This document shows, in pieces, positions 1-64,000 of a stretch of 64,000 nt of DNA (positions within the stretch are counted from its first letter, which is position 1; each line of letters starts with the position of its first letter). The notes beneath the pieces are model-generated. The model did not search any database and was not told the DNA's origin. It was given only the letters and a program-made list of their open reading frames with translations. Source of the stretch: Phyllobacterium chamaecytisi (GTDB lineage: Bacteria > Pseudomonadota > Alphaproteobacteria > Rhizobiales > Rhizobiaceae); contig NZ_JAIQWW010000013.1 of NCBI RefSeq assembly GCF_020164455.1, positions 1 through 64,000 on the forward strand, read 5' to 3'. A program made the position numbers and the translations under genes.

Positions 1-3
1 GAG

Positions 4-27
4 ACGGTGCAGACCTGTCCGCACCGT
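4..27 (-). terminator. Hairpin just after glpD
   Basis: A 7-bp perfect stem (ACGGTGC / GCACCGT) with a 10-nt loop lies 12 bases past the glpD stop codon. There is no clear T-tract, so it may be a processing or stabilising hairpin rather than a strong intrinsic terminator. Confidence 0.4.
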
Positions 28-38
28 GTCATTCAATT

Positions 39-1574
39 CTATTCCGCCGCTATCTGGCGTCGCCTATCGACAGCATTTTCCATAAACCGGTCGAGCGCAG
101 CAGCCTCATCGGCGCTCAAATGCAAACCCTTTTTTGTCCGACGCCACAATACATCTTGAGCCGTCACCGCCCATTCATGCTCGATCTGATAGCGCACCTC
201 AGCTTCATAAAGGTCAGAGCCGAAGTGCCTGCCAAGATCGGCGACAGAAGTGGCCTTGCCAAGCAGTGTACGTGCCTTCGTACCGTAGAGCCGGAACAGG
301 CGATGCGCATGGCGTGGGTCGAGAAATGGATAATCGGCTTTGAGCTTCTGCAGCTCCGCATCAAAAGCGGTGGCTGCAAAGTCGCCGCCCGGTAGCGTTC
401 CGGCCGCCGTCCAAGGCTTGCCGCGCTTGCCAAGCTGGTCTTCGATCTTTTCCAGCATATGCTCGGACAAGCGCCTGAAGGTGGTGATCTTGCCGCCGAA
501 TATATTGAGCAGTGGAGCCTGGCCTTCCGGCGCGTCGGTCTTCAACACATAGTCGCGCGTGGCCTCCTGCGCCTTCGAGGCACCGTCATCGTAGAGCGGA
601 CGCACGCCCGAATACGTCCAGACGACCTGGTCGCGCTTCACTGGCTCGACGAAATATTCGCTGGCGGCAGCGCAGAGATAATCTATTTCGGCATCGCTGA
701 TTTTCACCTCGGCCGGATTGCCGTGATAGTCCTGGTCGGTGGTGCCGATGAGGGTGAAATCCTGCTCATAAGGAATGGCGAAAATGATGCGGCCATCGGT
801 ATTCTGGAAAAAGTAGGCGCGCGGATCATCGAACTTTTTCTTCACGACGATATGGCTGCCCTGCACGAGACGAACGTTGTGCGCATTATTGCTGCCGACG
901 ACACCGGTCAATACCTCATCGACCCATGGACCGGCGGCATTGACCAGAAGACGTGAGCGGACTTCTTCCGTCGCGCCGGTCAACCCGTCCTGCAGCGTCA
1001 GTGTCCAGTGATCCGCATCGCGGCGGGCACTGACAACTTTCGTGCGTGTGCGAATGACCGCGCCGCGATCAGCCGCGTCGCGGGCATTGAGCGCAACCAG
1101 CCGCGCATCGTTGACCCAGCAGTCGGAATATTCGAAGGCCTTGGTATAGAGCGACTTCAGCGGCTTGGCTGCCGGATCGCGCGTCATGTCCAGGGTGCGT
1201 GTGGCTGGAAGCTTCTTGCGCCCGCCAATGTGATCGTAAAGGAAAAGTCCGAGCCGCAAGAGCCAGGCTGGACGTAAGCCAGCATGGTGCGGAAGAACAA
1301 AACGCAGCGGCCAGATAATATGCGGCGCGCTGGCCCAGAGTACTTCGCGCTCCATCAGCGATTCGCGCACCAACCGGAATTCGTAATATTCGAGATAGCG
1401 TAAACCGCCATGGATGAGCTTGGTCGAACCGGAGGACGTACCACTAGCAAGATCGCTCATTTCCGCGAGGAAGACCGAAAAACCACGGCCGACAGCATCA
1501 CGCGCAATGCCGCATCCATTGATGCCGCCGCCGATGACAAAAATGTCGTAGACCATGTCGACCAGATTGGACAA
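39..1574 (-). CDS. glpD: Aerobic glycerol-3-phosphate dehydrogenase
   Basis: FAD enzyme of the inner membrane face that oxidises sn-glycerol 3-phosphate to dihydroxyacetone phosphate and passes electrons to the quinone pool. The N-terminus carries the FAD-binding GGGINGCG loop (G15-x-G17-x-x-G20), then the family blocks SGTSSGSTKLIHGGLRYLE, IFAIPYEQDFTLIGTTD and FGGKITTFRRL. The 511-aa length is normal for GlpD. The start is a TTG preceded by GGGGAG at 8 nt; an ATG at 1556 (MVYDIFVIGGG) has no visible SD but would keep the FAD fold. It is the second gene after the DeoR-type repressor, 128 bp downstream on the same strand, and that gap contains several TACGAAA/TGCGAAA repeats that look like repressor half-sites. 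Family assignment is secure from the motifs. Confidence 0.95.
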   Translation of the reverse strand: MSNLVDMVYDIFVIGGGINGCGIARDAVGRGFSVFLAEMSDLASGTSSGSTKLIHGGLRYLEYYEFRLVRESLMEREVLWASAPHIIWPLRFVLPHHAGLRPAWLLRLGLFLYDHIGGRKKLPATRTLDMTRDPAAKPLKSLYTKAFEYSDCWVNDARLVALNARDAADRGAVIRTRTKVVSARRDADHWTLTLQDGLTGATEEVRSRLLVNAAGPWVDEVLTGVVGSNNAHNVRLVQGSHIVVKKKFDDPRAYFFQNTDGRIIFAIPYEQDFTLIGTTDQDYHGNPAEVKISDAEIDYLCAAASEYFVEPVKRDQVVWTYSGVRPLYDDGASKAQEATRDYVLKTDAPEGQAPLLNIFGGKITTFRRLSEHMLEKIEDQLGKRGKPWTAAGTLPGGDFAATAFDAELQKLKADYPFLDPRHAHRLFRLYGTKARTLLGKATSVADLGRHFGSDLYEAEVRYQIEHEWAVTAQDVLWRRTKKGLHLSADEAAALDRFMENAVDRRRQIAAE

Positions 1575-1617
1575 TCCCTGCGCTCCCCATTTCGCAACGC
1601 ACCATTTCTTCGCACTT

Positions 1618-1660
1618 GCGAAAGATATACGGAAGCATTACGAAACCAATACGAAACTAA
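1618..1660. promoter_or_regulatory. Repeated cGAAA half-sites upstream of glpD
   Basis: Three related heptamers (TGCGAAA, TACGAAA, TACGAAA) lie in the gap between the repressor gene and glpD. They resemble the half-sites in the inverted repeat at the repressor start (tatACGAAAAcgaaa). I infer DeoR/GlpR-family operators controlling glpD; the exact promoter is not visible. Confidence 0.4.
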
Positions 1661-1702
1661 AAGGAACTATACCGCGCATGGCTGCGCCGCACAAGAGCAT
1701 TG

Positions 1703-2482
1703 TCAAATCGAAGTTTCGATGAGCCGTACATCCGCATCGACGCAAATCTGGCGGATTGCCTCACTCTCGCAGCGATCGGTGATGAAGGTGTGGACCTGCG
1801 AAAGATGGCCGATGCGAACCGGCGCTGTGCGCTCGAATTTGGTTGAATCGGAGACGAGGATCACATGGCGCGCATTGGCCATGATTGCTTGCGCCACCTT
1901 GACCTCGCGAAAATCGAAATCAAGCAGCGCGCCGTCGCTGTCGATGGCGGACGTCCCGATGACGGCGAAATCCACCTTGAACTGACGGATAAAATCGACC
2001 GCCGCTTCGCCAACGATACCGCCATCGGACCCCCGCACGACACCGCCTGCGATAACCACCTCAATGTCGGGGTAAATACGTAACTTATTGGCAACATTGA
2101 TATTATTCGTGATTATCATCAGGCCCTTGCGATCGAGCAGGGCTTGGCCTACCGCTTCCGTGGTGGTGCCGATGTTGACAAATAAGGAGGCATTGTCGGG
2201 GATAAGGTCGGCCGCGGCGCGGCCAATCGCTTCCTTTTCGCTCGCAGCAATCAAACGCCGCGCCTCATATTCCAAATTCTGCACGCCAGAGGGAAACAGC
2301 GCGCCGCCGTGGATACGGTTGAGCAGGCGCTGGTCACACAGGTCGTTGAGATCCTTGCGAATGGTTTGCGGCGTGACATTGAAATGAACGGCGAGATCGT
2401 CCACGAGAACACGTCCGTGCTCCTTGGCCATTTCCAGAATTTCGGCGTGCCTGGGAGCGAGAAACATGGCTTGCGCTTTCAT
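1703..2482 (-). CDS. glpR: DeoR-family repressor, GlpR-like
   Basis: Transcriptional regulator of 259 aa. Residues about 10-62 form the DeoR winged HTH (RHAEILEMAKEHGRV... VTPQTIRKDLNDLCDQ... RIHGGA). The rest is the DeoR C-terminal phosphosugar sensor domain, with NIGTTTEAVG and IAGGVVRGSDGGIVG matching the ligand-binding loops of the ISOCOT fold. Directly upstream of glpD on the same strand, so it probably represses glycerol-3-phosphate use in response to glycerol-3-phosphate. Start choice is open: the ATG at 2482 lies inside a 17-bp inverted repeat and has no SD, while an ATG at 2467 (MFLAPRHAEIL) matches where many GlpR proteins begin. The gene symbol rests on family plus neighbourhood. 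Confidence 0.85.
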   Translation of the reverse strand: MKAQAMFLAPRHAEILEMAKEHGRVLVDDLAVHFNVTPQTIRKDLNDLCDQRLLNRIHGGALFPSGVQNLEYEARRLIAASEKEAIGRAAADLIPDNASLFVNIGTTTEAVGQALLDRKGLMIITNNINVANKLRIYPDIEVVIAGGVVRGSDGGIVGEAAVDFIRQFKVDFAVIGTSAIDSDGALLDFDFREVKVAQAIMANARHVILVSDSTKFERTAPVRIGHLSQVHTFITDRCESEAIRQICVDADVRLIETSI

Positions 2483-2523
2483 TTTCGTTTTTCTGCAGTC
2501 TATACGAAAACGAAAATGAAAGC
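2475..2523. promoter_or_regulatory. 17-bp inverted repeat over the glpR start (autoregulatory operator)
   Basis: The arms GCTTTCATTTTCGTTTT (2475-2491) and its exact reverse complement (2507-2523) are separated by 15 bp and span the ATG at 2482. A perfect dyad of this size next to a DeoR-type gene is best read as an autoregulatory operator. The half-site resembles the cGAAA repeats ahead of glpD. Confidence 0.6.
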
Positions 2524-2562
2524 TTATGTCAATCTATGGGTAAACGAACCCGGCTCATTTCC

Positions 2563-3588
2563 CTATGCCGTTGCGCCTTCGATGATGTCGAACCCTGTAT
2601 TAATGATGGTCTTTTCGGCGGGCCGCTCGCGGCTTTCAAGCAATTTTTCGGCTGCGGTTTTTCCAATCAGAAAGCGCTTCGACAGGATCGTAGACAGAGG
2701 CATGGGCATGGCCTGGCCGATATCGAGTCCATTGAACCCAAATATACCGAGCTTCTCCTTCACGGCGATTCCCGCATGCATGCAGTGAAAAATGCCGCCC
2801 ATCGCCATATCGTCATTCGGGAATACGACAACGTCCAGGTCGGGATGGGCAGCAAGAAGTATCGCCAGCGCGTCGCGCCCTGCCTTGGTCGAACTCGCGT
2901 CGGGATAGCAATGCTCTGCAACCAGAGACAGGCCAGCCTCCTGCAATGCCGAGCAAAGCCCTTCATAACGGGCACTGGCGCGATCGTCTGTCGTTACATT
3001 GTGCCTGGCATAGCCGAAGCGGCGATAGCCGCGCTGGATGAGATGTTTTCCCGTTTCATAGCCAGCCTGGCGATGCGACATGCCAACCGCAATGTCTACA
3101 GGCTCTCCATCGATGTCCATCAACTCAGCGACCCGGAAGCGGCCATGCTCGAGATGCCGACGCGCGGTCGGCGTGTGATGCAGGCCGGCGAGAATCACTG
3201 CTGCCGGCTGCCATGCAAGAAAGGAGACGAGAATCCGTTCTTCGATCAGCGGATCGTAGTCCGTGACACCGATCACCGGCTGGAACGCCGTTTCGGTGAG
3301 CGCCGTGTGGATGCCGCGCAGCACATCGGGAAAGACGATGTTGGAGAGCGATGGCAGCAGCACGCTCATCAAAGTCGATCCCGCAGAAGCAAGGCTGCCA
3401 GCAGCACGGTTCGGAATATAACCAAGCTCGGCGATTGCCGTCAGTACACGTGCTCTGGTTGAATCGGCGATAGGGCCTTGAACACGGACAACGCGTGACG
3501 CCGTGATTTCGCTCACGCCGGCAAGCCGCGCAACATCGGCAAGAGTCGGCATATCGGGACTTCGGTGAGCGTTGCGTTTGCGCGGCAT
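2563..3588 (-). CDS. LacI-family repressor of the sugar-acid operon
   Basis: 341-aa LacI/GalR-type regulator. An N-terminal HTH (TLADVARLAGVSEITASRV) and hinge helix (SLASAGS) precede a periplasmic-binding-protein-like sensor domain. The sequence is closest in pattern to the GntR (gluconate) branch. The ATG at 3588 is used; a TTG nine bases upstream is possible and an ATG at 3552 would still retain the HTH. It diverges from the transport/catabolic operon starting at 3738, and a LacI-type dyad lies between them, so it very likely controls that operon. The inducer is unknown; a sugar acid or its lactone would fit the operon. Confidence 0.9.
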   Translation of the reverse strand: MPRKRNAHRSPDMPTLADVARLAGVSEITASRVVRVQGPIADSTRARVLTAIAELGYIPNRAAGSLASAGSTLMSVLLPSLSNIVFPDVLRGIHTALTETAFQPVIGVTDYDPLIEERILVSFLAWQPAAVILAGLHHTPTARRHLEHGRFRVAELMDIDGEPVDIAVGMSHRQAGYETGKHLIQRGYRRFGYARHNVTTDDRASARYEGLCSALQEAGLSLVAEHCYPDASSTKAGRDALAILLAAHPDLDVVVFPNDDMAMGGIFHCMHAGIAVKEKLGIFGFNGLDIGQAMPMPLSTILSKRFLIGKTAAEKLLESRERPAEKTIINTGFDIIEGATA

Positions 3589-3619
3589 TGGCACCAATCC
3601 AGTGCGATTGACAAGATTT

Positions 3620-3635
3620 ATGACAGCGCTACCAT
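3620..3635. promoter_or_regulatory. LacI-type operator in the divergent promoter region
   Basis: ATGACAGCGCTACCAT is an imperfect 16-bp dyad centred on CG, with the TGnnA...TnnCA pattern of LacI/GntR-family operators. A TTGACA at 3608-3613 lies just upstream in the operon direction, which would place the site between -35 and -10. The family logic is established; the site itself is inferred. Confidence 0.5.
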
Positions 3636-3737
3636 AAAACGCTTGATGAATGCTAGTCAGTGTGCATAACTTTGCACCACGTTCTTATATATTAGTGCGA
3701 CGAGCCCGGGAGGGGCTTGCAGGGAGGACTTCTTCTT

Positions 3738-4727
3738 ATGCATGTTTTGGTGATCGGTGCAGCCGGAATGGTTGGCCGCAAATTGCTCGACAGGATCGCT
3801 GCAGAGCCCGGCTCCCTGGGTGGAAACATCGACAGGCTGACACTGGTCGATGTCATCGAACCCGCCGCGCCCGAACCCTTTGCCGCCATTTCCGTGACCA
3901 AGGCGGCAGACCTCTCGGACACTGGCGTGGCGGAATCACTGATCGCAAGCCGTCCTGACATGATCTTCCATCTCGCCGCCATCGTCTCCGGTGAAGCGGA
4001 AGCGGACTTCGAAAAAGGCTACAAAGTCAATCTCGACGGCACGCGCGCGCTGTTCGAGGCGATCCGGCTGGAAAGCCGAAATGCCCCCTACAAGCCCCGC
4101 GTGGTATTTGCCTCATCGATCGCCGTGTTCGGAACTCCGTTTCCGGAGAAGATCGGCGACGAGTTTTTCACAACCCCACTGACTAGCTACGGCACGCAGA
4201 AGGCGATTTCCGAACTGCTTCTGTCGGACTACAGCCGCCGCGGTTTCTTCGACGGGATCGGCATTCGTTTGCCGACTATCTGCATTCGTCCAGGCAAGCC
4301 CAACAAGGCGGCGTCAGGGTTCTTTTCCAATATTCTGCGCGAACCTTTGGCAGGCCAGGAGGCGATACTCCCGGTCGATGAGAATGTACGCCACTGGTTT
4401 GCCAGCCCGCGCGCTGCCGTCGGGTTCTTCATCCACGCCGCCACGCTCGATCTCGACAAGGTCGGTGCACGCCGCAATCTTTCGATGCCGGGGCTCTCGG
4501 CGCTCGTCGGGGAGGAAATCGCCGCGCTGCGCCGCGTGGCCGGTGACAAGGCGGTCAAGCTGATCCGCCGCGAACCCGATGCAACAATTCAGAAAATCGT
4601 CTCCGGATGGGCGACGGATTTCGACACGACGCGTGCGACGAAGCTCGGCTTCAAGGCAGAAACTGTCTTTGATGATATCATCAAGGCACATATTGAAGAC
4701 GAACTTGGCGGGAACCTTGCGGCATGA
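3738..4727 (+). CDS. denD: NAD-dependent epimerase/dehydratase, D-erythronate dehydrogenase (DenD)-like
   Basis: 329-aa extended-SDR enzyme. The N-terminal Rossmann motif GAAGMVGRK (GxxGxxG), the HLAA segment, and the catalytic S-Y-K set (FASSIAVFG then [10 protein letters not shown]) are all present. Overall pattern and length match the DenD group, which oxidises D-erythronate to 2-oxo-tetronate, although relatives act on other sugar acids or lactones. The start is chosen at the ATG 10 nt after AGGGAGGA; a longer frame begins without an SD. First gene of the operon, overlapping the next SDR by ATGA. The usual tetronate partners (OtnK kinase, OtnC aldolase, OtnI isomerase) are absent, so the substrate here may differ. 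Confidence 0.75.
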
Positions 4728-5494
4728 GTAAAGAGGATTCAGGCAAGAAGATCGCGCTGGTTACCGGCGGCGGCACCGGCGTGGGCAAGGCTATTACCAC
4801 GGCGCTGCTTGGCGCGGGTTATACGGTTGTGATTTCCGGTCGCCGCAAGGATGTACTGGAGGATGCCGCCAAGGCATTGGGGGCCGAAACAGGTGGCGCC
4901 GTAAGGGCGATATCAGCGGATGTCAGCGATTCGAAATCGGTCGCGGCGCTTTTTGAAGCAATCAAATCCGAGTTCGGGCGGCTCGACCTGCTCATCAACA
5001 ATGCAGGGGTCAATGTTCCGAATATCCCGATGGAGGAACTCACCTTCGATCACTGGAATTCGATTGTCGGCGCCAATCTCACCGGCGTATTCCTGTGCAC
5101 TCAGCAGGCGATGAAATTGATGAAAGCGCAAACACCACGTGGTGGACGCATCATCAACAATGGCTCGATTTCGGCACAAACGCCGCGGCCGAATTCCGCA
5201 CCCTATACGGCAACGAAACATGCCGTTACCGGCCTGACCAAGTCGACAGCGCTGGACGGCAGACCATTCGACATTGCCTGCGGTCAGATCGATATCGGCA
5301 ATGCCACAACCGAGATGACATCGAAGATGGCAACCGGCGTGTTACAAGCCAATGGCGAGACCGCCAGCGAGCCAACCATACCGGCGCATTATATCGGCGA
5401 TGCGGTGGTGCATATGGCAAGCTTGCCGTTGGAGGCCAATGTCCTGACGATGACGATCATGGCAACGAAGATGCCGCTCGTCGGACGCGGCTAA
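4724..5494 (+). CDS. Short-chain dehydrogenase/reductase
   Basis: 256-aa classical SDR. Cofactor motif [10 protein letters not shown] near residue 15, NNAGV near residue 90, catalytic Ser in NNGSISAQ and Y-x-x-x-K in PYTATKHA. Residues after the first Rossmann strand (SGRRKD) favour NADP or mixed specificity, but this is weak. Coupled to the DenD-like gene by a 4-nt overlap. In this operon it could be the sugar dehydrogenase that makes the aldonate or a later alcohol dehydrogenase; the sequence does not decide. Confidence 0.85.
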
Positions 5495-5551
5495 AAATAT
5501 TTCGACAGCGATTGAAAAACGTTGTCTCACAGAAATTTTGGAGGAGAAGGC

Positions 5552-6616
5552 ATGGCATCGGTTGAATTCGCCAATGTACGAAAATCATTCGGAACACACC
5601 CGGTTATCAAGGGTGTCGATATCGAGATCGCCGATGGCGAATTCGTCATTCTCGTCGGGCCTTCCGGCTGCGGCAAGTCCACATTGCTGCGCATGCTGGC
5701 GGGGCTTGAGAACATCTCTGCGGGCGAGATCAAGATCGGCGGAAAGGTGGTCAACAACCTCGCGCCGAAAGAGCGTGATATTGCCATGGTGTTTCAGAAT
5801 TATGCGCTGTATCCGCACATGACCGTCGCCGACAATATGGCATTTTCCCTGAAGCTGAAGGGTGCGCCAAAGTCGGAGGTCGACAAGCGTGTGAAGCCCG
5901 CAGCAGAGATCCTCGGCCTATCGCCATTGCTCGACCGCTTTCCACGCCAGCTCTCCGGCGGTCAGCGCCAGCGCGTTGCCATGGGCCGCGCTATCGTGCG
6001 CGACCCGCAGGTCTTCCTGTTCGATGAGCCGCTATCCAACCTTGATGCCAAGCTGCGCGTCGCCATGCGCGCGGAAATCAAGGAATTGCACCAGCGCCTG
6101 AAAACAACCACCGTCTATGTCACGCATGACCAGATCGAAGCCATGACCATGGCCGACAAGATCGTGGTGATGCATGACGGCCTGGTCGAACAGATCGGCG
6201 CACCGCTCGAGCTTTATGACCAGCCAGCCAATCTCTTCGTGGCAAGCTTCATCGGCTCGCCGGCGATGAATATGATCAAGGGTAAGCTTGATCCGAATGA
6301 TGGGCTGAAATTCACAACAGAGAACGGTGTCGTATTGCCTGTAGTGAAAGCACCGGAAAGCGCCAAGGGCCGCACATTGATCTATGGTCTACGCCCCGAA
6401 CACATGACAATTGCAGATGGTGGTATCCCCGCCGAAGTGGTGGTCATCGAGCCAACCGGGTCGGAAACCCAGATGATCATGCGCGTTGGCGGTGATCTCA
6501 TCACCGGTGTTTTCCATCAGCGTATCAGCGCGAAACCCGGCGAAACTGTCGGCCTGTCGATCCACGCGGAGGCGACATATCTGTTCGATGCAGAGACGGG
6601 CAAGCGCTTGGCCTGA
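5552..6616 (+). CDS. CUT1 sugar ABC transporter ATPase (UgpC/MsmK type)
   Basis: 354 aa. Walker [10 protein letters not shown] at residues 36-44, signature LSGGQRQR, Walker [14 protein letters not shown]-loop [10 protein letters not shown], followed by a C-terminal TOBE/MOI regulatory domain of about 120 residues typical of MalK-like ATPases. Start set at the ATG following GGAGGAGAAGG; an upstream in-frame extension lacks an SD. It powers the permease pair encoded downstream. A hairpin follows the stop codon. Confidence 0.93.
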
Positions 6617-6623
6617 AGCTTAA

Positions 6624-6653
6624 CGGCATCTGCCAGTCGGGGTGCAGATGCCG
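6624..6653 (+). promoter_or_regulatory. Intergenic hairpin between ATPase and binding-protein genes
   Basis: A 10-bp perfect stem CGGCATCTGC / GCAGATGCCG with a 10-nt loop lies just after the ATPase stop. No T-tract follows. In transport operons such hairpins often set the relative mRNA level of the abundant binding protein; here that is an inference. Confidence 0.45.
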
Positions 6654-6742
6654 GATACAATTCCCCGCAAGCAGGCCCGGAATGCGGGAGCATTTTGAAC
6701 AAGCCTTTCTAGTTTATCCGGTCGTTAAATGGAGGAGCATCA

Positions 6743-8056
6743 ATGACCATCAACAGAAGACATCTACTCGGCGCATCTGCCGGGCTCGTGGCCGCAGCCG
6801 GACTGAACCGGTTCGGTCTCACACCGGCCTTCGCGCAATCGGCGCCCGCCTATAAACCGGAAGAGGGCGCGACCCTTCGCCTCCTGCGCTGGGTGCCGTT
6901 CGTTCCCGCTGAAGAAGCCGCATGGCTTGCCAACACCAAGAAGTTCACCGACGCTACCGGCGTTCAGGTGCGCATCGACAAGGAGAGCTGGGAAGACGTT
7001 CGCCCGAAGGCTGCCGTTGCGGCCAATGTCGGCTCGGGCCCGGACATGGTCATGAGCTGGTTCGATGATCCGCAGCAATATCCGGACAAGCTGGTCGATG
7101 TGACCGAGCTTGGCGAATATCTCGGCGGAGCACATGGCGGCTGGTATCCAGGCCTCGAAGGCTATGCCAAGCGCGACGGCAAGTTCATCGCACTGCCACT
7201 TTGCGCCATCGGTAACGCGGTCGTCTATCGCGATAGCCACATGAAGGCTGCTGGTTTCAGCGAATTCCCGAAAGATACGGCTGGTTTCCTCGAACTTTGC
7301 AAGGCCATGCAGGCTAAGGGGACGCCGGCGGGCTTCCCGCATGGCAAGGCGGTCGGCGACGGCAACAACTATGCCCATTGGCTGCTTTGGAGCCATGGCG
7401 GCAAGATGGTCGATGAGAGCGGCAAGGTCGTTATCAACAGCCCCGAGACGCTGGCATCTGTCAAATATGCGCAGGAGCTCTACAAGACCTTCATTCCGGG
7501 TACGGAAAGCTGGCAGGACGTCAACAACAATCGCGCATTCCTGGCCGGTCAGGTATCACTGACGGCCAACGGCGTGTCGGTCTACTACGCCGCCGTGAAG
7601 GATCCCGCAATGAAGGCTATCGCAGACGACATGCGCTCGACCAACCTGCCGATCGGGCCCGTTGGTCAATCGGTCGAGTTGCACCAGACATCGACGATTT
7701 CGATCTTCAAGCACACCAAATATCCGGAGGCCGCGAAAGCCTACCTGCAGTTCATGTATCAGGCCGACAACATGAACGCCTGGATCGAGGGTGCCAGCGC
7801 CTATTGCTGCCAGCCATTGAAGGAGTTCGCCGCCAATCCGGTGTGGACTTCCAATCCGATCCATGCCGCCTATGCCAAGGCTTCCGGAACCCTGCGGCCG
7901 AACGGCTATGCCGGACCGCTCGGCGCAGCCTCGGCGGGAACGATGGCCGACTATGTGCTGGTCGATATGTACGCGACCGCCGTTACCGGCCAGATGACGC
8001 CAGAAGACGCCATCGCCCAGGCCGAGAAGCGGGCGAACCGTTACTACAAGGTCTAG
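6743..8056 (+). CDS. Extracellular solute-binding protein, family 1 (sugar ABC transporter)
   Basis: 437-aa periplasmic binding protein. The N-terminus NRRHLLGASAG followed by a hydrophobic stretch and AFAQ is a twin-arginine-type signal, cleaved near residue 31. The mature protein has the family-1 pattern (LLRWVPF, GSGPDMVMSWFDDP, FIALPLCAIGNAVVYR). SD GGAGG is 9 nt from ATG. Flanked by its ATPase and two permeases, so it is the receptor of a CUT1 importer. Substrate is probably a mono- or oligosaccharide or sugar acid processed by the operon's enzymes. Confidence 0.92.
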   Translation: MTINRRHLLGASAGLVAAAGLNRFGLTPAFAQSAPAYKPEEGATLRLLRWVPFVPAEEAAWLANTKKFTDATGVQVRIDKESWEDVRPKAAVAANVGSGPDMVMSWFDDPQQYPDKLVDVTELGEYLGGAHGGWYPGLEGYAKRDGKFIALPLCAIGNAVVYRDSHMKAAGFSEFPKDTAGFLELCKAMQAKGTPAGFPHGKAVGDGNNYAHWLLWSHGGKMVDESGKVVINSPETLASVKYAQELYKTFIPGTESWQDVNNNRAFLAGQVSLTANGVSVYYAAVKDPAMKAIADDMRSTNLPIGPVGQSVELHQTSTISIFKHTKYPEAAKAYLQFMYQADNMNAWIEGASAYCCQPLKEFAANPVWTSNPIHAAYAKASGTLRPNGYAGPLGAASAGTMADYVLVDMYATAVTGQMTPEDAIAQAEKRANRYYKV

Positions 8057-8066
8057 GCAACAAGAC

Positions 8067-8100
8067 TGGCTTCCGCTGTCCCGAAAGGCAGCGGAAGCCA
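8067..8100 (+). promoter_or_regulatory. 12-bp hairpin after the binding-protein gene
   Basis: TGGCTTCCGCTG and its exact reverse complement are separated by 10 nt, immediately after the binding-protein stop. Location and strength fit a 3' stabilising/attenuating stem that lets the binding protein be made in excess over the permeases. No T-run. Confidence 0.55.
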
Positions 8101-8135
8101 ACTCATTAAGTTAATTTGGCAACCGGAGATATCCG

Positions 8136-9068
8136 ATGACAATGACGACAACTGCGAAGCAGCCCTTGGCCTTCGGAAATATCGCCCGGAGCAACACCGC
8201 CGTCGGCTTGTTTTTCATGCTGCCGGCCGCCGTCTTTCTCCTGTGCTTCTTGACCTATCCGCTCGGCCTCGGCGTCTGGCTCGGCTTTACCGACACGACA
8301 ATAGGCAGGGATGGCATCTTCATCGGGCTCGAAAACTATGAGGCGCTCGCCCGCGATTCAGTCTTCTGGATGGCGGTGTACAATACGATTTTCTACACGC
8401 TCATCGCCTCGATCCTCAAGTTCGGCTTCGGTCTCTGGCTGGCATTGATTCTCAACGAACATCTGCCATTCAAGTCGTTCTTCCGCGCCATTATTCTTTT
8501 GCCGTGGGTGGTTCCGACCGTCCTTTCGGCCCTCGCGTTTTGGTGGATCTACGATGCGCAGTTCTCGATCATTTCCTGGTCGTTGATGAAACTCGGCTGG
8601 ATCCATAGCCCAATCAATTTTCTTGGTGATCCCAACAACGCACGCGCTTCTGTGATCGCAGCCAATGTCTGGCGCGGTATCCCCTTCGTCGCGATTTCGC
8701 TGCTCGCCGGGCTTCAGACCATTCCGCAATCGCTGCATGAGGCAGCGTCCCTTGACGGGGCGACCGGATGGCAGCGTTTCCGCTTCATCACGCTGCCCAT
8801 GCTGACGCCGATCATTGCGGTGGTGATGACATTCTCGGTGCTGTTCACCTTCACTGACTTTCAGCTTATCTACGTCCTGACCAAGGGCGGGCCGGTCAAC
8901 GCCACGCACCTGATGGCGACGCTCTCGTTCCAGCGGGGCATACCCGGCGGTCAACTTGGCGAAGGTGCGGCGATTGCCGTTGCCATGATCCCGTTCCTGC
9001 TTGCATCGATCCTGTTCTCATTTTTCGGCCTGCAGCGCCGCAAATGGCAACAAGGCGGACAGGATTGA
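8136..9068 (+). CDS. Sugar ABC transporter permease, MalF/UgpA type
   Basis: 310-aa inner-membrane protein with about six hydrophobic helices; the first begins near residue 25 (TAVGLFFMLPAAVFLLCFL). The coupling loop EAASLDGATGWQRFRFITLPML is the classic EAA motif that docks the ATPase. SD CCGGAG upstream of the ATG. Second transmembrane subunit follows 14 bp later. Confidence 0.93.
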   Translation: MTMTTTAKQPLAFGNIARSNTAVGLFFMLPAAVFLLCFLTYPLGLGVWLGFTDTTIGRDGIFIGLENYEALARDSVFWMAVYNTIFYTLIASILKFGFGLWLALILNEHLPFKSFFRAIILLPWVVPTVLSALAFWWIYDAQFSIISWSLMKLGWIHSPINFLGDPNNARASVIAANVWRGIPFVAISLLAGLQTIPQSLHEAASLDGATGWQRFRFITLPMLTPIIAVVMTFSVLFTFTDFQLIYVLTKGGPVNATHLMATLSFQRGIPGGQLGEGAAIAVAMIPFLLASILFSFFGLQRRKWQQGGQD

Positions 9069-9082
9069 GGGAGGAAACGAAC

Positions 9083-9982
9083 ATGAGCATTACCGAACAG
9101 ACCAACCCGCATGTTCTCACCGACGACGCGCAGGGCATGAGCTATCTCAATCGGCTGCCGCGGCGGATCGTCGTCCTGTATCTGCCGCTTGCAGTCTTTG
9201 TCTTCGTGCTGATATTCCCATTCTACTGGATGGCGATCACGGCGGTGAAGCCAAACTCGCAGCTGACCGACTACAACAACTTCAGTCCCTTCTGGGTCGT
9301 GAAGCCGACGCTCGACCACATCAAATACCTGCTGTTCGAGACATCCTATCCAGGCTGGTTGTGGAACACACTGGTCGTTGCGGTGTGCGCCACAGCGCTA
9401 TCTCTGGCGGCATCCGTTTTTGCGGCCTATGCTATCGAGCGAGTGCGGTTCTCCGGATCGCGCCCTGTCGGCCTTTTGATCTTCCTCGCCTATCTGGTGC
9501 CGCCGTCGATCCTGTTTATTCCGCTTGCTGTCATCGTCTTCAAGTTTGGCATCTACGACACCAAGCTCGCGTTGATCTTCACCTACCCGACCTTCCTTAT
9601 CCCTTTCTGCACCTGGCTGCTGATGGGCTACTTCCGTTCGATCCCGTTCGAGCTTGAGGAAAGCGCACTGGTGGATGGCGCGTCGCGTTGGCAGATCCTC
9701 ATCAGGGTCATATTGCCGCTGGCGGTACCGGGATTGATATCGGCCGGTATTTTTGCCTTCACTTTGTCGTGGAATGAGTTCATCTATGCGCTGACCTTCA
9801 TCCAATCCTCGGAAAACAAGACTGTCCCGGTCGGCGTCCTGACGGAACTGGTGCGAGGCGATGTTTTCGAGTGGGGCTCACTGATGGCAGGCGCACTTTT
9901 CGGATCGCTGCCGGTCGTCATTCTCTACTCATTCTTTGTCGACTATTACGTTTCTTCCATGACCGGCGCGGTCAAGGAATAG
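9083..9982 (+). CDS. Sugar ABC transporter permease, MalG/UgpE type
   Basis: 299 aa with about six transmembrane segments and the EAA loop in the form [21 protein letters not shown]. The start is the ATG after GAGGGAGGAAACGA; an upstream in-frame extension into the preceding gene is not needed. Forms the heterodimeric channel with the preceding permease. Confidence 0.93.
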
Positions 9983-10005
9983 CGGACACCCAGGAGCTCC
10001 TTGCA

Positions 10006-11808
10006 ATGACGACTTCCCACACCCCGAAAAAACTTCGCTCGCAGGAGTGGTTTGACAATCCTGACAATCCGGGGATGACGGCGCTCTATCTGGAGCGCTA
10101 CCTGAACTACGGCCTGACCCGCGCCGAGCTGCAATCGGGCAAGCCCATCATCGGCATCGCGCAGACCGGCTCCGATCTATCGCCGTGCAACCGCCATCAT
10201 ATCGAGCTGGCCAAACGCGTGCGTGATGGCATCATTGCGGCTGGCGGAATTCCTTTCGAGTTTCCGGTGCATCCGATCCAGGAAACCGGCAAGCGCCCGG
10301 GCGCTGCGCTGGACCGCAACCTTGCCTATCTTGGTCTCGTTGAAGTCCTGTTCGGCTATCCGCTGGACGGCGTCGTTCTGACGATCGGCTGCGACAAGAC
10401 CACCCCGGCCATGCTGATGGGCGCTGCTACCGTCAATATCCCTGCGATCGCGCTTTCTGTCGGACCAATGCTGAACGGCTGGCATCGCGGCGAACGCACC
10501 GGGTCCGGCACGATCGTCTGGAAGTCACGCGAGAAGCTGACCTCAGGCGAAATCAACTATGACCAGTTCATGGACATCGTCGCGTCGTCGGCTCCGTCGG
10601 TCGGCTATTGCAACACGATGGGCACCGCGACCACGATGAATTCACTGGCCGAAGCGCTTGGCATGGAATTGCCTGGCGGCGCTGCGATCCCGGCGCCTTA
10701 TCGTGAACGCGGACAGATTGCCTATGATACCGGCAAGCGCATCGTGGATATGGTTTGGGAAGATTTGAAGCCGTCGGATATCATGACCCGCGCGGCTTTC
10801 GAAAACGCCATCGTTATCAATTCGGCGATCGGAGGCTCGACAAATGCGCCGATCCATCTGAACGCCATCGCCCGCCACCTCGACATTCCCCTCGACAACG
10901 ACGACTGGCAGGCTATCGGCCATGATGTGCCGCTGCTGGTCAACCTGCAGCCCGCAGGCGAATATCTCGGCGAAGATTACCACCGGGCGGGCGGCGTTCC
11001 CGCCGTCGTCGCGGAGTTGATGAAAGCCCGCAAGCTGCCACATCCAGGCGCACTGACCGTCAATGGCCAGAGCATCGGCACAAACTGCGAAAATGCCGAA
11101 AATCTCAACACGGACGTCATCAAGACCTATGATGCGCCGCTGAAAATGAAGGCCGGGTTTATCAATTTGAAGGGCAACCTCTTCGATAGCGCCATCATGA
11201 AGACCAGCGTGATTTCCGAAGAGTTCCGCGAGCGCTATCTGTCCAACCCGGACGATCCGGAAGCCTTCGAAGGCATTGCCGAAGTATTCGACGGACCAGA
11301 GGATTATCATCATCGCATCGACGATCCGAAGCTTGCTCTTAACGAGAACAGCATCCTGATCATGCGTGGCACCGGGCCGATCGGTTATCCGGGCGCAGCG
11401 GAAGTCGTGAACATGCAACCGCCGGCTTATCTTCTGAAGAAGGGGATCCATGCACTGCCCTGCCTCGGTGACGGACGTCAGTCCGGAACGTCCGGCTCAC
11501 CTTCCATCCTCAACGCTTCACCAGAAGCGGCGGTGAATGGCGGCTTGGCTCTGGTACGCTCCGGCGATCATCTGCGCATCGATCTGAACAAGGGCACGGC
11601 CAATATTCTGATCGACGACGAGGAGTTGCAAAAGCGCAAGGACGATCTGATCGCGGCGGGCGGTTACAAATATCCGGCAAGCCAGACGCCGTGGCAGGAA
11701 ATCCAGCGCAGTATGGTCGGCCAGCTCGATGAGGGCATGGTGCTGAAGCCAGCCGTGAAGTATCAGCGCGTCGCCCAGACCAAGGGTCTGCCCCGCGATA
11801 ATCACTGA
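10006..11808 (+). CDS. IlvD/Edd-family sugar-acid dehydratase (arabonate/xylonate dehydratase type)
   Basis: 600-aa dehydratase. C61 (SPCNRHH), C129 (GCDKTTPAM) and C202 (YCNTMG) sit where the [2Fe-2S] ligands of L-arabonate and D-xylonate dehydratases lie, and the third site lacks the CPTCGSCSG form of true IlvD. The 600-aa length and the sequence [13 protein letters not shown] fit the pentonate branch. It removes water from an aldonate to give a 2-keto-3-deoxy acid. The ATG follows CAGGAG at 9 nt. Its position before an SDR and an FAH hydrolase matches the non-phosphorylating pathway that ends in C-C hydrolysis. The sugar stereochemistry cannot be read from the sequence. Confidence 0.85.
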
Positions 11809-11825
11809 CCTGGAGAGCAGGAAAT

Positions 11826-12581
11826 ATGGCGAATTCGATCAGGCGCTACGAGGGGCGGCACGCGGTCATTTCCGGTGGCGCTTCCGGCATCGGCTTCAAA
11901 ACCGCTGAGCGAATTGTGTCGGAAGGTGGCACGGTTTCGCTCTGGGATGTCGATGCTGCCAAGATCGATGAGGCGCGTGCTGTACTTGGATCGTCGTCAA
12001 CGCACGGTGTAAGGCTTGATGTCTCCGATCCGGATCAGGTGGAGAGGGCTGCAAAGGAAACAGCGGAGAAGCACGGCAAGATCGACATTCTGGTTTGCTC
12101 TGCCGGCATCACCGGCCCGAACGCCAAAGTTGCCGATTATCCAATCGATCAGTGGAAGCGCGTCTTCGACATCAACATCCACGGGCTTTTCTTCTGCAAC
12201 CGCTTTGTCGTGCCCATCATGCAGAAGAACGGCTACGGCCGGATCGTCAATGTCGCTTCCATCGCAGGCAAGGAAGGTAACCCCAACGCCTCGGCCTATA
12301 GCGCATCGAAAGCGGCGGTCATCGGCCTGACAAAATCACTCGGCAAGGAGCTTGTCAGCGATGGCATCACTGTCAATGCGATTACCCCTGCCACGGTGGA
12401 TACACCCATCCTCGAGCAGCTAAAGCCCGAATTCATCGACTATATGCTCTCGAAAATTCCCATGCAGCGCTTCGGCAAGGTCGAAGAGCTGGCATCGTTG
12501 ATCACTTGGATCGCCAGCGAGGAATGCTCGTTCACGACCGGTGCCGTCTTCGATATTTCCGGTGGCCGTGCCACATACTGA
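11826..12581 (+). CDS. SDR, probable 2-keto-3-deoxy-sugar-acid 4-dehydrogenase
   Basis: 251-aa classical SDR: SGGASGIGFKTAE cofactor loop, D-V pair (LDVSDPDQ), CSAGIT, catalytic Ser in NVASIAGKEG and Y-x-x-x-K in AYSASKAA, then NAITPATVDTPI. Wedged between a sugar-acid dehydratase and an FAH-family hydrolase, it fits the step that oxidises a 2-keto-3-deoxy acid at C4 to the 2,4-diketo acid, as known for L-fuconate and L-rhamnonate routes. SD GAGAGCAGG just upstream. The activity is inferred from order. Confidence 0.8.
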   Translation: MANSIRRYEGRHAVISGGASGIGFKTAERIVSEGGTVSLWDVDAAKIDEARAVLGSSSTHGVRLDVSDPDQVERAAKETAEKHGKIDILVCSAGITGPNAKVADYPIDQWKRVFDINIHGLFFCNRFVVPIMQKNGYGRIVNVASIAGKEGNPNASAYSASKAAVIGLTKSLGKELVSDGITVNAITPATVDTPILEQLKPEFIDYMLSKIPMQRFGKVEELASLITWIASEECSFTTGAVFDISGGRATY

Positions 12582-12606
12582 TTCTCCCAGCTAGAAAGGT
12601 TATCCC

Positions 12607-13446
12607 ATGAAACTCTTGCGCTATGGTCCTGTTGGTCAGGAAAAGCCCGGTCTTGTCGACAAGGATGGCAAGGTGCGTGATCTCTCCGCCCACGTCAAAG
12701 ACATCGCAGGCGATGCAATTTCTCCCGACGGCCTAAAGAAGCTTGCGGCTATCGATCCGGCAAGCCTGCCCGTCGTCAACGTAGACCGCTATGGTCCCTG
12801 CGTGGCTGGCACCGGCAAATTCATCTGCATCGGCCTCAACTATTCCGACCATGCCGCCGAGACGGGGGCAACGGTGCCACCGGAGCCTATCATCTTCATG
12901 AAGGCGACTTCAGCGATCGTTGGGCCTAACGACAACGTTGAAATCCCGCGTGGCTCGCTCAAGACCGATTGGGAAGTTGAACTCGGCGTTGTCATCGGCA
13001 AGCACGCAAAGTATGTCGACGAAGATGAAGCGATGGACCATGTTGCCGGCTATTGCCTGATCAATGACGTATCGGAGCGTGCTTTCCAGGCCGAGCGCCA
13101 GGGCCAGTGGACCAAGGGTAAAAGCGCCGACACGTTCGGCCCGACCGGCCCATGGCTGGTGACAAAGGACGAGATCGAAGATCCGCAGAACCTGAAAATG
13201 TGGCTCGATGTCAATGGTCATCGCTACCAGAACGGCACATCGGCAACGATGGTCTACGGCGTCAAGTATCTCGTGTCATACCTGTCGCAATTCATGAGCC
13301 TGCATCCAGGCGATATCATCTCGACAGGTACGCCTCCCGGTGTCGGCCTCGGGCAAAAGCCCAATGTGTTCCTCAAGGAAGGCGATGTCATTACGCTCGG
13401 CATCGAGGGACTTGGCGAGCAGCGCCAGGACGTGGTGCAGGGATAA
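12607..13446 (+). CDS. Fumarylacetoacetate hydrolase family protein (diketo-3-deoxy-acid hydrolase type)
   Basis: 279 aa. N-terminal cap of about 60 residues, then the FAH core: IGLNYSDHAAETG, PIIFMKATSAIVGPND, DWEVELGVVIGK (metal-binding Glu pair), GYCLINDVSERAFQ and ISTGTPPGVGLGQKP. Mg-dependent hydrolases of this group cleave 2,4-diketo-3-deoxy-sugar acids to pyruvate plus lactate or glycolate. Last gene of the operon; a strong hairpin follows. Ureidoglycolate lyase and acylpyruvate hydrolase are alternative names for the same fold, but context favours the sugar-acid role. Confidence 0.85.
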   Translation: MKLLRYGPVGQEKPGLVDKDGKVRDLSAHVKDIAGDAISPDGLKKLAAIDPASLPVVNVDRYGPCVAGTGKFICIGLNYSDHAAETGATVPPEPIIFMKATSAIVGPNDNVEIPRGSLKTDWEVELGVVIGKHAKYVDEDEAMDHVAGYCLINDVSERAFQAERQGQWTKGKSADTFGPTGPWLVTKDEIEDPQNLKMWLDVNGHRYQNGTSATMVYGVKYLVSYLSQFMSLHPGDIISTGTPPGVGLGQKPNVFLKEGDVITLGIEGLGEQRQDVVQG

Positions 13447-13460
13447 TTGACGATAGCAAG

Positions 13461-13499
13461 CTACCCCCTCATCCGACCGATGGCCGGATGAGGGGGTAG
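13461..13499. terminator. Bidirectional hairpin between convergent operons
   Basis: CTACCCCCTCATCCG and its exact complement form a 15-bp stem with a 9-nt loop, placed between the stop codons of the FAH gene and tamB. No T-tract on either side, but the position between convergent genes and the stem strength support a shared terminator. Confidence 0.7.
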
Positions 13500-13505
13500 T
13501 ACAAG

Positions 13506-16500
13506 CTAGTAGTCCTTTTCGAAGAACAGCCCAGCGCCGGAATCGCCATTGGCTCCCACAGCGCCCTTGGCTTTCAGGTTCGGCGTAATATCGAGATTGA
13601 TGGTGCCCTTGGTGGAACCCGCCGCGCCGGCCTCGACGCCCAGATAGACATTGTCGCGGATATAGCGGCCGGCGCGCACGCCGGCGTTGCCTTTGCTGTC
13701 AGTAACGACATCGAGGTCATCGAGCCCGGTGTTCTTGCGCAGACTGTCCAGCAATGATGAATTCGAACCACCGGCAAGCTCGGCCGCTGCCGCAGCGAGC
13801 CGTGCGACCTGGAATGCGGACAGTTCGCTGATCGAGCGGTTGAAGATCAACCGGGCCATGACCTCATCCTGCGGCAATTCCGGCTGCGACGAGAAGGTGA
13901 TTTGCAAGTCCGAAACGCGGCCTCTCACCATGACGTTCACAGTGATATCGGAGCCCTGCGTGCTCGCAACGAAGTTGATATCCGGATCAAGGTCGCCAAC
14001 CAGAGTTACCTGGCCTTCGGTGAAAGTAATGCGCTGGCCAAGTATGCCCAGCCTTCCGCGAATGAGATCGAATGCACCGACCGGCTGGACGTTCGTCGCC
14101 GGACCGGTGATCCGCACGGAACCGCCGATTTCCGCATCGAGGCCGCGGCCCCGAATGAAAATCCTGTTGGGCGCGGTGACGTTAATATCGAGCCGCACTA
14201 CGCTTGGACGTGCAGTTGGCGTTGCCACCTGAGGTTGATCAGCCCTGGCGCGTTTCAACGTCTGCTCAACCGCCTTTGACGGATCCTTGTGCTTGACATC
14301 GATAACGGCAGAAGAGCCGCCAAAGCTTTCAGGCACGGTAATTTCCGCCCGGTCGATATTGATATTGCCGGAGATAACGGGATCCCGCGTGAGAGGACCC
14401 TTGACCGCAAGTGCACCGGTCACGGTTGCCGCAACCAGAGTGCCATCCACATAGCGCGCCCTGTCCAGCTTGATATCGATGTTGGCCGGAAAGTTGGCAG
14501 CCGCATCGGTCGAAATCGTCCCGGTTGCGCTGATGGTGCCGCCGGTCGACAGGCTCGCATTGAACGTACGGATGGTGACCGTGGTTCCCTCCATGCTGCC
14601 GAGCAGGGTGATGCGCTGCAGGCGTAGATTGGCTTCTGGATCGACGACCTCGGCACCATTGGCAGAGAACATGCCTCTGATCTGCGGCTGAGCGAAGCTG
14701 CCGGATACGGATGCCGTAAGGTCGATGTTTCCTCTGGCCTGAGTGCCTCGATCCGCAAGGAAGCGGTTGGCCAACGACAAGGGAATATTGCCCGTGACGT
14801 TGATGCCGAGGCCGGACCCGGACACCGGAACATTGCCGCTTGCCGAAACCGTAAATCCTTGCGGGCCATCGACTTTGGCCGAGGAAAGCGTCAGCGTATT
14901 GTTTGCGAAACGACCCGCTGCCGCAAGCTGCAACGGGCTAAGCCCCGCCTCCTGCAGCGGCCTGGCGGACAGTCCGGCGCCTTTCAGGTCGAACTCGGCA
15001 TTGGGTCTTTGCAACGTACCGGTGACCCGGCCCCTGCCGGAAATAACCCCTGCAAGGTTCTGGTTCTTGACGACGCCATTCAGCGCCGTTAGCGGGAAGC
15101 TCTTCAGATCGAAATCGACGCCGAGCTGTCCCTGTGCCAGGGGCACGGAGCCTCTGGCTGAAGCATCCAGCCCACCCGCCCCTGTCAGATGCGCATCGAC
15201 ATTGAGCTGGTCCGTGGTCGACGTGCCTTTGGCATCCAGGTTAAGCGCGTCGAGTCCGGCTTTTTTCAGCGCTGCGGCAGTGACACTCCGCGCCTGCATA
15301 TCGAAATTCACGTCGGGTCTTTGCCTAGTACCCCCGACCTTCGCTGTGCCATTAATCTCGCCGCCAAGTCCAAGGTCAGGCTTGATGGTGTTGGCGATAT
15401 CGAGCGGCAATCTTTGGATCGCAACGGCAAGATTGAGCGTTTCCGCCACTTCGCCGCCGACTGTAACCCTGCCCTGCCCAACGTCGAGCACGATATTGCC
15501 AAAGGACATATTGCTACCGGCAACATTGATGGCGGCGGGCTGGACCAGCCGCGCAGCGAGCGCGCCGCGGGTAAGCTCGGCATTTGCCAGCGACAGCAGG
15601 TAACCCTTGTCCGTTGGCTGCAAGGCTCCCTGAAGTGAAGTCCGTGCTCCATTGTTCAATCCGGCATTGAGCCTGAAGTTGGTGGTCTTCCCGTCCTGCG
15701 TTGCCTGAGCGTCAAGGTTGTTGACGACGATGCCCGAGGCCGAAACATCCGATGCAGTCACGCTGCCGTTCGCGGAAGGAACTTTGAAAATGTCCTGCGC
15801 GGCCAATGCGATCGCTGCCTTGCCGACGACGATGTCGTTGGCCTTGAGATTGTCGATCTGCCCCTTGATATCGACGTTCTGTTTCTCGTCGTCATGCGAA
15901 AGGGCAATGGTGGCATCAGCCTTGCCCGTGGCCTCGACGAGAAACAGCGCGGCAGCCGTCGAGACATCGCTGGAGGCAAGTGTCAGATTGCCGTTGTAGA
16001 GCCCTTGTTTCGACTGCGTAACATCGCCACGCAGTCGCGTTCCGCCTGCGATGAAGGAGATGTCGGTCAGCCGCTTTTCGTCCTGACGCAGCGCGATTTC
16101 CGTCGCAAGGTCGGCGCGGATGCCATCGAGGAAGGCAAGACCCGAGACCTTGCCATCGACGATGTCCTTATAGAGCGTACCGTTGAAGGTCAGATCGCCC
16201 TGCGTCAGCTTGCGGCCGGAAAGTGTTCCTTCGGGAACCCCGGCGTTGAACGCAAGGGCGATGATATTGTCCTGGCCGCGCGCGCTGCCTTTGACCTTCA
16301 AAGCTCCGCCTGCCTTCTCGGAAAGAAGCGCGAGATCGGTGAGGTCGAGGCCGAAATCGAAGTTCGCGGCCCCCGTCGCGAAAGTTCCGTTGGCCGTTAC
16401 CAACGTTTGCGGATTTTCGACCCGGAAATTCTTCGCGCTCAGCCCGGCTTCGCCTCGCGCCACCCCGCCAGTGATCCGCGTTTCACCCGCCAGCACCTTG

Positions 16501-18128
16501 TCCGCCGCGTCTATACCAAGCTTCATGCCGGTGGCATGGCCATCGAGCATGAGATCAAAGGCCCCGGTGAGCGCTTCGACAAGGCCATTGGCCTTAAGAT
16601 CGATCGTCCCGGCGAGATCACGCCCTGCCAGCGCCGAAAACGGCGCGAGACTCGAAGCCTTGACGAAGATGTCGCCCCGGTAGGCAAACTTGTCGATGGT
16701 CCCGGCCAGAGCCGTGCTGAATCCGTTTGCTGCAATCAATGCCTGCTTCAGATTGACGGGCGTTCCGGCTTTCCAGTCGCCATTGATCTTAAGCTGGATC
16801 AGTTCCCCCAAGGCTTCGGCGATGTCGGCGCGCGTGGCCGTGATACCGGCGACTTCGCCATTCACATCATAGGTCAGCGAGCGCGCCGTGGGATTGTCGA
16901 TGTTCTCCGCGAGACCTTTAGCAACGAGATTGATGGATTTCGAGGCAAAGCTATCCGTGGTGAAGTTGGTCACTTCGACGGTGCTCGACCAATCATTGTT
17001 GGTACTGGTGCCGAAACCAACCGCCAGCACTGCCTTGTCGACCGTCGTCTGCCCACCTTTGACAGGCAAAATCACCTTCTTGCCGGTCGGATCGGCGATT
17101 GTCGCATCGACCTTCAGGCGCTTCAGAAAGCCGTCATTCGTCGTTTCACCATTCGCGTCGAGCACGAGAGCATTGCTCTTGATGTTCAAACGGTCCAGCG
17201 CGATGCCGCCGGCGTCGCGCATCACACCGTTGACGATCAGTGTCGTTTCATTGCCAAAGAAATCCCGAAAAATCGGCGGGATCAGCGCGGCGATTTCACC
17301 GTTGAGATTGGTCTTGAAACCGAGCCCGTCACTCTGACGGTCGAGTTTCGTATCGCCGGTGAGCACCCGCTTGCCTGCCGCATCGAGCGTCAGTTGCAAC
17401 AGGAGATCGCTGAGCGGTCCGGAGCCTTTCAATGCAAGAGCAACCGGCGGTTTGCCTTCGATGTTGAGAAGATTGGCAACGATACCGTTTTGCGGCTCAT
17501 TCAAGGTCAAGTCGAGATCGAGCTGCTGACTTTGATTGGCATAAGCAGCCTTGATCCGGAATTCGCCACCCGGTCCATCAAGGCGTTGCACCTGCAAGTT
17601 CGAATCCAGCGACCCGCTTTCGAGCGTCAGGTTGCCTGCCAGGGAAATTTCGGACTTGAGACCAAAAACACCATCGCCAAAAGCGATGCGCCCAATGTTC
17701 AACTGCTGCAGGATCACCGCCAGCGGCAGTTCCGGCAGGCTGAAACCCTTGGCCTCCGGAGAAGGCAAGCTCTCGTCCGGCAACGGCTTGCGCAGGATAT
17801 CGATACGATCGGCAGCGAGCGTATTGATATCCAGCCGGCCGCGCAGCAATGCAAGCCGGCTCCAGACGATCCTGGCATTGGTGACCCTCAGCCAGATGCC
17901 TTCCCGGTCGGCAACCGTGATGCTGCCGATGCTGGCTTCGGAGGAGAGAACACCCTGAATACCGGAAATGACGATTTGCCGGTTAGGCGTGGAGAGCTGA
18001 TTCTGTACGAAGCTCAGGAAGAAGGATTTCTCAGCTTCGGCGCTTGCAGAGTCCTGAGCCTGCGCATCTGGCGCGAGGATTGGGCTCATAAAGAGCAGGA
18101 GAAAGAGAGCTGCGATAATCCGGGTCAA
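13506..18128 (-). CDS. tamB: Translocation and assembly module protein TamB (AsmA-like/DUF490)
   Basis: 1540-aa bridge-like protein anchored in the inner membrane and spanning the periplasm; it works with TamA in outer-membrane protein insertion and phospholipid transport. N-terminal hydrophobic segment IIAALFLLLFMSPILA followed by AQA, then long repetitive beta-taco sequence rich in alternating polar and apolar residues. The conserved DUF490 C-terminus is present (VSDLQITFSSQPELPQDEVMARLIF, ELAGGSNSSLLDSLRKNTGLDDLDV). The start is TTG overlapping the tamA TGA, with AGGA 8 nt upstream, so translation is coupled. A long antisense reading frame is a shadow. Confidence 0.93.
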   Translation of the reverse strand: MTRIIAALFLLLFMSPILAPDAQAQDSASAEAEKSFFLSFVQNQLSTPNRQIVISGIQGVLSSEASIGSITVADREGIWLRVTNARIVWSRLALLRGRLDINTLAADRIDILRKPLPDESLPSPEAKGFSLPELPLAVILQQLNIGRIAFGDGVFGLKSEISLAGNLTLESGSLDSNLQVQRLDGPGGEFRIKAAYANQSQQLDLDLTLNEPQNGIVANLLNIEGKPPVALALKGSGPLSDLLLQLTLDAAGKRVLTGDTKLDRQSDGLGFKTNLNGEIAALIPPIFRDFFGNETTLIVNGVMRDAGGIALDRLNIKSNALVLDANGETTNDGFLKRLKVDATIADPTGKKVILPVKGGQTTVDKAVLAVGFGTSTNNDWSSTVEVTNFTTDSFASKSINLVAKGLAENIDNPTARSLTYDVNGEVAGITATRADIAEALGELIQLKINGDWKAGTPVNLKQALIAANGFSTALAGTIDKFAYRGDIFVKASSLAPFSALAGRDLAGTIDLKANGLVEALTGAFDLMLDGHATGMKLGIDAADKVLAGETRITGGVARGEAGLSAKNFRVENPQTLVTANGTFATGAANFDFGLDLTDLALLSEKAGGALKVKGSARGQDNIIALAFNAGVPEGTLSGRKLTQGDLTFNGTLYKDIVDGKVSGLAFLDGIRADLATEIALRQDEKRLTDISFIAGGTRLRGDVTQSKQGLYNGNLTLASSDVSTAAALFLVEATGKADATIALSHDDEKQNVDIKGQIDNLKANDIVVGKAAIALAAQDIFKVPSANGSVTASDVSASGIVVNNLDAQATQDGKTTNFRLNAGLNNGARTSLQGALQPTDKGYLLSLANAELTRGALAARLVQPAAINVAGSNMSFGNIVLDVGQGRVTVGGEVAETLNLAVAIQRLPLDIANTIKPDLGLGGEINGTAKVGGTRQRPDVNFDMQARSVTAAALKKAGLDALNLDAKGTSTTDQLNVDAHLTGAGGLDASARGSVPLAQGQLGVDFDLKSFPLTALNGVVKNQNLAGVISGRGRVTGTLQRPNAEFDLKGAGLSARPLQEAGLSPLQLAAAGRFANNTLTLSSAKVDGPQGFTVSASGNVPVSGSGLGINVTGNIPLSLANRFLADRGTQARGNIDLTASVSGSFAQPQIRGMFSANGAEVVDPEANLRLQRITLLGSMEGTTVTIRTFNASLSTGGTISATGTISTDAAANFPANIDIKLDRARYVDGTLVAATVTGALAVKGPLTRDPVISGNINIDRAEITVPESFGGSSAVIDVKHKDPSKAVEQTLKRARADQPQVATPTARPSVVRLDINVTAPNRIFIRGRGLDAEIGGSVRITGPATNVQPVGAFDLIRGRLGILGQRITFTEGQVTLVGDLDPDINFVASTQGSDITVNVMVRGRVSDLQITFSSQPELPQDEVMARLIFNRSISELSAFQVARLAAAAAELAGGSNSSLLDSLRKNTGLDDLDVVTDSKGNAGVRAGRYIRDNVYLGVEAGAAGSTKGTINLDITPNLKAKGAVGANGDSGAGLFFEKDY

Positions 18129-20062
18129 AACGCCTGTCCTATGCCAACGTAGAAAGCAAAATCGGGATCGTCGTTCGTTCGATCGAGCGGCACCGCGAAA
18201 TCGAGCCGTATCGGACCGAGGCCAGTATTATAGCGCAGACCAGCACCGACGCCGAGCCGCATCTGATCGGCGAAATCTGGAAACGACTCTTCGCCAACAT
18301 AGCCTGCATCGACAAAGCCAACGACGCCGATCGTATCTGTCATGCGGATGCGCGCTTCGACCGAGCTTTCGACCAGCGAGCGACCGCCGATGACAAATGT
18401 CTCGCCATCGCGGGTCACGTTGACACCGACGTTGCGATAGGCATAGCCGCGGATCGAGCCACCACCACCGGCAAAGAACAGCTGGTCCGGCGGCAATTCA
18501 GAAACCTCGGCGCCAACGATGGAACCAAGCTTCAGGCGTCCAGCGAGAATAAAGCGGTTGTCGGCATCGAAACTGTAATAGGTGCGGCCTTCGGCCGTGA
18601 ATTTGGTGGCGAAATTGCCGTACTCGAATTCATAGAAAGGCGAAATCAGTCCCTCGAGGAAATAGCCCCGTGACGGATCGACCTTGCTGTCCCGGCTGTC
18701 ATAGGTAAGACCACCGAGGAGACCGGCGGTCAAAAAGTCCCGTTTGCCGAAGAAGTCATCGTCGAAGCGAGACTTGGAGACAATTGCACTTATCTTTCCG
18801 GTCAGTTCATCCGAGAAAATCTGCGTAAAACCTGCTTCGGCTGTGATCGAAGTCTGGGTATAGGCATCCAAGACTTCCCGCCTTCCAATCAGCGACGTAA
18901 AGAAATCTGTATCGGGCGTATAGACACCGGGTTTGGTGAAGGTCACGCCAAGCGTGTAATTATAATCCTCGGGACTATAGGATTGTGCGCCAATGCCACC
19001 GATCTTGGCATCGAACCGCAGGCGTTCGGCACGTCCGAACAGGTTGCGGTGAAGCCAATAGGCATCCAGACCCGCACCGTCCAGCGTCGAATATGATCCG
19101 CCGAGGCCGAAGCGCCGCAGCTTCTGCTCCTGAACGGCGACCGTGATCGGCAACAAACCGTTATCAGTAATCGCATCAGCTTCTTCGATGCGGGCCGAAC
19201 GGAACACTTCGAGGCGCGACAGGCGCTTCTTTGCCCGCTCGATTTCGTCTGGGTCGTACTCGACGCCCGGTTGTAGACCTGTGATGAAGGCGACGAACTC
19301 GGGATCCATGCGCTCGGTGCCCGTCACCTGAACGGGACCAAAGACCGCGCGGCGATCAGGATCGACGTCGATCGTTGCGTCGACCTTGTTGTTGTCGTGG
19401 TCCGCAAGGACGTTGCGCGATACGATCTTCGCTTTCGGGTGGCCCTGCTCGCGCCACGCATCGATGGCAAGCCGTTCCGCCTTGACGATCGCCGTTGACC
19501 TCGCGATATCGCCGGGCGCAAATCCCTGCTTTTCCGGCCGGTCAACCATGTCCTTCCGGTCGAGTGTGGGCGGAGCCATGTTCTCGACACGGGCAGTAGC
19601 GAACAGGAACTGCGGTCCGGGATCGACGGAAATCATCACGGGTGCCGGGTTGGCCAAATCAGCGTCAATCGGAATATCGCTCGCCTCCCGCCCGTCGACC
19701 TTGATGCTGATCGTGCCGCCATAGCGGCCCTCCGCATAAAGCGCGCCGAGAATGCGGCGATAATCGCCACGCGCCTTGGCCAGCAACCCAGCAGCTCCCG
19801 AAGCAGGCTTGTCCTCGTCTGCGATGAGGCTGGAAGCCCCTTCGACCAGCTTTTTGGTGTCTTTATCTTCGTCCGAAGCAATCTCGACAGTGTATTTGTG
19901 CGGGTCAGCGATCACCGCATCAGCATCGGCATCCTTCTTTTCGCCCCAAAGATGAATGCCGAAAAGATCGAATGCATGGGCGGGCGAAACGAGCGCCGTA
20001 CAAGCCAAAAGGGCTGCACCAAACAAACTGGCCTGTGGGCGCATAGAGCGGTTTACAGCCAT
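18125..20062 (-). CDS. tamA: Outer-membrane assembly protein TamA (Omp85 family)
   Basis: 645 aa. Signal peptide (SLFGAALLACTALVSPAHA), three POTRA-like domains to about residue 310, then a 16-strand Omp85 barrel. The barrel has the conserved FFAGGGGSIRGYAYR loop (RGY motif) and the terminal Phe typical of outer-membrane proteins. Overlaps tamB by 4 nt. The first six residues (MAVNRS) are encoded inside the terminal inverted repeat of a MITE-like element, so the native start may be the second Met at 20044 (MRPQASLFG) or the element may supply the start. No SD is evident at either codon. Confidence 0.92.
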   Translation of the reverse strand: MAVNRSMRPQASLFGAALLACTALVSPAHAFDLFGIHLWGEKKDADADAVIADPHKYTVEIASDEDKDTKKLVEGASSLIADEDKPASGAAGLLAKARGDYRRILGALYAEGRYGGTISIKVDGREASDIPIDADLANPAPVMISVDPGPQFLFATARVENMAPPTLDRKDMVDRPEKQGFAPGDIARSTAIVKAERLAIDAWREQGHPKAKIVSRNVLADHDNNKVDATIDVDPDRRAVFGPVQVTGTERMDPEFVAFITGLQPGVEYDPDEIERAKKRLSRLEVFRSARIEEADAITDNGLLPITVAVQEQKLRRFGLGGSYSTLDGAGLDAYWLHRNLFGRAERLRFDAKIGGIGAQSYSPEDYNYTLGVTFTKPGVYTPDTDFFTSLIGRREVLDAYTQTSITAEAGFTQIFSDELTGKISAIVSKSRFDDDFFGKRDFLTAGLLGGLTYDSRDSKVDPSRGYFLEGLISPFYEFEYGNFATKFTAEGRTYYSFDADNRFILAGRLKLGSIVGAEVSELPPDQLFFAGGGGSIRGYAYRNVGVNVTRDGETFVIGGRSLVESSVEARIRMTDTIGVVGFVDAGYVGEESFPDFADQMRLGVGAGLRYNTGLGPIRLDFAVPLDRTNDDPDFAFYVGIGQAF

Positions 20063-20401
20063 ATTGGATCAGTTCTGTTTCTCGGATGGCGAGACAATTC
20101 ACGCGGAAGATGGCAAGTCCGATGTGTTTCCATCGGACGACGCTGCCTGACAAAGTGGGTGTCTGCCAGCCGGAAACCCTGCCGTTGGTTTGCGTTTGCA
20201 AACCAACAAGCTGTTAAACCCGCTGATCGAATTATCCGCGTTTCGCAGAAACGCGGTTCGATCAGTGGGCCGGGTGAATTCTGGACAAATCCGTCGGGCT
20301 TCGGCGTCGTCCGATGGAAAGGCATCGGCCTTGCCGAATCGCTCGACCTTGTCCAGAATTTCCTCCGGCAGAACGATTCAATCTGGCTGTAAACCGCTCT
20401 A
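20044..20401. mobile_element. MITE-like palindromic repeat with 18-bp terminal inverted repeats
   Basis: Both ends carry TAGAGCGGTTTACAGCCA as a perfect inverted repeat, extending to about 33 bp with two mismatches and one gap. Both ends finish in TA, as expected for an IS630/Tc1-type TA target. The interior is a set of nested hairpins: TCCGATG/CATCGGA, GTTGGTTTGC/GCAAACCAAC, CTGATCGAA with CCGCGTTTC and their complements, and GAATTCTGGACAA/TTGTCCAGAATTTC. There is no transposase. It abuts and overlaps the tamA start. Class is inferred from structure only. Confidence 0.65.
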
Positions 20402-20731
20402 AAGTCCATCAACCAGTAAAACCCCCAACTCAGACACACACATACGCCGCGGATACGGAGAAACCTTACCTGCGATCGATAAAATTCGCCTCCCGAGCTT
20501 AAGAAAACGATAACATGGGGGGATAGGCAGGCCAACCCGCAATGGTCCAATGCGGGTTTTGCAAGCACCCGGTTGTGGCAGTACGGCCACAAAAGCGCCC
20601 CGTATGGGGCACGAGAGGCATCACGTTTTGTTAGGACACTGTAATGTGCCGCTTGATTCACGCGCAATTGCGCTGCGCGCGCAAGCAAATTAGGCTATGG
20701 AGATCAGACTTGACCTCCGGAGTGAAATTTT
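20402..20731. other. Intergenic region with two structured elements
   Basis: No credible protein gene is seen here. A GC hairpin AACCCGCA...TGCGGGTT followed by TT lies at about 20534-20560, reading rightward, and GCCCC...GGGGC followed by CTTTT lies at about 20598-20612 on the other strand. Rho-independent-like stems without a flanking gene raise the possibility of a small RNA, but no family is recognised. The region should also contain the tamA promoter and, near its right end, the promoter for the RAM-domain gene. Confidence 0.35.
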
Positions 20732-20968
20732 ATGAAACCCGTCTTCCTGCAGCTGCAATGCTTTCCCGGCAAAACCTATGAGGTGGCTGCTGCACTTTTC
20801 GAGCGCGAAATCGTCTCGGAGCTTTATTCGACCAGCGGCGACTACGACTTGCTGATGAAAATCTATATTCCCGAGGATCAGGATATCGGCAAGTTCATCA
20901 ACGACAATGTGCTCGACATTGCCGGCATCGCCCGATCATTGACGACGATGACCTTTACAGCGTTCTGA
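20732..20968 (+). CDS. Stand-alone RAM/AsnC ligand-binding domain protein (Lrp family, no HTH)
   Basis: 78 aa, the size of a single Lrp/AsnC effector-binding domain (alpha-beta RAM fold) with no DNA-binding part. Conserved features: an initial beta strand, IVSELYSTSGDYDLLMKIY and GIARSLTTMTF. Such stand-alone proteins assemble into rings, bind amino acids and can modulate full-length Lrp regulators. CCGGAG lies 9 nt before the ATG. Located just upstream of ilvD, which suggests a link to branched-chain amino acid control, but the terminator between them argues for separate transcripts. Confidence 0.85.
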   Translation: MKPVFLQLQCFPGKTYEVAAALFEREIVSELYSTSGDYDLLMKIYIPEDQDIGKFINDNVLDIAGIARSLTTMTFTAF

Positions 20969-20991
20969 ACGAGACATTACGTCCCGTTTTA
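20969..20991 (+). terminator. Terminator of the RAM-domain gene
   Basis: ACGAGAC / GTCCCGT stem (one mismatch, 5-nt loop) followed by TTTATT, starting at the stop codon of the RAM-domain gene. Confidence 0.5.
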
Positions 20992-21127
20992 TTCGCTAAT
21001 GACGTTCCCTATGTAATGATCGGAAAATAAAGCGGCCCCGCAGGGCAACAAACCTCCATTCTTTTGCCATGGAAGTGGTTTTTCTATAAAGATACTTCCT
21101 CAGCAATTTACATCAGGAATTACGCAG

Positions 21128-22981
21128 ATGCCGCCCTATCGTTCACGAACAACCACACACGGCCGCAATATGGCAGGTGCCCGCGGGCTCTGGCGCGCGA
21201 CCGGCATGAAGGACGAGGATTTCGGCAAGCCGATTATTGCTGTGGTGAACTCTTTCACACAGTTCGTTCCAGGCCATGTTCATTTGAAAGATCTGGGCCA
21301 GCTCGTCGCGCGCGAAATCGAAAGTGCGGGCGGCGTTGCCAAGGAATTCAATACGATCGCTGTCGATGACGGTATCGCCATGGGCCATGACGGCATGCTC
21401 TATTCGCTCCCCAGCCGCGAGATCATCGCCGATAGCGTCGAGTATATGGTAAATGCCCACTGCGCGGACGCGATGGTCTGCATTTCCAATTGCGACAAGA
21501 TCACCCCCGGAATGCTGATGGCAGCGCTGCGCCTGAACATTCCGGTCGTGTTCGTTTCCGGTGGACCGATGGAAGCCGGCAAGGTTATCTGGGACGACAA
21601 GGAAAAGAAGCTCGATCTGGTCGACGCCATGGTTGCTGCCGCAGATGACCGCATCTCCGATGAGGAGGTCCAGGCAATCGAGCGCTCAGCCTGTCCGACC
21701 TGCGGCTCCTGCTCCGGCATGTTCACGGCAAATTCGATGAATTGCCTTACCGAGGCGCTTGGCCTTTCATTGCCCGGCAACGGTTCGACGCTCGCAACCC
21801 ATGCGGATCGGCGTCGTCTCTTCGTCGAGGCCGGTCACCTCGTCGTGGATCTTGCGCGCCGCTATTACGAACAGGATGACGAGACTGCCCTGCCGCGCTC
21901 CATCGCGTCGTTTGCCGCATTCGAAAACGCCATGACGCTGGATATCGCCATGGGCGGGTCAACGAATACTGTGCTGCATCTGCTTGCGGCCGCGCACGAA
22001 GGCGAGATCGATTTCACCATGGCGGATATCGACCGCCTGTCCCGCCGCGTTCCGGTTCTTTGCAAGGTAGCGCCCGCGGTTGCCAACGTTCACATGGAAG
22101 ACGTCCATCACGCCGGTGGTGTCATGGGCATTCTGGGTGAACTCGACCGCGCCGGGCTGCTCGACACATCGGTTTACTCGGTGCATGCGGCCAATCTCGG
22201 TGCGGCGCTCGATCGCTGGGATGTCGTTCGCAGCAAGAACAAATCCGTGCATGATTTCTTCATGGCGGCGCCTGGCGGTGTGCCGACGCAGGTCGCCTTC
22301 AGCCAGGAGCGCCGCTTCGTCGATGTCGATCTCGACCGTGAAAAGGGTGTAATCCGTAACGCGGAACACGCCTATTCCAAGGATGGCGGTCTTGCCGTGC
22401 TGTACGGCAATCTCGCGGAAGATGGCTGTATCGTCAAAACCGCTGGCGTCGACGAGTCGATCCTGAAATTCTCCGGTCCCGCCCGCATTTTCGAAAGCCA
22501 GGACAGTGCAGTCCTCGGTATCCTGAATGGCGGCGTCAAACCCGGCGATATCGTTCTGATCCGCTACGAGGGTCCACGCGGCGGACCTGGCATGCAGGAA
22601 ATGCTCTATCCCACCAGTTATCTGAAATCGAAAGGCTTGGGCAAGGCCTGTGCCCTTATCACGGACGGACGTTTTTCCGGCGGATCGTCAGGCCTTTCTA
22701 TCGGTCACGTCTCGCCGGAAGCGGCCGAAGGCGGGTTGATCGCGCTTGTCCATGAGGGCGATATCATCGATATCGACATCCCCAACCGCAAGATTCACCT
22801 TGCTGTCGATGATGCTGTCATCGCCGACCGCCGTGCTCATATGGAAGCCAAGGGCACCGCCGCCTGGAAGCCGGAAGAAAAACGCAAGCGCAAGATCACC
22901 ACGGCGTTGCGGGCCTATGGCGCCATGGCAACGAGTGCCGCACGTGGCGCTGTCCGGCAGATCCCGGATCATTGGGAATAA
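21128..22981 (+). CDS. ilvD: Dihydroxy-acid dehydratase
   Basis: 617-aa Fe-S dehydratase converting 2,3-dihydroxy-isovalerate and its methyl-valerate homologue to the 2-keto acids of valine/leucine and isoleucine synthesis. Cluster ligands C122 (NCDKITPGM) and C195 in [10 protein letters not shown] match the E. coli pattern, and the length equals E. coli IlvD (616 aa). The start ATG has AGGA at 9 nt. This is the biosynthetic paralogue, distinct from the 600-aa sugar-acid dehydratase upstream in the window. A convergent hairpin follows. Confidence 0.97.
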
Positions 22982-23003
22982 ACGAATAGAGTGACGCTCT
23001 GGG

Positions 23004-23024
23004 CCCTCCCCACAAGGGGGAGGG
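23004..23024. terminator. Convergent terminator hairpin
   Basis: CCCTCCCC and GGGGAGGG form an 8-bp stem with a 5-nt loop between ilvD and the leftward transporter operon, followed by TTAAAA on the ilvD side. Confidence 0.6.
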
Positions 23025-23038
23025 TTAAAAGGTAGCGA

Positions 23039-24028
23039 CTACTTCGCAGCGTCCGTGATTTTCGTCGTCCAGGCACCTTCTGGCTTTTTGGTGATGACCG
23101 GATCGGAACCACCGCCGAGCAATGTCTCGACTGTGCGATCAGCTGCTGCCACGTCCAGGACGCCATCGGAACCTTCTGTCAGCTTGTTGATTTCGGCAAC
23201 CATGCGTTTCTGGTGCTTTTCCGTCTGTGCGCCACTGGCGTCATTGTCGAGCACGATGGTCGCGGCCTCATCCGGATTGGCACGCGCATAGTCCCAGCCT
23301 TTCATCGAAGCCTTGACGAACTTCGCGAGCTTTTCGACCATCTTCGGATCGTCCAGGCTCTTCTGCAGGACGTAGAGACCATCCTCCAGCGTCGCCACCT
23401 TCTCGTCCTCATACTTGAATGTCACGAGCTGATCGGCCGGGATCCCGGCGTCGATGACCTGCCAATATTCATTGTAGGTCATGGTGGATATGCAATCGGC
23501 CTGCTTCTGGATCAGCGGATCGACATTGAAGCCCTGCTTAAGAACCGTCACGCCATCTGGTCCGCCGTCGGTCTTGAGTCCAAGATGGTTCATCCACGAC
23601 AGGAATGGATATTCATTGCCGCCGAACCACACGCCGAGCGTCTTGCCTTTGAAGTCTTCCGGTTTGGTGATGCCGGTCTCCTTGCGGCATGTCAGCATCA
23701 TACCCGAGCGTTTGAACGGTTGAGCGATGTTGACGAGCGGCAAGCCCTTTTCGCGTGTCGCCAGCGCCGAAGGCATCCAGTCAACCACAACATCGGCGCC
23801 ACCGCCCGCAATGACCTGCGGAGGAGCAACATCGGGCCCGCCCGGTTTGATCTCCACATCCAGCCCGGCTTCCTCATAGAAACCTTTGTCCTTTGCCACA
23901 TAATAACCGGCAAACTGGCCCTGCGTGACCCATTTCAGCTGGAGTACCAGCTTGTCCGCGGCAAGCGCCGAACCCGCCATCAAAGTCATGGCGGCCAACC
24001 CCAGCGAAAATGCGATTTTGTTTTTCAT
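23039..24028 (-). CDS. NMT1/THI5-like ABC substrate-binding protein
   Basis: 329 aa with an N-terminal signal peptide (KIAFSLGLAAMTLMAGSALA) and the NMT1/ThiY-like core: LQLKWVTQGQFAGYYVAKDKG, EIKPGGPD, WFGGNEYPF. Family members bind pyrimidine-type compounds (ThiY binds formyl-aminopyrimidine). Last gene of the operon containing dihydropyrimidinase, so a pyrimidine, dihydropyrimidine or hydantoin ligand is likely, though not proven. Periplasmic partner of the two permeases just upstream. Confidence 0.9.
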   Translation of the reverse strand: MKNKIAFSLGLAAMTLMAGSALAADKLVLQLKWVTQGQFAGYYVAKDKGFYEEAGLDVEIKPGGPDVAPPQVIAGGGADVVVDWMPSALATREKGLPLVNIAQPFKRSGMMLTCRKETGITKPEDFKGKTLGVWFGGNEYPFLSWMNHLGLKTDGGPDGVTVLKQGFNVDPLIQKQADCISTMTYNEYWQVIDAGIPADQLVTFKYEDEKVATLEDGLYVLQKSLDDPKMVEKLAKFVKASMKGWDYARANPDEAATIVLDNDASGAQTEKHQKRMVAEINKLTEGSDGVLDVAAADRTVETLLGGGSDPVITKKPEGAWTTKITDAAK

Positions 24029-24055
24029 GTTTTAGTTCTCCTCTGTTCTTGTTTT

Positions 24056-25156
24056 TTAGGTTCGATAGGAAGGATGCCAGAAGGTGACGGCCCTTTCGAT
24101 GAGTGTGATCAGCCCATAGGATAGCGACCCCGCGAGGGCTGCAACAAATATTTCTGCCCATACCATATCGACATTCATGCGCCCGACCTCGGCCGAGATG
24201 CGAAAGCCCATGCCGACAATCGGCGAGCCGAAGAATTCCGCGACAATTGCCCCGATCAACGCCAGCGTCGAATTGATCTTCAGGGCATTGAAGATGAACG
24301 GCATGGCTGCCGGCAAGCGCAGCTTGAACAGGGTCTGAGTGTAGTTCGAACCATAAGTGCGCATGAGATCGCGCTCCATGGCGCCGGACGCGGCAAGACC
24401 TGCGACGGTGTTCACCAGCATCGGGAAGAACGTCATGATGACGACCACTGCCGCTTTCGATTCCCAGTAAGAGCCAAACCACATCACCATGATCGGTGCG
24501 ATGCCAACGACGGGAAGTGCCGCAACGAGATTGCCGACCGGCAACAGGCCCTTGCGCAGGAAAGGAACGCGGTCAACGACGATAGCCGCGAGAAAGCCCG
24601 ATCCGCAGCCAATCACATAGCCGGCGATCGCAGCCTTCAGGAAGGTTTGCTGGAAGTCTGCCCAGAGGGTTGGCACCGATCCGGCAATCCGCGCTGCAAT
24701 CATGGAAGGCGGTGGCAGCAGTATCGGCGGCACACCAAAGCCGCGGACAACGATCTCCCAGAGGATCAGCAGCCATGCGCCGAACAAAACCGGCAGCGCG
24801 AGGTTGACTATTCGCTGCAGAGCTACGGATTTGAGCCGCAATCCAGCCAATCTCTGCACGGCAAGCCAGGCAAGCAACCATGCAGCGACCACCATACACC
24901 AATAGCCGATAGCGGGAGGCGCCATTGCGAAGGAGCCAAGCAAGCCGATCAGGAAGATTGCCGCCAAGTGGACCAGTATCAGCAGCGCGATCAGAGAACT
25001 GTTCGAAGCAGAAGCGAAGAGCGCCAAGGCGGATGCCGCGAACAACAAGGCAGGCGTTGCGAAGAAGAAGACTCCCGGCGCGTCGGCGCCGGTCGGCAGC
25101 ACCAACGCCGCCGCCGCGAGCAGGAAAGCGACAATCGCGAGCGGTGAACGCTTCAT
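24056..25156 (-). CDS. ABC transporter permease (SsuC/TauC type), long form
   Basis: 366 aa, longer than usual because of four or so extra N-terminal hydrophobic segments before the standard permease core. The core has the EAA-like loop RTYGSNYTQTLFKLRLPAAMPFIF. The ATG overlaps the stop of the preceding permease (ATGA). Pairs with that permease to form the channel. Confidence 0.9.
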   Translation of the reverse strand: MKRSPLAIVAFLLAAAALVLPTGADAPGVFFFATPALLFAASALALFASASNSSLIALLILVHLAAIFLIGLLGSFAMAPPAIGYWCMVVAAWLLAWLAVQRLAGLRLKSVALQRIVNLALPVLFGAWLLILWEIVVRGFGVPPILLPPPSMIAARIAGSVPTLWADFQQTFLKAAIAGYVIGCGSGFLAAIVVDRVPFLRKGLLPVGNLVAALPVVGIAPIMVMWFGSYWESKAAVVVIMTFFPMLVNTVAGLAASGAMERDLMRTYGSNYTQTLFKLRLPAAMPFIFNALKINSTLALIGAIVAEFFGSPIVGMGFRISAEVGRMNVDMVWAEIFVAALAGSLSYGLITLIERAVTFWHPSYRT

Positions 25157-26028
25157 GCCCGCACTCCCATGCGCCGGTTGACGAATGTAGCGATCAAGCC
25201 GATCAGGCTGACGAGAACCGCCGCCATCAGCGCTGCCACAATCAGCGCTGCCCAGATCTGAACGGTCTGGCCATAGTAGGACCCGGCAAGCAGACGCGCG
25301 CCAATGCCAGCCACCGCGCCAGTCGGCAATTCCCCGACAATGGCGCCGACGAGGCTGATGGCGACAGCGATCTTCATCGACGTGAATAGATAAGGCATGG
25401 AGGCGGGCCAGCGCAGCTTCCAGAACACCTGCGCCTTTGAAGCGTTATAGGTGCGCATCAGGTCGAGATACATGATCTCGGGCGACCGCAGGCCTTTCAC
25501 CATGCCTACGGCGACAGGAAAGAACGACAGGTAGGTCGAAATCATCGCCTTGGGCAGCAGTCCGGTAATATTCACTGCATTCAGCACAACGATGATCATC
25601 GGCGCGATTGCAAGGATCGGCACAGTTTGTGACGTGATGATCCACGGCATAAGGCTTTTGTCGAGCGTGCGCGAATGGACAATGGCGATCGCGAGAAGAA
25701 TCCCGAGAAGCGTTCCTAGGCCAAAGCCAAGCAGCGTCGATGAAAGCGTCACCCAGCCATGGTAGACGAGGCTGCGCTTGGATGTCGGGCTGATGTCGAA
25801 GACAGTCTTGCGGATTTCCGCCGCCACCTGATGCGGGGCTGGAAGGACCGGGCGCTCCTGAGCCATGGTATTCTCGATCAGCTGGCCAGTCGAAATCGTC
25901 GTGTTTGCTCGCGCTGCCTGATCGCGTTCAAAAGGGGCATTGAGGATGACGGTGAACACGTACCACAGTGCGAGAATGCCAATCAGCACTGTTCCCACCG
26001 GTATGACGCTGTTGCGGACGAAGTTCAT
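25153..26028 (-). CDS. ABC transporter permease (SsuC/TauC type)
   Basis: 291-aa inner-membrane subunit with about six segments and the loop RTYNASKAQVFWKLRWPASMPYLF. The start is the ATG preceded by CGGAGA; a longer frame extends into the GNAT gene. The start overlaps the GNAT stop (ATGA), so translation is coupled through the GNAT gene. Confidence 0.9.
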   Translation of the reverse strand: MNFVRNSVIPVGTVLIGILALWYVFTVILNAPFERDQAARANTTISTGQLIENTMAQERPVLPAPHQVAAEIRKTVFDISPTSKRSLVYHGWVTLSSTLLGFGLGTLLGILLAIAIVHSRTLDKSLMPWIITSQTVPILAIAPMIIVVLNAVNITGLLPKAMISTYLSFFPVAVGMVKGLRSPEIMYLDLMRTYNASKAQVFWKLRWPASMPYLFTSMKIAVAISLVGAIVGELPTGAVAGIGARLLAGSYYGQTVQIWAALIVAALMAAVLVSLIGLIATFVNRRMGVRA

Positions 26029-26483
26029 GGCGTCGTCTCCGGGCCAACCGGCTGCCATCGATAGAGGATATCGGGCAGGTTCTCCTCATTATCGCCCTCG
26101 GTGCGCCGTATTTCCTTGAACCCCTCGCGTTCATAGAAGGCCTGCGCATCGCGGTTTGCGACGAATGTCCATAGTTCAACCGGACCGCCAGCCTCTTTCT
26201 TCGCGTGATCGAGCAATGCCTTGCCTACGCCTGTGCGACGTTCGCTTGCACGTACGTAGAGCGCACTGACGGTGTTGTCCGGGGCGAGCGCAACCATTCC
26301 AGCAACGTGATTGTCATTCTCGGCCACAAAGACCTGGAACCTCGAGAAGACAGTATCGCGATAAAACTCCGCGACATCTTCCTTCGGGTGAACGCGCGGC
26401 ATCCATTTCGTCGCATCGATCCACGCGTTGACGATTTCTGCGCATTCGGACATGTCGCGCAGTTTGGCGGCACGAATGATCAT
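26025..26483 (-). CDS. GNAT-family N-acetyltransferase embedded in the pyrimidine operon
   Basis: 152 aa. Acetyl-CoA-binding signature VRASERRTGVGKALLDHAKKE (R/Q-x-x-G-x-G/A) and the late YEREGFKEI motif place it in GNAT (PF00583). The second of two tandem ATG codons has GAGG at 6 nt and is used. It lies between the ATPase and permease genes and overlaps the latter by 4 nt, so it is a true operon member. Substrate unknown; a small amine or beta-amino acid from pyrimidine breakdown would fit. Confidence 0.85.
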   Translation of the reverse strand: MIIRAAKLRDMSECAEIVNAWIDATKWMPRVHPKEDVAEFYRDTVFSRFQVFVAENDNHVAGMVALAPDNTVSALYVRASERRTGVGKALLDHAKKEAGGPVELWTFVANRDAQAFYEREGFKEIRRTEGDNEENLPDILYRWQPVGPETTP

Positions 26484-26502
26484 CATGTGCCTCGCTGTAG
26501 CG

Positions 26503-27339
26503 TCATAGATGCGCCTGGTCGTAGGAATGGCCGTGACGCAAACCTTCGCGAACGCGATGGGCAATTTCGAGGAACTCTGGCGATTCACGAATGTCGAGCG
26601 TACGTTCCGAGCCGAGATTGCAGTCGATGACCTCGTGAATGCGTCCTGGACGCGGGCTCATTACAACGATCTTCGTGGACAGGAATACAGCCTCAGGAAT
26701 GGAATGGGTAACGAAGACCACGGTCTTCTGCGTCTTCGCCCAAAGCTTCAACAACTCCTCATTGAGATGATCGCGAACAATCTCATCGAGCGCACCAAAG
26801 GGCTCATCCATCAGAAGAAGGTGGGGATCAAAGGAGAGCGCGCGGGCGATGGAGGCACGCTGCTGCATGCCGCCGGACAATTGCCATGGAAACTTCTTCT
26901 CAAAGCCTGAAAGATTGACCAGTTCCAGATTCCTGGCGATACGGTCCTTCCGCTCCGCCTTCGGAATGCCCATTACCTCAAGCGGCAAGGAAATATTGCC
27001 GGCGATCGTCCGCCAAGGGTAAAGCGCTGCCGCCTGGAATACATAGCCGTATGCGCGCTTCTGCCGTGCCTCGGACGGCGTCATGCCGTTGACGGAAATC
27101 GCGCCGGATGTTGGCTGCTCGAGATCGGCGATCACACGCAGCAGCGTGGTCTTGCCGCAGCCGGACGGGCCGATGAATGAAACGAATTCACCGCCATCGA
27201 CAGAAAGGTTGATATTCGACAAGGCGTTAACGGGCCCATCATTCGTCTCGAAGACCAGTGACAGGTCCTTGACGTCGATCACGTTTTTGGCCGCTTGTGG
27301 CATTGGTTTCGCCTTGGGTCGGAGCGTGACAACGGACAT
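26503..27339 (-). CDS. ABC transporter ATPase (SsuB/TauB type)
   Basis: 278 aa. Walker A GPSGCGKTT, signature LSGGMQQRASIARAL, Walker B LLLMDEPFGALDE and H-loop VFVTHSIPEA. Start at ATG 27339; an ATG 36 bases later would remove a poorly conserved leader. Powers the two permeases downstream. Confidence 0.93.
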   Translation of the reverse strand: MSVVTLRPKAKPMPQAAKNVIDVKDLSLVFETNDGPVNALSNINLSVDGGEFVSFIGPSGCGKTTLLRVIADLEQPTSGAISVNGMTPSEARQKRAYGYVFQAAALYPWRTIAGNISLPLEVMGIPKAERKDRIARNLELVNLSGFEKKFPWQLSGGMQQRASIARALSFDPHLLLMDEPFGALDEIVRDHLNEELLKLWAKTQKTVVFVTHSIPEAVFLSTKIVVMSPRPGRIHEVIDCNLGSERTLDIRESPEFLEIAHRVREGLRHGHSYDQAHL

Positions 27340-27343
27340 AGGT

Positions 27344-28798
27344 CTATACGCCTGCCGGAATGTTTTTCGGATCGCGCTCCACTCTACGCGGAGCCGTCAA
27401 TTCCTTCCAAGTGGAAAGTGCGCGGTTTTGAGATGGGTTGGCTTCGCGTTCAACGAAACGTCCGCTGCCAGTGGGCGCCAGTACTTCGCCGTCCTTGTAG
27501 GCGATGTTTCCGCGCGAGAGTGTCATGCGCGGGAGGCCGGTAACTTCAATGCCTTCGAAGACATTATAATCGATGGCCGATTTCTGGGTCTTTGCCGATA
27601 TGACTTTTTTTGCTTTGGGATCCCAGATGACAATGTCGGCATCCGAGCCGGGGAGGATCGCGCCCTTGCGGGGGTAAATGTTGAGTATCTGGGCAATATT
27701 CGTCGATGTCGCAGCCACAAATTCATTCGGGGTCAGCCGTCCGGTCAGCACGCCTTTGGTCCACAGCACAGGCATGCGGTCTTCAAGCCCGCCCGTTCCA
27801 TTGGGAATCTTGGTGAAATCGCCGACACCGAAGCGTTTCTGCTCGGTCGTGAACGCGCAGTGGTCCGTGGCAACGACTTGCAGGCTACCGGAAGCCAGGC
27901 CGGCCCACAAACCATTCTGATTGATCTTGTCCCGGAAGGGCGGCGACATGACGCGCCGCGCAGCATAGTCCCAATCCTCGTTCTTGTACTCGTTCTCGTC
28001 CAGAACCAGATGCTGAATCAGCGGCTCGCCGTAGACGCGCATGCCCTTGGCACGGGCGCGGCGAATGGCTTCATGCGATTGTTCGCAGGAAACATGCACG
28101 ATGTAGAGCGGCACTCCCGCTTGATCAGCGATCATGATCGCGCGGTTGGCAGCCTCGCCTTCCACCTCCGGCGGGCGTGAATAGGCGTGCGCCTCTGGTC
28201 CGTTATTGCCTTCTGCCAGCAGCTTCTGCTGCAGGTGGGCGACCACGTCGCCATTCTCGGCATGGACGAGGGGCATGGCGCCGATCTCGGCACAACGCAG
28301 GAACGAGGCGAACATCTCGTCATCGTCCACCATCAGCGCACCTTTATAGGCCATGAAGTGCTTGAAGGTGTTGATGCCACGCTCGACCACTTTCGGCATC
28401 TCGTCGAAAACCTGCTTGTTCCAGCTGGTGATGGCCATGTGGAAAGAATAGTCAGTGCGTGCCTTGCCAGCTTTCTGGAACCAGTCTTGCAAGGCGACCA
28501 GCAGACCATCTGACCCCGGCAAGACGAAATCAACGACCATCGTTGTCCCGCCCGCCAGCGCCGCTGATGTGCCTGTATCGAAATCGTCGGTGGAGTGCGT
28601 TCCCATGAAAGGCATTTCGAGATGGGTATGCGGATCGATACCGCCCGGCATCAGGTAGCAGCCCGTCGCATCGATAATCTCGTCGCCGGAAAGGTCCGCT
28701 CCAATGGCAGCGATGATCTCACCGTCGATCAGCACATCCGCTTTGTACGTGCGGTCGGCGGCAATGATCGTACCGCCCTTGATCACTTTCGTAGCCAT
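27344..28798 (-). CDS. hydA: Dihydropyrimidinase / D-hydantoinase
   Basis: 484-aa amidohydrolase that opens dihydrouracil or dihydrothymine rings to N-carbamoyl-beta-amino acids; many also open 5-substituted hydantoins. Metal ligands are visible in GGIDPHTHLEMPF, the carboxylated Lys in TFKHFMAYKGAL, and HVSCEQSHEA. The Asp of VATDHCAF completes the set. Followed by the transporter genes, preceded by the carbamoyl hydrolase: consecutive steps in the reductive pyrimidine pathway. Confidence 0.93.
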   Translation of the reverse strand: MATKVIKGGTIIAADRTYKADVLIDGEIIAAIGADLSGDEIIDATGCYLMPGGIDPHTHLEMPFMGTHSTDDFDTGTSAALAGGTTMVVDFVLPGSDGLLVALQDWFQKAGKARTDYSFHMAITSWNKQVFDEMPKVVERGINTFKHFMAYKGALMVDDDEMFASFLRCAEIGAMPLVHAENGDVVAHLQQKLLAEGNNGPEAHAYSRPPEVEGEAANRAIMIADQAGVPLYIVHVSCEQSHEAIRRARAKGMRVYGEPLIQHLVLDENEYKNEDWDYAARRVMSPPFRDKINQNGLWAGLASGSLQVVATDHCAFTTEQKRFGVGDFTKIPNGTGGLEDRMPVLWTKGVLTGRLTPNEFVAATSTNIAQILNIYPRKGAILPGSDADIVIWDPKAKKVISAKTQKSAIDYNVFEGIEVTGLPRMTLSRGNIAYKDGEVLAPTGSGRFVEREANPSQNRALSTWKELTAPRRVERDPKNIPAGV

Positions 28799-28856
28799 GT
28801 GTCCGTTCCCCTTTTTGGTCTTTTTCGAACATGTCGCTGTCTGTTTGGGCTATCGG

Positions 28857-30104
28857 TCAGGCTTGGATTTCCGCCTTCTCCAGAACCGCATGCAACAGGA
28901 CATCGGTGCCGGCAGCAGCCCATTCCTTTGAAATATCTTCGTCCTCATTGTGGCTGAGTCCATCGACACAGGGACACATCACCATCGACGTCGGAGCGAC
29001 ACGGTTTATCCAGCAGGCATCGTGCCCCGCGCCGGAGACAATGTTGCGGTGGCTGTAACCAAGCCGCTCCGCCGCATTGCGTACCGCAGTTACGCAGCCT
29101 TCATCGAAAGTCACCGGATCGAAATGACCGGCCTCTTCGATCAGTATCTCCAGACCGAGCTCCTTGGCGATTTTCGGCGCCTTGTCCTCAATCTCCGTCT
29201 TCATGGCCGTCAGCGTCGAAAGATCCGGAGAGCGTATATCGACCGTGAATACGACCCTGCCGGGAATGACATTGCGCGAGTTTGGATAGACATCAACATG
29301 GCCGATTGCGCCGACCGCACTCGGCTGGTGCGCCATGGCGACAGTGTGGACGAGTTCGGTGATACGAGCCATACCAAGCCCGGCGTTCTTGCGCATCGGC
29401 ATCGGCGTCGAGCCCGTATGGCTTTCCTTGCCGGTCAACGTGATCTGCAGCCACCACAGTCCCTGACCGTGCGTAACAACGCCGATATCCTTGCTCTCGG
29501 CTTCAAGAATCGGACCTTGCTCAATATGCAGTTCGAACAGGGCATGCATCTTGCGCGCGCCGACCTTTTCATCGCCCTTCCAGCCGATGCGCTCCAGCTC
29601 GTCACCGAACTTCTTGCCTTTGGCGTCTTCGCGATTGTACGCCCACTCCTGGTCGTGAATGCCCGCGAAGACACCCGAAGCCAGCATGGCCGGAGCAAAA
29701 CGCGTGCCCTCCTCATTGGTCCAGTTGACGACGACTATCGGATGCTTGGTCTTGATATTGAGATCGTTGAGCGTGCGGATCAGTTCGAGCCCGCCGAGCA
29801 CACCAAGCACGCCGTCATACTTTCCGCCCGTCGGCTGGGTATCAAGGTGACTACCGACATAGACCGGCAGCGCATCGGGATCGGTCCCCTCGCGGGTGAA
29901 GAACATGCTGCCCATGGTGTCGACGCCCATGGAAAGTCCTGCCTTCTCGCACCAGGACTGGAACAGACGGCGGCCTTCACCATCTTCATCCGTCAGGGTC
30001 TGGCGGTTGTTGCCACCGCGCAAGCCCGGCCCGATCTTGGCCATCTCCATCAGGCTGTCCCAGAGACGGTCGCCGTTGATACGGAGATTTCCTGTCAGCG
30101 CCAT
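28857..30104 (-). CDS. Zn-dependent N-carbamoyl-beta-alanine / N-carbamoyl-amino-acid hydrolase (M20 family)
   Basis: 415 aa. Metal-site motifs GSHLDTQPTGGKYDG, NWTNEEGTRFAPAM and ELHIEQGPILE are those of beta-ureidopropionase/allantoate amidohydrolase-like M20 enzymes. Cleaves carbamoyl-beta-alanine to beta-alanine, CO2 and ammonia. The ATG chosen is preceded by TTGAGGA at 8 nt; an upstream TTG start is less likely. Sits between hydA and the aminotransferase, the expected pathway order. Confidence 0.9.
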   Translation of the reverse strand: MALTGNLRINGDRLWDSLMEMAKIGPGLRGGNNRQTLTDEDGEGRRLFQSWCEKAGLSMGVDTMGSMFFTREGTDPDALPVYVGSHLDTQPTGGKYDGVLGVLGGLELIRTLNDLNIKTKHPIVVVNWTNEEGTRFAPAMLASGVFAGIHDQEWAYNREDAKGKKFGDELERIGWKGDEKVGARKMHALFELHIEQGPILEAESKDIGVVTHGQGLWWLQITLTGKESHTGSTPMPMRKNAGLGMARITELVHTVAMAHQPSAVGAIGHVDVYPNSRNVIPGRVVFTVDIRSPDLSTLTAMKTEIEDKAPKIAKELGLEILIEEAGHFDPVTFDEGCVTAVRNAAERLGYSHRNIVSGAGHDACWINRVAPTSMVMCPCVDGLSHNEDEDISKEWAAAGTDVLLHAVLEKAEIQA

Positions 30105-30115
30105 GTCCAGAGTCC

Positions 30116-31441
30116 TCAATCGAGATTTTTCAGAACGTCGGCCAGCGTGTCGAAGAGGTGCTCGATCTGCCCCTTGCTGATGATCAGCGGCGGGGAAAGC
30201 GCGATGATATCGCCAGTGGTGCGGATCAGCACACCCTTTTCATAAGCCTTGAGGAACGCCTGGAAAGCCCGCTTGGTTGGCGCACCTTCGATCGGCTCAA
30301 GCTCGATGGCGCCGATCAGTCCGAGGTTTCGGATGTCGATGACATGCGGCAGGCCCTTCAGCGCATGCAGCGCATCCTCCCAGTAACTTGCAATCTCGGA
30401 AGCGCGGGTCAGAAGGCCTTCTTCTTCATAAGTATCGAGCGTCGCGAGCGCCGCAGCGCAGGCGACGGGATGGCCGGAATAGGTATAGCCGTGGAAAAGC
30501 TCGATCATGTTTTCCGGACCGGTCATGAAGGTCTCGTAGATCTGCTTCGATGCGAATACCGCGCCCATCGGGATGACGCCGCTGGTGATGCCTTTTGCCG
30601 TGGTGACAAGGTCTGGAACGACCCCGAAGTAGTCGACCGCAAACGGCGTGCCGAGACGGCCGAACCCGGTGATGACTTCATCGAAGATCAACAGGATATC
30701 GTGCTTGGTGCAAATCTCGCGCAGGCGCTTCAAATAGCCCTTCGGCGGGATGAGGACACCGGTCGATCCGGCGACCGGCTCAACGATAACCGCCGCGATG
30801 TTGGAAGCGTCGTGCAGCGCGACCACCTTTTCCAGGTCATCGGCAAACTCGGCGCCATATTCCGGTTCGCCGCGCGTATAGGCATTGCGCGCCAGATCGT
30901 GCGTGTGGCGGATATGATCGATGCCACCCAGCGCATTGCCGAAGGTCTTGCGATTGCCGGAAATGCCGCCAACCGAAATGCCGCCGAAACCGACGCCGTG
31001 ATAGCCGCGCTCGCGGCCGATCAGCTTGACCTTGGTACCATTTCCCTTGGCGCGATGGTATGCCAGCGCAATCTTCAGCGCCGTATCGACCGACTCCGAG
31101 CCGGAATTGGTGAAGAACACATGGTCGAGCGGCGATGGCAGCATTGCAGCGAGGCGGGCGGCAAGCTCAAATGCCTTAGGATGGCCCATCTGAAACGCCG
31201 GCGCATAGTCAAGCTCGGCGACTTGCTTCTGCACGGCCTCCACGATCTTGGGCCGGCCATGACCGGCATTGCAGCACCACAGCCCGGCCGTGCCATCGAG
31301 TATCTCGCGGCCGTCATGTGATTTGTAATGCATGTCCTTGGCGCTGACCAGAAGACGAGGATTTTCCTTGAACTGGCGGTTTGCCGTAAATGGCATCCAG
31401 AACGCCTCAAGGTTATTGGTCCCGTATGCCGCTTTAGACAT
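30116..31441 (-). CDS. Class III omega-amino acid:pyruvate aminotransferase (beta-alanine transaminase)
   Basis: 441 aa, PLP fold-type I class III. The PLP Lys is in TTAKGITSGVIPMGA, the Asp that holds the pyridine N in LLIFDEVITGFGR, and the phosphate loop in FFTNSGSESVDTALK. Would move the amino group of beta-alanine (or beta-aminoisobutyrate) to pyruvate or an oxo acid, giving malonic semialdehyde. First gene of the leftward operon, facing rutR across a RutR-type operator. Confidence 0.9.
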   Translation of the reverse strand: MSKAAYGTNNLEAFWMPFTANRQFKENPRLLVSAKDMHYKSHDGREILDGTAGLWCCNAGHGRPKIVEAVQKQVAELDYAPAFQMGHPKAFELAARLAAMLPSPLDHVFFTNSGSESVDTALKIALAYHRAKGNGTKVKLIGRERGYHGVGFGGISVGGISGNRKTFGNALGGIDHIRHTHDLARNAYTRGEPEYGAEFADDLEKVVALHDASNIAAVIVEPVAGSTGVLIPPKGYLKRLREICTKHDILLIFDEVITGFGRLGTPFAVDYFGVVPDLVTTAKGITSGVIPMGAVFASKQIYETFMTGPENMIELFHGYTYSGHPVACAAALATLDTYEEEGLLTRASEIASYWEDALHALKGLPHVIDIRNLGLIGAIELEPIEGAPTKRAFQAFLKAYEKGVLIRTTGDIIALSPPLIISKGQIEHLFDTLADVLKNLD

Positions 31442-31518
31442 TGTGAAGCCTCCGAAGAGCGGATGTTACCGCTTGTTTTGTGTTCCCGAATGATTGAACT
31501 TGCAGCACAATCAAAAAC

Positions 31519-31534
31519 TTGACTAGTTGGTCAA
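31519..31534. promoter_or_regulatory. RutR operator
   Basis: TTGACTAGTTGGTCAA differs by one base from the known RutR consensus TTGACCA-NN-TGGTCAA. It lies in the divergent gap between the aminotransferase operon and the rutR homologue, 78 bp upstream of the former. Strong evidence that both are under uracil-responsive RutR control. Confidence 0.85.
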
Positions 31535-31646
31535 AATGCAGGCTAGAAGAGCATAGGAAGACGGTCAAGCGCTTTATAAGTCTTTAGAGCAGTTCCAGGA
31601 TGCGACGAAAAGGCCCGTCTGGGCAAATAATAGAGGGACGCTAGGA

Positions 31647-32300
31647 ATGGCGAGGGCGGAGAGGAAAAAACTGAAAGAAGCGCCGGAAAAGACGACGCGG
31701 ATTCAGGAAATCAACCGCCGACTCATCCTCGACGCGGCTCTCGACATCTTCTCGACGTATGGCTTCCGCGGCACAACGATCGACCAGATCGCCGAGCGAG
31801 CCGGCATGTCGAAGCCGAACCTGCTCTATTATTTCCCGCGCAAGCAGAACATCTATGTGACGCTGCTTGAAGAGACATTGACGGAATGGCTGGCCCCGCT
31901 TGCCGAGATCGATGCGGAGGGCGATCCGATCGAGCAATTGCGCAAGTACATCACTCTAAAGATCAACATGTCCGAAACGCACCCGGAAGCGTCGCGGTTG
32001 TTCGCCAACGAGGTCCTGCATGGCGCGCCAGCAATCAGCGATTTTCTTACCAAGTATTTGAAACCGCTGGTTGATGAGAAAGCCGCTGTGATCCGCCGCT
32101 GGGTCGGTGAAGGCAAACTCGCGCCAGTCGATCCCTATCACCTCATCTTCATGATCTGGGCAACGACACAGCATTATGCCGATTTCGACGTGCAAGTTCG
32201 CGCGATCATGGGCAGCCAGGTCGGGCGCCCAGGTTTCAAGGAACAAACCGCACAAGCGGTACTGAGCATTATTCTCAACGGAATCAGGCCTCGAGATTAG
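31647..32300 (+). CDS. rutR: TetR-family pyrimidine regulator RutR
   Basis: 217 aa. N-terminal TetR HTH (AALDIFSTYGFRGTTIDQIAERAGMSKPNLLYYFPRK) and the RutR-type C-terminal domain (NEVLHGAPAISDFL, MIWATTQHYADFDVQV). RutR is a uracil/thymine-sensing repressor. Diverges from the pyrimidine catabolic operon, with its operator in the shared upstream region. Preceded by GGGACGCTAGGA. Confidence 0.9.
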   Translation: MARAERKKLKEAPEKTTRIQEINRRLILDAALDIFSTYGFRGTTIDQIAERAGMSKPNLLYYFPRKQNIYVTLLEETLTEWLAPLAEIDAEGDPIEQLRKYITLKINMSETHPEASRLFANEVLHGAPAISDFLTKYLKPLVDEKAAVIRRWVGEGKLAPVDPYHLIFMIWATTQHYADFDVQVRAIMGSQVGRPGFKEQTAQAVLSIILNGIRPRD

Positions 32301-32410
32301 CTCGATGAGCACAGAACCGTTATGAAGGCGCACTCGCTCTTGGCATTTGCAGCCGAGCTGGGCTAAACGTTCAGGTGCTCCACGTACGGAACGAATAATT
32401 TGAGGCGTAT

Positions 32411-35089
32411 ATGGCCGATCAAGGTCAAAAAAATCGACCAGATCCGGATAAATTGCTGCAACTTGCCGCTCGCGAAACGCGCGGCAAACTGACTGTATTT
32501 CTGGGCGCTGCCCCCGGTGTGGGCAAGACATATGCGATGCTGCTTCGAGCGCGCCGTCTCAAGGAGGATGGCGCGGACATCGTCATCGGTCTGGCCGAGA
32601 CGCATGGCCGGGTCGAGACGGCAGAACTGCTCGATGGACTTGAAGGTATTCCGCGCAAGCAGGTCAACTATCGCGGCAAGGTACTGGAGGAGTTCGATAT
32701 CGACGCGGCGATTGCCCGCAAGCCTAAAATTATCATCGTGGACGAGCTCGCTCACACCAATGTTCCCGGCAGCCGCCATCCGAAACGTTATCAGGATATC
32801 GAGGAACTGCTTTGGCAGGGCATCGATGTCTGGACAGCAATGAATGTCCAGCATCTGGAAAGCCTGTCAGATGTCGTCACCAGCATTACCGGCGTGACTG
32901 TTCGAGAGATCGTGCCGGATATTGTCCTGAAGCGAGCCGACGATGTCTTGCTTGTCGACCTGCCGCCGGCAGAGCTCATCGCACGCTTGAAGGAGGGCAA
33001 GGTCTATCTGCCCGGCAATGCCGAGCGCGCGGCAGTGGGTTTCTTCAAACCCGCCAATCTGACGGCGCTCCGCGAACTGGCGCTCAGGCGCACAGCGGAT
33101 CGCGTCGACGACCAGATGATTGATCTGTTGCGGCAGAACGCTATCGAAGGGCCGTGGGCGACAGGAGAACGGCTGCTCGTCTGCGTCGGTCCCGACAGCC
33201 TCTCCGAAAAAGTCGTTCGCACGGCCAGCCGCCTCGCATCGGGATTGAACGCCCGTTGGCTGGTGGTCTCGCTGACCCAGACCAACGACGCTGGTGGCGA
33301 AACCAGCAAACGCCTCGACAAACTTCTGGATTTGGCGGAACGGCTCGGTGCGGAAACGCGGCGGGTTATCGCGCAGGATTTCGTCGAAGAAATTTTCCGC
33401 ATTGCCCGGCGCGAAAACGTCACGCAGATCGTTGTGGGTCGCCCGAAGTCAGCGCGGTTCGCCAATCCTTTCCGGCGTTCGCTGCCCGACGAGATCATCA
33501 AGCGTTTCACCGATATTGGCGTGCATATCGTCACTGGCGAGGAACAGGGCACCCCGTACGTGCCGCCGTCAATGCGCAAGCGTACCCGGCTCGAACTTGC
33601 CAAGGCAATCGCGCTGCCCGTTGTAGCAACCGGTGTGACCACACTGCTCGGCCTCGCCGCCAGCGATATCGTTCACGCTCAAAATCTGTCGATGCTGTTT
33701 CTTGTCGCCGTTATCCTTTCGGCAATGATATGCGGACGGCTTTCGGCGGTGATCGCAGCTGGCCTCGCCTTCGTTTTCTACAACTTCTTCTTCCTTGAAC
33801 CGTTGCATGATCTGAGCATTGCAAAACCGCACCAACTGTTCTCGCTGATCATCTTTCTCGGCGTTGCCTTGATGATCGGGGATCTTGCCGGTCGCCTGCG
33901 CGACCAGGTCGCCCGATCGCGCAACCAGGCGAAGAATACACAGGCGCTCTATGAATTTTCGCGCAAGCTATCCGGCACGGCGCGGCTCGATGATGTTCTG
34001 ATTTCCACCGCCACGCATTTGCACTCGACCTTTGGAACCGGTGTTGTCATCCTGATGCCTTATGATGGCGAGCTTTCGCTGCAGACGGCATGGCCGCCGG
34101 ACCTGACTTTGGATGGCACGGATATGACGGCGGTACGCTGGGCTTACGAAAAGAACGAGCGCGCGGGTTCTGATACGGCAACGCTGCCGCAGATCGGATG
34201 GCAGTTTCTGCCCATTCTCACTTCGAATGGCGTGGCTGGAGTACTGGGCCTGTCCACGCAGGATCGTGCGGCTCTGGGCGAGAACGACGACCGCATGCTC
34301 ACCGCGATTCTCGATCAGACTGCCATCGCCATCGATCGCGCGCAGCTCGTACGGGAAAATGCTAAAACAGCCGCATTGCAGGAGAGCGATAAGCTGCACA
34401 CGGCACTGTTCTCATCTCTTTCACATGATCTGAAGACACCGCTTGCCTCGATTACCGGCGCGGTTACCACGCTCCGGCAGTTGGGCAGCCGCATCAAAGC
34501 CGATACGCGTGACGACCTCTTGCTTTCCATCGAGGAAGAAGCCGGGCGATTGAACCGCTTCGTCGCCAACCTGTTCGATATGACGCGGATTGAGGCAGGA
34601 ACGCTCAAGGCCAACAATCTTCCCGTCGATGCGGCTGAAATTATCTTGTCTTCGATTGAGCGCACCAAAAAGCTCAAACCCGGTATTGCCATCGACACGA
34701 GCATCGCCTCGGATTTGCCTATGGTGAACGGCGATGCTTCTCTGCTCGGCCAGACCTTGTTCAACCTTTTGGACAATGCGACGAAATACGCCGGGGATGG
34801 TCCGATCGCCGTCTATGCAAAGCAGGATGGTCCGGAAGTTGCCATCAGTATCACGGATCAAGGAAGGGGCATCCCACCTAAGGATCTCGACAAGATTTTC
34901 GACAAGTTCTACCGGCGCGTCAAAGGCGACGGCCGCGCGCCGGGGACAGGGTTGGGCCTTTCCATCTCTCGTGGTTTTATTGAGTCCATGGGCGGTACGA
35001 TCAAGGCGGAAAGCCCCGCCATTCGCAAACGCGGAACGCGGTTCATTATCCGGCTTCCTGTCGCCAATCCTGACGAGACGATGACATGA
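32411..35089 (+). CDS. kdpD: Sensor histidine kinase KdpD
   Basis: 892-aa membrane kinase of the potassium response. Domains in order: KdpD N-terminal ATP-binding domain (Walker A GAAPGVGKTYAM near residue 37), Usp domain (about 245-370), four transmembrane helices (about 398-500), GAF region, HisKA with phosphoacceptor His672 in SSLSHDLKTPLAS, and HATPase (NLLDNATKYA, DQGRGIP, GTGLGLS). Translationally coupled to kdpE. The kdpFABC pump genes usually upstream are not here; the preceding gene is rutR. Confidence 0.95.
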   Translation: MADQGQKNRPDPDKLLQLAARETRGKLTVFLGAAPGVGKTYAMLLRARRLKEDGADIVIGLAETHGRVETAELLDGLEGIPRKQVNYRGKVLEEFDIDAAIARKPKIIIVDELAHTNVPGSRHPKRYQDIEELLWQGIDVWTAMNVQHLESLSDVVTSITGVTVREIVPDIVLKRADDVLLVDLPPAELIARLKEGKVYLPGNAERAAVGFFKPANLTALRELALRRTADRVDDQMIDLLRQNAIEGPWATGERLLVCVGPDSLSEKVVRTASRLASGLNARWLVVSLTQTNDAGGETSKRLDKLLDLAERLGAETRRVIAQDFVEEIFRIARRENVTQIVVGRPKSARFANPFRRSLPDEIIKRFTDIGVHIVTGEEQGTPYVPPSMRKRTRLELAKAIALPVVATGVTTLLGLAASDIVHAQNLSMLFLVAVILSAMICGRLSAVIAAGLAFVFYNFFFLEPLHDLSIAKPHQLFSLIIFLGVALMIGDLAGRLRDQVARSRNQAKNTQALYEFSRKLSGTARLDDVLISTATHLHSTFGTGVVILMPYDGELSLQTAWPPDLTLDGTDMTAVRWAYEKNERAGSDTATLPQIGWQFLPILTSNGVAGVLGLSTQDRAALGENDDRMLTAILDQTAIAIDRAQLVRENAKTAALQESDKLHTALFSSLSHDLKTPLASITGAVTTLRQLGSRIKADTRDDLLLSIEEEAGRLNRFVANLFDMTRIEAGTLKANNLPVDAAEIILSSIERTKKLKPGIAIDTSIASDLPMVNGDASLLGQTLFNLLDNATKYAGDGPIAVYAKQDGPEVAISITDQGRGIPPKDLDKIFDKFYRRVKGDGRAPGTGLGLSISRGFIESMGGTIKAESPAIRKRGTRFIIRLPVANPDETMT

Positions 35090-35772
35090 ACCAGCATCGT
35101 ATTCTGGTCGTCGATGACGAGCCGCAGATCCAGCGTTTTCTAAACCCTGCCCTCACTGCATCGGGCTACGAGGTGATCCTGGCTTCTACCGGCGCCGAGG
35201 CCGAGCGGCTGGCTGCGACCAGTGCGCCGGATCTGATCATCCTCGACCTTGGCCTCCCTGACAAGGACGGCAAGGAAGTGATCGAGACGGTACGTGCATT
35301 TTCTGAAGTGCCAATCATCGTTCTGTCGGCTCGTGACCGCGAGGCCGAAAAGATCGCGTCCCTCGACCTCGGTGCCAATGATTATGTCGAGAAGCCCTTT
35401 GGCATCGGCGAGCTCTTGGCGCGCATACGCACGGCGCTGCGCCAGCAAGTGGCCGGCACGAGCGTTCCCTCACGGTTCGAAGCCAATGGGCTTGTCGTTG
35501 ATATGGTCAAGCGGATTGTCAGCCGCAACGGCGAGGAAGTGCATCTGACCCGCAAAGAATACCAGCTGCTCGTGCATCTGGTATTGCATGCGGGCATGGT
35601 GGTCACGCACCGCCAGCTCCTCGCCTCGGTCTGGGGCGCTGCACATGTGCACGATTTGCAATATTTGCGCGTCTTCGTGGGCCAGTTGCGTGCCAAGATC
35701 GAAGACGACGCCAACAATCCGCAATTTATCCGCACCGAAGCCGGCGTGGGCTATCGGTTTATCGCGGAGTGA
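35086..35772 (+). CDS. kdpE: Response regulator KdpE (OmpR family)
   Basis: 228 aa. Receiver domain with acidic pair D10-D11, phosphoacceptor D54 (LIILDLGLPD) and Lys in YVEKPFG, followed by an OmpR winged helix (LTRKEYQLLVHLVLHAGMVVTHRQLL, RTEAGVGYRF). Overlaps kdpD by 4 nt. Confidence 0.95.
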   Translation: MNQHRILVVDDEPQIQRFLNPALTASGYEVILASTGAEAERLAATSAPDLIILDLGLPDKDGKEVIETVRAFSEVPIIVLSARDREAEKIASLDLGANDYVEKPFGIGELLARIRTALRQQVAGTSVPSRFEANGLVVDMVKRIVSRNGEEVHLTRKEYQLLVHLVLHAGMVVTHRQLLASVWGAAHVHDLQYLRVFVGQLRAKIEDDANNPQFIRTEAGVGYRFIAE

Positions 35773-35783
35773 AATGAGTCGTT

Positions 35784-36566
35784 CTATCCCTGCGTCGAAT
35801 TGTAGGCACCACCGTCGAGCAACAGGTTCTGGCCGACGATAAAACCGGAATACTGGCTGCATAGAAAAGCCGCCGCCGCACCGAATTCTTCGGCTGTGCC
35901 ATACCGCCCGGCAGGATTTTCCGCATAGGCTTCGGCGCGCGCCGCCTCGATGGAAATACCCTTGGCCTGCGCCGTGCGCTCCAGAAAGCCCTTGGTCCGA
36001 TCCGTGTCATGGGACCCGGGAAGAATATTGTTGATGATCACACCATGCTTGGCCACTTGCCGCGCAGTGCCGGCAACGAAACCTGTCAAACCATTGCGAG
36101 CGGCGTTGGAAAGCCCAAGCGAAGAGATCGGAGATTTCACCGAGCCCGACGTAATATTGAGCACGCGGCCCCATTTCCGCTCGATCATGCCGGGCAAGAT
36201 CGCGTTCATCAAAAGGATCGGCGTCAGCATATTGTTGTTGATCGCCTTCAGCCATTCCTCCTCGCCCCATTCGGACCAGTTGCCTGCTGGCGGACCACCT
36301 GCATTGTTGACGAGGATATCCGGTTGCGGTTCGGCCTTCAGCAGTGCGTTGCGCCCGGTTTCCGTCGTCACATCCTCGGCAACGATCTGAACCCTGACGC
36401 CGTATTTGTCGGCAATCTCATTGGCCGTGGCGCGCAACGTTGCCTCGGTGCGTGCATTCAGCGTCAAGTCGACGCCAGCCTCGGCCAGTTTTTCTGCAAC
36501 GCCGCGACCAAGTCCCTTTGAACTTGCGCAGACGATGGCGCGCTTGCCTTTGATACCCAGATCCAT
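35784..36566 (-). CDS. Atypical SDR lacking the catalytic Tyr-Lys pair
   Basis: 260 aa. Cofactor loop CASSKGLGRG, NNAGGPPAG and the SDR C-terminus (FLCSQYSGFIVGQNLLLDGG) are normal. Where classical SDRs have Y-x-x-x-K this protein reads LGLSNAARNGLTGF after NITSGSVKSP, so Tyr is missing and Lys is replaced by Arg. This is a known BKR-like SDR branch with unknown reaction. The start chosen has GAGGA at 6 nt. Convergent with kdpE. Confidence 0.85.
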   Translation of the reverse strand: MDLGIKGKRAIVCASSKGLGRGVAEKLAEAGVDLTLNARTEATLRATANEIADKYGVRVQIVAEDVTTETGRNALLKAEPQPDILVNNAGGPPAGNWSEWGEEEWLKAINNNMLTPILLMNAILPGMIERKWGRVLNITSGSVKSPISSLGLSNAARNGLTGFVAGTARQVAKHGVIINNILPGSHDTDRTKGFLERTAQAKGISIEAARAEAYAENPAGRYGTAEEFGAAAAFLCSQYSGFIVGQNLLLDGGAYNSTQG

Positions 36567-36668
36567 GATGTCCTCGCCGGTTGTTCCCGTGTCATCCCTT
36601 ATCGACAATTCCAGCATGTTTTGACAAGCTTGACCTCAAACAAAATCGTATTCGGGAAACCCAAAGCC

Positions 36669-37130
36669 ATGACGACATTCGGTGCAACTGTTCTGTGGAC
36701 GCGGCCGGAAGGCGCTGCCTTCACCGACAACAAATATAGCCGGGCGCATGTCTGGCTGTTTGACGGCGGTGCCGAGGTGCCGGCTTCGTCTTCACCGCAT
36801 ATTGTCCGCCTGCCCTATTCCACGGCGGAGAATGTGGATCCCGAAGAGGCTTACGTCGCGTCACTGTCGAGCTGCCACATGCTGTTTTTTCTCAGCGGCG
36901 CCGCCAAGAGGGGATTTGTCATTGACGAATACCGCGATGCCGCTGAAGGCGAACTCGCCAAGAACGACAAAGGCCAGCTCTATGTCAGCCGCGTCACGCT
37001 GAAACCGCATGTATCCTATGCAGGTGCCGCGCCCGATGCGGAGACTGAGCAACACCTGCACCACGAAGCGCACGAGCAATGTTTCATTGCCAATTCCGTG
37101 CTCACCCATATCGACGTTCAGCCTGTCTGA
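36669..37130 (+). CDS. OsmC-family peroxiredoxin-like protein
   Basis: 153 aa. Both redox cysteines are visible: SLSSCHMLFFL and HEQCFIANS, as in OsmC/Ohr organic-hydroperoxide reductases. The motif VRLPYSTAENVDPEEAYVAS fits the OsmC-like (YhfA-type) branch. Start set at the ATG giving MTTFGATVLW; an upstream frame adds 16 poorly conserved residues. Runs into a small YHS-like gene 19 bp later. Confidence 0.85.
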   Translation: MTTFGATVLWTRPEGAAFTDNKYSRAHVWLFDGGAEVPASSSPHIVRLPYSTAENVDPEEAYVASLSSCHMLFFLSGAAKRGFVIDEYRDAAEGELAKNDKGQLYVSRVTLKPHVSYAGAAPDAETEQHLHHEAHEQCFIANSVLTHIDVQPV

Positions 37131-37149
37131 ACTCATAGGAGGAAATATC

Positions 37150-37344
37150 ATGTCTGAACTCAAGATCGGCGATGCCATCAACACCACCTGCCCTTGGTCG
37201 GGCGATCCGATTAAGGGGGATAGCTTGACGCTTTACAACGGCGCAGTCGTTGGATTCTGCAACACGGGCTGCCGTGACAAGTTCGAAAAAGCGATTAATC
37301 ATTTCGAGGCGGCGCTCCAGCGCCGAGGTTACGAAAGCGTCTAG
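37150..37344 (+). CDS. 64-aa YHS-like metal-binding miniprotein
   Basis: Pattern C-P-W-S-G-D-P, then GFCNTGCRDKFEKA: a Cys followed by a C-x3-C motif and an aromatic/helix segment, as in YHS/TRASH-type small metal-binding domains. SD AGGAGGAAAT lies 5 nt from the ATG. Close behind the OsmC gene, probably co-transcribed. Function unknown; databases sometimes give misleading names to this family. Confidence 0.75.
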   Translation: MSELKIGDAINTTCPWSGDPIKGDSLTLYNGAVVGFCNTGCRDKFEKAINHFEAALQRRGYESV

Positions 37345-37359
37345 AACCAAAAAATTCCA

Positions 37360-37393
37360 TTGACAATTTTCCTGGATCAAAATACTTAAGTAT
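37360..37393 (+). promoter_or_regulatory. Sigma70 promoter with overlapping palindrome for the arsR gene
   Basis: TTGACA (37360-37365), 17 bp, TACTTA (37383-37388). The -10 lies inside the perfect 12-bp palindrome ATACTTAAGTAT (37382-37393), which ends right at the arsR start codon. This suits an autoregulating ArsR repressor and would give an almost leaderless transcript. Confidence 0.65.
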
Positions 37394-37726
37394 ATGCTTA
37401 ACCAACAAGCACCACTCGATCTCATGTTCCAGGCGCTGGCGGATCCCTCGCGTCGCATCATGGTTGAGCGGCTGAGCCGCGGACCGGCCTCGGTCAGCGA
37501 ACTCGCCAAGCCGTTTGCCATGTCACTGCCAGCGGTGGTTCAGCATCTACAGGTGCTGGAGGCAAGCGGACTTATCCGCTCGGAAAAGATCGGGCGCGTT
37601 CGCACCTGCCATATCGAATGGGCAGCTCTGCAAACCGCGGAAGAGTGGATGCTGGAACGGCGCAAGACCTGGGAACATCGCCTCGACAGACTGGGTGATT
37701 TTCTCGCTGATCAGGAAAAAGGATAG
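37394..37726 (+). CDS. ArsR-family regulator
   Basis: 110-aa winged-helix protein: FQALADPSRRIMVERLSRGPASVSELAKPFAMSLPAVVQHLQVLEASGLI. No metal-binding Cys cluster is seen, so it belongs to the non-metal ArsR group that typically pairs with AHSA1/SRPBCC genes. The start follows a strong promoter directly; an ATG at 37424 (MFQALAD) is a possible alternative. The next gene starts 4 nt after the stop. Confidence 0.9.
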   Translation: MLNQQAPLDLMFQALADPSRRIMVERLSRGPASVSELAKPFAMSLPAVVQHLQVLEASGLIRSEKIGRVRTCHIEWAALQTAEEWMLERRKTWEHRLDRLGDFLADQEKG

Positions 37727-37730
37727 ATCA

Positions 37731-38204
37731 ATGACAAAACGATCCGTGACACACGACACCTTCGTCCTCGAACGCAGCTATTCGGCCTCTCCAGCGCGCG
37801 TATTTTTTGCGCTCAGCGACAAGCAGGCAAAGGCCAAATGGTTTGGCGGTCCCGATGAATGGGGCCAGGGCAAGTATGAAATGGATTTCCGTGTTGGCGG
37901 GCGGGAGATCAGCAGCGGCGGTCCGAAGGGCGGGCCGGTGCACACCTTTGTAGCCGTCTACCAGGACATCGTGCCGGATGAGCGCATCATATACACCTAT
38001 GACATGCACCTCGACGACAAACGCATCTCGGTGTCACTTGCGACGATCGAGCTTCGCCCGGAGGGCAGCGGCACGAGGCTGGTGCTGACCGAACAAGGTG
38101 CCTATCTCGACGGCTTCGACGACCCGTCCATGCGCAGGCAAGGCATGGAAGAACTCGTGGATGCATTGGGCAGATCCCTGGAAAACACGGGCGTCAACGC
38201 TTGA
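37731..38204 (+). CDS. SRPBCC/AHSA1-domain protein
   Basis: 157 aa in the START/Bet v 1-like fold: FVLERSYSASPARVFFALSD, KWFGGPDEW, GREISSGGPKGG, VLTEQGAYLDGFDDP, GMEELVDALG. Ligand unknown. Forms a two-gene operon with the preceding ArsR regulator, a common arrangement. Confidence 0.9.
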   Translation: MTKRSVTHDTFVLERSYSASPARVFFALSDKQAKAKWFGGPDEWGQGKYEMDFRVGGREISSGGPKGGPVHTFVAVYQDIVPDERIIYTYDMHLDDKRISVSLATIELRPEGSGTRLVLTEQGAYLDGFDDPSMRRQGMEELVDALGRSLENTGVNA

Positions 38205-38213
38205 CCCACTGTA

Positions 38214-39164
38214 TCAAGGCGCTTCACCCGACCCCGTGACCACGGTCTCGGCAGGCGCCTTGATCCTTCCCTGACGCTTCAGCTGCTGTTCCCGGAAGAA
38301 GATGAACAGCCCCGACGCGATGATGAAGCCCGAGCCGACAAGCATCGATATGCGCGGCACATCTCCGAATACCAGCCAGCCGAAGACGATCGCCCAGAAA
38401 AGCATCGTGTATTGCAGTGGCGCGACGGTCGCAGCATCGGCAACCTTCAACGCCCGGTTTACCAGTACGTGCGCGAGCATGGCGACAACGCCAAGCAATG
38501 CCAGCAGAACGAGGTCGCGCAGGCTGACCGGCGTCCACTCGAAGCTGACAGCGACCAGGCCCGCAAGTCCGGCGCCGACGATCTGCCAGAATACCAGCGT
38601 CGTGTCCGGGGTGCCGCGAAGCGAACGTCCGAGCAGCAGCATGAATGCAAAGAACATGCTGCCAAGAATGGAGATGATCGCCTGCGGGGTCAGCGCCTGC
38701 GACGAGGGCTCCAGTGCAATCACCACGCCGACAAAGCCGACGATGATGGCGGTCCAGCGTCTCCAGCCTACTGGTTCCTTCAACACGAAAGGGGAGACGG
38801 CCGCCACGTAGATCGGTGCTGCCAGCCAGTAGGTCATGACATCGGCGAGCGGCAGATAAACAACGGCGAAATAGAAGGCGAAAACTTCAGCTGTCGAAAG
38901 AAAAACGCGTGCTGCCTGCAGCCAGGGTCGATCGCCCTGCACGATCTTTGCTGGTCCGTTGAACCAAAGAAATGGCGCAAGCACGACGAGTGCTGCGATG
39001 CTGCGGATGAAAACCACCTGGCCTACGGAATATGTCGATACGAGCCATTTGCCCATGACGTCATTGAGCGAGAACATCAACATACCGAGGAGCATAAGCA
39101 GGACGCCGCTGCGTGCTGCCGAGGATATGGACGCGCTGGAAAAGCGCGCCGGGGCGGTGGTCAT
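38214..39164 (-). CDS. EamA/DMT-superfamily transporter
   Basis: 316 aa with ten predicted transmembrane segments in two EamA repeats (first from about residue 20, second from about 170). Conserved starts such as LLMLLGMLMFSLNDVMGKWL and the internal repeat FMLLLGRSLRG support the assignment. Likely metabolite exporter; substrate unknown. Confidence 0.88.
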   Translation of the reverse strand: MTTAPARFSSASISSAARSGVLLMLLGMLMFSLNDVMGKWLVSTYSVGQVVFIRSIAALVVLAPFLWFNGPAKIVQGDRPWLQAARVFLSTAEVFAFYFAVVYLPLADVMTYWLAAPIYVAAVSPFVLKEPVGWRRWTAIIVGFVGVVIALEPSSQALTPQAIISILGSMFFAFMLLLGRSLRGTPDTTLVFWQIVGAGLAGLVAVSFEWTPVSLRDLVLLALLGVVAMLAHVLVNRALKVADAATVAPLQYTMLFWAIVFGWLVFGDVPRISMLVGSGFIIASGLFIFFREQQLKRQGRIKAPAETVVTGSGEAP

Positions 39165-39254
39165 GGGCCGTTTCCTGAATCGAGATGTTTTTTCGATTGC
39201 TTTGGGCTATTTTACGCCGCCAATCCAGCCGAAAAGCACGAAAATCGAAAACCT

Positions 39255-39863
39255 TTATGAACCCAAGAGGGTTTCCAGCTGTTTGGCGCATGCTCGCAGC
39301 GGTTCGGCGCTCTGGCTCGCCTTGGCCATCGCCATGGCCCCGGAATAACTCGCTACCACCAATGTCGCAAGATCATGCGCCCGCGACGCATCGAGATCCG
39401 GCCTGTCGGCTCGCAATCTGAGTGAGAGCGCCGAGCGCCAGCGGTCGAAGACAGTATTAACCGCTTCACGAAAATCCGTATCCGCCAGCGATAATTCTAG
39501 CGCCAGATTGTTCAACGGACAGCCGGATACCGCGCGGTTGCGCTCCAGCGTATCGGCCACGCCAGTAAAAACCGTATGAATGCCAGCAGCGGCGGAGGTG
39601 GCGGTCATGATGGGCTGGATCGCGGTCTCGTCCACTTCCTTCGCCACGCGTTCGGCAATGACAGCGAGGCCGAGGGTCTTTTTCGTCGCGAAATGATGAT
39701 GCAGCGCGCCGCCGGTCGTCGCTGCGCCGCGCACCACATCATGGACGCTGGTCGCGTTATAACCGTTTCGCTGGAAGAGATCGGCCGCGACGTCGAGAAT
39801 GCGAGTCCGCATAGCCTGCGGATTGTTGATGCGTCTGGGGCGTTCAATGGTGTCTTGCGTCAT
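39255..39863 (-). CDS. TetR-family repressor
   Basis: 202 aa. HTH segment VAADLFQRNGYNATSVHDVVRGAATTGGALHHHFATKKTLG, then a C-terminal ligand domain with GCPLNNLALEL, typical of the YcdC/NemR-like TetR group. The ATG used sits one codon after the divergent promoter region; a long upstream extension over the NIPSNAP gene is not credible. Faces the NIPSNAP gene across paired operator-like repeats. Confidence 0.88.
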   Translation of the reverse strand: MTQDTIERPRRINNPQAMRTRILDVAADLFQRNGYNATSVHDVVRGAATTGGALHHHFATKKTLGLAVIAERVAKEVDETAIQPIMTATSAAAGIHTVFTGVADTLERNRAVSGCPLNNLALELSLADTDFREAVNTVFDRWRSALSLRLRADRPDLDASRAHDLATLVVASYSGAMAMAKASQSAEPLRACAKQLETLLGS

Positions 39864-39893
39864 GATGAGCCTTTCAACGCTTAAAATAACAAA

Positions 39894-39940
39894 TTGACAA
39901 AACAGGACAACCGGTTTTATTAAAACAGGACAGCCGGTTT
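39894..39940 (+). promoter_or_regulatory. Promoter with two operator-like direct repeats
   Basis: TTGACA, 17 bp, TTATTA reads toward the NIPSNAP gene. Two copies of AAAACAGGACArCCGGTTT (18 of 19 identical) at 39899-39917 and 39922-39940 cover the spacer and the -10. Each copy is itself an imperfect dyad (AAACAGG...CCGGTTT). Probable TetR operators. Confidence 0.65.
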
Positions 39941-39959
39941 GTTTTTGGAGGAACGCTTC

Positions 39960-40715
39960 GTGGCCACCGCCGAAATTGCGCAAAAACTCGACAGTGAACT
40001 CCATAGTCCAATTGTCGAACTGCGCCGCTATACATTGCATCCGGGTCGGCGTGACGATTTGATTTCGCTCTTCGATACGCATTTTCTGGAAAGTCAGGAA
40101 TTATGCGGCATGGAGATCATCGGCCAGCTTCGCGATATCGATGATCCCGACGCCTTTGTCTGGCTACGTGGTTTTGATGACATGCAGGCTCGCCACCACG
40201 CGTTGACTGCCTTCTATGACGGTCCTGTCTGGGCCGCGCATCGCAACGCGGCCAACGATACCATGATCGACTCGGACGATGTTCTTCTGCTGCGCCCCGT
40301 CGGCCGTGACGCCGGTTTTTCCCTTCCGCACGAGCGATCTGGACGTGTTTCAGGAGAGCCTTCGCATGCAATCATAGAGGCTGCGACGTATGGGCTGAAA
40401 ACGTCAGCCGAAGGCTTCCTCGCCTTCTACGACGAAGTCCTTTCACCCCTTCTGCGCGCCGCGGGCAACCACGCTATTGCAACCTTCGCCTCCGAACACA
40501 GCCCGAACACCTTCACACGCTTGCCCGTACGCCTGGGAGAGAATGTCGTCGTGGTTTTCTCACGTTTCGATTCAGCCGGTGACCAAGCGGCATTCAGGGA
40601 TTTGCTCGATGCCAACCCGGCATGGCAGGCAGTACAACCGCGGCTGGCAACCTATCTGATAGCACCGCCGATCATCGCGCGGCTCGCACCAACCGCGAGG
40701 TCATTGTTGAGATAG
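39960..40715 (+). CDS. NIPSNAP-family protein
   Basis: 251 aa with the NIPSNAP ferredoxin-like signature near the N-terminus: VELRRYTLHPGRRDDLISLFDTHFLESQE, followed by FVWLRGFDDMQAR and AFYDGPVW. A second, weaker repeat occupies the C-terminal half. The start is GTG, 8 nt after TGGAGG. Divergent from and probably controlled by the TetR gene. Biochemical role unknown. Confidence 0.85.
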   Translation: MATAEIAQKLDSELHSPIVELRRYTLHPGRRDDLISLFDTHFLESQELCGMEIIGQLRDIDDPDAFVWLRGFDDMQARHHALTAFYDGPVWAAHRNAANDTMIDSDDVLLLRPVGRDAGFSLPHERSGRVSGEPSHAIIEAATYGLKTSAEGFLAFYDEVLSPLLRAAGNHAIATFASEHSPNTFTRLPVRLGENVVVVFSRFDSAGDQAAFRDLLDANPAWQAVQPRLATYLIAPPIIARLAPTARSLLR

Positions 40716-40811
40716 GCGGACGGGTTGCCAAAAAACTTGAGATCAGGGGTTTGCATATCGGTGGAATTCAACTATATGACGACCCGCACCGGCCAATGCT
40801 GCCAGCTCTTT

Positions 40812-40885
40812 TGGGGAATAGGTTAACGGTAGACCCACGGACTCTGACTCCGTTAGTCCTGGTTCGAATCCAGGTTCCCCAGCCA
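40812..40885 (+). tRNA. tRNA-Gln(CTG), integration site of the island
   Basis: 74 nt including encoded CCA. Acceptor TGGGGAA/TTCCCCA, anticodon stem ACGGA/TCCGT with loop CTCTGAC (anticodon CTG), T arm CCTGG-TTCGAAT-CCAGG, discriminator G. The 3' half from the anticodon loop onward is duplicated 16.4 kb to the right, marking it as the attachment site. Confidence 0.96.
40841..40882 (+). repeat. attL (3' half of tRNA-Gln)
   Basis: 38 bases from the anticodon loop to the start of the 3' acceptor strand are identical to 57203-57240; after one mismatch three further bases match. Confidence 0.9.
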
Positions 40886-41076
40886 AACTTTTCCATAGTG
40901 AAATCAATATCTTACCTCTACACCGCCATCAACGTTGGGTGGATTTCATGTTGCGTCATGTTGCAACTCGCTACCATTGATTTACAACGATTTTCTCGTG
41001 AGTACGGCAAATCCACGCGACATGGTTGACGTAATCTCGTTTGATCGGTTTGATGCGCTGATTGTGGGGGAACATA

Positions 41077-41295
41077 ATGGCACCAAAAAAGTTGAATTTG
41101 GACGAAGTCATCGCCTTGGCCAAATCGGGACGAATGGATGAGGCGAAGGCCGGGATGACGGTTCTTATCCAAGAAGCAAAATATTCCCCGACGAGAATTG
41201 TTGCAGGGAAGGATGGCATTGCCAAATTCTACAAGGGCAAAGCTCGCGTAGAAAAAGGCCCTGACGGAGTCTGGAGGCTCATGCAGAAGCCGTGA
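41077..41295 (+). CDS. Hypothetical 72-aa protein
   Basis: Begins MAPKKLNLDEVIALAKSGR; a helical N-terminus then a short basic beta-rich tail (AKFYKGKARVEKGPDGVW). The ATG after GGGGGAAC is preferred to an upstream TTG. First gene inside the island. No family recognised. Confidence 0.5.
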   Translation: MAPKKLNLDEVIALAKSGRMDEAKAGMTVLIQEAKYSPTRIVAGKDGIAKFYKGKARVEKGPDGVWRLMQKP

Positions 41296-41337
41296 TGCAG
41301 TTTGTAATCGCCTTTCCCCCTTCTTCGGAGTTCAGCA

Positions 41338-41838
41338 ATGATCAGCAATGCACCGGAAACCGTTGAACAGGCGGCGGAGCGCCGTCGCTTAGCTGAACGG
41401 GCTTTTGACTCTCGGTTACAGGACCGGAAAAACCTTAGCGATCAAGTATTGTCTTTTTCCAATGCTGGGATGAAGGCCCCTGCGCTGGCAGCGGTAGGCG
41501 GTGTAGCTGCCTTGCTTGGCTTTTACACCGCAAACTATGCGAAACTTTCACAAGACCCGGCCAATCTTCAGACGTTCAATTCCATTCTTTTTTGGCTGTT
41601 TCTTGCACTGCTCTTTACCGTTATGGCACCCGGCTTAGCGTATTTCGGCCAACTCGCCTATTCAGATGCGGTGGCCAACGAGGAGCACTCCTACGAGCGT
41701 CCATTTGTTCGAGATACCAAACGCTCAATATGGATGAATCGGATCGGCAATTTTTTCAGATGGTTTGCCACGTTTGTAACGTTGGCCGCGATTATTTGCC
41801 TCGCAATTGGAGGTTGGATGTTTCTTCGGCTGATCTGA
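41338..41838 (+). CDS. Hypothetical membrane protein, three TM helices
   Basis: 166 aa. A charged, helical N-terminal 45 residues (rich in R/E) precede hydrophobic segments at about 47-66, 86-107 and 143-163. No recognised family; similar small membrane proteins occur near phage integration ends. Followed within 20 bp by another small gene. Confidence 0.6.
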   Translation: MISNAPETVEQAAERRRLAERAFDSRLQDRKNLSDQVLSFSNAGMKAPALAAVGGVAALLGFYTANYAKLSQDPANLQTFNSILFWLFLALLFTVMAPGLAYFGQLAYSDAVANEEHSYERPFVRDTKRSIWMNRIGNFFRWFATFVTLAAIICLAIGGWMFLRLI

Positions 41839-41858
41839 AATCGAACTCGGAGGGGAAG

Positions 41859-42170
41859 TTGCCAATCGACTGGACGTCAACACTTCAAGAGCAAGCTGAG
41901 TTCGCAACACGTATAGCCGAAGACGTGGCTGCCACGCTTGAGCTTCCGCAACTCAATGATGTCCAGGTGCTGCGCCTTCACCGGGTAGTCGAGCAAGGCG
42001 CATCCACATTTGATCGCATCTTGGATGAAATGGATCAGCATGACGTGGACAACGATCTCATCGAAGCTGCAGATGGTATCGCCGATATATGGACGAGCTT
42101 GTCGATTTCCACCGCGAATAAGCTGCGCGCCTTGCAGGGCTTGGCCCCGATAGAGTTTCCGGAGTCATGA
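41859..42170 (+). CDS. Hypothetical 103-aa helical protein
   Basis: A TTG start preceded by CGGAGGGGAAG gives PIDWTSTLQEQAEFATRIAED..., an all-helical acidic protein. A longer frame overlapping the membrane-protein gene is a shadow. The stop overlaps the next start (ATGA), indicating coupled translation. Function unknown. Confidence 0.55.
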   Translation: MPIDWTSTLQEQAEFATRIAEDVAATLELPQLNDVQVLRLHRVVEQGASTFDRILDEMDQHDVDNDLIEAADGIADIWTSLSISTANKLRALQGLAPIEFPES

Positions 42171-42340
42171 CGAAGCCTCTTATTTGGTCAACCAGTCAGC
42201 TACGTGCTGCATCTAAGGTGGCAAAGGAACAGAACGTCGTCATCAAGCTCGGCCCAGACGGTAGTTTGTATATTTTGCCAGGCGATATAGAAGGTCATGG
42301 CCTCACGCCCATCGAAAGCAAGGGGAAGGGCTACCTTTGA
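42167..42340 (+). CDS. Hypothetical 57-aa protein
   Basis: Short gene reading MTKPLIWSTSQLRAASKVAK... VVIKLGPDGSLYILPG. ATGA overlap with the gene before and a TTGA overlap with the gene after make it part of a tightly coupled run. Resembles the small proteins that accompany excisionases in rhizobial integrative elements; the role is unknown. Confidence 0.6.
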   Translation: MTKPLIWSTSQLRAASKVAKEQNVVIKLGPDGSLYILPGDIEGHGLTPIESKGKGYL

Positions 42341-42543
42341 CGGACGGTCCCAATGATCTTGGCTTGATGACGCTTCAGGAAGCCTGCGATGAGATATTCC
42401 GTGGCCTGCTCACACCATCCTCCCTGCGCACCGAGGCAGCAAAGGGCAACCTTGAAATCATCCAGATCGCGCGAAAGGACTTCGTGACTAGGGAAGGCAT
42501 TCGCGAGATGATGGATAGATGCAAGCGGAGCTCGGGCAAATGA
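42337..42543 (+). CDS. Excisionase-like DNA-binding protein
   Basis: 68 aa from a TTG start that overlaps the previous stop. GLMTLQEACDEIFRGLLTPSSLRTEAAKGNLEIIQIARKDFVT is a winged-helix MerR/Xis-type pattern: one helix-turn-helix, then a beta wing ending in a DFVT-x2-I motif. Lies near attL, at the opposite end from the integrase. Likely recombination directionality factor or regulator; inferred from fold and place. Confidence 0.65.
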   Translation: MTDGPNDLGLMTLQEACDEIFRGLLTPSSLRTEAAKGNLEIIQIARKDFVTREGIREMMDRCKRSSGK

Positions 42544-42710
42544 CGAGCCGATTGAAGATATCTCAACGCCAGATCGAAGCAATCGCCAAAGGTGCCGCGA
42601 AAGCCGGATGCAGGGTTGAGATCACGATTGGAGAGGTTGTGGTGACCCTCATTCCCGAAAGCTCCTGCAAGCTTGCCGTACCGGCCCAGGAGGATGACTT
42701 CAGGCTGTGA
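42540..42710 (+). CDS. Hypothetical 56-aa protein
   Basis: MTSRLKISQRQIEAIAKGAAK then RVEITIGEVVVTLIPE: a helix followed by two strands. ATGA overlap with the excisionase-like gene. Small proteins of this look often sit directly before integrase genes in rhizobial islands; here no integrase follows. Confidence 0.6.
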   Translation: MTSRLKISQRQIEAIAKGAAKAGCRVEITIGEVVVTLIPESSCKLAVPAQEDDFRL

Positions 42711-42841
42711 GAGAACCTCTGTATCCGTGAAGTTGCAGCGCGCTGGATAGGATCTTTGATAAGGCTTTCTCGACGCCCCTAAGGTGATATTGACGGCGAT
42801 CTCGGGCTCTGCAATTTTGCAGGCGGGGAAGTGAGGAACTC

Positions 42842-43351
42842 ATGAAATTTCCGCCAGTCGATATCTATCGAGCTCCTTTCATCGGGCCGATCGGTCATTT
42901 AGCAATGCAGTCTGCGCATGCTGAAGATGAATTGATATCGCTATGCTCGCGTATCCCGTTTGACGGCTCCCCAGACCAACTGCCGCCTGGCGACACCGCC
43001 CACAAGCTACGCAATTGGAGTGGATCTACAATTCAGTTCATTGAGCAACGCTTATCATTGATTCCTGAGCTTCATTTGAGGAATCAGGCGCGCGATGCCG
43101 TCAGTCGATATGTAGAATTGCGAAACGCGCGGCACCGAGCCGTGCATGACGCTCTCGCTTTGGGAATATTGCAAGCCGACGATGGGTATATTACTCAAGC
43201 CTTGAGTGTAGAGTATAGACGCAACAAGCAAGCAACTTCTGTCTACCTGAACGTTGTCACACCTGAAGAAATCGCTGATCTAGCCTGTCAAATGTACGAC
43301 GTGCAGAAGGATTTAAACATGATCACATATGCCTTAAACCCTCCACAATGA
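42842..43351 (+). CDS. Hypothetical protein, possibly HEPN-like
   Basis: 169 aa, mostly helical. Contains VELRNARHRAVHDALALG, in which R-x4-H (RHRAVH) resembles the catalytic motif of HEPN ribonucleases, following an acidic helix (SAHAEDELISLCSRI). The match is short and the fold unproven. Coupled by ATGA to the membrane-anchored gene downstream, so the two may act together. Not a known phage structural gene. Confidence 0.55.
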   Translation: MKFPPVDIYRAPFIGPIGHLAMQSAHAEDELISLCSRIPFDGSPDQLPPGDTAHKLRNWSGSTIQFIEQRLSLIPELHLRNQARDAVSRYVELRNARHRAVHDALALGILQADDGYITQALSVEYRRNKQATSVYLNVVTPEEIADLACQMYDVQKDLNMITYALNPPQ

Positions 43352-44115
43352 TTGATCTGGCAAAGGAACTCAGTACGGCTCTAAACCCAGCCATCATCAT
43401 TGAAGTACCAAGCTCAGATACAGCTACGTTGGTAGCAGGATTTGGGGGTGTTCTGTTGGGAGGAGTGATATCTTGGCTGCTCGGCATCAATGTACAGCGG
43501 CATGCAAGGGCGCTGGCCGCCGCGGAGCGAACCGAGCTTGAAAAAACCACTACGATTCGCACGATGCTGAAGCTCCAGGAAATTACGAATGGTTACTACA
43601 CAAATCTTTTGTACATTCATAATTCGTTGCGCCAAGCGAATGCGGATCAGGAACTCCACCACCCACTTTGGCAATTAGTGAAGCCAGCGATTGGCGGTCC
43701 TTCAGTGCATCCTAAATTTGAAAGCAAGGATTTTGAGATGTTCATTCGCGCAGGGCGAGCCGATCTTATCGATCGCGCAACGATGCTTTCACTACGCTAT
43801 GAGTCGACTGCGCTGAGTTTTCAATTCTACAACGATCGAAGGAGCGCTTTGCAGGACGTGCTCGCCCCTCACTCTGTTGTCGATCCTTCGACTGGTATGG
43901 CCACAACAGTTATACTACCAGAACTTAGAGCGCTCTTTGGGATAAAATCTAAAGAGCTCGAGGATTTGATTCGAGAATGTTATAGGCTCGTCCGCATTGA
44001 TTTTCGCGATGCGGTTTCCCTTTGCAACGACATAAACACGGCCGCGAAGACCTACTTCAAAGATCCAAAGTTTTTCTCGCTTTGTGTTCCTGACGTGTCG
44101 ATTGCAACGGAATGA
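43348..44115 (+). CDS. Hypothetical membrane-anchored helical protein
   Basis: 255 aa. One transmembrane helix at about residues 27-48 (LVAGFGGVLLGGVISWLLG), a basic stretch (NVQRHARALAAAERTELEK) and a long helical cytoplasmic domain. No recognised family. Coupled to the preceding HEPN-like gene. Confidence 0.6.
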   Translation: MIDLAKELSTALNPAIIIEVPSSDTATLVAGFGGVLLGGVISWLLGINVQRHARALAAAERTELEKTTTIRTMLKLQEITNGYYTNLLYIHNSLRQANADQELHHPLWQLVKPAIGGPSVHPKFESKDFEMFIRAGRADLIDRATMLSLRYESTALSFQFYNDRRSALQDVLAPHSVVDPSTGMATTVILPELRALFGIKSKELEDLIRECYRLVRIDFRDAVSLCNDINTAAKTYFKDPKFFSLCVPDVSIATE

Positions 44116-44180
44116 TTGGTCGGGGCACTCAATTTAGCGATACTCTGCACTGAGAGCGTTCTCGATCGCTGGAGGAAATT

Positions 44181-44855
44181 ATGCCCGATGACAGAACTCA
44201 ACGAGGGCAGATATATGGAACCCATCCTGCCGACTATCTGGATAGAGCCAAGGAAAGACTTCAAGAGAGAACACCAGAGAGCCTCTTCTATGCGGCCCTT
44301 GAACTCAGGTTTTTTCTGGAATCTAGGCAGGACCTATATCTTAATGCCCAGAAAGCATACGCGAGATCAGTTCCGCGAGCCTGGAAAACGACCCATCAAT
44401 GGCTTGAACTGGAGCGGATATTTGGAAGTGACGAGATACAACATCTGCATTTCGAGTTCCATGAGGGAGGACAGTTCGATTTCTACTACACACCGGTCAC
44501 TCTTGAACTGCGCAAGGGCGCTGAAAAGCTCTCTGAATTTCTACACGCGCAGGCGTATCACGCGGCCTCGGATGTTTGGTGGAGCAACTTTCTGTCAAAG
44601 ATCTTGGATGTTTACCGTCGTGCCTGGATTTGTTCCCGGGGAAAACTATTCTATCCCGCGTTGATCTCCAAAGATGGAGCCATCGGCAAACTCGCGCTTG
44701 ATGCTAGGAACGGCCCGGAAGAATATGCTCCATTCTTCGTGCCCGACGCCGAAATAACCGTGAAAGTAGACTATCTGCGTGAACCTCCCTCCAGTTGGGA
44801 ATATCAGGAACCAGTGGGAGGCGATTTCGTAGGTTATTTGGATTCAGTGACCTAA
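44181..44855 (+). CDS. Hypothetical 224-aa protein
   Basis: N-terminal helical segment (ERTPESLFYAALELRFFLESRQ) followed by mixed alpha/beta sequence; WWSNFLSKILDVYRRAW and FVPDAEITVKVDYLRE are notable. Composition looks soluble and intracellular. A GGAGG-containing SD lies before the ATG. A terminator follows. Function not recognised. Confidence 0.6.
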   Translation: MPDDRTQRGQIYGTHPADYLDRAKERLQERTPESLFYAALELRFFLESRQDLYLNAQKAYARSVPRAWKTTHQWLELERIFGSDEIQHLHFEFHEGGQFDFYYTPVTLELRKGAEKLSEFLHAQAYHAASDVWWSNFLSKILDVYRRAWICSRGKLFYPALISKDGAIGKLALDARNGPEEYAPFFVPDAEITVKVDYLREPPSSWEYQEPVGGDFVGYLDSVT

Positions 44856-44873
44856 AGTTCGATTTGCCAAGCA

Positions 44874-44895
44874 GCCCCGCTGTGGGGCGTTTTCT
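44874..44895 (+). terminator. Intrinsic terminator after the first cargo block
   Basis: GCCCC-gctgt-GGGGC stem followed by GTTTTCT, 18 bp after the stop of the 224-aa gene. Confidence 0.65.
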
Positions 44896-45111
44896 CGTTA
44901 CGGCTGTCTGGCCACGCCGATTGTTTCCATCGCGCTAGGTGACTCGATATGGCCGGATTTAGGGCTATCCAGCCTGCTTGCTTTCTGGTCCGCAAATGCG
45001 GCCGGAAGACCAACATGAGCAGTATCCAATTTGAGAAGTTGGCATTGGACTTTCGGCCGTGTTTCTATCTCGGACAGGGACTCTTATGATGATTGCTTGG
45101 GGGGACGGGAT

Positions 45112-45912
45112 ATGAGGCTTATTACCTGCGCTGTGGGAATTACATTGTTGTTTGCGAATGTGTGCGAAACATCCGCGAAGGAGTGGTGGCACGACTCGTT
45201 TGTGTGGGAAGGCGGAACGTCGTGCGAGAGCAACGATTCAATCATGACTTTCACATCCACTGAAGCGAAAGGCTGGGAAACCTTCTGCAAAATAACCAAG
45301 CAGCAGAAAATCAAGGGCGTCGAGGCGGTCATTCTAGATCTGAGGTGCGGGGGCGATGACATGGACCCAGAAACAACGACATCTCAGGAGTTGTTAGTCC
45401 GCACAGAGGAAAAAATGACTATCTTCCCGTCGGGAAAGAGATACGAGCGATGCAGTAGTTTAAGGCCGGGGGCAAGTGAGTGCGCTATTGAAAAGCGAAC
45501 CTTTCGGTCAGATGAGCAATCGCCTGGCAGTTACCAAGTCCTTCAGTTCAAAGGCGGAGTTCTCGACGGAGAAGCTCTCCTCACAGGGTATAAGGACAAT
45601 GTGTTAGCCTGGACCGCCAGTGCTCGCGGTACATGCTCCAACGGCGCGGTGATCTGTCGGCTCGCGTTCGACACCATGAACTCAGGAGAAGTTTCCGATG
45701 CTTACCTCCCTATCGAAGTTGAGGGGAAGCAGTGGATTGTGTTGCCTACAATTCGGCAAAATGTTTACCAAACGGAGCGCTATTCTACCATGCACGGGAA
45801 GCCATACGGCGGGGTCGTAGCCAAATTGGCCAAAGATTTCAAACCCACTGATGACGAGCTCGTGCTGCCGCAAAACGTCTACAAGTACGCGGGCTGTGAT
45901 GAGACGCCATAA
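45112..45912 (+). CDS. Secreted hypothetical protein
   Basis: 266 aa with a signal peptide (RLITCAVGITLLFANVCETSA, cut near residue 22) and eight or so cysteines in the mature part, suggesting disulphides in the periplasm. The start ATG follows GGGGGGACGGGAT; an upstream frame without SD is rejected. No family recognised. The 256 bp before it contain a terminator and presumably its promoter. Confidence 0.6.
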   Translation: MRLITCAVGITLLFANVCETSAKEWWHDSFVWEGGTSCESNDSIMTFTSTEAKGWETFCKITKQQKIKGVEAVILDLRCGGDDMDPETTTSQELLVRTEEKMTIFPSGKRYERCSSLRPGASECAIEKRTFRSDEQSPGSYQVLQFKGGVLDGEALLTGYKDNVLAWTASARGTCSNGAVICRLAFDTMNSGEVSDAYLPIEVEGKQWIVLPTIRQNVYQTERYSTMHGKPYGGVVAKLAKDFKPTDDELVLPQNVYKYAGCDETP

Positions 45913-45972
45913 AAACCGTCTACGTTCGTCCGCGATAGACAGGCAGCATGCTGTCGAGCTTGCCCTTGGCCA

Positions 45973-46407
45973 CTACGCGGCCTCCTTTGCGAGGCGCATG
46001 CACAACCGCGCAGTTGCAGAAGATATCCCGGCTTCATTCTCCACCCATGGCCCGAAATGGCCACGTGGAAGCGATTTCTTGACCTGCAGAAGGTATTGGC
46101 CGATCTCGACCTTCTCCTCGTCAGTGCGGTGAATTCGAGGCCGGAAAGCGACTGTCCGGACATTGGCGTCGCGGGGCTGTTCAATCGGGTCGATATTGGC
46201 TGGTGACGTGAGCGCCATATAAGCCCGCTGCGTGGCTTCTTGCTGTTCGGGGGTCAATCCCCTGAACTGCTGATACGACAAGCCCAGTCCCATAGCCAGA
46301 GGCGCTATCCGCCGGTTGTGGCGCGGCATTCTGCTTAATCTTCGGGTTTGCCACATATTGGGAAGCCGGTATGTGCCGACGTCTTCAATCTCGATCTCAG
46401 TCAACAT
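45973..46407 (-). CDS. DUF3102-like protein
   Basis: 144 aa. The C-terminal part (EEKVEIGQYLLQVKKSLPRGHFGPWVENEAGISSATARLCMRLAKE) matches the DUF3102 pattern found in phage and plasmid proteins, where a helix-turn-helix-like module follows an LPRG-x-GPW motif. N-terminal half is not recognised. Stands alone on the minus strand between two rightward cargo blocks. Confidence 0.65.
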   Translation of the reverse strand: MLTEIEIEDVGTYRLPNMWQTRRLSRMPRHNRRIAPLAMGLGLSYQQFRGLTPEQQEATQRAYMALTSPANIDPIEQPRDANVRTVAFRPRIHRTDEEKVEIGQYLLQVKKSLPRGHFGPWVENEAGISSATARLCMRLAKEAA

Positions 46408-46553
46408 GGGAGCACCCTGGTTTGAGGATGGACACTAATAGCATCGGGAGGAACATTTGTTAAGCGTTGACTTAAGAGTTTCGCCGTATCAACAAGATCG
46501 GCGGGATTGACTCGCAGTGCAACCAGACTAATCTCGCAGTTCTGGGGGAAATT

Positions 46554-47477
46554 ATGCATATAAATCGAACACGAGTTCTAAATATTGATAACTACATTCG
46601 ACATATACCCGATGGGGCGCAAATTCGGGTAGTAGTCAACATCTCAGTAAACAGAGCAGAGAGTCTTCGACGAGCCGGCTTCGATGAGAACGCAGGGGAA
46701 GGACATTCCTTGCTTCCAAGAATATCGGGACGTATTTCAAAATATAATTCAGAGGGAAGGTGGCGGATAAGACGGGATCTGCCAAAGGAGATGAGATATA
46801 TACGGACGGTCTCTTGGAAGTGGAAGCAGTGGTCCGGCCGTGGGGATTATGAAGAACACGAAGAGATGCGAGACATCAGTCGATTGTGTTACCCCAAGGA
46901 ACTTATTCAACCTCCGGCGGTCGAACTCACAATTGCTGAGCGTGGTGGACAAACTTTCCTCGTTTCTCCGACGATGGCGAAAAATCCCGAAGCCACTGAT
47001 CACATCAAGCACGTAATCAATCTGTTCCTAGAGTTGTTTCGGGAATGTGAGCTCGTCGCAGACAACATGGAGGATTTCGACGTACCCGCCGTTGAGCGCG
47101 TCAACTGGCGATTGTTACCTCCTGGTCAGTATCCTTGGGAGGTTTTGCGCCCGCACATGGAGTTGGCGCTGCGGCGCACCTCTGAGGCTATGCAAAAGGT
47201 GATCAAGGATCGTCAAGACACCATTCGCGCTTACAATCCGGATCGGATCTATGTTGGCGCCGGAGGGTTTGGCGACTACCTAGCTTATGAGTTCGAAAGA
47301 TTTGGCAGCGTCGTGTTAGAAAGCGTACGCGTGGATAATGCCATCTATGCTTTCGGCCAAGATTGGCAGGCAGTTTCACAACTGTCAAAAGCCCAGGTCA
47401 TCAATGGCAACCACCATCAAGCGCGGATTGTGCACTCAGATGGATGGAAGGATCGACTAGCGCATTTCCTCCAATAA
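46554..47477 (+). CDS. Hypothetical 307-aa protein, first gene of a three-gene cargo operon
   Basis: Alpha/beta sequence with DGAQIRVVVNISVNRAESL near the start and a conserved-looking C-terminus (NPDRIYVGAGGFGDYLAYEFERFG). No signal peptide or transmembrane helix. No family recognised. Followed after 16 bp by a 63-aa gene and then an HEPN gene, so the operon could be a host-defence or toxin unit; this rests on the neighbour. Confidence 0.6.
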   Translation: MHINRTRVLNIDNYIRHIPDGAQIRVVVNISVNRAESLRRAGFDENAGEGHSLLPRISGRISKYNSEGRWRIRRDLPKEMRYIRTVSWKWKQWSGRGDYEEHEEMRDISRLCYPKELIQPPAVELTIAERGGQTFLVSPTMAKNPEATDHIKHVINLFLELFRECELVADNMEDFDVPAVERVNWRLLPPGQYPWEVLRPHMELALRRTSEAMQKVIKDRQDTIRAYNPDRIYVGAGGFGDYLAYEFERFGSVVLESVRVDNAIYAFGQDWQAVSQLSKAQVINGNHHQARIVHSDGWKDRLAHFLQ

Positions 47478-47493
47478 GGAGTCCAATGACACA

Positions 47494-47685
47494 ATGACAG
47501 ATCTAGAGTTGCTAGAAGCAGAAATCGACCGGGACCTTGCGTTGCTTCCGAAAAGCGCCATGCCTTTCGACGCTCGCGCAGCCGCTCTCAAGTACAAGCA
47601 CTATCAAAACGCGATAGAGATTGAAGATGTTGAAAAGCTTATCGTACTAAAGGCGACCGCATTGAACATTCCGGTCAGGATCTGA
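47494..47685 (+). CDS. Hypothetical 63-aa protein
   Basis: Acidic helical N-terminus MTDLELLEAEIDRDLALLPKS and a second helix KYKHYQNAIEIEDVEKLIVLKA. Sits between and close to both neighbours (16 bp and 5 bp gaps). Size and position would suit an antitoxin or small partner of the HEPN protein, but no motif proves it. Confidence 0.55.
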   Translation: MTDLELLEAEIDRDLALLPKSAMPFDARAAALKYKHYQNAIEIEDVEKLIVLKATALNIPVRI

Positions 47686-47690
47686 GGTGC

Positions 47691-48647
47691 ATGAGAGCCC
47701 GATATCTGTCACTGCACAAACTTTTAGGCGCGAGCAAACTCGAGGACGGCGTGGATGCCGAAATCATCGTATCTGCAAGCCCAGAACTAAAGGCTTATGT
47801 GACGGAGAGGCCCGACGACGCTCTTCTTCGTATCGACCACGCGGCGGCGCTTTCCAAACTGGTTCTAACGGCCTTCACAGGATCGGAACCGGGTATGTCC
47901 CCCGAACAGGCCTTGGACCAAGAACTCGCCAGCCGGTTGGCAGATCGGAAGCCAGGCGGTGTTTTCGCCGTATTTGACGGGACTACGGAGATCGAACAGC
48001 CCGACCTTCGGAACCGCCGCGCCGTAGGCGACGTGGATTTCACACTTGACGCTGTCGATAAAGCAGATGTGACAGCGATATTCGCGCACTTGACTGATTG
48101 TACCCTTGCTGCGCTTAAACTGGGCCACGCAGATGGCGCCGACGGCCAGACCGAGCATGTCGGAACGGCGGTAGTGTTACTAGATGACCAGCGAGAGATC
48201 TACTCATCAAGCTTTCACTTCGGGGTGGCCCGTCTGAGTCTCGCCAAACCGATGACGGCTGCGGGTATCAAGCGGTCGGCGACACTCGCGAAAGCCCTCG
48301 CCAAAAACACCCATCTTAAGCGGGTAGCCCTGCTGTACGTTGAGTCGTTCCGGCGTGAAACCCATCCGCTTTTCGCGTTTGTTGCCGCTTGGTCCGCGCT
48401 TGAAGGGTTCATCAAGAACACCTCCAAGAATAGCAAGAAGAGACTGCAGAAGCAGTTCGAGGAAATCGCATCGAACCTCAACCCAAGTCACAAACACACA
48501 GACATAAAAGAGTTTTGCAAACTCTATAAGTATCGAAACAAATTCTTCCACGAGGGCGATGGTGATCCGAGCAAGCAGGTGTTGGACAACACCCGGGCAT
48601 TGCTAGGCAAGTACCTTGTCCTGCATCTCAGCACCCTCAACCACTAA
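47691..48647 (+). CDS. Apea-like HEPN-domain protein
   Basis: 318 aa. The C-terminal third has the HEPN arrangement: a helix FAFVAAWSALEGFIKNTSK, a lysine-rich linker, and KYRNKFFHEG with the catalytic R-x4-H (R-N-K-F-F-H) of HEPN RNases. The N-terminal 200 residues are an unrecognised alpha/beta domain (GVFAVFDGTTEIEQPDLRN). HEPN proteins of this sort occur in anti-phage and toxin systems. Last gene of the three-gene cargo operon; convergent with the phage block. Confidence 0.7.
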   Translation: MRARYLSLHKLLGASKLEDGVDAEIIVSASPELKAYVTERPDDALLRIDHAAALSKLVLTAFTGSEPGMSPEQALDQELASRLADRKPGGVFAVFDGTTEIEQPDLRNRRAVGDVDFTLDAVDKADVTAIFAHLTDCTLAALKLGHADGADGQTEHVGTAVVLLDDQREIYSSSFHFGVARLSLAKPMTAAGIKRSATLAKALAKNTHLKRVALLYVESFRRETHPLFAFVAAWSALEGFIKNTSKNSKKRLQKQFEEIASNLNPSHKHTDIKEFCKLYKYRNKFFHEGDGDPSKQVLDNTRALLGKYLVLHLSTLNH

Positions 48648-48651
48648 CGTT

Positions 48652-48936
48652 TTAAAGCCCCGCTGCCTCGGTAAAGAACTGGTCGACCTGCTCTTCCGTA
48701 AACCCGAGCGCGTCAAAGCCTAGCACGAGCATTTCGTCAGTCCGGACGAACGTTCCGCTGTCTACGTAGGCCGCTTGCGTGCGAACATCCTGAGTGGCAA
48801 TCCACCCCTCGACATGTTCAATCAGGCCCGCATCTATGAGTTGAAGGCGGAACTGGCGGCGTGTCACCCGATCGGGAATGAGAACACGCGCCTTGTCCTC
48901 GGCTGTAATCAACTTCGAATAGTCAATATTACTCAT
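48652..48936 (-). CDS. Phage tail-accessory-type protein
   Basis: 94 aa: NIDYSKLITAEDKARV, then RVTRRQFRLQLIDAGLIEHVEGWI and FDALGFTEEQVDQFFTEAA. This resembles small phage proteins encoded after tail-fibre genes, built of a degenerate DYSKLIT leader and a helical module. The start overlaps the preceding small gene. Most downstream gene of the leftward phage block. Confidence 0.6.
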   Translation of the reverse strand: MSNIDYSKLITAEDKARVLIPDRVTRRQFRLQLIDAGLIEHVEGWIATQDVRTQAAYVDSGTFVRTDEMLVLGFDALGFTEEQVDQFFTEAAGL

Positions 48937-49087
48937 GGTCGGCTTGCTCCAGTGGTGCTTCGAAGGGCAGATCGATGATGCCGTCCTGCACTTCTTCAAG
49001 GGCTTCAGGAAATGCCACAACCTGGGAAGGGTTTGGGCCGTGCGGCAAAAGCAATGTAATTTGCAGTTCGCCGTCCAAGCGTGTCAC
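48929..49087 (-). CDS. Hypothetical 52-aa phage protein
   Basis: A short frame from a GTG start encodes TRLDGELQITLLLPHGPN... ending EAPLEQADHE and overlapping the next gene start by 8 nt. Lies between the terminase small subunit and the tail-accessory gene. Composition looks protein-like but there is no good SD. Confidence 0.45.
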   Translation of the reverse strand: MTRLDGELQITLLLPHGPNPSQVVAFPEALEEVQDGIIDLPFEAPLEQADHE

Positions 49088-49120
49088 ATCACCAGCAATG
49101 GGTTTGAGATTTCTGGGTCA

Positions 49121-49708
49121 TCAGCCGCTTTTCCTCTTCGTGAAGTTTGAAGTGTCGTGACGCTCATTTTGGAGCCGACCACCACACTGGGCGCGCAGGG
49201 CATCCCATTCGCTGCTGGGTATTTTGTGCCCATATTTCTTCAGGATGCGCTTGGTGCCTATCTCCTCTTCGATCGAGCGGTATAGCAGCGCCGCCATGCG
49301 AGGCCGGCCGTAGCGTCTCCCTAATTCCTCCTGCGACAAGGGATTCGGAACCCGCTGCCAATGACGATCGCGCCATGCCTCATCCGCTTCGCTGCGTTCT
49401 TGAGCGGCTTGCTGAGCGACCGGCATAGGGGCAGGCTTGCCAGCACCGCGGAACATGGCATCATGCAAACGACGACGTTCGGCCGTTGCGACATTCACAG
49501 CGCGAGTGACTGCCATTTTCGACGCGGAATCAGCCTGTTTTTCGGATGTTCGAAGGTGCTTCAATCGCTCTTCGGTTCTCGCATAGTCCTCGACAAGACC
49601 AGCACGTGAAACAGGGTCAATCCCCCGTTCTACAAGGCGTTTGACCATGGTGCGGAATATCTTGCGTTCGCCGCGCGACAGGTCATTGGGAGGTTCCGGC
49701 AGGGTCAT
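49121..49708 (-). CDS. Phage terminase small subunit, P27-like
   Basis: 195 aa, basic. N-terminal EPPNDLSRGERKIFRTMVKRLVERGIDP and DYARTEERLKHLR match the P27/Terminase_4 helical DNA-binding fold; the rest is a charged tail with a GRRYGRPRMAALLYRS segment. SD GGGGAAA precedes the ATG; a longer in-frame extension is not used. In complete phages the large terminase follows directly; here it is absent. Confidence 0.7.
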   Translation of the reverse strand: MTLPEPPNDLSRGERKIFRTMVKRLVERGIDPVSRAGLVEDYARTEERLKHLRTSEKQADSASKMAVTRAVNVATAERRRLHDAMFRGAGKPAPMPVAQQAAQERSEADEAWRDRHWQRVPNPLSQEELGRRYGRPRMAALLYRSIEEEIGTKRILKKYGHKIPSSEWDALRAQCGGRLQNERHDTSNFTKRKSG

Positions 49709-49802
49709 AGAAATTTTCCCCGCAAAAACAGAAAATATGCCAATGCCGGGGACGCGGGTGCGGCCAAAACCATCCTCTGGGATATCTGACGTGCCCCCCC
49801 GG

Positions 49803-50168
49803 TCATGCGAAGAACGCCTTCTGGTGATCTTCACGCTGCTTTTGGCTGTCGTGATACCCTTTCGAGACGGTCTGCAGGTTGCTCTCATCCCAGAACAGCT
49901 TCTCATCACCGTTATGACTTACGATGTGATCCACTACGGGACTGTCGGGTGCTCTCGCCTTGCCGATGAGCAACACACCGGTGCGCTGGCATATGTACTT
50001 GTCACGGATGATGATGCGCATACGCAGCTTCTGCCATCGTGCTGAGTGGTACCACTTGCGCCAATGCTGGGTGTTCTCGCGATACTGATCACGGGCCTTG
50101 CTATCGCCGGGCGTATAGCCAAGTCGTGGGGCGAGCGTGCGAACCTGGGGCTTGAGCATCTTGATCAT
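49803..50168 (-). CDS. HNH endonuclease (phage packaging type)
   Basis: 121 aa. HNH core VVDHIVSHNGDEKLFWDESNLQTVSKGYHDSQKQ with the expected D-H, N and H residues, preceded by RWQKLRMRIIIRDKYICQRTG in which one of the usual zinc Cys pairs is partly lost. Located just before the terminase small subunit, the typical position for nucleases needed in cos/pac DNA packaging. Start overlaps the preceding stop (TGATG). Confidence 0.8.
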   Translation of the reverse strand: MIKMLKPQVRTLAPRLGYTPGDSKARDQYRENTQHWRKWYHSARWQKLRMRIIIRDKYICQRTGVLLIGKARAPDSPVVDHIVSHNGDEKLFWDESNLQTVSKGYHDSQKQREDHQKAFFA

Positions 50169-50449
50169 CAGTGCAGCACCTCCGAGGTTTCTAACTGGAG
50201 GAAGCCACGGCTGAACTCTGCTGCCCAAGCATCACCGAAGAAGTCCATGGGAGACATCGGTTTCGACAGATCGATGGATGCCGTGAGTACCGGGCCCTCG
50301 GTGTAGCAATAGATCATGACCGTCGCGTTATCCTCGCAAAGGACGGCCTCGAACTCATAGCACTCCACACTATCTCGATCGGGGAGGGCCAAGGCTTGCT
50401 CCCGGATACTCCCGCGCGCCTCTACCATGGAGGGGAAAGAAGTGCTCAT
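50168..50449 (-). CDS. Hypothetical 93-aa phage protein
   Basis: Short mixed alpha/beta protein (YEFEAVLCEDNATVMIYCYTEG, PMDFFGDAWAAEFSRGF). ATGA overlap with the gene upstream and TGATG with the HNH gene downstream, so it belongs to the same transcript. No family recognised. Confidence 0.6.
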   Translation of the reverse strand: MSTSFPSMVEARGSIREQALALPDRDSVECYEFEAVLCEDNATVMIYCYTEGPVLTASIDLSKPMSPMDFFGDAWAAEFSRGFLQLETSEVLH

Positions 50450-51276
50450 TTGGATTCCTTTCCGTCTCGACCGGCTTTAACTGCCAAGGTCCAGGCTTTA
50501 GACTTGCCGGGCTGTTCGCGGGTGGTGTCGTTAGCGTGCCACATGCTGCCGTCGTAGGTGACTAAGGCGCCGCGGGTGTATTCCTGCGCTGCCTGCCACA
50601 CACCGTGGTATCGAACGCCACCGGCTTCGAGCTCGTCGATCCGCTTCACCAACTTATCGATCGTCGCGTCTCTCTGCTTGAAAGCTCGCTGGATAGCCTC
50701 GGATTGACCAGCGGAATGCACCATCAGGTATCGGATGGAGGGCGCTCGCTTCAGTTGCTCCTCAGTGAAGCTGATTGCCTCGAGCTCGTCCTTTACCCGT
50801 TTCTCAACGGCCGTCAGCCATTCCTTGGTTTCAAGCTCCTCAGCAGTTTTGAACTTCCTGCCTTTCGTGAGGTCGACTGACATATCGATCGTGGCTGGTA
50901 TCGCGACCGGTGGTGGTGGCGGTGTTCCCACGAGAACTGTCCAACCTTTACCCAAGCGCGGGTCACCCGTTGGAAAGTCCCTTGTGGCCTGCCAGATAAC
51001 GCCTGAAGAGATTACCAGCGCGCCCTTGCGATAACCCTCGTCACGATCGTTATATGCTGGCAAGGGAGACTGACCAGCGATTAGCCGGCCACGAACCTCA
51101 CGTAAGACCACAATGTCATTCCGGAGCAACTTCGCCGCGTCGGTATGTGCTGAAGAATCCCAATGCTCATATTCCAGTCGATCGGCCTCGGTCTCAAGGC
51201 GCTTGATCTCCCCATTGACGAGCTTATCGGTCAGGCCGGTCGGATAGTGTTTGGTCAGAAAATCCTTTAGGCTCAC
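50446..51276 (-). CDS. Phage protein with two carbohydrate-binding-type repeats
   Basis: 276 aa. Two ChtBD3/CBM5-12-like motifs: YRKGALVISSGVIWQATRDFPTGDPRLGKGW near residue 90-120 and YTRGALVTYDGSMWHANDTTREQPG near the C-terminus, each with a G-x-x-W pair. Between them a PPPPP hinge and a coiled-coil segment. Resembles phage head- or tail-fibre proteins that bind surface glycans. The GTG start has GAGGTG upstream and overlaps the ClpP-like stop (GTGA). Confidence 0.65.
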   Translation of the reverse strand: MSLKDFLTKHYPTGLTDKLVNGEIKRLETEADRLEYEHWDSSAHTDAAKLLRNDIVVLREVRGRLIAGQSPLPAYNDRDEGYRKGALVISSGVIWQATRDFPTGDPRLGKGWTVLVGTPPPPPVAIPATIDMSVDLTKGRKFKTAEELETKEWLTAVEKRVKDELEAISFTEEQLKRAPSIRYLMVHSAGQSEAIQRAFKQRDATIDKLVKRIDELEAGGVRYHGVWQAAQEYTRGALVTYDGSMWHANDTTREQPGKSKAWTLAVKAGRDGKESK

Positions 51277-51875
51277 GATTGCACCTCGTGGACAAATCCG
51301 TTTGCCAAACACCAGGCCAGTGTTGAGGGCTGCTCAGTCTCGCTTTCTCGCTGTATGATAGCGACGTCACAGCCTGTTCTCTGGCTGGTGATCGTGTTGA
51401 AGTCGTCGTCGATCGAGCGTAGTTCGGCTGCCTTCTCCTCAATATCTTTCGCAGTCCATCGGACGCTGCCCTTGTGAAGTTCATACGATGTGGGGTGAAG
51501 CAGAATGTTGGTGTCCGCCTGGGCAATTCGTAGATCGGCAGCCAGAGCGATCAGTACCGCGGCGCTTTCGCAGCGAGACTGCAAGAGTGCTACCTTGATG
51601 GGCGCTGGGTGTCTGCGAAGCAGGATGTACAGGTCAATGGATGGAGCGCATTCACCTCCGTCGGAATTGATCATCAGGGTGAGATAATGAGCGCAGGGTG
51701 CGGCATCGATCTGCTGTTTCAGCCGATCATACATTTCGCGGTTGATATAACCGTCGACGACAATCTCGAGGTGATCCGGACCGCTACGATATATGGCTGC
51801 TCGATCTAACGCCTCGGCCGTTTCTTCGGCGGTCGGCTCCAGCGTGCCATTATGGGATAGGAGTTCAAGAAACAT
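51273..51875 (-). CDS. ClpP-like serine protease (S14, phage type)
   Basis: 200 aa in the ClpP/crotonase fold: LTLMINSDGGECAPSIDLYILLRRH, catalytic-region Ser in CESAAVLIALAAD and His in NILLHPTSYE. Phage members often act as prohead proteases, but no capsid gene is present here. ATG overlaps the next stop (ATGA); a TTG three codons upstream is possible. The catalytic Asp is not obvious. Confidence 0.75.
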   Translation of the reverse strand: MFLELLSHNGTLEPTAEETAEALDRAAIYRSGPDHLEIVVDGYINREMYDRLKQQIDAAPCAHYLTLMINSDGGECAPSIDLYILLRRHPAPIKVALLQSRCESAAVLIALAADLRIAQADTNILLHPTSYELHKGSVRWTAKDIEEKAAELRSIDDDFNTITSQRTGCDVAIIQRESETEQPSTLAWCLANGFVHEVQS

Positions 51876-52405
51876 CAGAGCCAACCCCGCACCAGTTTGA
51901 TCAGCGGGGACAGGTAGGCCTTCTGCATCTGCGAGCTTGTGGCGATAACGGGACTGCGCAACGATATGTGGGCCCGGGTTGCCTGTTCGCTCAAAGCTGC
52001 GCCGGCGGAAATCAATTCGTCGAGCTCGGCCGCCTTTTGCGCGATTGCTTCGACATATGCTGCTATGTGGTCCCTGAGCGCCGATCGGGTTGCTTCTGAG
52101 TATTCCCTATGCACAGTGTCAAAGGCTGCCCTCGCGGATGTCTCGGCTCCCACGACCTGGAGAAGTTCATCTTGGATAGCGGTGATCTGTTCCGGAGTTA
52201 CCGTAGCGATTCTGCGCTTCAGGGTAGCGTCAACGCTCGCCTGAAGCTTTGCATCCTCGAAACGCTTGGCCATCTGTACCCGTGCACCGGTGGCAACGGT
52301 ATAAGATTCCTCGGCTGCTATAAGCTCTGCACTCTGCGGTGGAAGCTGTAGAACGGCCCGAAAGTGAGCCGTTTCATTCTGTTTTTGGCTTACCTTTGCC
52401 AGCAT
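51875..52405 (-). CDS. Hypothetical coiled-coil phage protein
   Basis: 176 aa, almost entirely helical with heptad-like stretches (ARAAFDTVHREYSEATRSALRDHIAAYVEAIAQKAAELDELI). The ATG at 52405 is used; an ATG at 52429 also exists. Overlaps both neighbours, so it is in the phage operon. Function unknown. Confidence 0.55.
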   Translation of the reverse strand: MLAKVSQKQNETAHFRAVLQLPPQSAELIAAEESYTVATGARVQMAKRFEDAKLQASVDATLKRRIATVTPEQITAIQDELLQVVGAETSARAAFDTVHREYSEATRSALRDHIAAYVEAIAQKAAELDELISAGAALSEQATRAHISLRSPVIATSSQMQKAYLSPLIKLVRGWL

Positions 52406-52706
52406 TGACCGAGTCCCGATTGATCTCATGATTGGAATTTAGCAGGTCGGGATTCGAGAAAAGGTCACGCGTGACGCTGCGAAAATGGTTGTAGACATAA
52501 CGGTGCAAAGCCTGGTCAAGTTTTTCTGGATTTCCGTCATCCCACTCGGCCAACTCTCCAATCTCAACCAATCCGTCGCGGATCATCTCGCGGGGCAAGC
52601 GAAGCCTGAATATGTCGACGCCGGCGCGCTTTCGAGCACGCTGGTCGCGTTGACGCTGCGCAGCCGTTTTCGCCGGTCGTGTGTGGTCAAGCTTCCGAGA
52701 CGACAT
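52374..52706 (-). CDS. Hypothetical basic phage protein
   Basis: 110 aa. Begins with a basic segment (KTAAQRQRDQRARKRAGVDIFRLRLPRE) common in small phage and plasmid proteins that may bind DNA as ribbon-helix-helix-type regulators. SD GGGAGG is 6 nt from the ATG. Function unknown. Confidence 0.6.
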   Translation of the reverse strand: MSSRKLDHTRPAKTAAQRQRDQRARKRAGVDIFRLRLPREMIRDGLVEIGELAEWDDGNPEKLDQALHRYVYNHFRSVTRDLFSNPDLLNSNHEINRDSVNAGKGKPKTE

Positions 52707-52753
52707 AGACGCCTCCCGCTATGACAAGAGAAGATGTCCTGACGGACTGTCTC

Positions 52754-52768
52754 GGGGCCTTAGGCCCC
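52754..52768. promoter_or_regulatory. 15-bp GC palindrome in the phage operon
   Basis: GGGGCCTTAGGCCCC lies in the 111-bp gap between the DUF6074 gene and the next phage gene. It could fold into a small hairpin that tunes read-through. No T-tract follows. Confidence 0.35.
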
Positions 52769-52817
52769 AAACCCCTCTCTTCGCCCGCTACGCGGTCGCA
52801 TGGCGTAGCAATCGACA

Positions 52818-53102
52818 TCATGCGGCACCGTCCGTCCCGCGGTAATGCTGGCAAATATTGATTTCTCTGGAAACAGCATCCCCAAATGCAGCAATCTCTC
52901 TTTCGATCATCTGGGTATCGAGTCCCGATGCATGCATTTCTTTCCAAAGCCGACTTACAAGGCGTGTCCAATGCGCCTTGCCCTGCGAGTAGCTTTTGGT
53001 ATTGAGAGCTTCCGCCGCATCGCCGACAAGTTTGCGTCTGCGATCAAGCGGGAAGGCGTGTATCGTTGCTGGCTTGCGATACGTGAAAAGATCAAGCTGC
53101 AT
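52818..53102 (-). CDS. DUF6074 phage protein
   Basis: 94 aa from the ATG with GGAGG at 5 nt: MQLDLFTYRKPATIHAFPL, then GKAHWTRLVSRLWKEMHASGLDTQMIEREIAAFGDAVS. This is the DUF6074 pattern of small rhizobial prophage proteins found after replication genes. The longer upstream frame (reading MVTPVVP repeatedly) is an out-of-frame read of the iteron repeats. Role unknown. Confidence 0.7.
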   Translation of the reverse strand: MQLDLFTYRKPATIHAFPLDRRRKLVGDAAEALNTKSYSQGKAHWTRLVSRLWKEMHASGLDTQMIEREIAAFGDAVSREINICQHYRGTDGAA

Positions 53103-53706
53103 CATCGCCTCCACCTTCATAGGTATCTTCAAGGGTGAAGGGACAACTGGTGTCACCATGAATTGGACAACTGGTGTCACCATGATCGTTTGCGACGACC
53201 AGTAATTCATAGGGACAACTGGTGTCACCATGAATAGTCCCAGGAACCCACGTTTCGAGAGGTAGATCTTTGGGTATCGCCAGTCGGATCAGTCTAGACC
53301 GAACGAGTTTTCCATTGCGGGATCGCCGCCATCCTCGCTCGGGAATGAATAGACCAAGAGCGCAAAGTGCTGCCATGTCCCGCTTGATAGTGCGCTCCGA
53401 GCATCTGCCGGCGCGCATGGCTATGGTCTCGTTGGTCGCCCAGAAAGTTCCCGTGTTCCAATGAATAAAACGGTCAACAACGGCCATGACTCGGAAACTC
53501 AGACCGGCTTGGTTGCATACCTGCATTGCTACTGCGTGCCATGCTTCGAATGCCTCTTTTCGAGCTTTGGTTTCCTTGGGCCAGCTCAGAGGCAGACAGG
53601 GTTTCGCGACAAGGGAAGTTTCCTTTGGCGAACTTACTTTCTCTGACAAAGGAACGAATACCCGCTGGGCAGCTTCGTTGAGCGTTTTGGTGGGGTAAGC
53701 CTTCAT
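53092..53706 (-). CDS. Phage replication protein with winged HTH and in-gene iterons
   Basis: 204 aa. A central winged-helix region (VVDRFIHWNTGTFWATNETIAMRAGRCSERTIKRDMAALCALGLF) is that of phage/plasmid HTH replication initiators. The C-terminal region contains HGDTSCP three times, encoded by near-identical 21-bp DNA repeats on a 24-bp grid. Both neighbours overlap it, so it is in the phage operon. The layout recalls lambda O, whose origin lies inside the gene. Confidence 0.65.
   Translation of the reverse strand: MKAYPTKTLNEAAQRVFVPLSEKVSSPKETSLVAKPCLPLSWPKETKARKEAFEAWHAVAMQVCNQAGLSFRVMAVVDRFIHWNTGTFWATNETIAMRAGRCSERTIKRDMAALCALGLFIPERGWRRSRNGKLVRSRLIRLAIPKDLPLETWVPGTIHGDTSCPYELLVVANDHGDTSCPIHGDTSCPFTLEDTYEGGGDDAA
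53139..53231. repeat. Three in-gene iterons, candidate replication origin
   Basis: ACAACTGGTGTCACCAT and flanking bases recur as identical 21-bp units at 53139, 53163 and 53211, spaced 24 and 48 bp (a 24-bp grid with one degenerate slot). Each unit contains the dyad TGGTG-T-CACCA. They lie within the replication gene, as iterons do in lambdoid origins. Confidence 0.6.
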
Positions 53707-53894
53707 ACCGACCTCGCACGGATCAGCTGAGCCATCTTTAGCGCTTCACAAGCCTGGAGCGCAGTCAGACCGAAACGCTCGCGTAGCAGCACTACACCGG
53801 GTGTGTTGAAATCACGTGGCGTCGTGGCATACCAGCGGTCAGCCTGTTCCACGATGTCGGAATGCTCGTGTTCTGGGGGAGTGAGATCGCTCAT
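53703..53894 (-). CDS. Hypothetical 63-aa phage protein
   Basis: Reads SDLTPPEHEHSDIVEQADRWYATTPRDF, then GVVLLRERFGLTALQACEALKMAQLIRA: a likely helix-turn-helix or helical hairpin. ATGA overlaps on both sides. Occurs before the replication gene, as in several rhizobial prophages. Confidence 0.6.
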   Translation of the reverse strand: MSDLTPPEHEHSDIVEQADRWYATTPRDFNTPGVVLLRERFGLTALQACEALKMAQLIRARSV

Positions 53895-53983
53895 GGCCGC
53901 ACCCCGCGCCGTTGGAGTGCCCGAGCCCATGCGAGAAGAACGCTTTCATACAGGAGCCGGAGGATGGCTTTGACCAATCTCAT
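53891..53983 (-). CDS. 30-aa peptide gene
   Basis: Reads MRLVKAILRLLYESVLLAWA followed by a basic tail RALQRRGVRP. It overlaps the gene before and after by ATGA, and an AGGA lies near the preceding stop region, which makes chance unlikely. Amphipathic or membrane-seeking helix. Confidence 0.5.
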   Translation of the reverse strand: MRLVKAILRLLYESVLLAWARALQRRGVRP

Positions 53984-54195
53984 GGCTTGGCCTCCTGTCG
54001 TTGGATTTTTTCCAGCAGATCATGAGTTTGATAGCTCAATTCCTGCACATGCCGAAGTGTCGACGTGAGGTGTCCGCTAAGGGTTGAGTTGTTCCCGCTC
54101 TGATCCTCCATGTACTGAGACGCGGCTCGGCAAACGCCTACCAGGGCAAGGATCGTGTAGGAGCGATCAATATCTGTATCGGTGACGCTGATCAT
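53980..54195 (-). CDS. Hypothetical 71-aa phage protein
   Basis: Helical protein (ISVTDTDIDRSYTILALVGVCRAASQYM... LRHVQELSYQTHDLLEKIQRQ). ATGA overlap with the Tat-signal gene upstream. No family recognised. Confidence 0.55.
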   Translation of the reverse strand: MISVTDTDIDRSYTILALVGVCRAASQYMEDQSGNNSTLSGHLTSTLRHVQELSYQTHDLLEKIQRQEAKP

Positions 54196-54659
54196 GACTG
54201 CACCGCCTTTGGATCGTAATTGTACGCCGTCAGCAAGAAGCGATTCCGCAATTCTGGCCTGGAAGGGTATCTGTAGCCATCATCCCACCGCTTAATTGTC
54301 GGATCTATTTCTTGCATGGCCTGCTTCACACCTTCGATGTGGAACTTGAGCCGAGCCTGCGGATCAGTCTCCGTAGCTAATACAAACCTTAATTCTGGAT
54401 CGACATGCCAATAGTAGTGACCTGGATTGGCACGTTTCATCGACTTACAGATCTTCTTGATGTGATAGGCCGCAACGTCGATAGGATCCGCCGTTTCCAG
54501 CCATTCTTCGGTATTGAACGCCGGTGCGGACGTAGCAGCTATGGCAACGGCCGGAATTGACAGAGCCGCTGCGGCAACAGGAGCGCTGGCAAGAAACCAG
54601 CGGCGGTTCATGGCGGTTGCCCCTTTGGCGGCAACCGTGGTATTAGCTGTCTCGTTCAT
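54192..54659 (-). CDS. Tat-signal phage protein
   Basis: 155 aa. MNRRWFLASAP followed by a hydrophobic stretch and AIA forms a twin-arginine-type signal starting at residue 17. The mature part (EEWLETADPIDVAAYHIKKICKSMKR, HYYWHVDPELRFVL) is a small globular domain. Rhizobial prophages often carry such a gene near their regulatory region. GGGAGGA lies before the chosen ATG. A start at 54743, overlapping the HTH gene stop, would add 28 residues. Confidence 0.65.
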   Translation of the reverse strand: MNETANTTVAAKGATAMNRRWFLASAPVAAAALSIPAVAIAATSAPAFNTEEWLETADPIDVAAYHIKKICKSMKRANPGHYYWHVDPELRFVLATETDPQARLKFHIEGVKQAMQEIDPTIKRWDDGYRYPSRPELRNRFLLTAYNYDPKAVQS

Positions 54660-54739
54660 TGAATTTTCCTCCCACGGAATGTTTGAGAACCATGGCTCGG
54701 CAGGATGGCAGTCCTGGCCGGGCCTTCTGCTTGTCTGGA

Positions 54740-54928
54740 TCATGCTGCATCCTCCATGAAAAAGCGGATCAGTTTGCCGCGTTCTGCGACCCAACGATTG
54801 CCGATCTGCTTGGCTGGCAGCAGCCCGTTTGAGAGCATGTAGTGCGTTTGGCGCACCGTCCGGCCGATGATCTTCGCGATGGCCGATAAGCCCCAAACTA
54901 ATTCCATATCGTCGTTATTTTCGTTCAT
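54740..54928 (-). CDS. Small HTH DNA-binding protein
   Basis: 62 aa: LVWGLSAIAKIIGRTVRQTHYMLSNGLLPAKQIGNRWVAER is the MerR/AlpA-like winged HTH of phage regulators and excisionases (a Trp-Val wing after GN-R). First gene of the leftward phage operon, divergent from the Arc-type gene. Likely early regulator. Confidence 0.75.
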   Translation of the reverse strand: MNENNDDMELVWGLSAIAKIIGRTVRQTHYMLSNGLLPAKQIGNRWVAERGKLIRFFMEDAA

Positions 54929-54962
54929 CAGGTTGTCTCCGTGTTAACCAACGATATTAGTT

Positions 54963-55012
54963 ATATCCATTGGACATCATTGACGCAAGCTGAAAAAATG
55001 TCCATTGGACAT
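54963..55012. promoter_or_regulatory. Paired palindromic operators in the divergent phage promoter
   Basis: ATGTCCATTGGACAT (54998-55012, perfect 7+1+7 dyad) and ATATCCATTGGACAT (54963-54977, one base different) are 35 bp apart centre to centre. They lie between the leftward HTH operon and the rightward Arc/integrase operon, consistent with a genetic switch. Confidence 0.75.
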
Positions 55013-55035
55013 GATGATGATCGGAGTGACATCAT

Positions 55036-55500
55036 ATGGCTGAGAACAGAAGCAAGTCTGATGGTTTCATGCTCCGGTTTCCACCGGGGCTACGTGATCG
55101 CGTGAAGTCCGACGCCGATGGACGTGGCAGATCAATGAATGCAGAGATCGTATGGCGCATTGAAAAATTCGAAGAAGCACAGCGGGCTTGGGTGAATACA
55201 GACGCCGAAATGTCTAAACTTGAAAGGGCCGTTGGCGATAGCCAGGCAGAGGTAGAGAGGCTCTACGAGGAACGTGCCGGGCTCTTTGAGGCAGTCAATA
55301 ATCAAGAACGTAGCTTACAGAGCCTGCGAGAGTCACATCGGACATTGGCGATCACTGTCAAGTCTCTCGGGGAAGCCTTGCTGACTGACAGCCAAATATC
55401 CGATTTCGTTAGGGTGCTGGCTGAAGGCTTAACTCAGATTGAAATAGACTTATCGTCTGACGCGTCGGAACCTGTACCCAAGGAGGCCTGGGAACGCTAA
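55036..55500 (+). CDS. Arc-family DNA-binding protein
   Basis: 154 aa. Residues 1-50 are an Arc/MetJ ribbon-helix-helix (SDGFMLRFPPGLRDRVKSDADGRGRSMNAEIVWRIE). A coiled coil of about 80 residues follows. Sits immediately before the integrase, the stop and start sharing one base (TAATG). Probably an element repressor acting on the paired palindromes. Confidence 0.85.
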   Translation: MAENRSKSDGFMLRFPPGLRDRVKSDADGRGRSMNAEIVWRIEKFEEAQRAWVNTDAEMSKLERAVGDSQAEVERLYEERAGLFEAVNNQERSLQSLRESHRTLAITVKSLGEALLTDSQISDFVRVLAEGLTQIEIDLSSDASEPVPKEAWER

Positions 55501-56699
55501 TGTCAATCCGCAAGCGTACATGGACAACTGCCAAGGGTGAGGAAAAGACCGCCTGGGTGGTGGATTATCTCGACATCAAGGGCATTCGCCGGCTGAAGAC
55601 GTTCAAACTCAAGAAGCTTGCTGATGAATTCTCATCCATTGCCAAGGTAGAGGTTCGGGAAGGCGTCCACGTTGCCGACAGTGCTACTGTAACGGTTGCC
55701 GAGGCCGGCGCTTTATGGCTAGCCAAATGCGATTCGGCCGGGTTAGAGCGGTCCACGGTCGATCAATACCGGCAGCACCTTAATCTTCATATCAAACCCA
55801 TGATCGGCGCCGTCAAACTCTCCAAGATAACCGTACCGGCAGTGAGAGCTCTTCAGGACGAGTTGCGAGAAAACGATCGATCTTCGGCTATGATCAAGCG
55901 CGTGACTGTCAGTCTCGGCAGTATACTTTCCGATGCACAAGAGCGTGGGCTCGTTGTTCGCAATGCGGTGCATGAGATGTCCAAACGCCGCGGCAATGGC
56001 GCCAGCAAGGCAGAGAAGCGCCAGAAAGCTCGTTTGCGGTATGGAGTAGATATTCCAACCATGCCGGAGATACGCGCGATCCTTGAGGCTGCTGGAGGCA
56101 GGTACCGCCCTTTCCTAGTGACTGCGATATTCACTGGCATGCGCGCATCAGAACTGCGTGGTTTGTCATGGGCTGACGTCGATCTCGGGAAGGGTGTCAT
56201 ACATGTTCGTCAACGTGCCGACGCCTATCATACGATCGGGATGCCAAAGTCTGATGCCGGACAGAGAACGATACCGCTCACACCGATGGTCGTAAATACA
56301 CTCAAGGAGTGGAAGCTTGCCTGTCCCAAGGGTGACTTGAGGCTTGTGTTCCCGAATGGCGAGGGAAACATTGAGTGGCATCAGAACATCATCAAGCGAG
56401 GACTATGGCCGACGCTGATACAAGCAGGCGTGACCGTGGAACACATTGGGGCGGATGGCCAAGCCAAAGTTTCTGCAAAGTACACCGGCCTTCACGCGCT
56501 GCGGCATTGGTTCGCATCATGGTGCATCAACAGTAAGGCGGACGGGGGACTCGAGCTATCACCTAAGGCTGTGCAAGCCCGCATGGGCCACTCTAGCATT
56601 CAAGTGACGTACGATACCTATGGGCATTTATTTCCGGCATTGGATGAAGCTGAATCGTTACGTGCAGCTGAGCTGGCACTGTTGGGGACATCCTCATGA
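55500..56699 (+). CDS. Tyrosine recombinase/integrase of the island
   Basis: 399 aa. N-terminal Arm-type and core-binding regions (about 1-165), then the catalytic domain. The active-site residues are clear: Arg in FTGMRASELRGL, His-x-x-Arg in LHALRHWFAS, His in MGHSSIQVTYDTY with the nucleophilic Tyr following (YGHLFP). Lies 500 bp from attR and points toward it. Coupled to the Arc-type regulator upstream and the membrane protein downstream. Confidence 0.93.
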   Translation: MSIRKRTWTTAKGEEKTAWVVDYLDIKGIRRLKTFKLKKLADEFSSIAKVEVREGVHVADSATVTVAEAGALWLAKCDSAGLERSTVDQYRQHLNLHIKPMIGAVKLSKITVPAVRALQDELRENDRSSAMIKRVTVSLGSILSDAQERGLVVRNAVHEMSKRRGNGASKAEKRQKARLRYGVDIPTMPEIRAILEAAGGRYRPFLVTAIFTGMRASELRGLSWADVDLGKGVIHVRQRADAYHTIGMPKSDAGQRTIPLTPMVVNTLKEWKLACPKGDLRLVFPNGEGNIEWHQNIIKRGLWPTLIQAGVTVEHIGADGQAKVSAKYTGLHALRHWFASWCINSKADGGLELSPKAVQARMGHSSIQVTYDTYGHLFPALDEAESLRAAELALLGTSS

Positions 56700-57154
56700 C
56701 TGGCCGCATTAATTGGAGGCGTGGACTATTTCGGTTCTGGTTGGTGGGAACACTTTTTTGGATCGTACTTGTCATGCTCTTCTATTGGTCCTCGATAAGC
56801 TCCCCATATGTTTCGCCACATGCTTTTATCGAGGGCCAGGGAGATGTCGCATGGACTTATTCCTCCGATCAGGCGCGAACTGCGAGGGACGCAAAAGCCA
56901 ACGGTACGTTAGTCGAAATTGAAGTGGAGGGTGCACCCGGTATTACATATTTTGCACCTAAAGAAAGCAACTACACGCAGGCAATTGAGCGGTTGGCGCC
57001 TATTATGTTGGGGTTTTATAGTGTCGAACAATCGTCGAACCGCGTCCAAGAACTTTGGGAGGCTGCCGGGGCCGCGCTGATACCTCCCAGCATCCTACTC
57101 GTGGTAGGTTTTCTATTCATGTGGGCATTGAGCGGCTTCCGTAATGCAACATAG
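56696..57154 (+). CDS. Hypothetical membrane protein at the right end of the island
   Basis: 152 aa. Transmembrane helices near residues 12-34 and 124-146 flank a periplasmic or cytoplasmic loop of about 90 residues (YVSPHAFIEGQGDVAWTYSSDQARTARDAK). ATGA overlap with the integrase. No family recognised; may be cargo or a superinfection-type function. Confidence 0.6.
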   Translation: MTGRINWRRGLFRFWLVGTLFWIVLVMLFYWSSISSPYVSPHAFIEGQGDVAWTYSSDQARTARDAKANGTLVEIEVEGAPGITYFAPKESNYTQAIERLAPIMLGFYSVEQSSNRVQELWEAAGAALIPPSILLVVGFLFMWALSGFRNAT

Positions 57155-57202
57155 GCGCGACATGATGATGAAAATGCCAACAAATACAATGCCAGATTAA
57201 AC

Positions 57203-57244
57203 ACTCTGACTCCGTTAGTCCTGGTTCGAATCCAGGTTCCTCAG
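57203..57244 (+). repeat. attR (tRNA-Gln 3' fragment)
   Basis: Direct repeat of attL: 38 identical bases, one C-to-T change, then CAG. Not a complete tRNA: the 5' half is absent. Confidence 0.9.
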
Positions 57245-57443
57245 TCAGCAAAATTAATCATTTCTCGCAAACGATTTTGGCGCTTCAGTCCGCTCTAGCG
57301 GATATCGAGCGTTTGTCGCTCCCGGAACATCTGCACACCCTCGTTGTCACGCCCGGTGAAAAGCGTTACACGAGCGATAAAGCCCAACGCCGACGTTTAC
57401 GCTCAGCAGTGGTGTCCCGGATTCCAACGATGATGATATTCCC

Positions 57444-58859
57444 ATGACAAGTTTGAAGTTTGGAACAAGCGGGCTTCGCGGCCTCGTAACGGAACTGCCG
57501 GATCAGGTTTGCCGCGCCTATACGTTGGCGTTTCTCAAACATATGCAAAGCGTTCACGCAGCTCCCGCTGTTCTGCTCGTCGGATATGACCTGCGATCAA
57601 GCAGCCCGCAGATGGCCGCAGCCTGCATTTCCGCAGCGCAGGAATTTGGCGTGGCCGTCGAAAACTGCGGCCCGGTACCGACGCCGGCGATGGCCTTCCG
57701 GGCGATGAGCCTGAAGGTGCCAGCCATCATGGTGACAGGCAGCCACATTCCGGCAGATCGCAACGGGCTCAAGTTCTATCGACCCGATGGTGAAATCGAC
57801 AAGGGCGACGAGGCCGGCATCCTTGCCGCGCTCGACGCAGAAACGACCGCACTCCTATCCTCGCCTGAACCTTTGCCGGTCACATCGGAAGCACTGGAAA
57901 ACTACATCAGGCGCTGCGCTTCTCTTCTTGCACCAAAATCCTTGGCTGGACTACGGATAGGCGTTTATCAGCATAGCTCGGTCGCGCGCGATTTGATGGT
58001 CACCATCTTGCAAGACTACGGCGCGGACGCGGTTGCTCTCGCCCGTTCAGAGGTTTTCGTGCCAGTCGATACGGAAGCGTTGCGGCCGGAGGACGTCGAA
58101 TTTGCCCATGCAGCTGCCAAGAAGTACAAGCTTGACGCGTTGGTTTCCACGGACGGCGATGCCGACCGGCCACTCATTGCCGACGAGCGGGGCGCGTTTT
58201 TGCGCGGAGATAGTGTCGGCCTTCTGACCGCGCACTTTCTGCGTGCCGATGCGGTCGTCACCCCTGTGACCTCGAATACGGCGATCGAACTTAGCGGCCT
58301 GTTTTCAAGGGTTTATCGCACACGCGTCGGCTCGCCATACGTCATTGAGGGCATGGAACAGGCCAGCAAGGACGGCCATCAGCGCGTCGTCGGTTTCGAG
58401 GCCAATGGCGGTGTTCTGCTTGGTTCGCAAGTCACCGCGGATGGCGGGCGTCTCGACGCCTTGCCGACGCGCGACGCGATGCTTCCCATCCTTGCTGTCT
58501 TGGGCGCGGCGGCAAAAGAAGGTATTGCGCTGTCGAAGCTGCTCGATAGTTTGCCAGCGCGATTTACACGCAGCGGCCGCCTCGAACATGTCGATGCGAG
58601 CCAGAGCGGACCTTTCCTGCAAAATCTGAGTGACGATAATTACCGGGAAAGTTTTTTTGCGGAGCTCGGAACGATCAAGGAAAACGATACTATCGACGGT
58701 GTTCGTGTTGTGCTTGTGACCGGCGAGGTGGTCCACTATCGCGCCTCCGGCAACGCACCCGAATTGCGCTGCTATGCGGAAGCGGCAACGGACGAGCGGG
58801 CCGAGGAGCTTTTGCAGTGGGGCTTGAAACGGGCGCGGGAGACACTGGTTTCAGGCTAG
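57444..58859 (+). CDS. Phosphomannomutase/phosphoglucomutase family
   Basis: 471-aa alpha-D-phosphohexomutase. Active-site phosphoserine loop VTGSHIPAD, metal loop STDGDADRP, sugar-binding VGFEANGGVLLGS and C-terminal phosphate-binding VTGEVVHYRASGNAPELR are all present. Converts hexose 6-phosphate and 1-phosphate, feeding nucleotide-sugar synthesis for the polysaccharide genes that follow. The 200 bp before the ATG, just after attR, contain no gene. Mannose versus glucose specificity is not decided. Confidence 0.88.
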   Translation: MTSLKFGTSGLRGLVTELPDQVCRAYTLAFLKHMQSVHAAPAVLLVGYDLRSSSPQMAAACISAAQEFGVAVENCGPVPTPAMAFRAMSLKVPAIMVTGSHIPADRNGLKFYRPDGEIDKGDEAGILAALDAETTALLSSPEPLPVTSEALENYIRRCASLLAPKSLAGLRIGVYQHSSVARDLMVTILQDYGADAVALARSEVFVPVDTEALRPEDVEFAHAAAKKYKLDALVSTDGDADRPLIADERGAFLRGDSVGLLTAHFLRADAVVTPVTSNTAIELSGLFSRVYRTRVGSPYVIEGMEQASKDGHQRVVGFEANGGVLLGSQVTADGGRLDALPTRDAMLPILAVLGAAAKEGIALSKLLDSLPARFTRSGRLEHVDASQSGPFLQNLSDDNYRESFFAELGTIKENDTIDGVRVVLVTGEVVHYRASGNAPELRCYAEAATDERAEELLQWGLKRARETLVSG

Positions 58860-58860
58860 G

Positions 58861-59670
58861 TCAGAAAACTTTCATCGTATGCTGCGTGAAGAAAATCCCG
58901 GCTGAGCGTACAAATTGCCAAATATGCCAAAGGCCTTTGTCAGCCGCGCGTCCACCTTCGTGGACGATCCTGACTGTTGGAACATAGGCGATGCGCGCGA
59001 TTTCCGCTGTGCGTAGCGAGACGTCGAAGTCTTCGAAATACAGCAAATAACGCGGATCGAACCCCTGCAATTTCGTGTAGACGTCGCCTCTGAAAAACAT
59101 GAAGCAGCCGCTGACAATTGGCGGATCCCATGCGATGGAATTGGCCGGCTGGTCATGCATCTCATACCTGTCGAGGCGCTTGTGAAACCAGGATTTAAGC
59201 CAGCTCGGCGCAAACCCGCGCAGCAGAAGATCGAACAGCGTGGGATATCGTTTGCACAGGTATTGTTTGCTGCCGTCGGGATTGAATGCCTGCGGGGTAA
59301 GTAGGCCACATTCCGCGTTGTCACGCATGAATGACAGTGCCTGTTCGATCGCGTCCTGCTCCATCTCGACATCCGGATTGAGCACCAGATGATATTTGCC
59401 CGTATGGCCCAATACCAGATTATTGGCTCGGCCAAATCCCACATTGCCCTGGCCTGAAATGATTTCGCAAGGCAGATCGCCACACGTGGCAACGAGCCAG
59501 GCATGATCGGAAGCGGTGGGGGAATTATCGACGATGGTGAGTTTCACTTGCAATGGCGGCAGGCTACCAAGCGCATTCCGCAAGCTTTGCAATGTCCTGA
59601 GAACAGTCGGTCGGTCGGGTTTGAAGATGACAATACAGACCGTGAGCTCGAGATCCTGCGGTTCAGCCAT
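58861..59670 (-). CDS. Family 2 glycosyltransferase (rhamnosyltransferase-like)
   Basis: 269 aa. GT-A features: VCIVIFKPDRPTVLRTLQSL, VDNSP, NVGFGRANNLVL, then NPDVEM as the DxD-type metal site, and ILYFEDFDVSLRT-like C-terminal acidic motif (YLLYFEDFDVSLR). Similar to WbbL-type rhamnosyltransferases. The ATG chosen overlaps the upstream gene by 8 nt. Convergent with the mutase gene. Confidence 0.85.
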   Translation of the reverse strand: MAEPQDLELTVCIVIFKPDRPTVLRTLQSLRNALGSLPPLQVKLTIVDNSPTASDHAWLVATCGDLPCEIISGQGNVGFGRANNLVLGHTGKYHLVLNPDVEMEQDAIEQALSFMRDNAECGLLTPQAFNPDGSKQYLCKRYPTLFDLLLRGFAPSWLKSWFHKRLDRYEMHDQPANSIAWDPPIVSGCFMFFRGDVYTKLQGFDPRYLLYFEDFDVSLRTAEIARIAYVPTVRIVHEGGRAADKGLWHIWQFVRSAGIFFTQHTMKVF

Positions 59671-60580
59671 TGCCGACCCTCTTTCCCATCTTGCCAAAAA
59701 GGCCGTGAAAGATACCGATTGTCATCATCTTGGCATGCTGAAGCCGGGGCACGGTCATCAGACTGTAGAATACATACTTTCGCAGGAGGCGGGACCCGTC
59801 CACGACCTTCCAGTTGAACCGCAACCACGGCTGACGGTAGAGCCAAACCGCATTTCTGAAATGGTAATAATGCCTTAACGGACTATGAACGGGAATTTGT
59901 CTGCCGAGAAACAAGATTGGTTCGTCGCCAAGGTCATGCTTCATGAGCGCCGCGCAAACCCCGAAGGAGCGATAACCCTTCTGCTGCGCCCGCAGACCCC
60001 ACTCGATATCCACATAGTCGATGAACAATTCCTCCCGCATACCACCAACGTCATCGAGCGTTGACATCGGGATGAGACAGCCTGAAGCGATCAGATAATC
60101 GACATCCACAACGGCATCCGGTGTCGCGCAGGCCTGCCGCTCCAGCCGGAAGCCATTCGTCCGGATAAAAGGCGGCGGGTTGTTCTGGCGGGTGTCTTGA
60201 TATCGCGGGCCAACACATCCGAGATTCACGCCCTCGGACATCTGCGCTTTTGCAGCCGCCAGCAGCGTCGCCACCATGTCGGGCGCGGGGAGACTATCCT
60301 GATCAAGGAGCAGCACAAATCCCGATCCATGCGCACGTGCCTGTTCGATGCCGACGTTCTGCGCTTTGGCGATGCCCAGATTATCGCCGAGCGTCACAAG
60401 GTCCACATGGACATCCTGTTCACGCAGCCACGTTCCGATATCGGCTTTCGAACCATTGTCAACGATGATCACCGGGCCGAGTTGCGGAACGATTGCATCG
60501 AGCAGCGATTTCAGGCCTTTGAGGTCAGGATTGTAAGTGACGATAATGCCGCTGACTTCTGGCTGGCGTTCAATTTGCAT
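59663..60580 (-). CDS. Family 2 glycosyltransferase (rhamnosyltransferase-like)
   Basis: 305 aa. SGIIVTYNPDLKGLKSLLDAI, VDNGS, NLGIAKAQNVGIEQA and the metal motif LLLDQDSLP define a GT2 enzyme of the RfbF/rhamnosyltransferase type; LFIDYVDIEWGLRAQQKG is the acceptor-site acidic motif. Coupled to the next glycosyltransferase. The adjacent divergent rml genes make its likely donor, dTDP-L-rhamnose. Confidence 0.87.
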   Translation of the reverse strand: MQIERQPEVSGIIVTYNPDLKGLKSLLDAIVPQLGPVIIVDNGSKADIGTWLREQDVHVDLVTLGDNLGIAKAQNVGIEQARAHGSGFVLLLDQDSLPAPDMVATLLAAAKAQMSEGVNLGCVGPRYQDTRQNNPPPFIRTNGFRLERQACATPDAVVDVDYLIASGCLIPMSTLDDVGGMREELFIDYVDIEWGLRAQQKGYRSFGVCAALMKHDLGDEPILFLGRQIPVHSPLRHYYHFRNAVWLYRQPWLRFNWKVVDGSRLLRKYVFYSLMTVPRLQHAKMMTIGIFHGLFGKMGKRVGNG

Positions 60581-60810
60581 TTCAAACCCATGATTCGCTA
60601 TCTGGTGCGATCGCGCTACAAAAAAATGTTATCTGTTGGAAGCAAAACGAACTGAGCCCTCGGTGCGGTTGACTTGTCCAGGCATTGCCGCGAAATGTCT
60701 GCCACATAGATGAGCGAACCGCATCCCGCGCTTGTGCTGAAATCGGTTCTGTTTGTCCAGTACATTATTTTCCGCGTTCTCTTACGCGTCTTATGTAAGG
60801 AAGAGGTCTA

Positions 60811-61695
60811 ATGAAGGGAATAATCCTCGCAGGTGGAAGCGGTACACGTCTCTATCCATTGACCATCGCCGTCTCGAAGCAAATGCTTCCCATCTACGAC
60901 AAGCCGATGATCTATTATCCGCTGAGCGTTCTAATGCTGGCGGGAATACGAGACATTCTGGTGATTTCGACACCGCATGATTTGCCGCTGTTCCAGAAGC
61001 TTTTGGGGGATGGCCGCGATTTCGGCGTGAATTTTTCCTATGCGGAACAGCCAAATCCAAATGGCCTCGCGGAGGCGTTCATCATCGGTCGGGAGTTTAT
61101 CGGAGACGATAGCGTTGCGATGATCCTTGGCGACAATATTTACTTCGGAGATGGTCTGTCCAACCTCTGCCAGCAGGCGTCGACCGGCGAAAAGGGTGGC
61201 ACGGTTTTTGCGTATCATGTCGATAACCCGCAACGCTATGGCGTCGTCGAGTTCGACAAGGCCTCGGGGCAGGTGCTTTCCATCGAAGAAAAGCCAATCA
61301 AGCCGAAATCGAGCTGGGCCGTAACCGGCCTGTATTTCTATGACAACGAAGTTGTCGATATCGCGAGATCCATCAAGCCCTCCCACCGCGGTGAACTGGA
61401 GATTACGAGCGTCAACAATATCTATCTTGAGCGCGGCGATTTGCGGGTTCAGCGATTGGGACGCGGCTATGCCTGGCTCGATACGGGGACGCACGACAGT
61501 CTGCATGAGGCCTCTTCGTTCGTGCGCACCATCGAACACCGCCAAGGCATCAAGATCGCCTGCCCGGAGGAAATTGGCCTGGAATGGGGTTGGCTGAATG
61601 CCGAGCAGGTTTTGGAACGAGCAGATAAAATGGGCAAGACCGAATATGCCGCTTACTTGCGCCGCCGCGCAGCGGAGGTCGGAAACGATGATTGA
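60811..61695 (+). CDS. rmlA: Glucose-1-phosphate thymidylyltransferase
   Basis: 294 aa. Nucleotide-binding [38 protein letters not shown] and [11 protein letters not shown] are diagnostic RmlA blocks. Makes dTDP-glucose, first step of dTDP-L-rhamnose synthesis. SD AAGGAAGAGG. Starts the rml operon; the divergent 230-bp gap to the glycosyltransferase must hold both promoters, but none stands out. Confidence 0.96.
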
Positions 61696-62242
61696 GATCA
61701 ACCCTCTCACCCTCGCGGGCGTGTTCGAAATCAAGCCGCCCAAGTTCGGCGATGACAGAGGGTTCTTCTCTGAAACCTATAATGCGCAAGCTTTAGCCAA
61801 AGCAGGGATCGATCTTGAATTCGTTCAGGACAACCACTCTCTTTCGGCTGCCAAGGGTGTGCTTCGCGGGTTGCATTATCAATTACCGCCACGTGCGCAG
61901 GATAAACTGGTACGCGTCGTTAGCGGCTCGATACTCGATATCGTTGTCGACATCCGGAGATCATCGCCGACCTTCGGGAAGTGGCTTGCACTTGAGGTAT
62001 CTGCAACGAAATGGAACCAGATCCTTGTTCCAAAAGGCTTCGCCCACGGGTTTCTGACCTTGGAGGAAAATACCGAAGTCATCTACAAGGTGACGGATTA
62101 TTATTCACCCGAGCACGATCGCAATATTCGTTTCGATGATCCTTCCATAGGTGTTGAATGGCCCTTCGAGGCCGCCGCTATTCAGCTGTCTGACAAGGAC
62201 CGGAAGGCGCCCTTGCTCGATGGTGCCGATATCTTTCCCTGA
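61688..62242 (+). CDS. rmlC: dTDP-4-dehydrorhamnose 3,5-epimerase
   Basis: 184-aa cupin. [32 protein letters not shown] (catalytic His in LRGLHYQ), [20 protein letters not shown] and [14 protein letters not shown]. The start overlaps the rmlA stop by 8 nt. Third enzyme of the pathway, though second in gene order. Confidence 0.95.
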
Positions 62243-62258
62243 GGAGCAATCGAATTTC

Positions 62259-63329
62259 ATGAAGATACTTGTTACTGGCGGCGCCGGCTTCATTGGATCA
62301 GCGGTCTGCCGTCATCTTGCCGCCAACCCGAAGAACCATGTCGTCAATGTCGACAAGCTCACCTATGCGGGCAATCTCGCTTCATTGCGCCAGCTTGAAA
62401 ACCATCCGAATTACAGCTTCGTCAAGGCCGATATCTGCGACGATGTGACTATCCTCGGCCTTCTCCGCAAGGAGAAGATCGATGCGATCATGCATCTCGC
62501 AGCCGAGAGCCATGTCGATCGCTCTATCGACGGCCCGGCCGCTTTTATCGAGACAAACATCATTGGTACGTTCCGTATGCTCAATGCGGCGCTGACCTAT
62601 TGGCGGGAACTTTCGGAGCCCAAGAAATCCGCGTTCAGATTCCATCATATTTCTACAGACGAAGTGTTCGGCGACCTGCCTTTCGACAGCGGTATCTTCA
62701 CCGAGGAAACGCCGTACGCGCCGTCGTCGCCTTACTCCGCTTCCAAGGCTGCTTCGGATCATCTGGTCCGGGCCTGGCATGAGACCTATGGCCTGCCTGT
62801 GGTGCTGTCGAATTGCTCGAACAATTACGGTCCCTTCCATTTTCCGGAAAAACTGATCCCTCTGGTCATTCTCAATGCCCTCGATGGCAAGCCCCTGCCC
62901 GTCTACGGCGCCGGTGCCAATATACGTGACTGGCTGTATGTGGAAGATCACGCCCGCGCACTCGAACTGGTCGTCACCAAGGGCAAACCCGGCGAAAGCT
63001 ACAATATCGGTGGTCGCGCGGAACGCACCAATCTCAGCGTCGTCGAAACGATCTGTGATATTCTCGACAAGAAACGTCCCCGGAGCGGTAACCGGCATTA
63101 TCGCGACCTGATCACTTTCGTCACCGACCGGCCGGGCCATGATCGCCGTTACGCCATAGATGCCTCCAAGATAGAGCGGGAGCTCGGGTGGATGCCTGCG
63201 GAAACGTTCGAGACCGGCCTGGAGCGCACTGTGCAGTGGTATCTCGACAATGAGTGGTGGTGGCAGCCAATTCGCGGCGAGCGTTATGCTGGCGAGCGGC
63301 TCGGCGCAGCGGCCAAAGGAACGTCATGA
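62259..63329 (+). CDS. rmlB: dTDP-glucose 4,6-dehydratase
   Basis: 356-aa extended SDR. NAD loop [23 protein letters not shown], catalytic STDEVFGDL with YSASKAASD (Y-x-x-x-K), and [17 protein letters not shown] 13 nt upstream. An upstream in-frame extension over rmlC is not used. Confidence 0.96.
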
Positions 63330-64000
63330 GGATTGTCGTTACGGGACGAGAGGGACAAGTCGTACGCAGCCTCATCGAACGGGCAGCATATCAGCCTTCA
63401 ATCGAGCTCATTGCTCTCGGACGCCCGGAGTTCGATCTGACGCGCACCGAAACCGTCTCTGAAGCAATCTATGCCGCCAGGCCAAATCTGGTCGTCTCTG
63501 CGGCAGCATATACGGCAGTTGATCTTGCCGAGGACGAACCCGAGCTGGCCCATGCCGTTAATGCAGTCGGTGCGGGAATTGTGGCGCAAGCTGCCGCGAC
63601 GGTAGGAGCCCCTGTAATCCATCTCTCCACGGATTATGTGTTTTCTGGAGAGGGTGATAGGCCTTATACAGAAACCGATCCGACTGGACCGCGCGGCGTT
63701 TATGGCCAATCGAAACTCGAGGGTGAAATGACCGTCGCTGCCGCCAACCCTCGCCATCTGATCTTGCGGACAGCGTGGGTCTATAGCCCGTTCGGCAAGA
63801 ACTTTGTGAAGACGATGCTCAAGCTGGCGGAAAGCCGCGACACCGTGTCGGTGGTTTCGGATCAATGGGGCAATCCCACATCAGCGCTCGATATAGCAGA
63901 TGCTATTTTGCGAGTTGCCGACCGGCTGCGGACAGACCCGGCATTCGATGCTTTCGGCATCTACCATCTCGCGGGCAGCGGCGACACGAACTGGAGCTCG
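63326..64000 (+). CDS. rmlD: dTDP-4-dehydrorhamnose reductase, truncated by the window edge
   Basis: 225 codons are open to the last base. RmlD motifs: [12 protein letters not shown] near the start, [28 protein letters not shown], and YGQSKLEGE (Y-x-x-x-K). Overlaps rmlB by ATGA. Completes the dTDP-L-rhamnose set; the C-terminal quarter is missing because the window ends. Confidence 0.93.

What the first reader, a model, noticed from the sequence alone, without database searches (positions are those of the whole stretch)
40841..57244. 16.4-kb tRNA-Gln island that looks like a phage satellite rather than a full prophage
The element keeps integrase, excisionase-like gene, switch operators, replication gene with iterons, HNH nuclease and terminase small subunit, but has no large terminase, portal, capsid or tape-measure gene. 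The terminase small subunit is followed directly by tail-accessory-type genes. Small size, own replication module and a small terminase without the large one resemble PICI-like satellites that redirect a helper phage's packaging. A decayed prophage is the plain alternative. Gene families are established knowledge; the satellite reading is inference.
Basis: partly seen in the sequence, partly recalled or inferred. Interest (0 to 1): 0.8.

Follow-up and report, generated by a model that had tools for sequence, protein, structure and literature searches.

The report
Rhizobial tRNA-Gln phage satellite-like island
A 16.4-kb mobile island in a rhizobial chromosome most likely spreads by borrowing another virus's particles; it is one of many small islands in this bacterial family that carry differing handfuls of virus-particle genes.

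Summary
The observation mostly holds. A 16.4-kb island (attL 40841-40885, attR 57203-57247, 43/45 identical) sits in tRNA-Gln(CTG), with integrase, Arc-type regulator, paired operators, O-like replication gene with iterons, ClpP-like head-maturation-type protease, packaging-type HNH and a probable (remote) small terminase; TerL, portal and capsid were not detected. Two same-genus genomes show the empty site. "Tail-accessory genes after TerS" was not confirmed.

The satellite reading is supported, not proven. Integrase kin occur in 68 of 394 family genomes (own included). Of 34 att-bounded elements, 23 are 9.9-18.1 kb: 6 carry TerL+portal+capsid, 3 TerL without detected portal/capsid, 14 no TerL; 10 of the 14 carry varying subsets (capsid, tape measure, protease, TerS, HNH). 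Window-type TerS recurs in three other genomes with no TerL found nearby; one copy lies in a 9.5-kb element inside a prophage portal gene. The window's genome holds a second, 11.4-kb island with its own capsid gene.

Against: TerS is remote, no helper is identified, int points outward, TerL-less elements are scattered on the integrase tree, 6 of 10 larger elements also lack detected TerL, nothing shows mobilisation. It is not a canonical PICI, cfPICI, P4 or PICMI.

The parts
40812..40885 (+). tRNA-Gln(ctg), integration site, intact on the attL side
   Evidence: ARAGORN
40841..40885 (+). attL, 45 bp
   Evidence: direct repeat, 43/45 with attR; empty site in G018 and G009
41068..48647 (.). left-arm cargo: mostly plus-strand genes of unknown function, including a 255-aa protein shared with two other elements, a DUF3102 protein (45973-46407 minus) shared with L007, and a 318-aa protein with weak HEPN-like hits (47691-48647)
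   Evidence: only weak or unknown-function hits
48652..49020 (-). 122-aa gene downstream of TerS; homologue in TerS-bearing element L008 (46%)
   Evidence: phrog_6034 6e-16, unknown function
49121..49708 (-). probable small terminase subunit (TerS)
   Evidence: phrog_83 1e-3; hhalign 5e-5 to TerS of two sister elements over 47 columns; relatives in three other genomes and a partial one in L120; fold model inconclusive
49803..50228 (-). HNH endonuclease of packaging type, adjacent to TerS
   Evidence: phrog_589 1e-26, phrog_4581 3e-24; PDB 5h0m 8e-9
50168..50449 (-). 93-aa protein, unknown
   Evidence: no family hit
50446..51312 (-). 288-aa protein whose C-terminal 54 residues match a CBM-like module found at portal C-termini and behind portal genes
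   Evidence: phrog_1289 2.6e-15, PF02839 1.4e-5 (below its cut-off); phage portal genes; 55% match over 47 residues next to the capsid gene of the second island
51273..51884 (-). ClpP-like head-maturation-type protease; the Ser and His that I recall as catalytic in ClpP are aligned
   Evidence: PF00574 7.5e-12, phrog_94 3e-11, NF045542 3e-11 below its cut-off, alignment
51875..52429 (-). 184-aa protein, found only in the own genome among 149
52374..52706 (-). 110-aa protein, unknown
52818..53231 (-). DUF6074 protein
   Evidence: PF19551 5.6e-21
53092..53706 (-). replication initiator, O-like, with internal iterons
   Evidence: phrog_391 5e-5
53139..53235 (.). three 25-nt direct repeats (putative origin iterons)
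54192..54725 (-). protein with a Tat-like N-terminus (by eye), homologues in related elements
   Evidence: no family hit
54740..54928 (-). 62-aa HTH, excisionase/AlpA-like by position; travels with the integrase
   Evidence: no family hit; present in 20 of 22 IMG/VR loci
54963..55015 (.). paired palindromic operators, 35 bp apart
55036..55500 (+). Arc-type ribbon-helix-helix regulator
   Evidence: PF03869 2e-9
55500..56699 (+). tyrosine integrase, pointing outward to attR
   Evidence: PF00589 2.7e-16
56696..57154 (+). 152-aa protein of unknown function
   Evidence: no Pfam or PHROG hit
57203..57247 (+). attR, 45 bp

Best explanation
The island is an integrated, helper-dependent phage satellite of a Rhizobiaceae lineage. 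Shown from sequence: it is a discrete tRNA-Gln element with its own integrase, regulatory switch and replication gene, lacking detectable TerL, portal and capsid genes, and it shares its integration/switch module with many other small tRNA islands that carry different subsets of virion genes. Inferred: when a helper tailed phage enters its lytic cycle, the Arc/operator switch is relieved, the integrase (with the HTH protein as directionality factor) excises the island, the O-like initiator replicates it from the internal iterons, and its TerS plus HNH work with the helper's TerL so that satellite DNA is cut and packaged into helper-made heads. The ClpP-like protease and the portal/CBM-like protein would modify head maturation or the particle surface.
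For: Precise att repeats and empty site in two same-genus genomes. Packaging-specificity genes without the motor. One PHROG labelled terminase small subunit (phrog_4581) contains this HNH region. Window-type TerS recurs in 3 other of 394 genomes, with no TerL found near it: L007 (10.9-kb island at the same tRNA-Gln with its own capsid protein); L006, a 9.5-kb element with capsid-like protein, HNH and TerS interrupting a prophage portal gene; L008, with a tape measure, in a genome without PF03354, portal or PF05065 hits, though it has a phrog_2 TerL 0.7 Mb away. A partial TerS relative in Hansschlegelia (L120) shares an element whose integrase abuts a terL 3' fragment and a portal gene, as if inserted in terL. 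Integrase kin in 68 of 394 genomes, own included; 34 att-bounded elements sized including the window, 23 of them 9.9-18.1 kb. 14 of those 23 lack TerL, and 10 of the 14 carry one or a few virion or packaging genes in varying combinations. The own genome holds a second 11.4-kb island with primase and capsid but no TerL or portal hit.
Against: TerS is a remote match and its predicted fold found no significant neighbour. No complete helper prophage identified in the draft genome; the portal, one capsid and one TerL hit lie together and look like a GTA cluster. Integrase points outward, as PMC10111431 states for prophages against PICIs. On the quick integrase tree the TerL-less label needs 16 changes, at least 11 forced, so repeated loss is possible. 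Six of the 10 elements of 20.7-37.3 kb also show no TerL, so my TerL searches may miss some types or those are other islands. Of 22 IMG/VR loci with this integrase, 8 show a TerL and 6 more a portal and capsid in the roughly 10 kb seen: many kin carry head modules. No pac/cos site, excision, induction or particle evidence. 7.6 kb of cargo is unexplained.
Confidence: 0.68

Rival explanations
1. A decayed or deletion-derived prophage: an ancestor with the same integrase lost its structural genes and the remaining late genes are relics.
For: Larger elements with the same integrase clade exist (10 of 34 bounded elements are 20.7-37.3 kb), and many IMG/VR kin carry head genes; TerL-less elements are scattered on the integrase tree; integrase outward as in prophages; a 3.3-kb remnant of the family exists at tRNA-Gln (L039).
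Against: The late genes are uninterrupted ORFs; no remnant of PF03354, portal or PF05065 capsid in six frames; the nearest full-head element by integrase (L041) shares only int, Arc, HTH and a 75-aa gene at protein level, plus an HNH at profile level (2e-9), and has a different TerS class; no relative with the same late-gene order in what was searched (the last seeing about 10 kb beside the integrase); element sizes under 20 kb fall into two groups (gap 2.4 kb, P 0.019 against a uniform spread).
Confidence: 0.2
2. A genomic island that moves by its integrase and occasional generalised transduction or conjugation; the phage-like genes are passengers or anti-phage interference genes, not a packaging system.
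For: The same tRNA-Gln holds islands that look non-phage by eye in the genus (G002 13.2 kb, G014 18.1 kb); about half of the window island is unknown cargo, with only a weak PADLOC hit (8.5e-4); four small family members show none of my 13 virion profiles.
Against: Presence of an O-like replication gene, TerS+HNH, protease and regulatory switch; TerS and HNH kept together in an otherwise different element (L006).
Confidence: 0.12

Closest known systems
Gram-negative PICIs, including helper-embedded PICIs (PMC10111431, PMC6092414)
   Same: Small, integrase plus small HTH regulator, replication zone, then a variable late zone with captured phage late genes; TerS in some; a TerS relative of the window lies in an element embedded in a prophage late gene (portal).
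   Different: No AlpA or HTH_17 profile hit, no primase or Bro hit in the genes scanned, integrase points outward, tRNA-Gln site, Arc-type regulator; the HE-PICI paper found its elements only in Enterobacterales.
Capsid-forming PICIs (cfPICI; described in PMC11389934)
   Same: Sister elements with this integrase (L041, L042, L045, L051, L056, L107; 15.5-18.1 kb) carry TerS, HNH, TerL, portal, protease and capsid.
   Different: The window island has no detected capsid, portal or TerL; five of those six sisters also carry a tape-measure gene. That cfPICIs carry HNH, portal and terminase is recalled.
SaPIs with TerS or with a capsid homologue (SaPIbov5 Ccm; PMC8569155 start of abstract only, PMC6092414 passages)
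   Same: A single packaging or capsid gene redirects the helper; precedent for capsid-only or TerS-only islands.
   Different: No sequence relation was tested or claimed.
AH14b satellite of phage AH14a in Pseudomonas (PMC4936722, start of abstract and passages)
   Same: 16.8-kb satellite-like prophage without structural genes, packed in the capsid of a 55-kb helper.
   Different: Other host; no sequence comparison made here.
P4-like, PLE, PICMI, tycheposons/VEIMEs
   Same: General lifestyle (recalled in part): own integrase and replication, helper-made particles.
   Different: No primase hit (P4, PICMI), no fis site (PICMI); PLE, tycheposon and VEIME gene content was not compared.

Membership tests
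Phage satellite (general) | Discrete small integrated element with own integrase and att sites | tested here: met
   16.4 kb
Phage satellite (general) | Lacks a complete virion gene set | tested here: met
   no TerL, portal or capsid hit in the island
Phage satellite (general) | Encodes a function that redirects helper packaging or assembly | tested here: inconclusive
   TerS weak, HNH strong, ClpP-like protease strong; function not shown
Phage satellite (general) | Helper-dependent induction and packaging in particles | not testable with these tools
   needs induction or infection experiments
Gram-negative PICI | AlpA / HTH_17 regulator | tested here: not met
   62-aa HTH matches no Pfam, PHROG or NCBIfam model; a divergent form is not excluded
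Gram-negative PICI | Integrase pointing inward (PMC10111431) | tested here: not met
   int 55500-56699 + points to attR at 57203
Gram-negative PICI | Primase/SSB/DUF5906 replication zone | tested here: not met
   O-like initiator instead, no primase hit
cfPICI | Own capsid, portal and terminase genes | tested here: not met
P4-like | P4-type primase/helicase | tested here: not met
   no primase hit
P4-like | Capsid-size factors Sid and Psu | not tested
   not searched by name
PICMI | int, alpA and primase next to fis (PMC10803314 passages) | tested here: not met
   tRNA-Gln site; no primase or AlpA hit
PLE, tycheposon, VEIME | Family gene sets | not tested
   no comparison made
Prophage (intact) | TerL, portal, capsid and tail genes | tested here: not met

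The most novel reading that the evidence does not exclude
A large, so far unnamed group of rhizobial satellites shares one integrase/HTH/Arc module and swaps its late zone: each island carries one or a few virion parts (capsid only, capsid+HNH, TerS+HNH+protease, protease+tape measure, tape measure only, or a whole head), so different islands attack different steps of their helpers, including tail length. Their sizes fall at about 10-13 and 15.5-18 kb, as if set by two small-head classes, and two such islands in one cell (here TerS/HNH/protease on one, capsid on the other) could complement each other.
Probability: 0.3. Interest if true: 0.82.

Novelty: new variant of a known kind. Interest (0 to 1): 0.6.

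Why it matters
Among the rows listed by my literature searches (an open-access library, long hit lists seen only in part) I saw no paper describing phage satellites of rhizobia. If the reading is right, a common class of tRNA island in nitrogen-fixing and plant-associated bacteria would be recognised as satellites, which would explain how much of their island cargo moves. The repeated occurrence of single virion genes, especially lone capsid and lone tape-measure genes, makes testable which helper step each island hijacks.

Tried and rejected
Simple deletion derivative: looked for the same late-gene order in relatives and found none, so it was lowered but not excluded.

'Tail-accessory genes after TerS': rejected; the next gene is of unknown function.

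TerS by fold: the model has pLDDT 68 and no match under E 0.1 in PDB or BFVD; among the 50 of 140 BFVD rows listed, the only TerS-named one was rank 45 (TM 0.38/0.44). A PDB profile search was also negative. Left inconclusive.

Resident helper in the own genome: PF03354 none; portal, one capsid and one phrog_2 TerL lie together on contig C1 and look like a GTA cluster; a second weaker phrog_2 hit (C1:491312) was not followed up; the weak capsid hit on C7 proved to be a second island. In the G425 prophage around the embedded element no TerL was found either, so that host prophage may be incomplete or of another type.

TerS scans of IMG/VR gave no relative, nor did the protease scan. tblastn of phage records with rep and TerS gave none; the 288-aa protein matched 13 records by its C-terminal module only. 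The genome-contig scan with TerS returned the L007 genome (Ferirhizobium litorale) and a partial match in Hansschlegelia plantiphila, L120. On checking, L120 has a terL 3' fragment (profile 451-513 of 536) and a portal gene just past its integrase, 8.5 kb from TerS: it is the one TerS relative with TerL sequence in the same locus. I read it as an element inserted near the end of terL, but its TerS side is cut by the contig end. Two further TerL hits of that genome: one, L156, belongs to another HNH-TerL-portal cluster; the other was not examined.

'TerL-less elements are one lineage': rejected by the quick integrase tree (the careful search did not finish). Alignment A2 mixed unrelated proteins and was dropped.

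Paired operators upstream of the Arc gene: score 21 or more in 7 of 20 Arc-bearing elements, absent or at shuffle level in the other 13, so not a universal trait.

Gene calling in relatives was a simple longest-ORF method and placed some spurious opposite-strand ORFs; the survey counts rest on six-frame profile searches instead. The profiles were seeded from these same elements, so other capsid, portal or tape-measure families may be missed. PF04860 and PF05065 were not run on the seven genomes of L107, L108, L110, L112, L114, L117 and L118. The 23 unbounded relatives (15 of 41; 8 of 15) were left out of size counts; 20 kb further upstream was fetched for only 20 loci. Not all integrase matches were fetched.


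Full report
What is there. The window holds a 16.4-kb island in tRNA-Gln(ctg). A 45-bp repeat at 40841-40885 and 57203-57247, 43 of 45 identical, bounds it. The tRNA is whole on the attL side. A search of 20 genomes of the genus (own included) with the two flanks joined gave one continuous match in G018 (94% of 558 nt) and G009 (90%), so the empty site exists. In other genomes the flanks are split by other insertions, for example about 13.2 kb in G002, 18.2 kb in G013 and 18.1 kb in G014. The tRNA-Gln is therefore an integration hotspot.

Genes. The right arm has an outward-pointing tyrosine integrase preceded by an Arc-type regulator. A 62-aa HTH gene diverges from it. Between them lie two near-identical palindromes 35 bp apart. 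The leftward operon then has a replication protein resembling lambda O (phrog_391, 5e-5) with three 25-nt repeats inside its 3' end, a DUF6074 protein, two unknown proteins, a ClpP-like protease of the head-maturation kind, a 288-aa protein ending in a module seen at phage portal C-termini, a 93-aa unknown, an HNH nuclease and a probable small terminase. The HNH belongs with packaging nucleases: one matching PHROG is labelled terminase small subunit and contains the HNH region near its N-terminus, and the nearest solved structure is a 130-aa HNH endonuclease, 5h0m (that it comes from phage GVE2 is recalled). The TerS call is weak: phrog_83 at 1e-3, a profile-profile hit of 5e-5 over 47 columns to TerS proteins of two sister elements, and position beside the HNH. 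A fold model did not settle it. The left arm is about 7.6 kb of unknown cargo.

What is missing. Whole-genome six-frame searches found no TerL (PF03354, phrog_2), portal (PF04860) or HK97-type capsid (PF05065) in the island.

The family. The integrase has close relatives (E <= 1e-60) in 68 of 394 genomes of the family, own included. I fetched 55 integrase loci besides the window and L007 (40). Att repeats of 44-70 bp at tRNA 3' ends were found for 16 of 41 loci directly (L007 included), 10 of 20 after extension and 7 of 15 more: 34 bounded elements with the window, in tRNA-Gln, Met, Arg, Phe, Thr, Cys, His and Lys. One is a 3.3-kb remnant, 23 are 9.86-18.13 kb, 10 are 20.7-37.3 kb. The 23 fall into 10 (9.86-13.1 kb) and 13 (15.5-18.1 kb); a gap this wide has P 0.019 under a uniform spread. 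That is suggestive only, because sampling was limited.

Content of the 23: six carry TerL, portal, protease and capsid (L041, L042, L045, L051, L056, L107), and five of these also a tape measure. Three carry a TerL but no portal or capsid that my profiles see (L059, L073, L112; L059 also has a tape measure). Fourteen have no TerL by phrog_2 in a genome-wide search. Of those fourteen: window (TerS, HNH, ClpP), L007 (capsid, TerS), L044 (capsid, protease, HNH), L057 (HNH), L058 (tape measure), L069 (capsid, protease), L072 (capsid, tape measure, HNH), L075 (tape measure, protease, fibre), L077 (fused protease-capsid), L117 (tape measure, protease); L108, L110, L114 and L118 show none of my 13 profiles. 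Of the ten larger elements, four show a TerL (L047, L049, L070, L074) and six do not (L043, L052, L055, L061, L064, L068). Among 22 IMG/VR loci with the integrase (about 10 kb seen beside it), 8 show a TerL, 6 more a portal and capsid, one only a weak tape measure, and 7 none of the profiles; some of these may be the same elements as in the genomes. On a quick integrase tree the TerL-less state needs 16 changes, at least 11 forced by well-supported branches, about as many as for shuffled labels (mean 17.4; 143 of 500 as low). So late zones are exchanged, or lost, independently of the integrase. This can be read for modular satellites and also for repeated loss.

TerS relatives. Window-type TerS was found in 3 other genomes among 394. 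L007, from Ferirhizobium litorale, is a 10.9-kb island in the same tRNA-Gln with 66%-identical integrase and its own capsid protein. L006 is a 9.5-kb element with integrase, capsid-like protein, HNH and TerS inserted inside the portal gene of a prophage that has its own capsid gene (portal profile positions 33-320, with one stop codon, and 2-50 lie on either side; 14-bp repeat with 12 identical). L008 is an element with a different integrase, TerS, a primosomal protein, a tape measure and a tail-fibre-like gene, in a genome without PF03354, portal or PF05065 hits but with a phrog_2 TerL 0.7 Mb away. In these three no TerL was found near TerS. A fourth, partial relative (L120, Hansschlegelia plantiphila, contig-truncated) has a terL 3' fragment and a portal gene directly past its integrase, which I read as another element set into a prophage late gene, here terL; this is inference. 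Keeping TerS apart from TerL in different backbones is the strongest sequence argument that it serves to capture someone else's TerL.

The same cell. The window's genome has a second island of this general kind: contig C7, 11.4 kb, tRNA-Thr(ggt), 50-bp att repeats, another integrase, a primase, a capsid protein (phrog_617 5e-31) and a CBM module 55% identical over 47 residues to the window's, without TerL or portal hit. Portal, capsid and one TerL hit elsewhere sit together and look like a gene transfer agent (my reading). I found no complete helper prophage in this draft genome.

Comparison with known kinds. The HE-PICI paper (PMC10111431; abstract, outline, gene-content section and passages read) describes four zones in gram-negative PICIs, a dynamic late zone with captured helper genes, inward integrase and AlpA/HTH_17, and reports helper-embedded elements only in Enterobacterales. 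The window shares the late-gene capture idea and has an embedded relative in Rhizobiaceae, but its integrase points outward and no AlpA, primase or Bro hit was found in the genes scanned. PMC6092414 (passages) states that some PICIs carry a TerS homologue. PMC8569155 (start of abstract in a listing) reports a capsid homologue in SaPIbov5. PMC4936722 (start of abstract and passages) reports a 16.8-kb satellite of a 55-kb phage. PMC11389934 and PMC10803314 (passages) list satellite families; the 'soil bacteria' family named in PMC11389934 is a Streptomyces system. I therefore call it a satellite-like island of a rhizobial group that I did not see described, not a PICI.

Verdict. Nothing here shows mobilisation.

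Noticed in passing
G000 contig C7, L099:242-11643: Second satellite-like island in the window's own genome: 11.4 kb in tRNA-Thr(ggt), with integrase, primase, topoisomerase-like gene, capsid protein and CBM module, no TerL or portal hit.
   Followed up: partly
L006 (G425:C1 about 2940359-2949920): A 9.5-kb element with capsid-like gene, HNH and TerS interrupts the portal gene of a prophage: looks like a helper-embedded satellite outside Enterobacterales.
   Followed up: partly
L120:88-10543 (Hansschlegelia plantiphila): Partial TerS relative in a contig-truncated element whose integrase abuts a terL 3' fragment and a portal gene: perhaps a second late-gene-embedded element.
   Followed up: partly
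L058 (G426), element 6803-18604: 11.8-kb tRNA-Arg island carrying a tape-measure gene and a primase, in a one-contig genome with no PF03354, phrog_2, portal or PF05065 hit.
   Followed up: partly
L041, L042, L045, L051, L107: 16.8-18.1-kb islands with a whole head module plus a tape-measure gene; capsid-forming satellites or minimal phages.
   Followed up: partly
window 54963-55015 and upstream of Arc genes in L041, L043, L049, L061, L064, L072: Paired palindromes 23-36 bp apart (34-36 in five of seven elements) upstream of the Arc gene; the sequences differ between elements, as expected of immunity specificities.
   Followed up: partly
L149 (G002), L151 (G014), L150 (G013): Other islands in the same tRNA-Gln of the genus: by eye an ABC/iron-transport island, an arsenic-type island, and an 18-kb head-gene element without a hit to the window's integrase.
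   Followed up: no
window 54192-54725: Protein with a Tat-like N-terminus in the early region, with homologues in L007, L039 and L123; unusual for a phage-type early operon.
   Followed up: no
G000 contig C1 about 176657-183230: TerL, portal and capsid hits in one cluster, probably a gene transfer agent.
   Followed up: no
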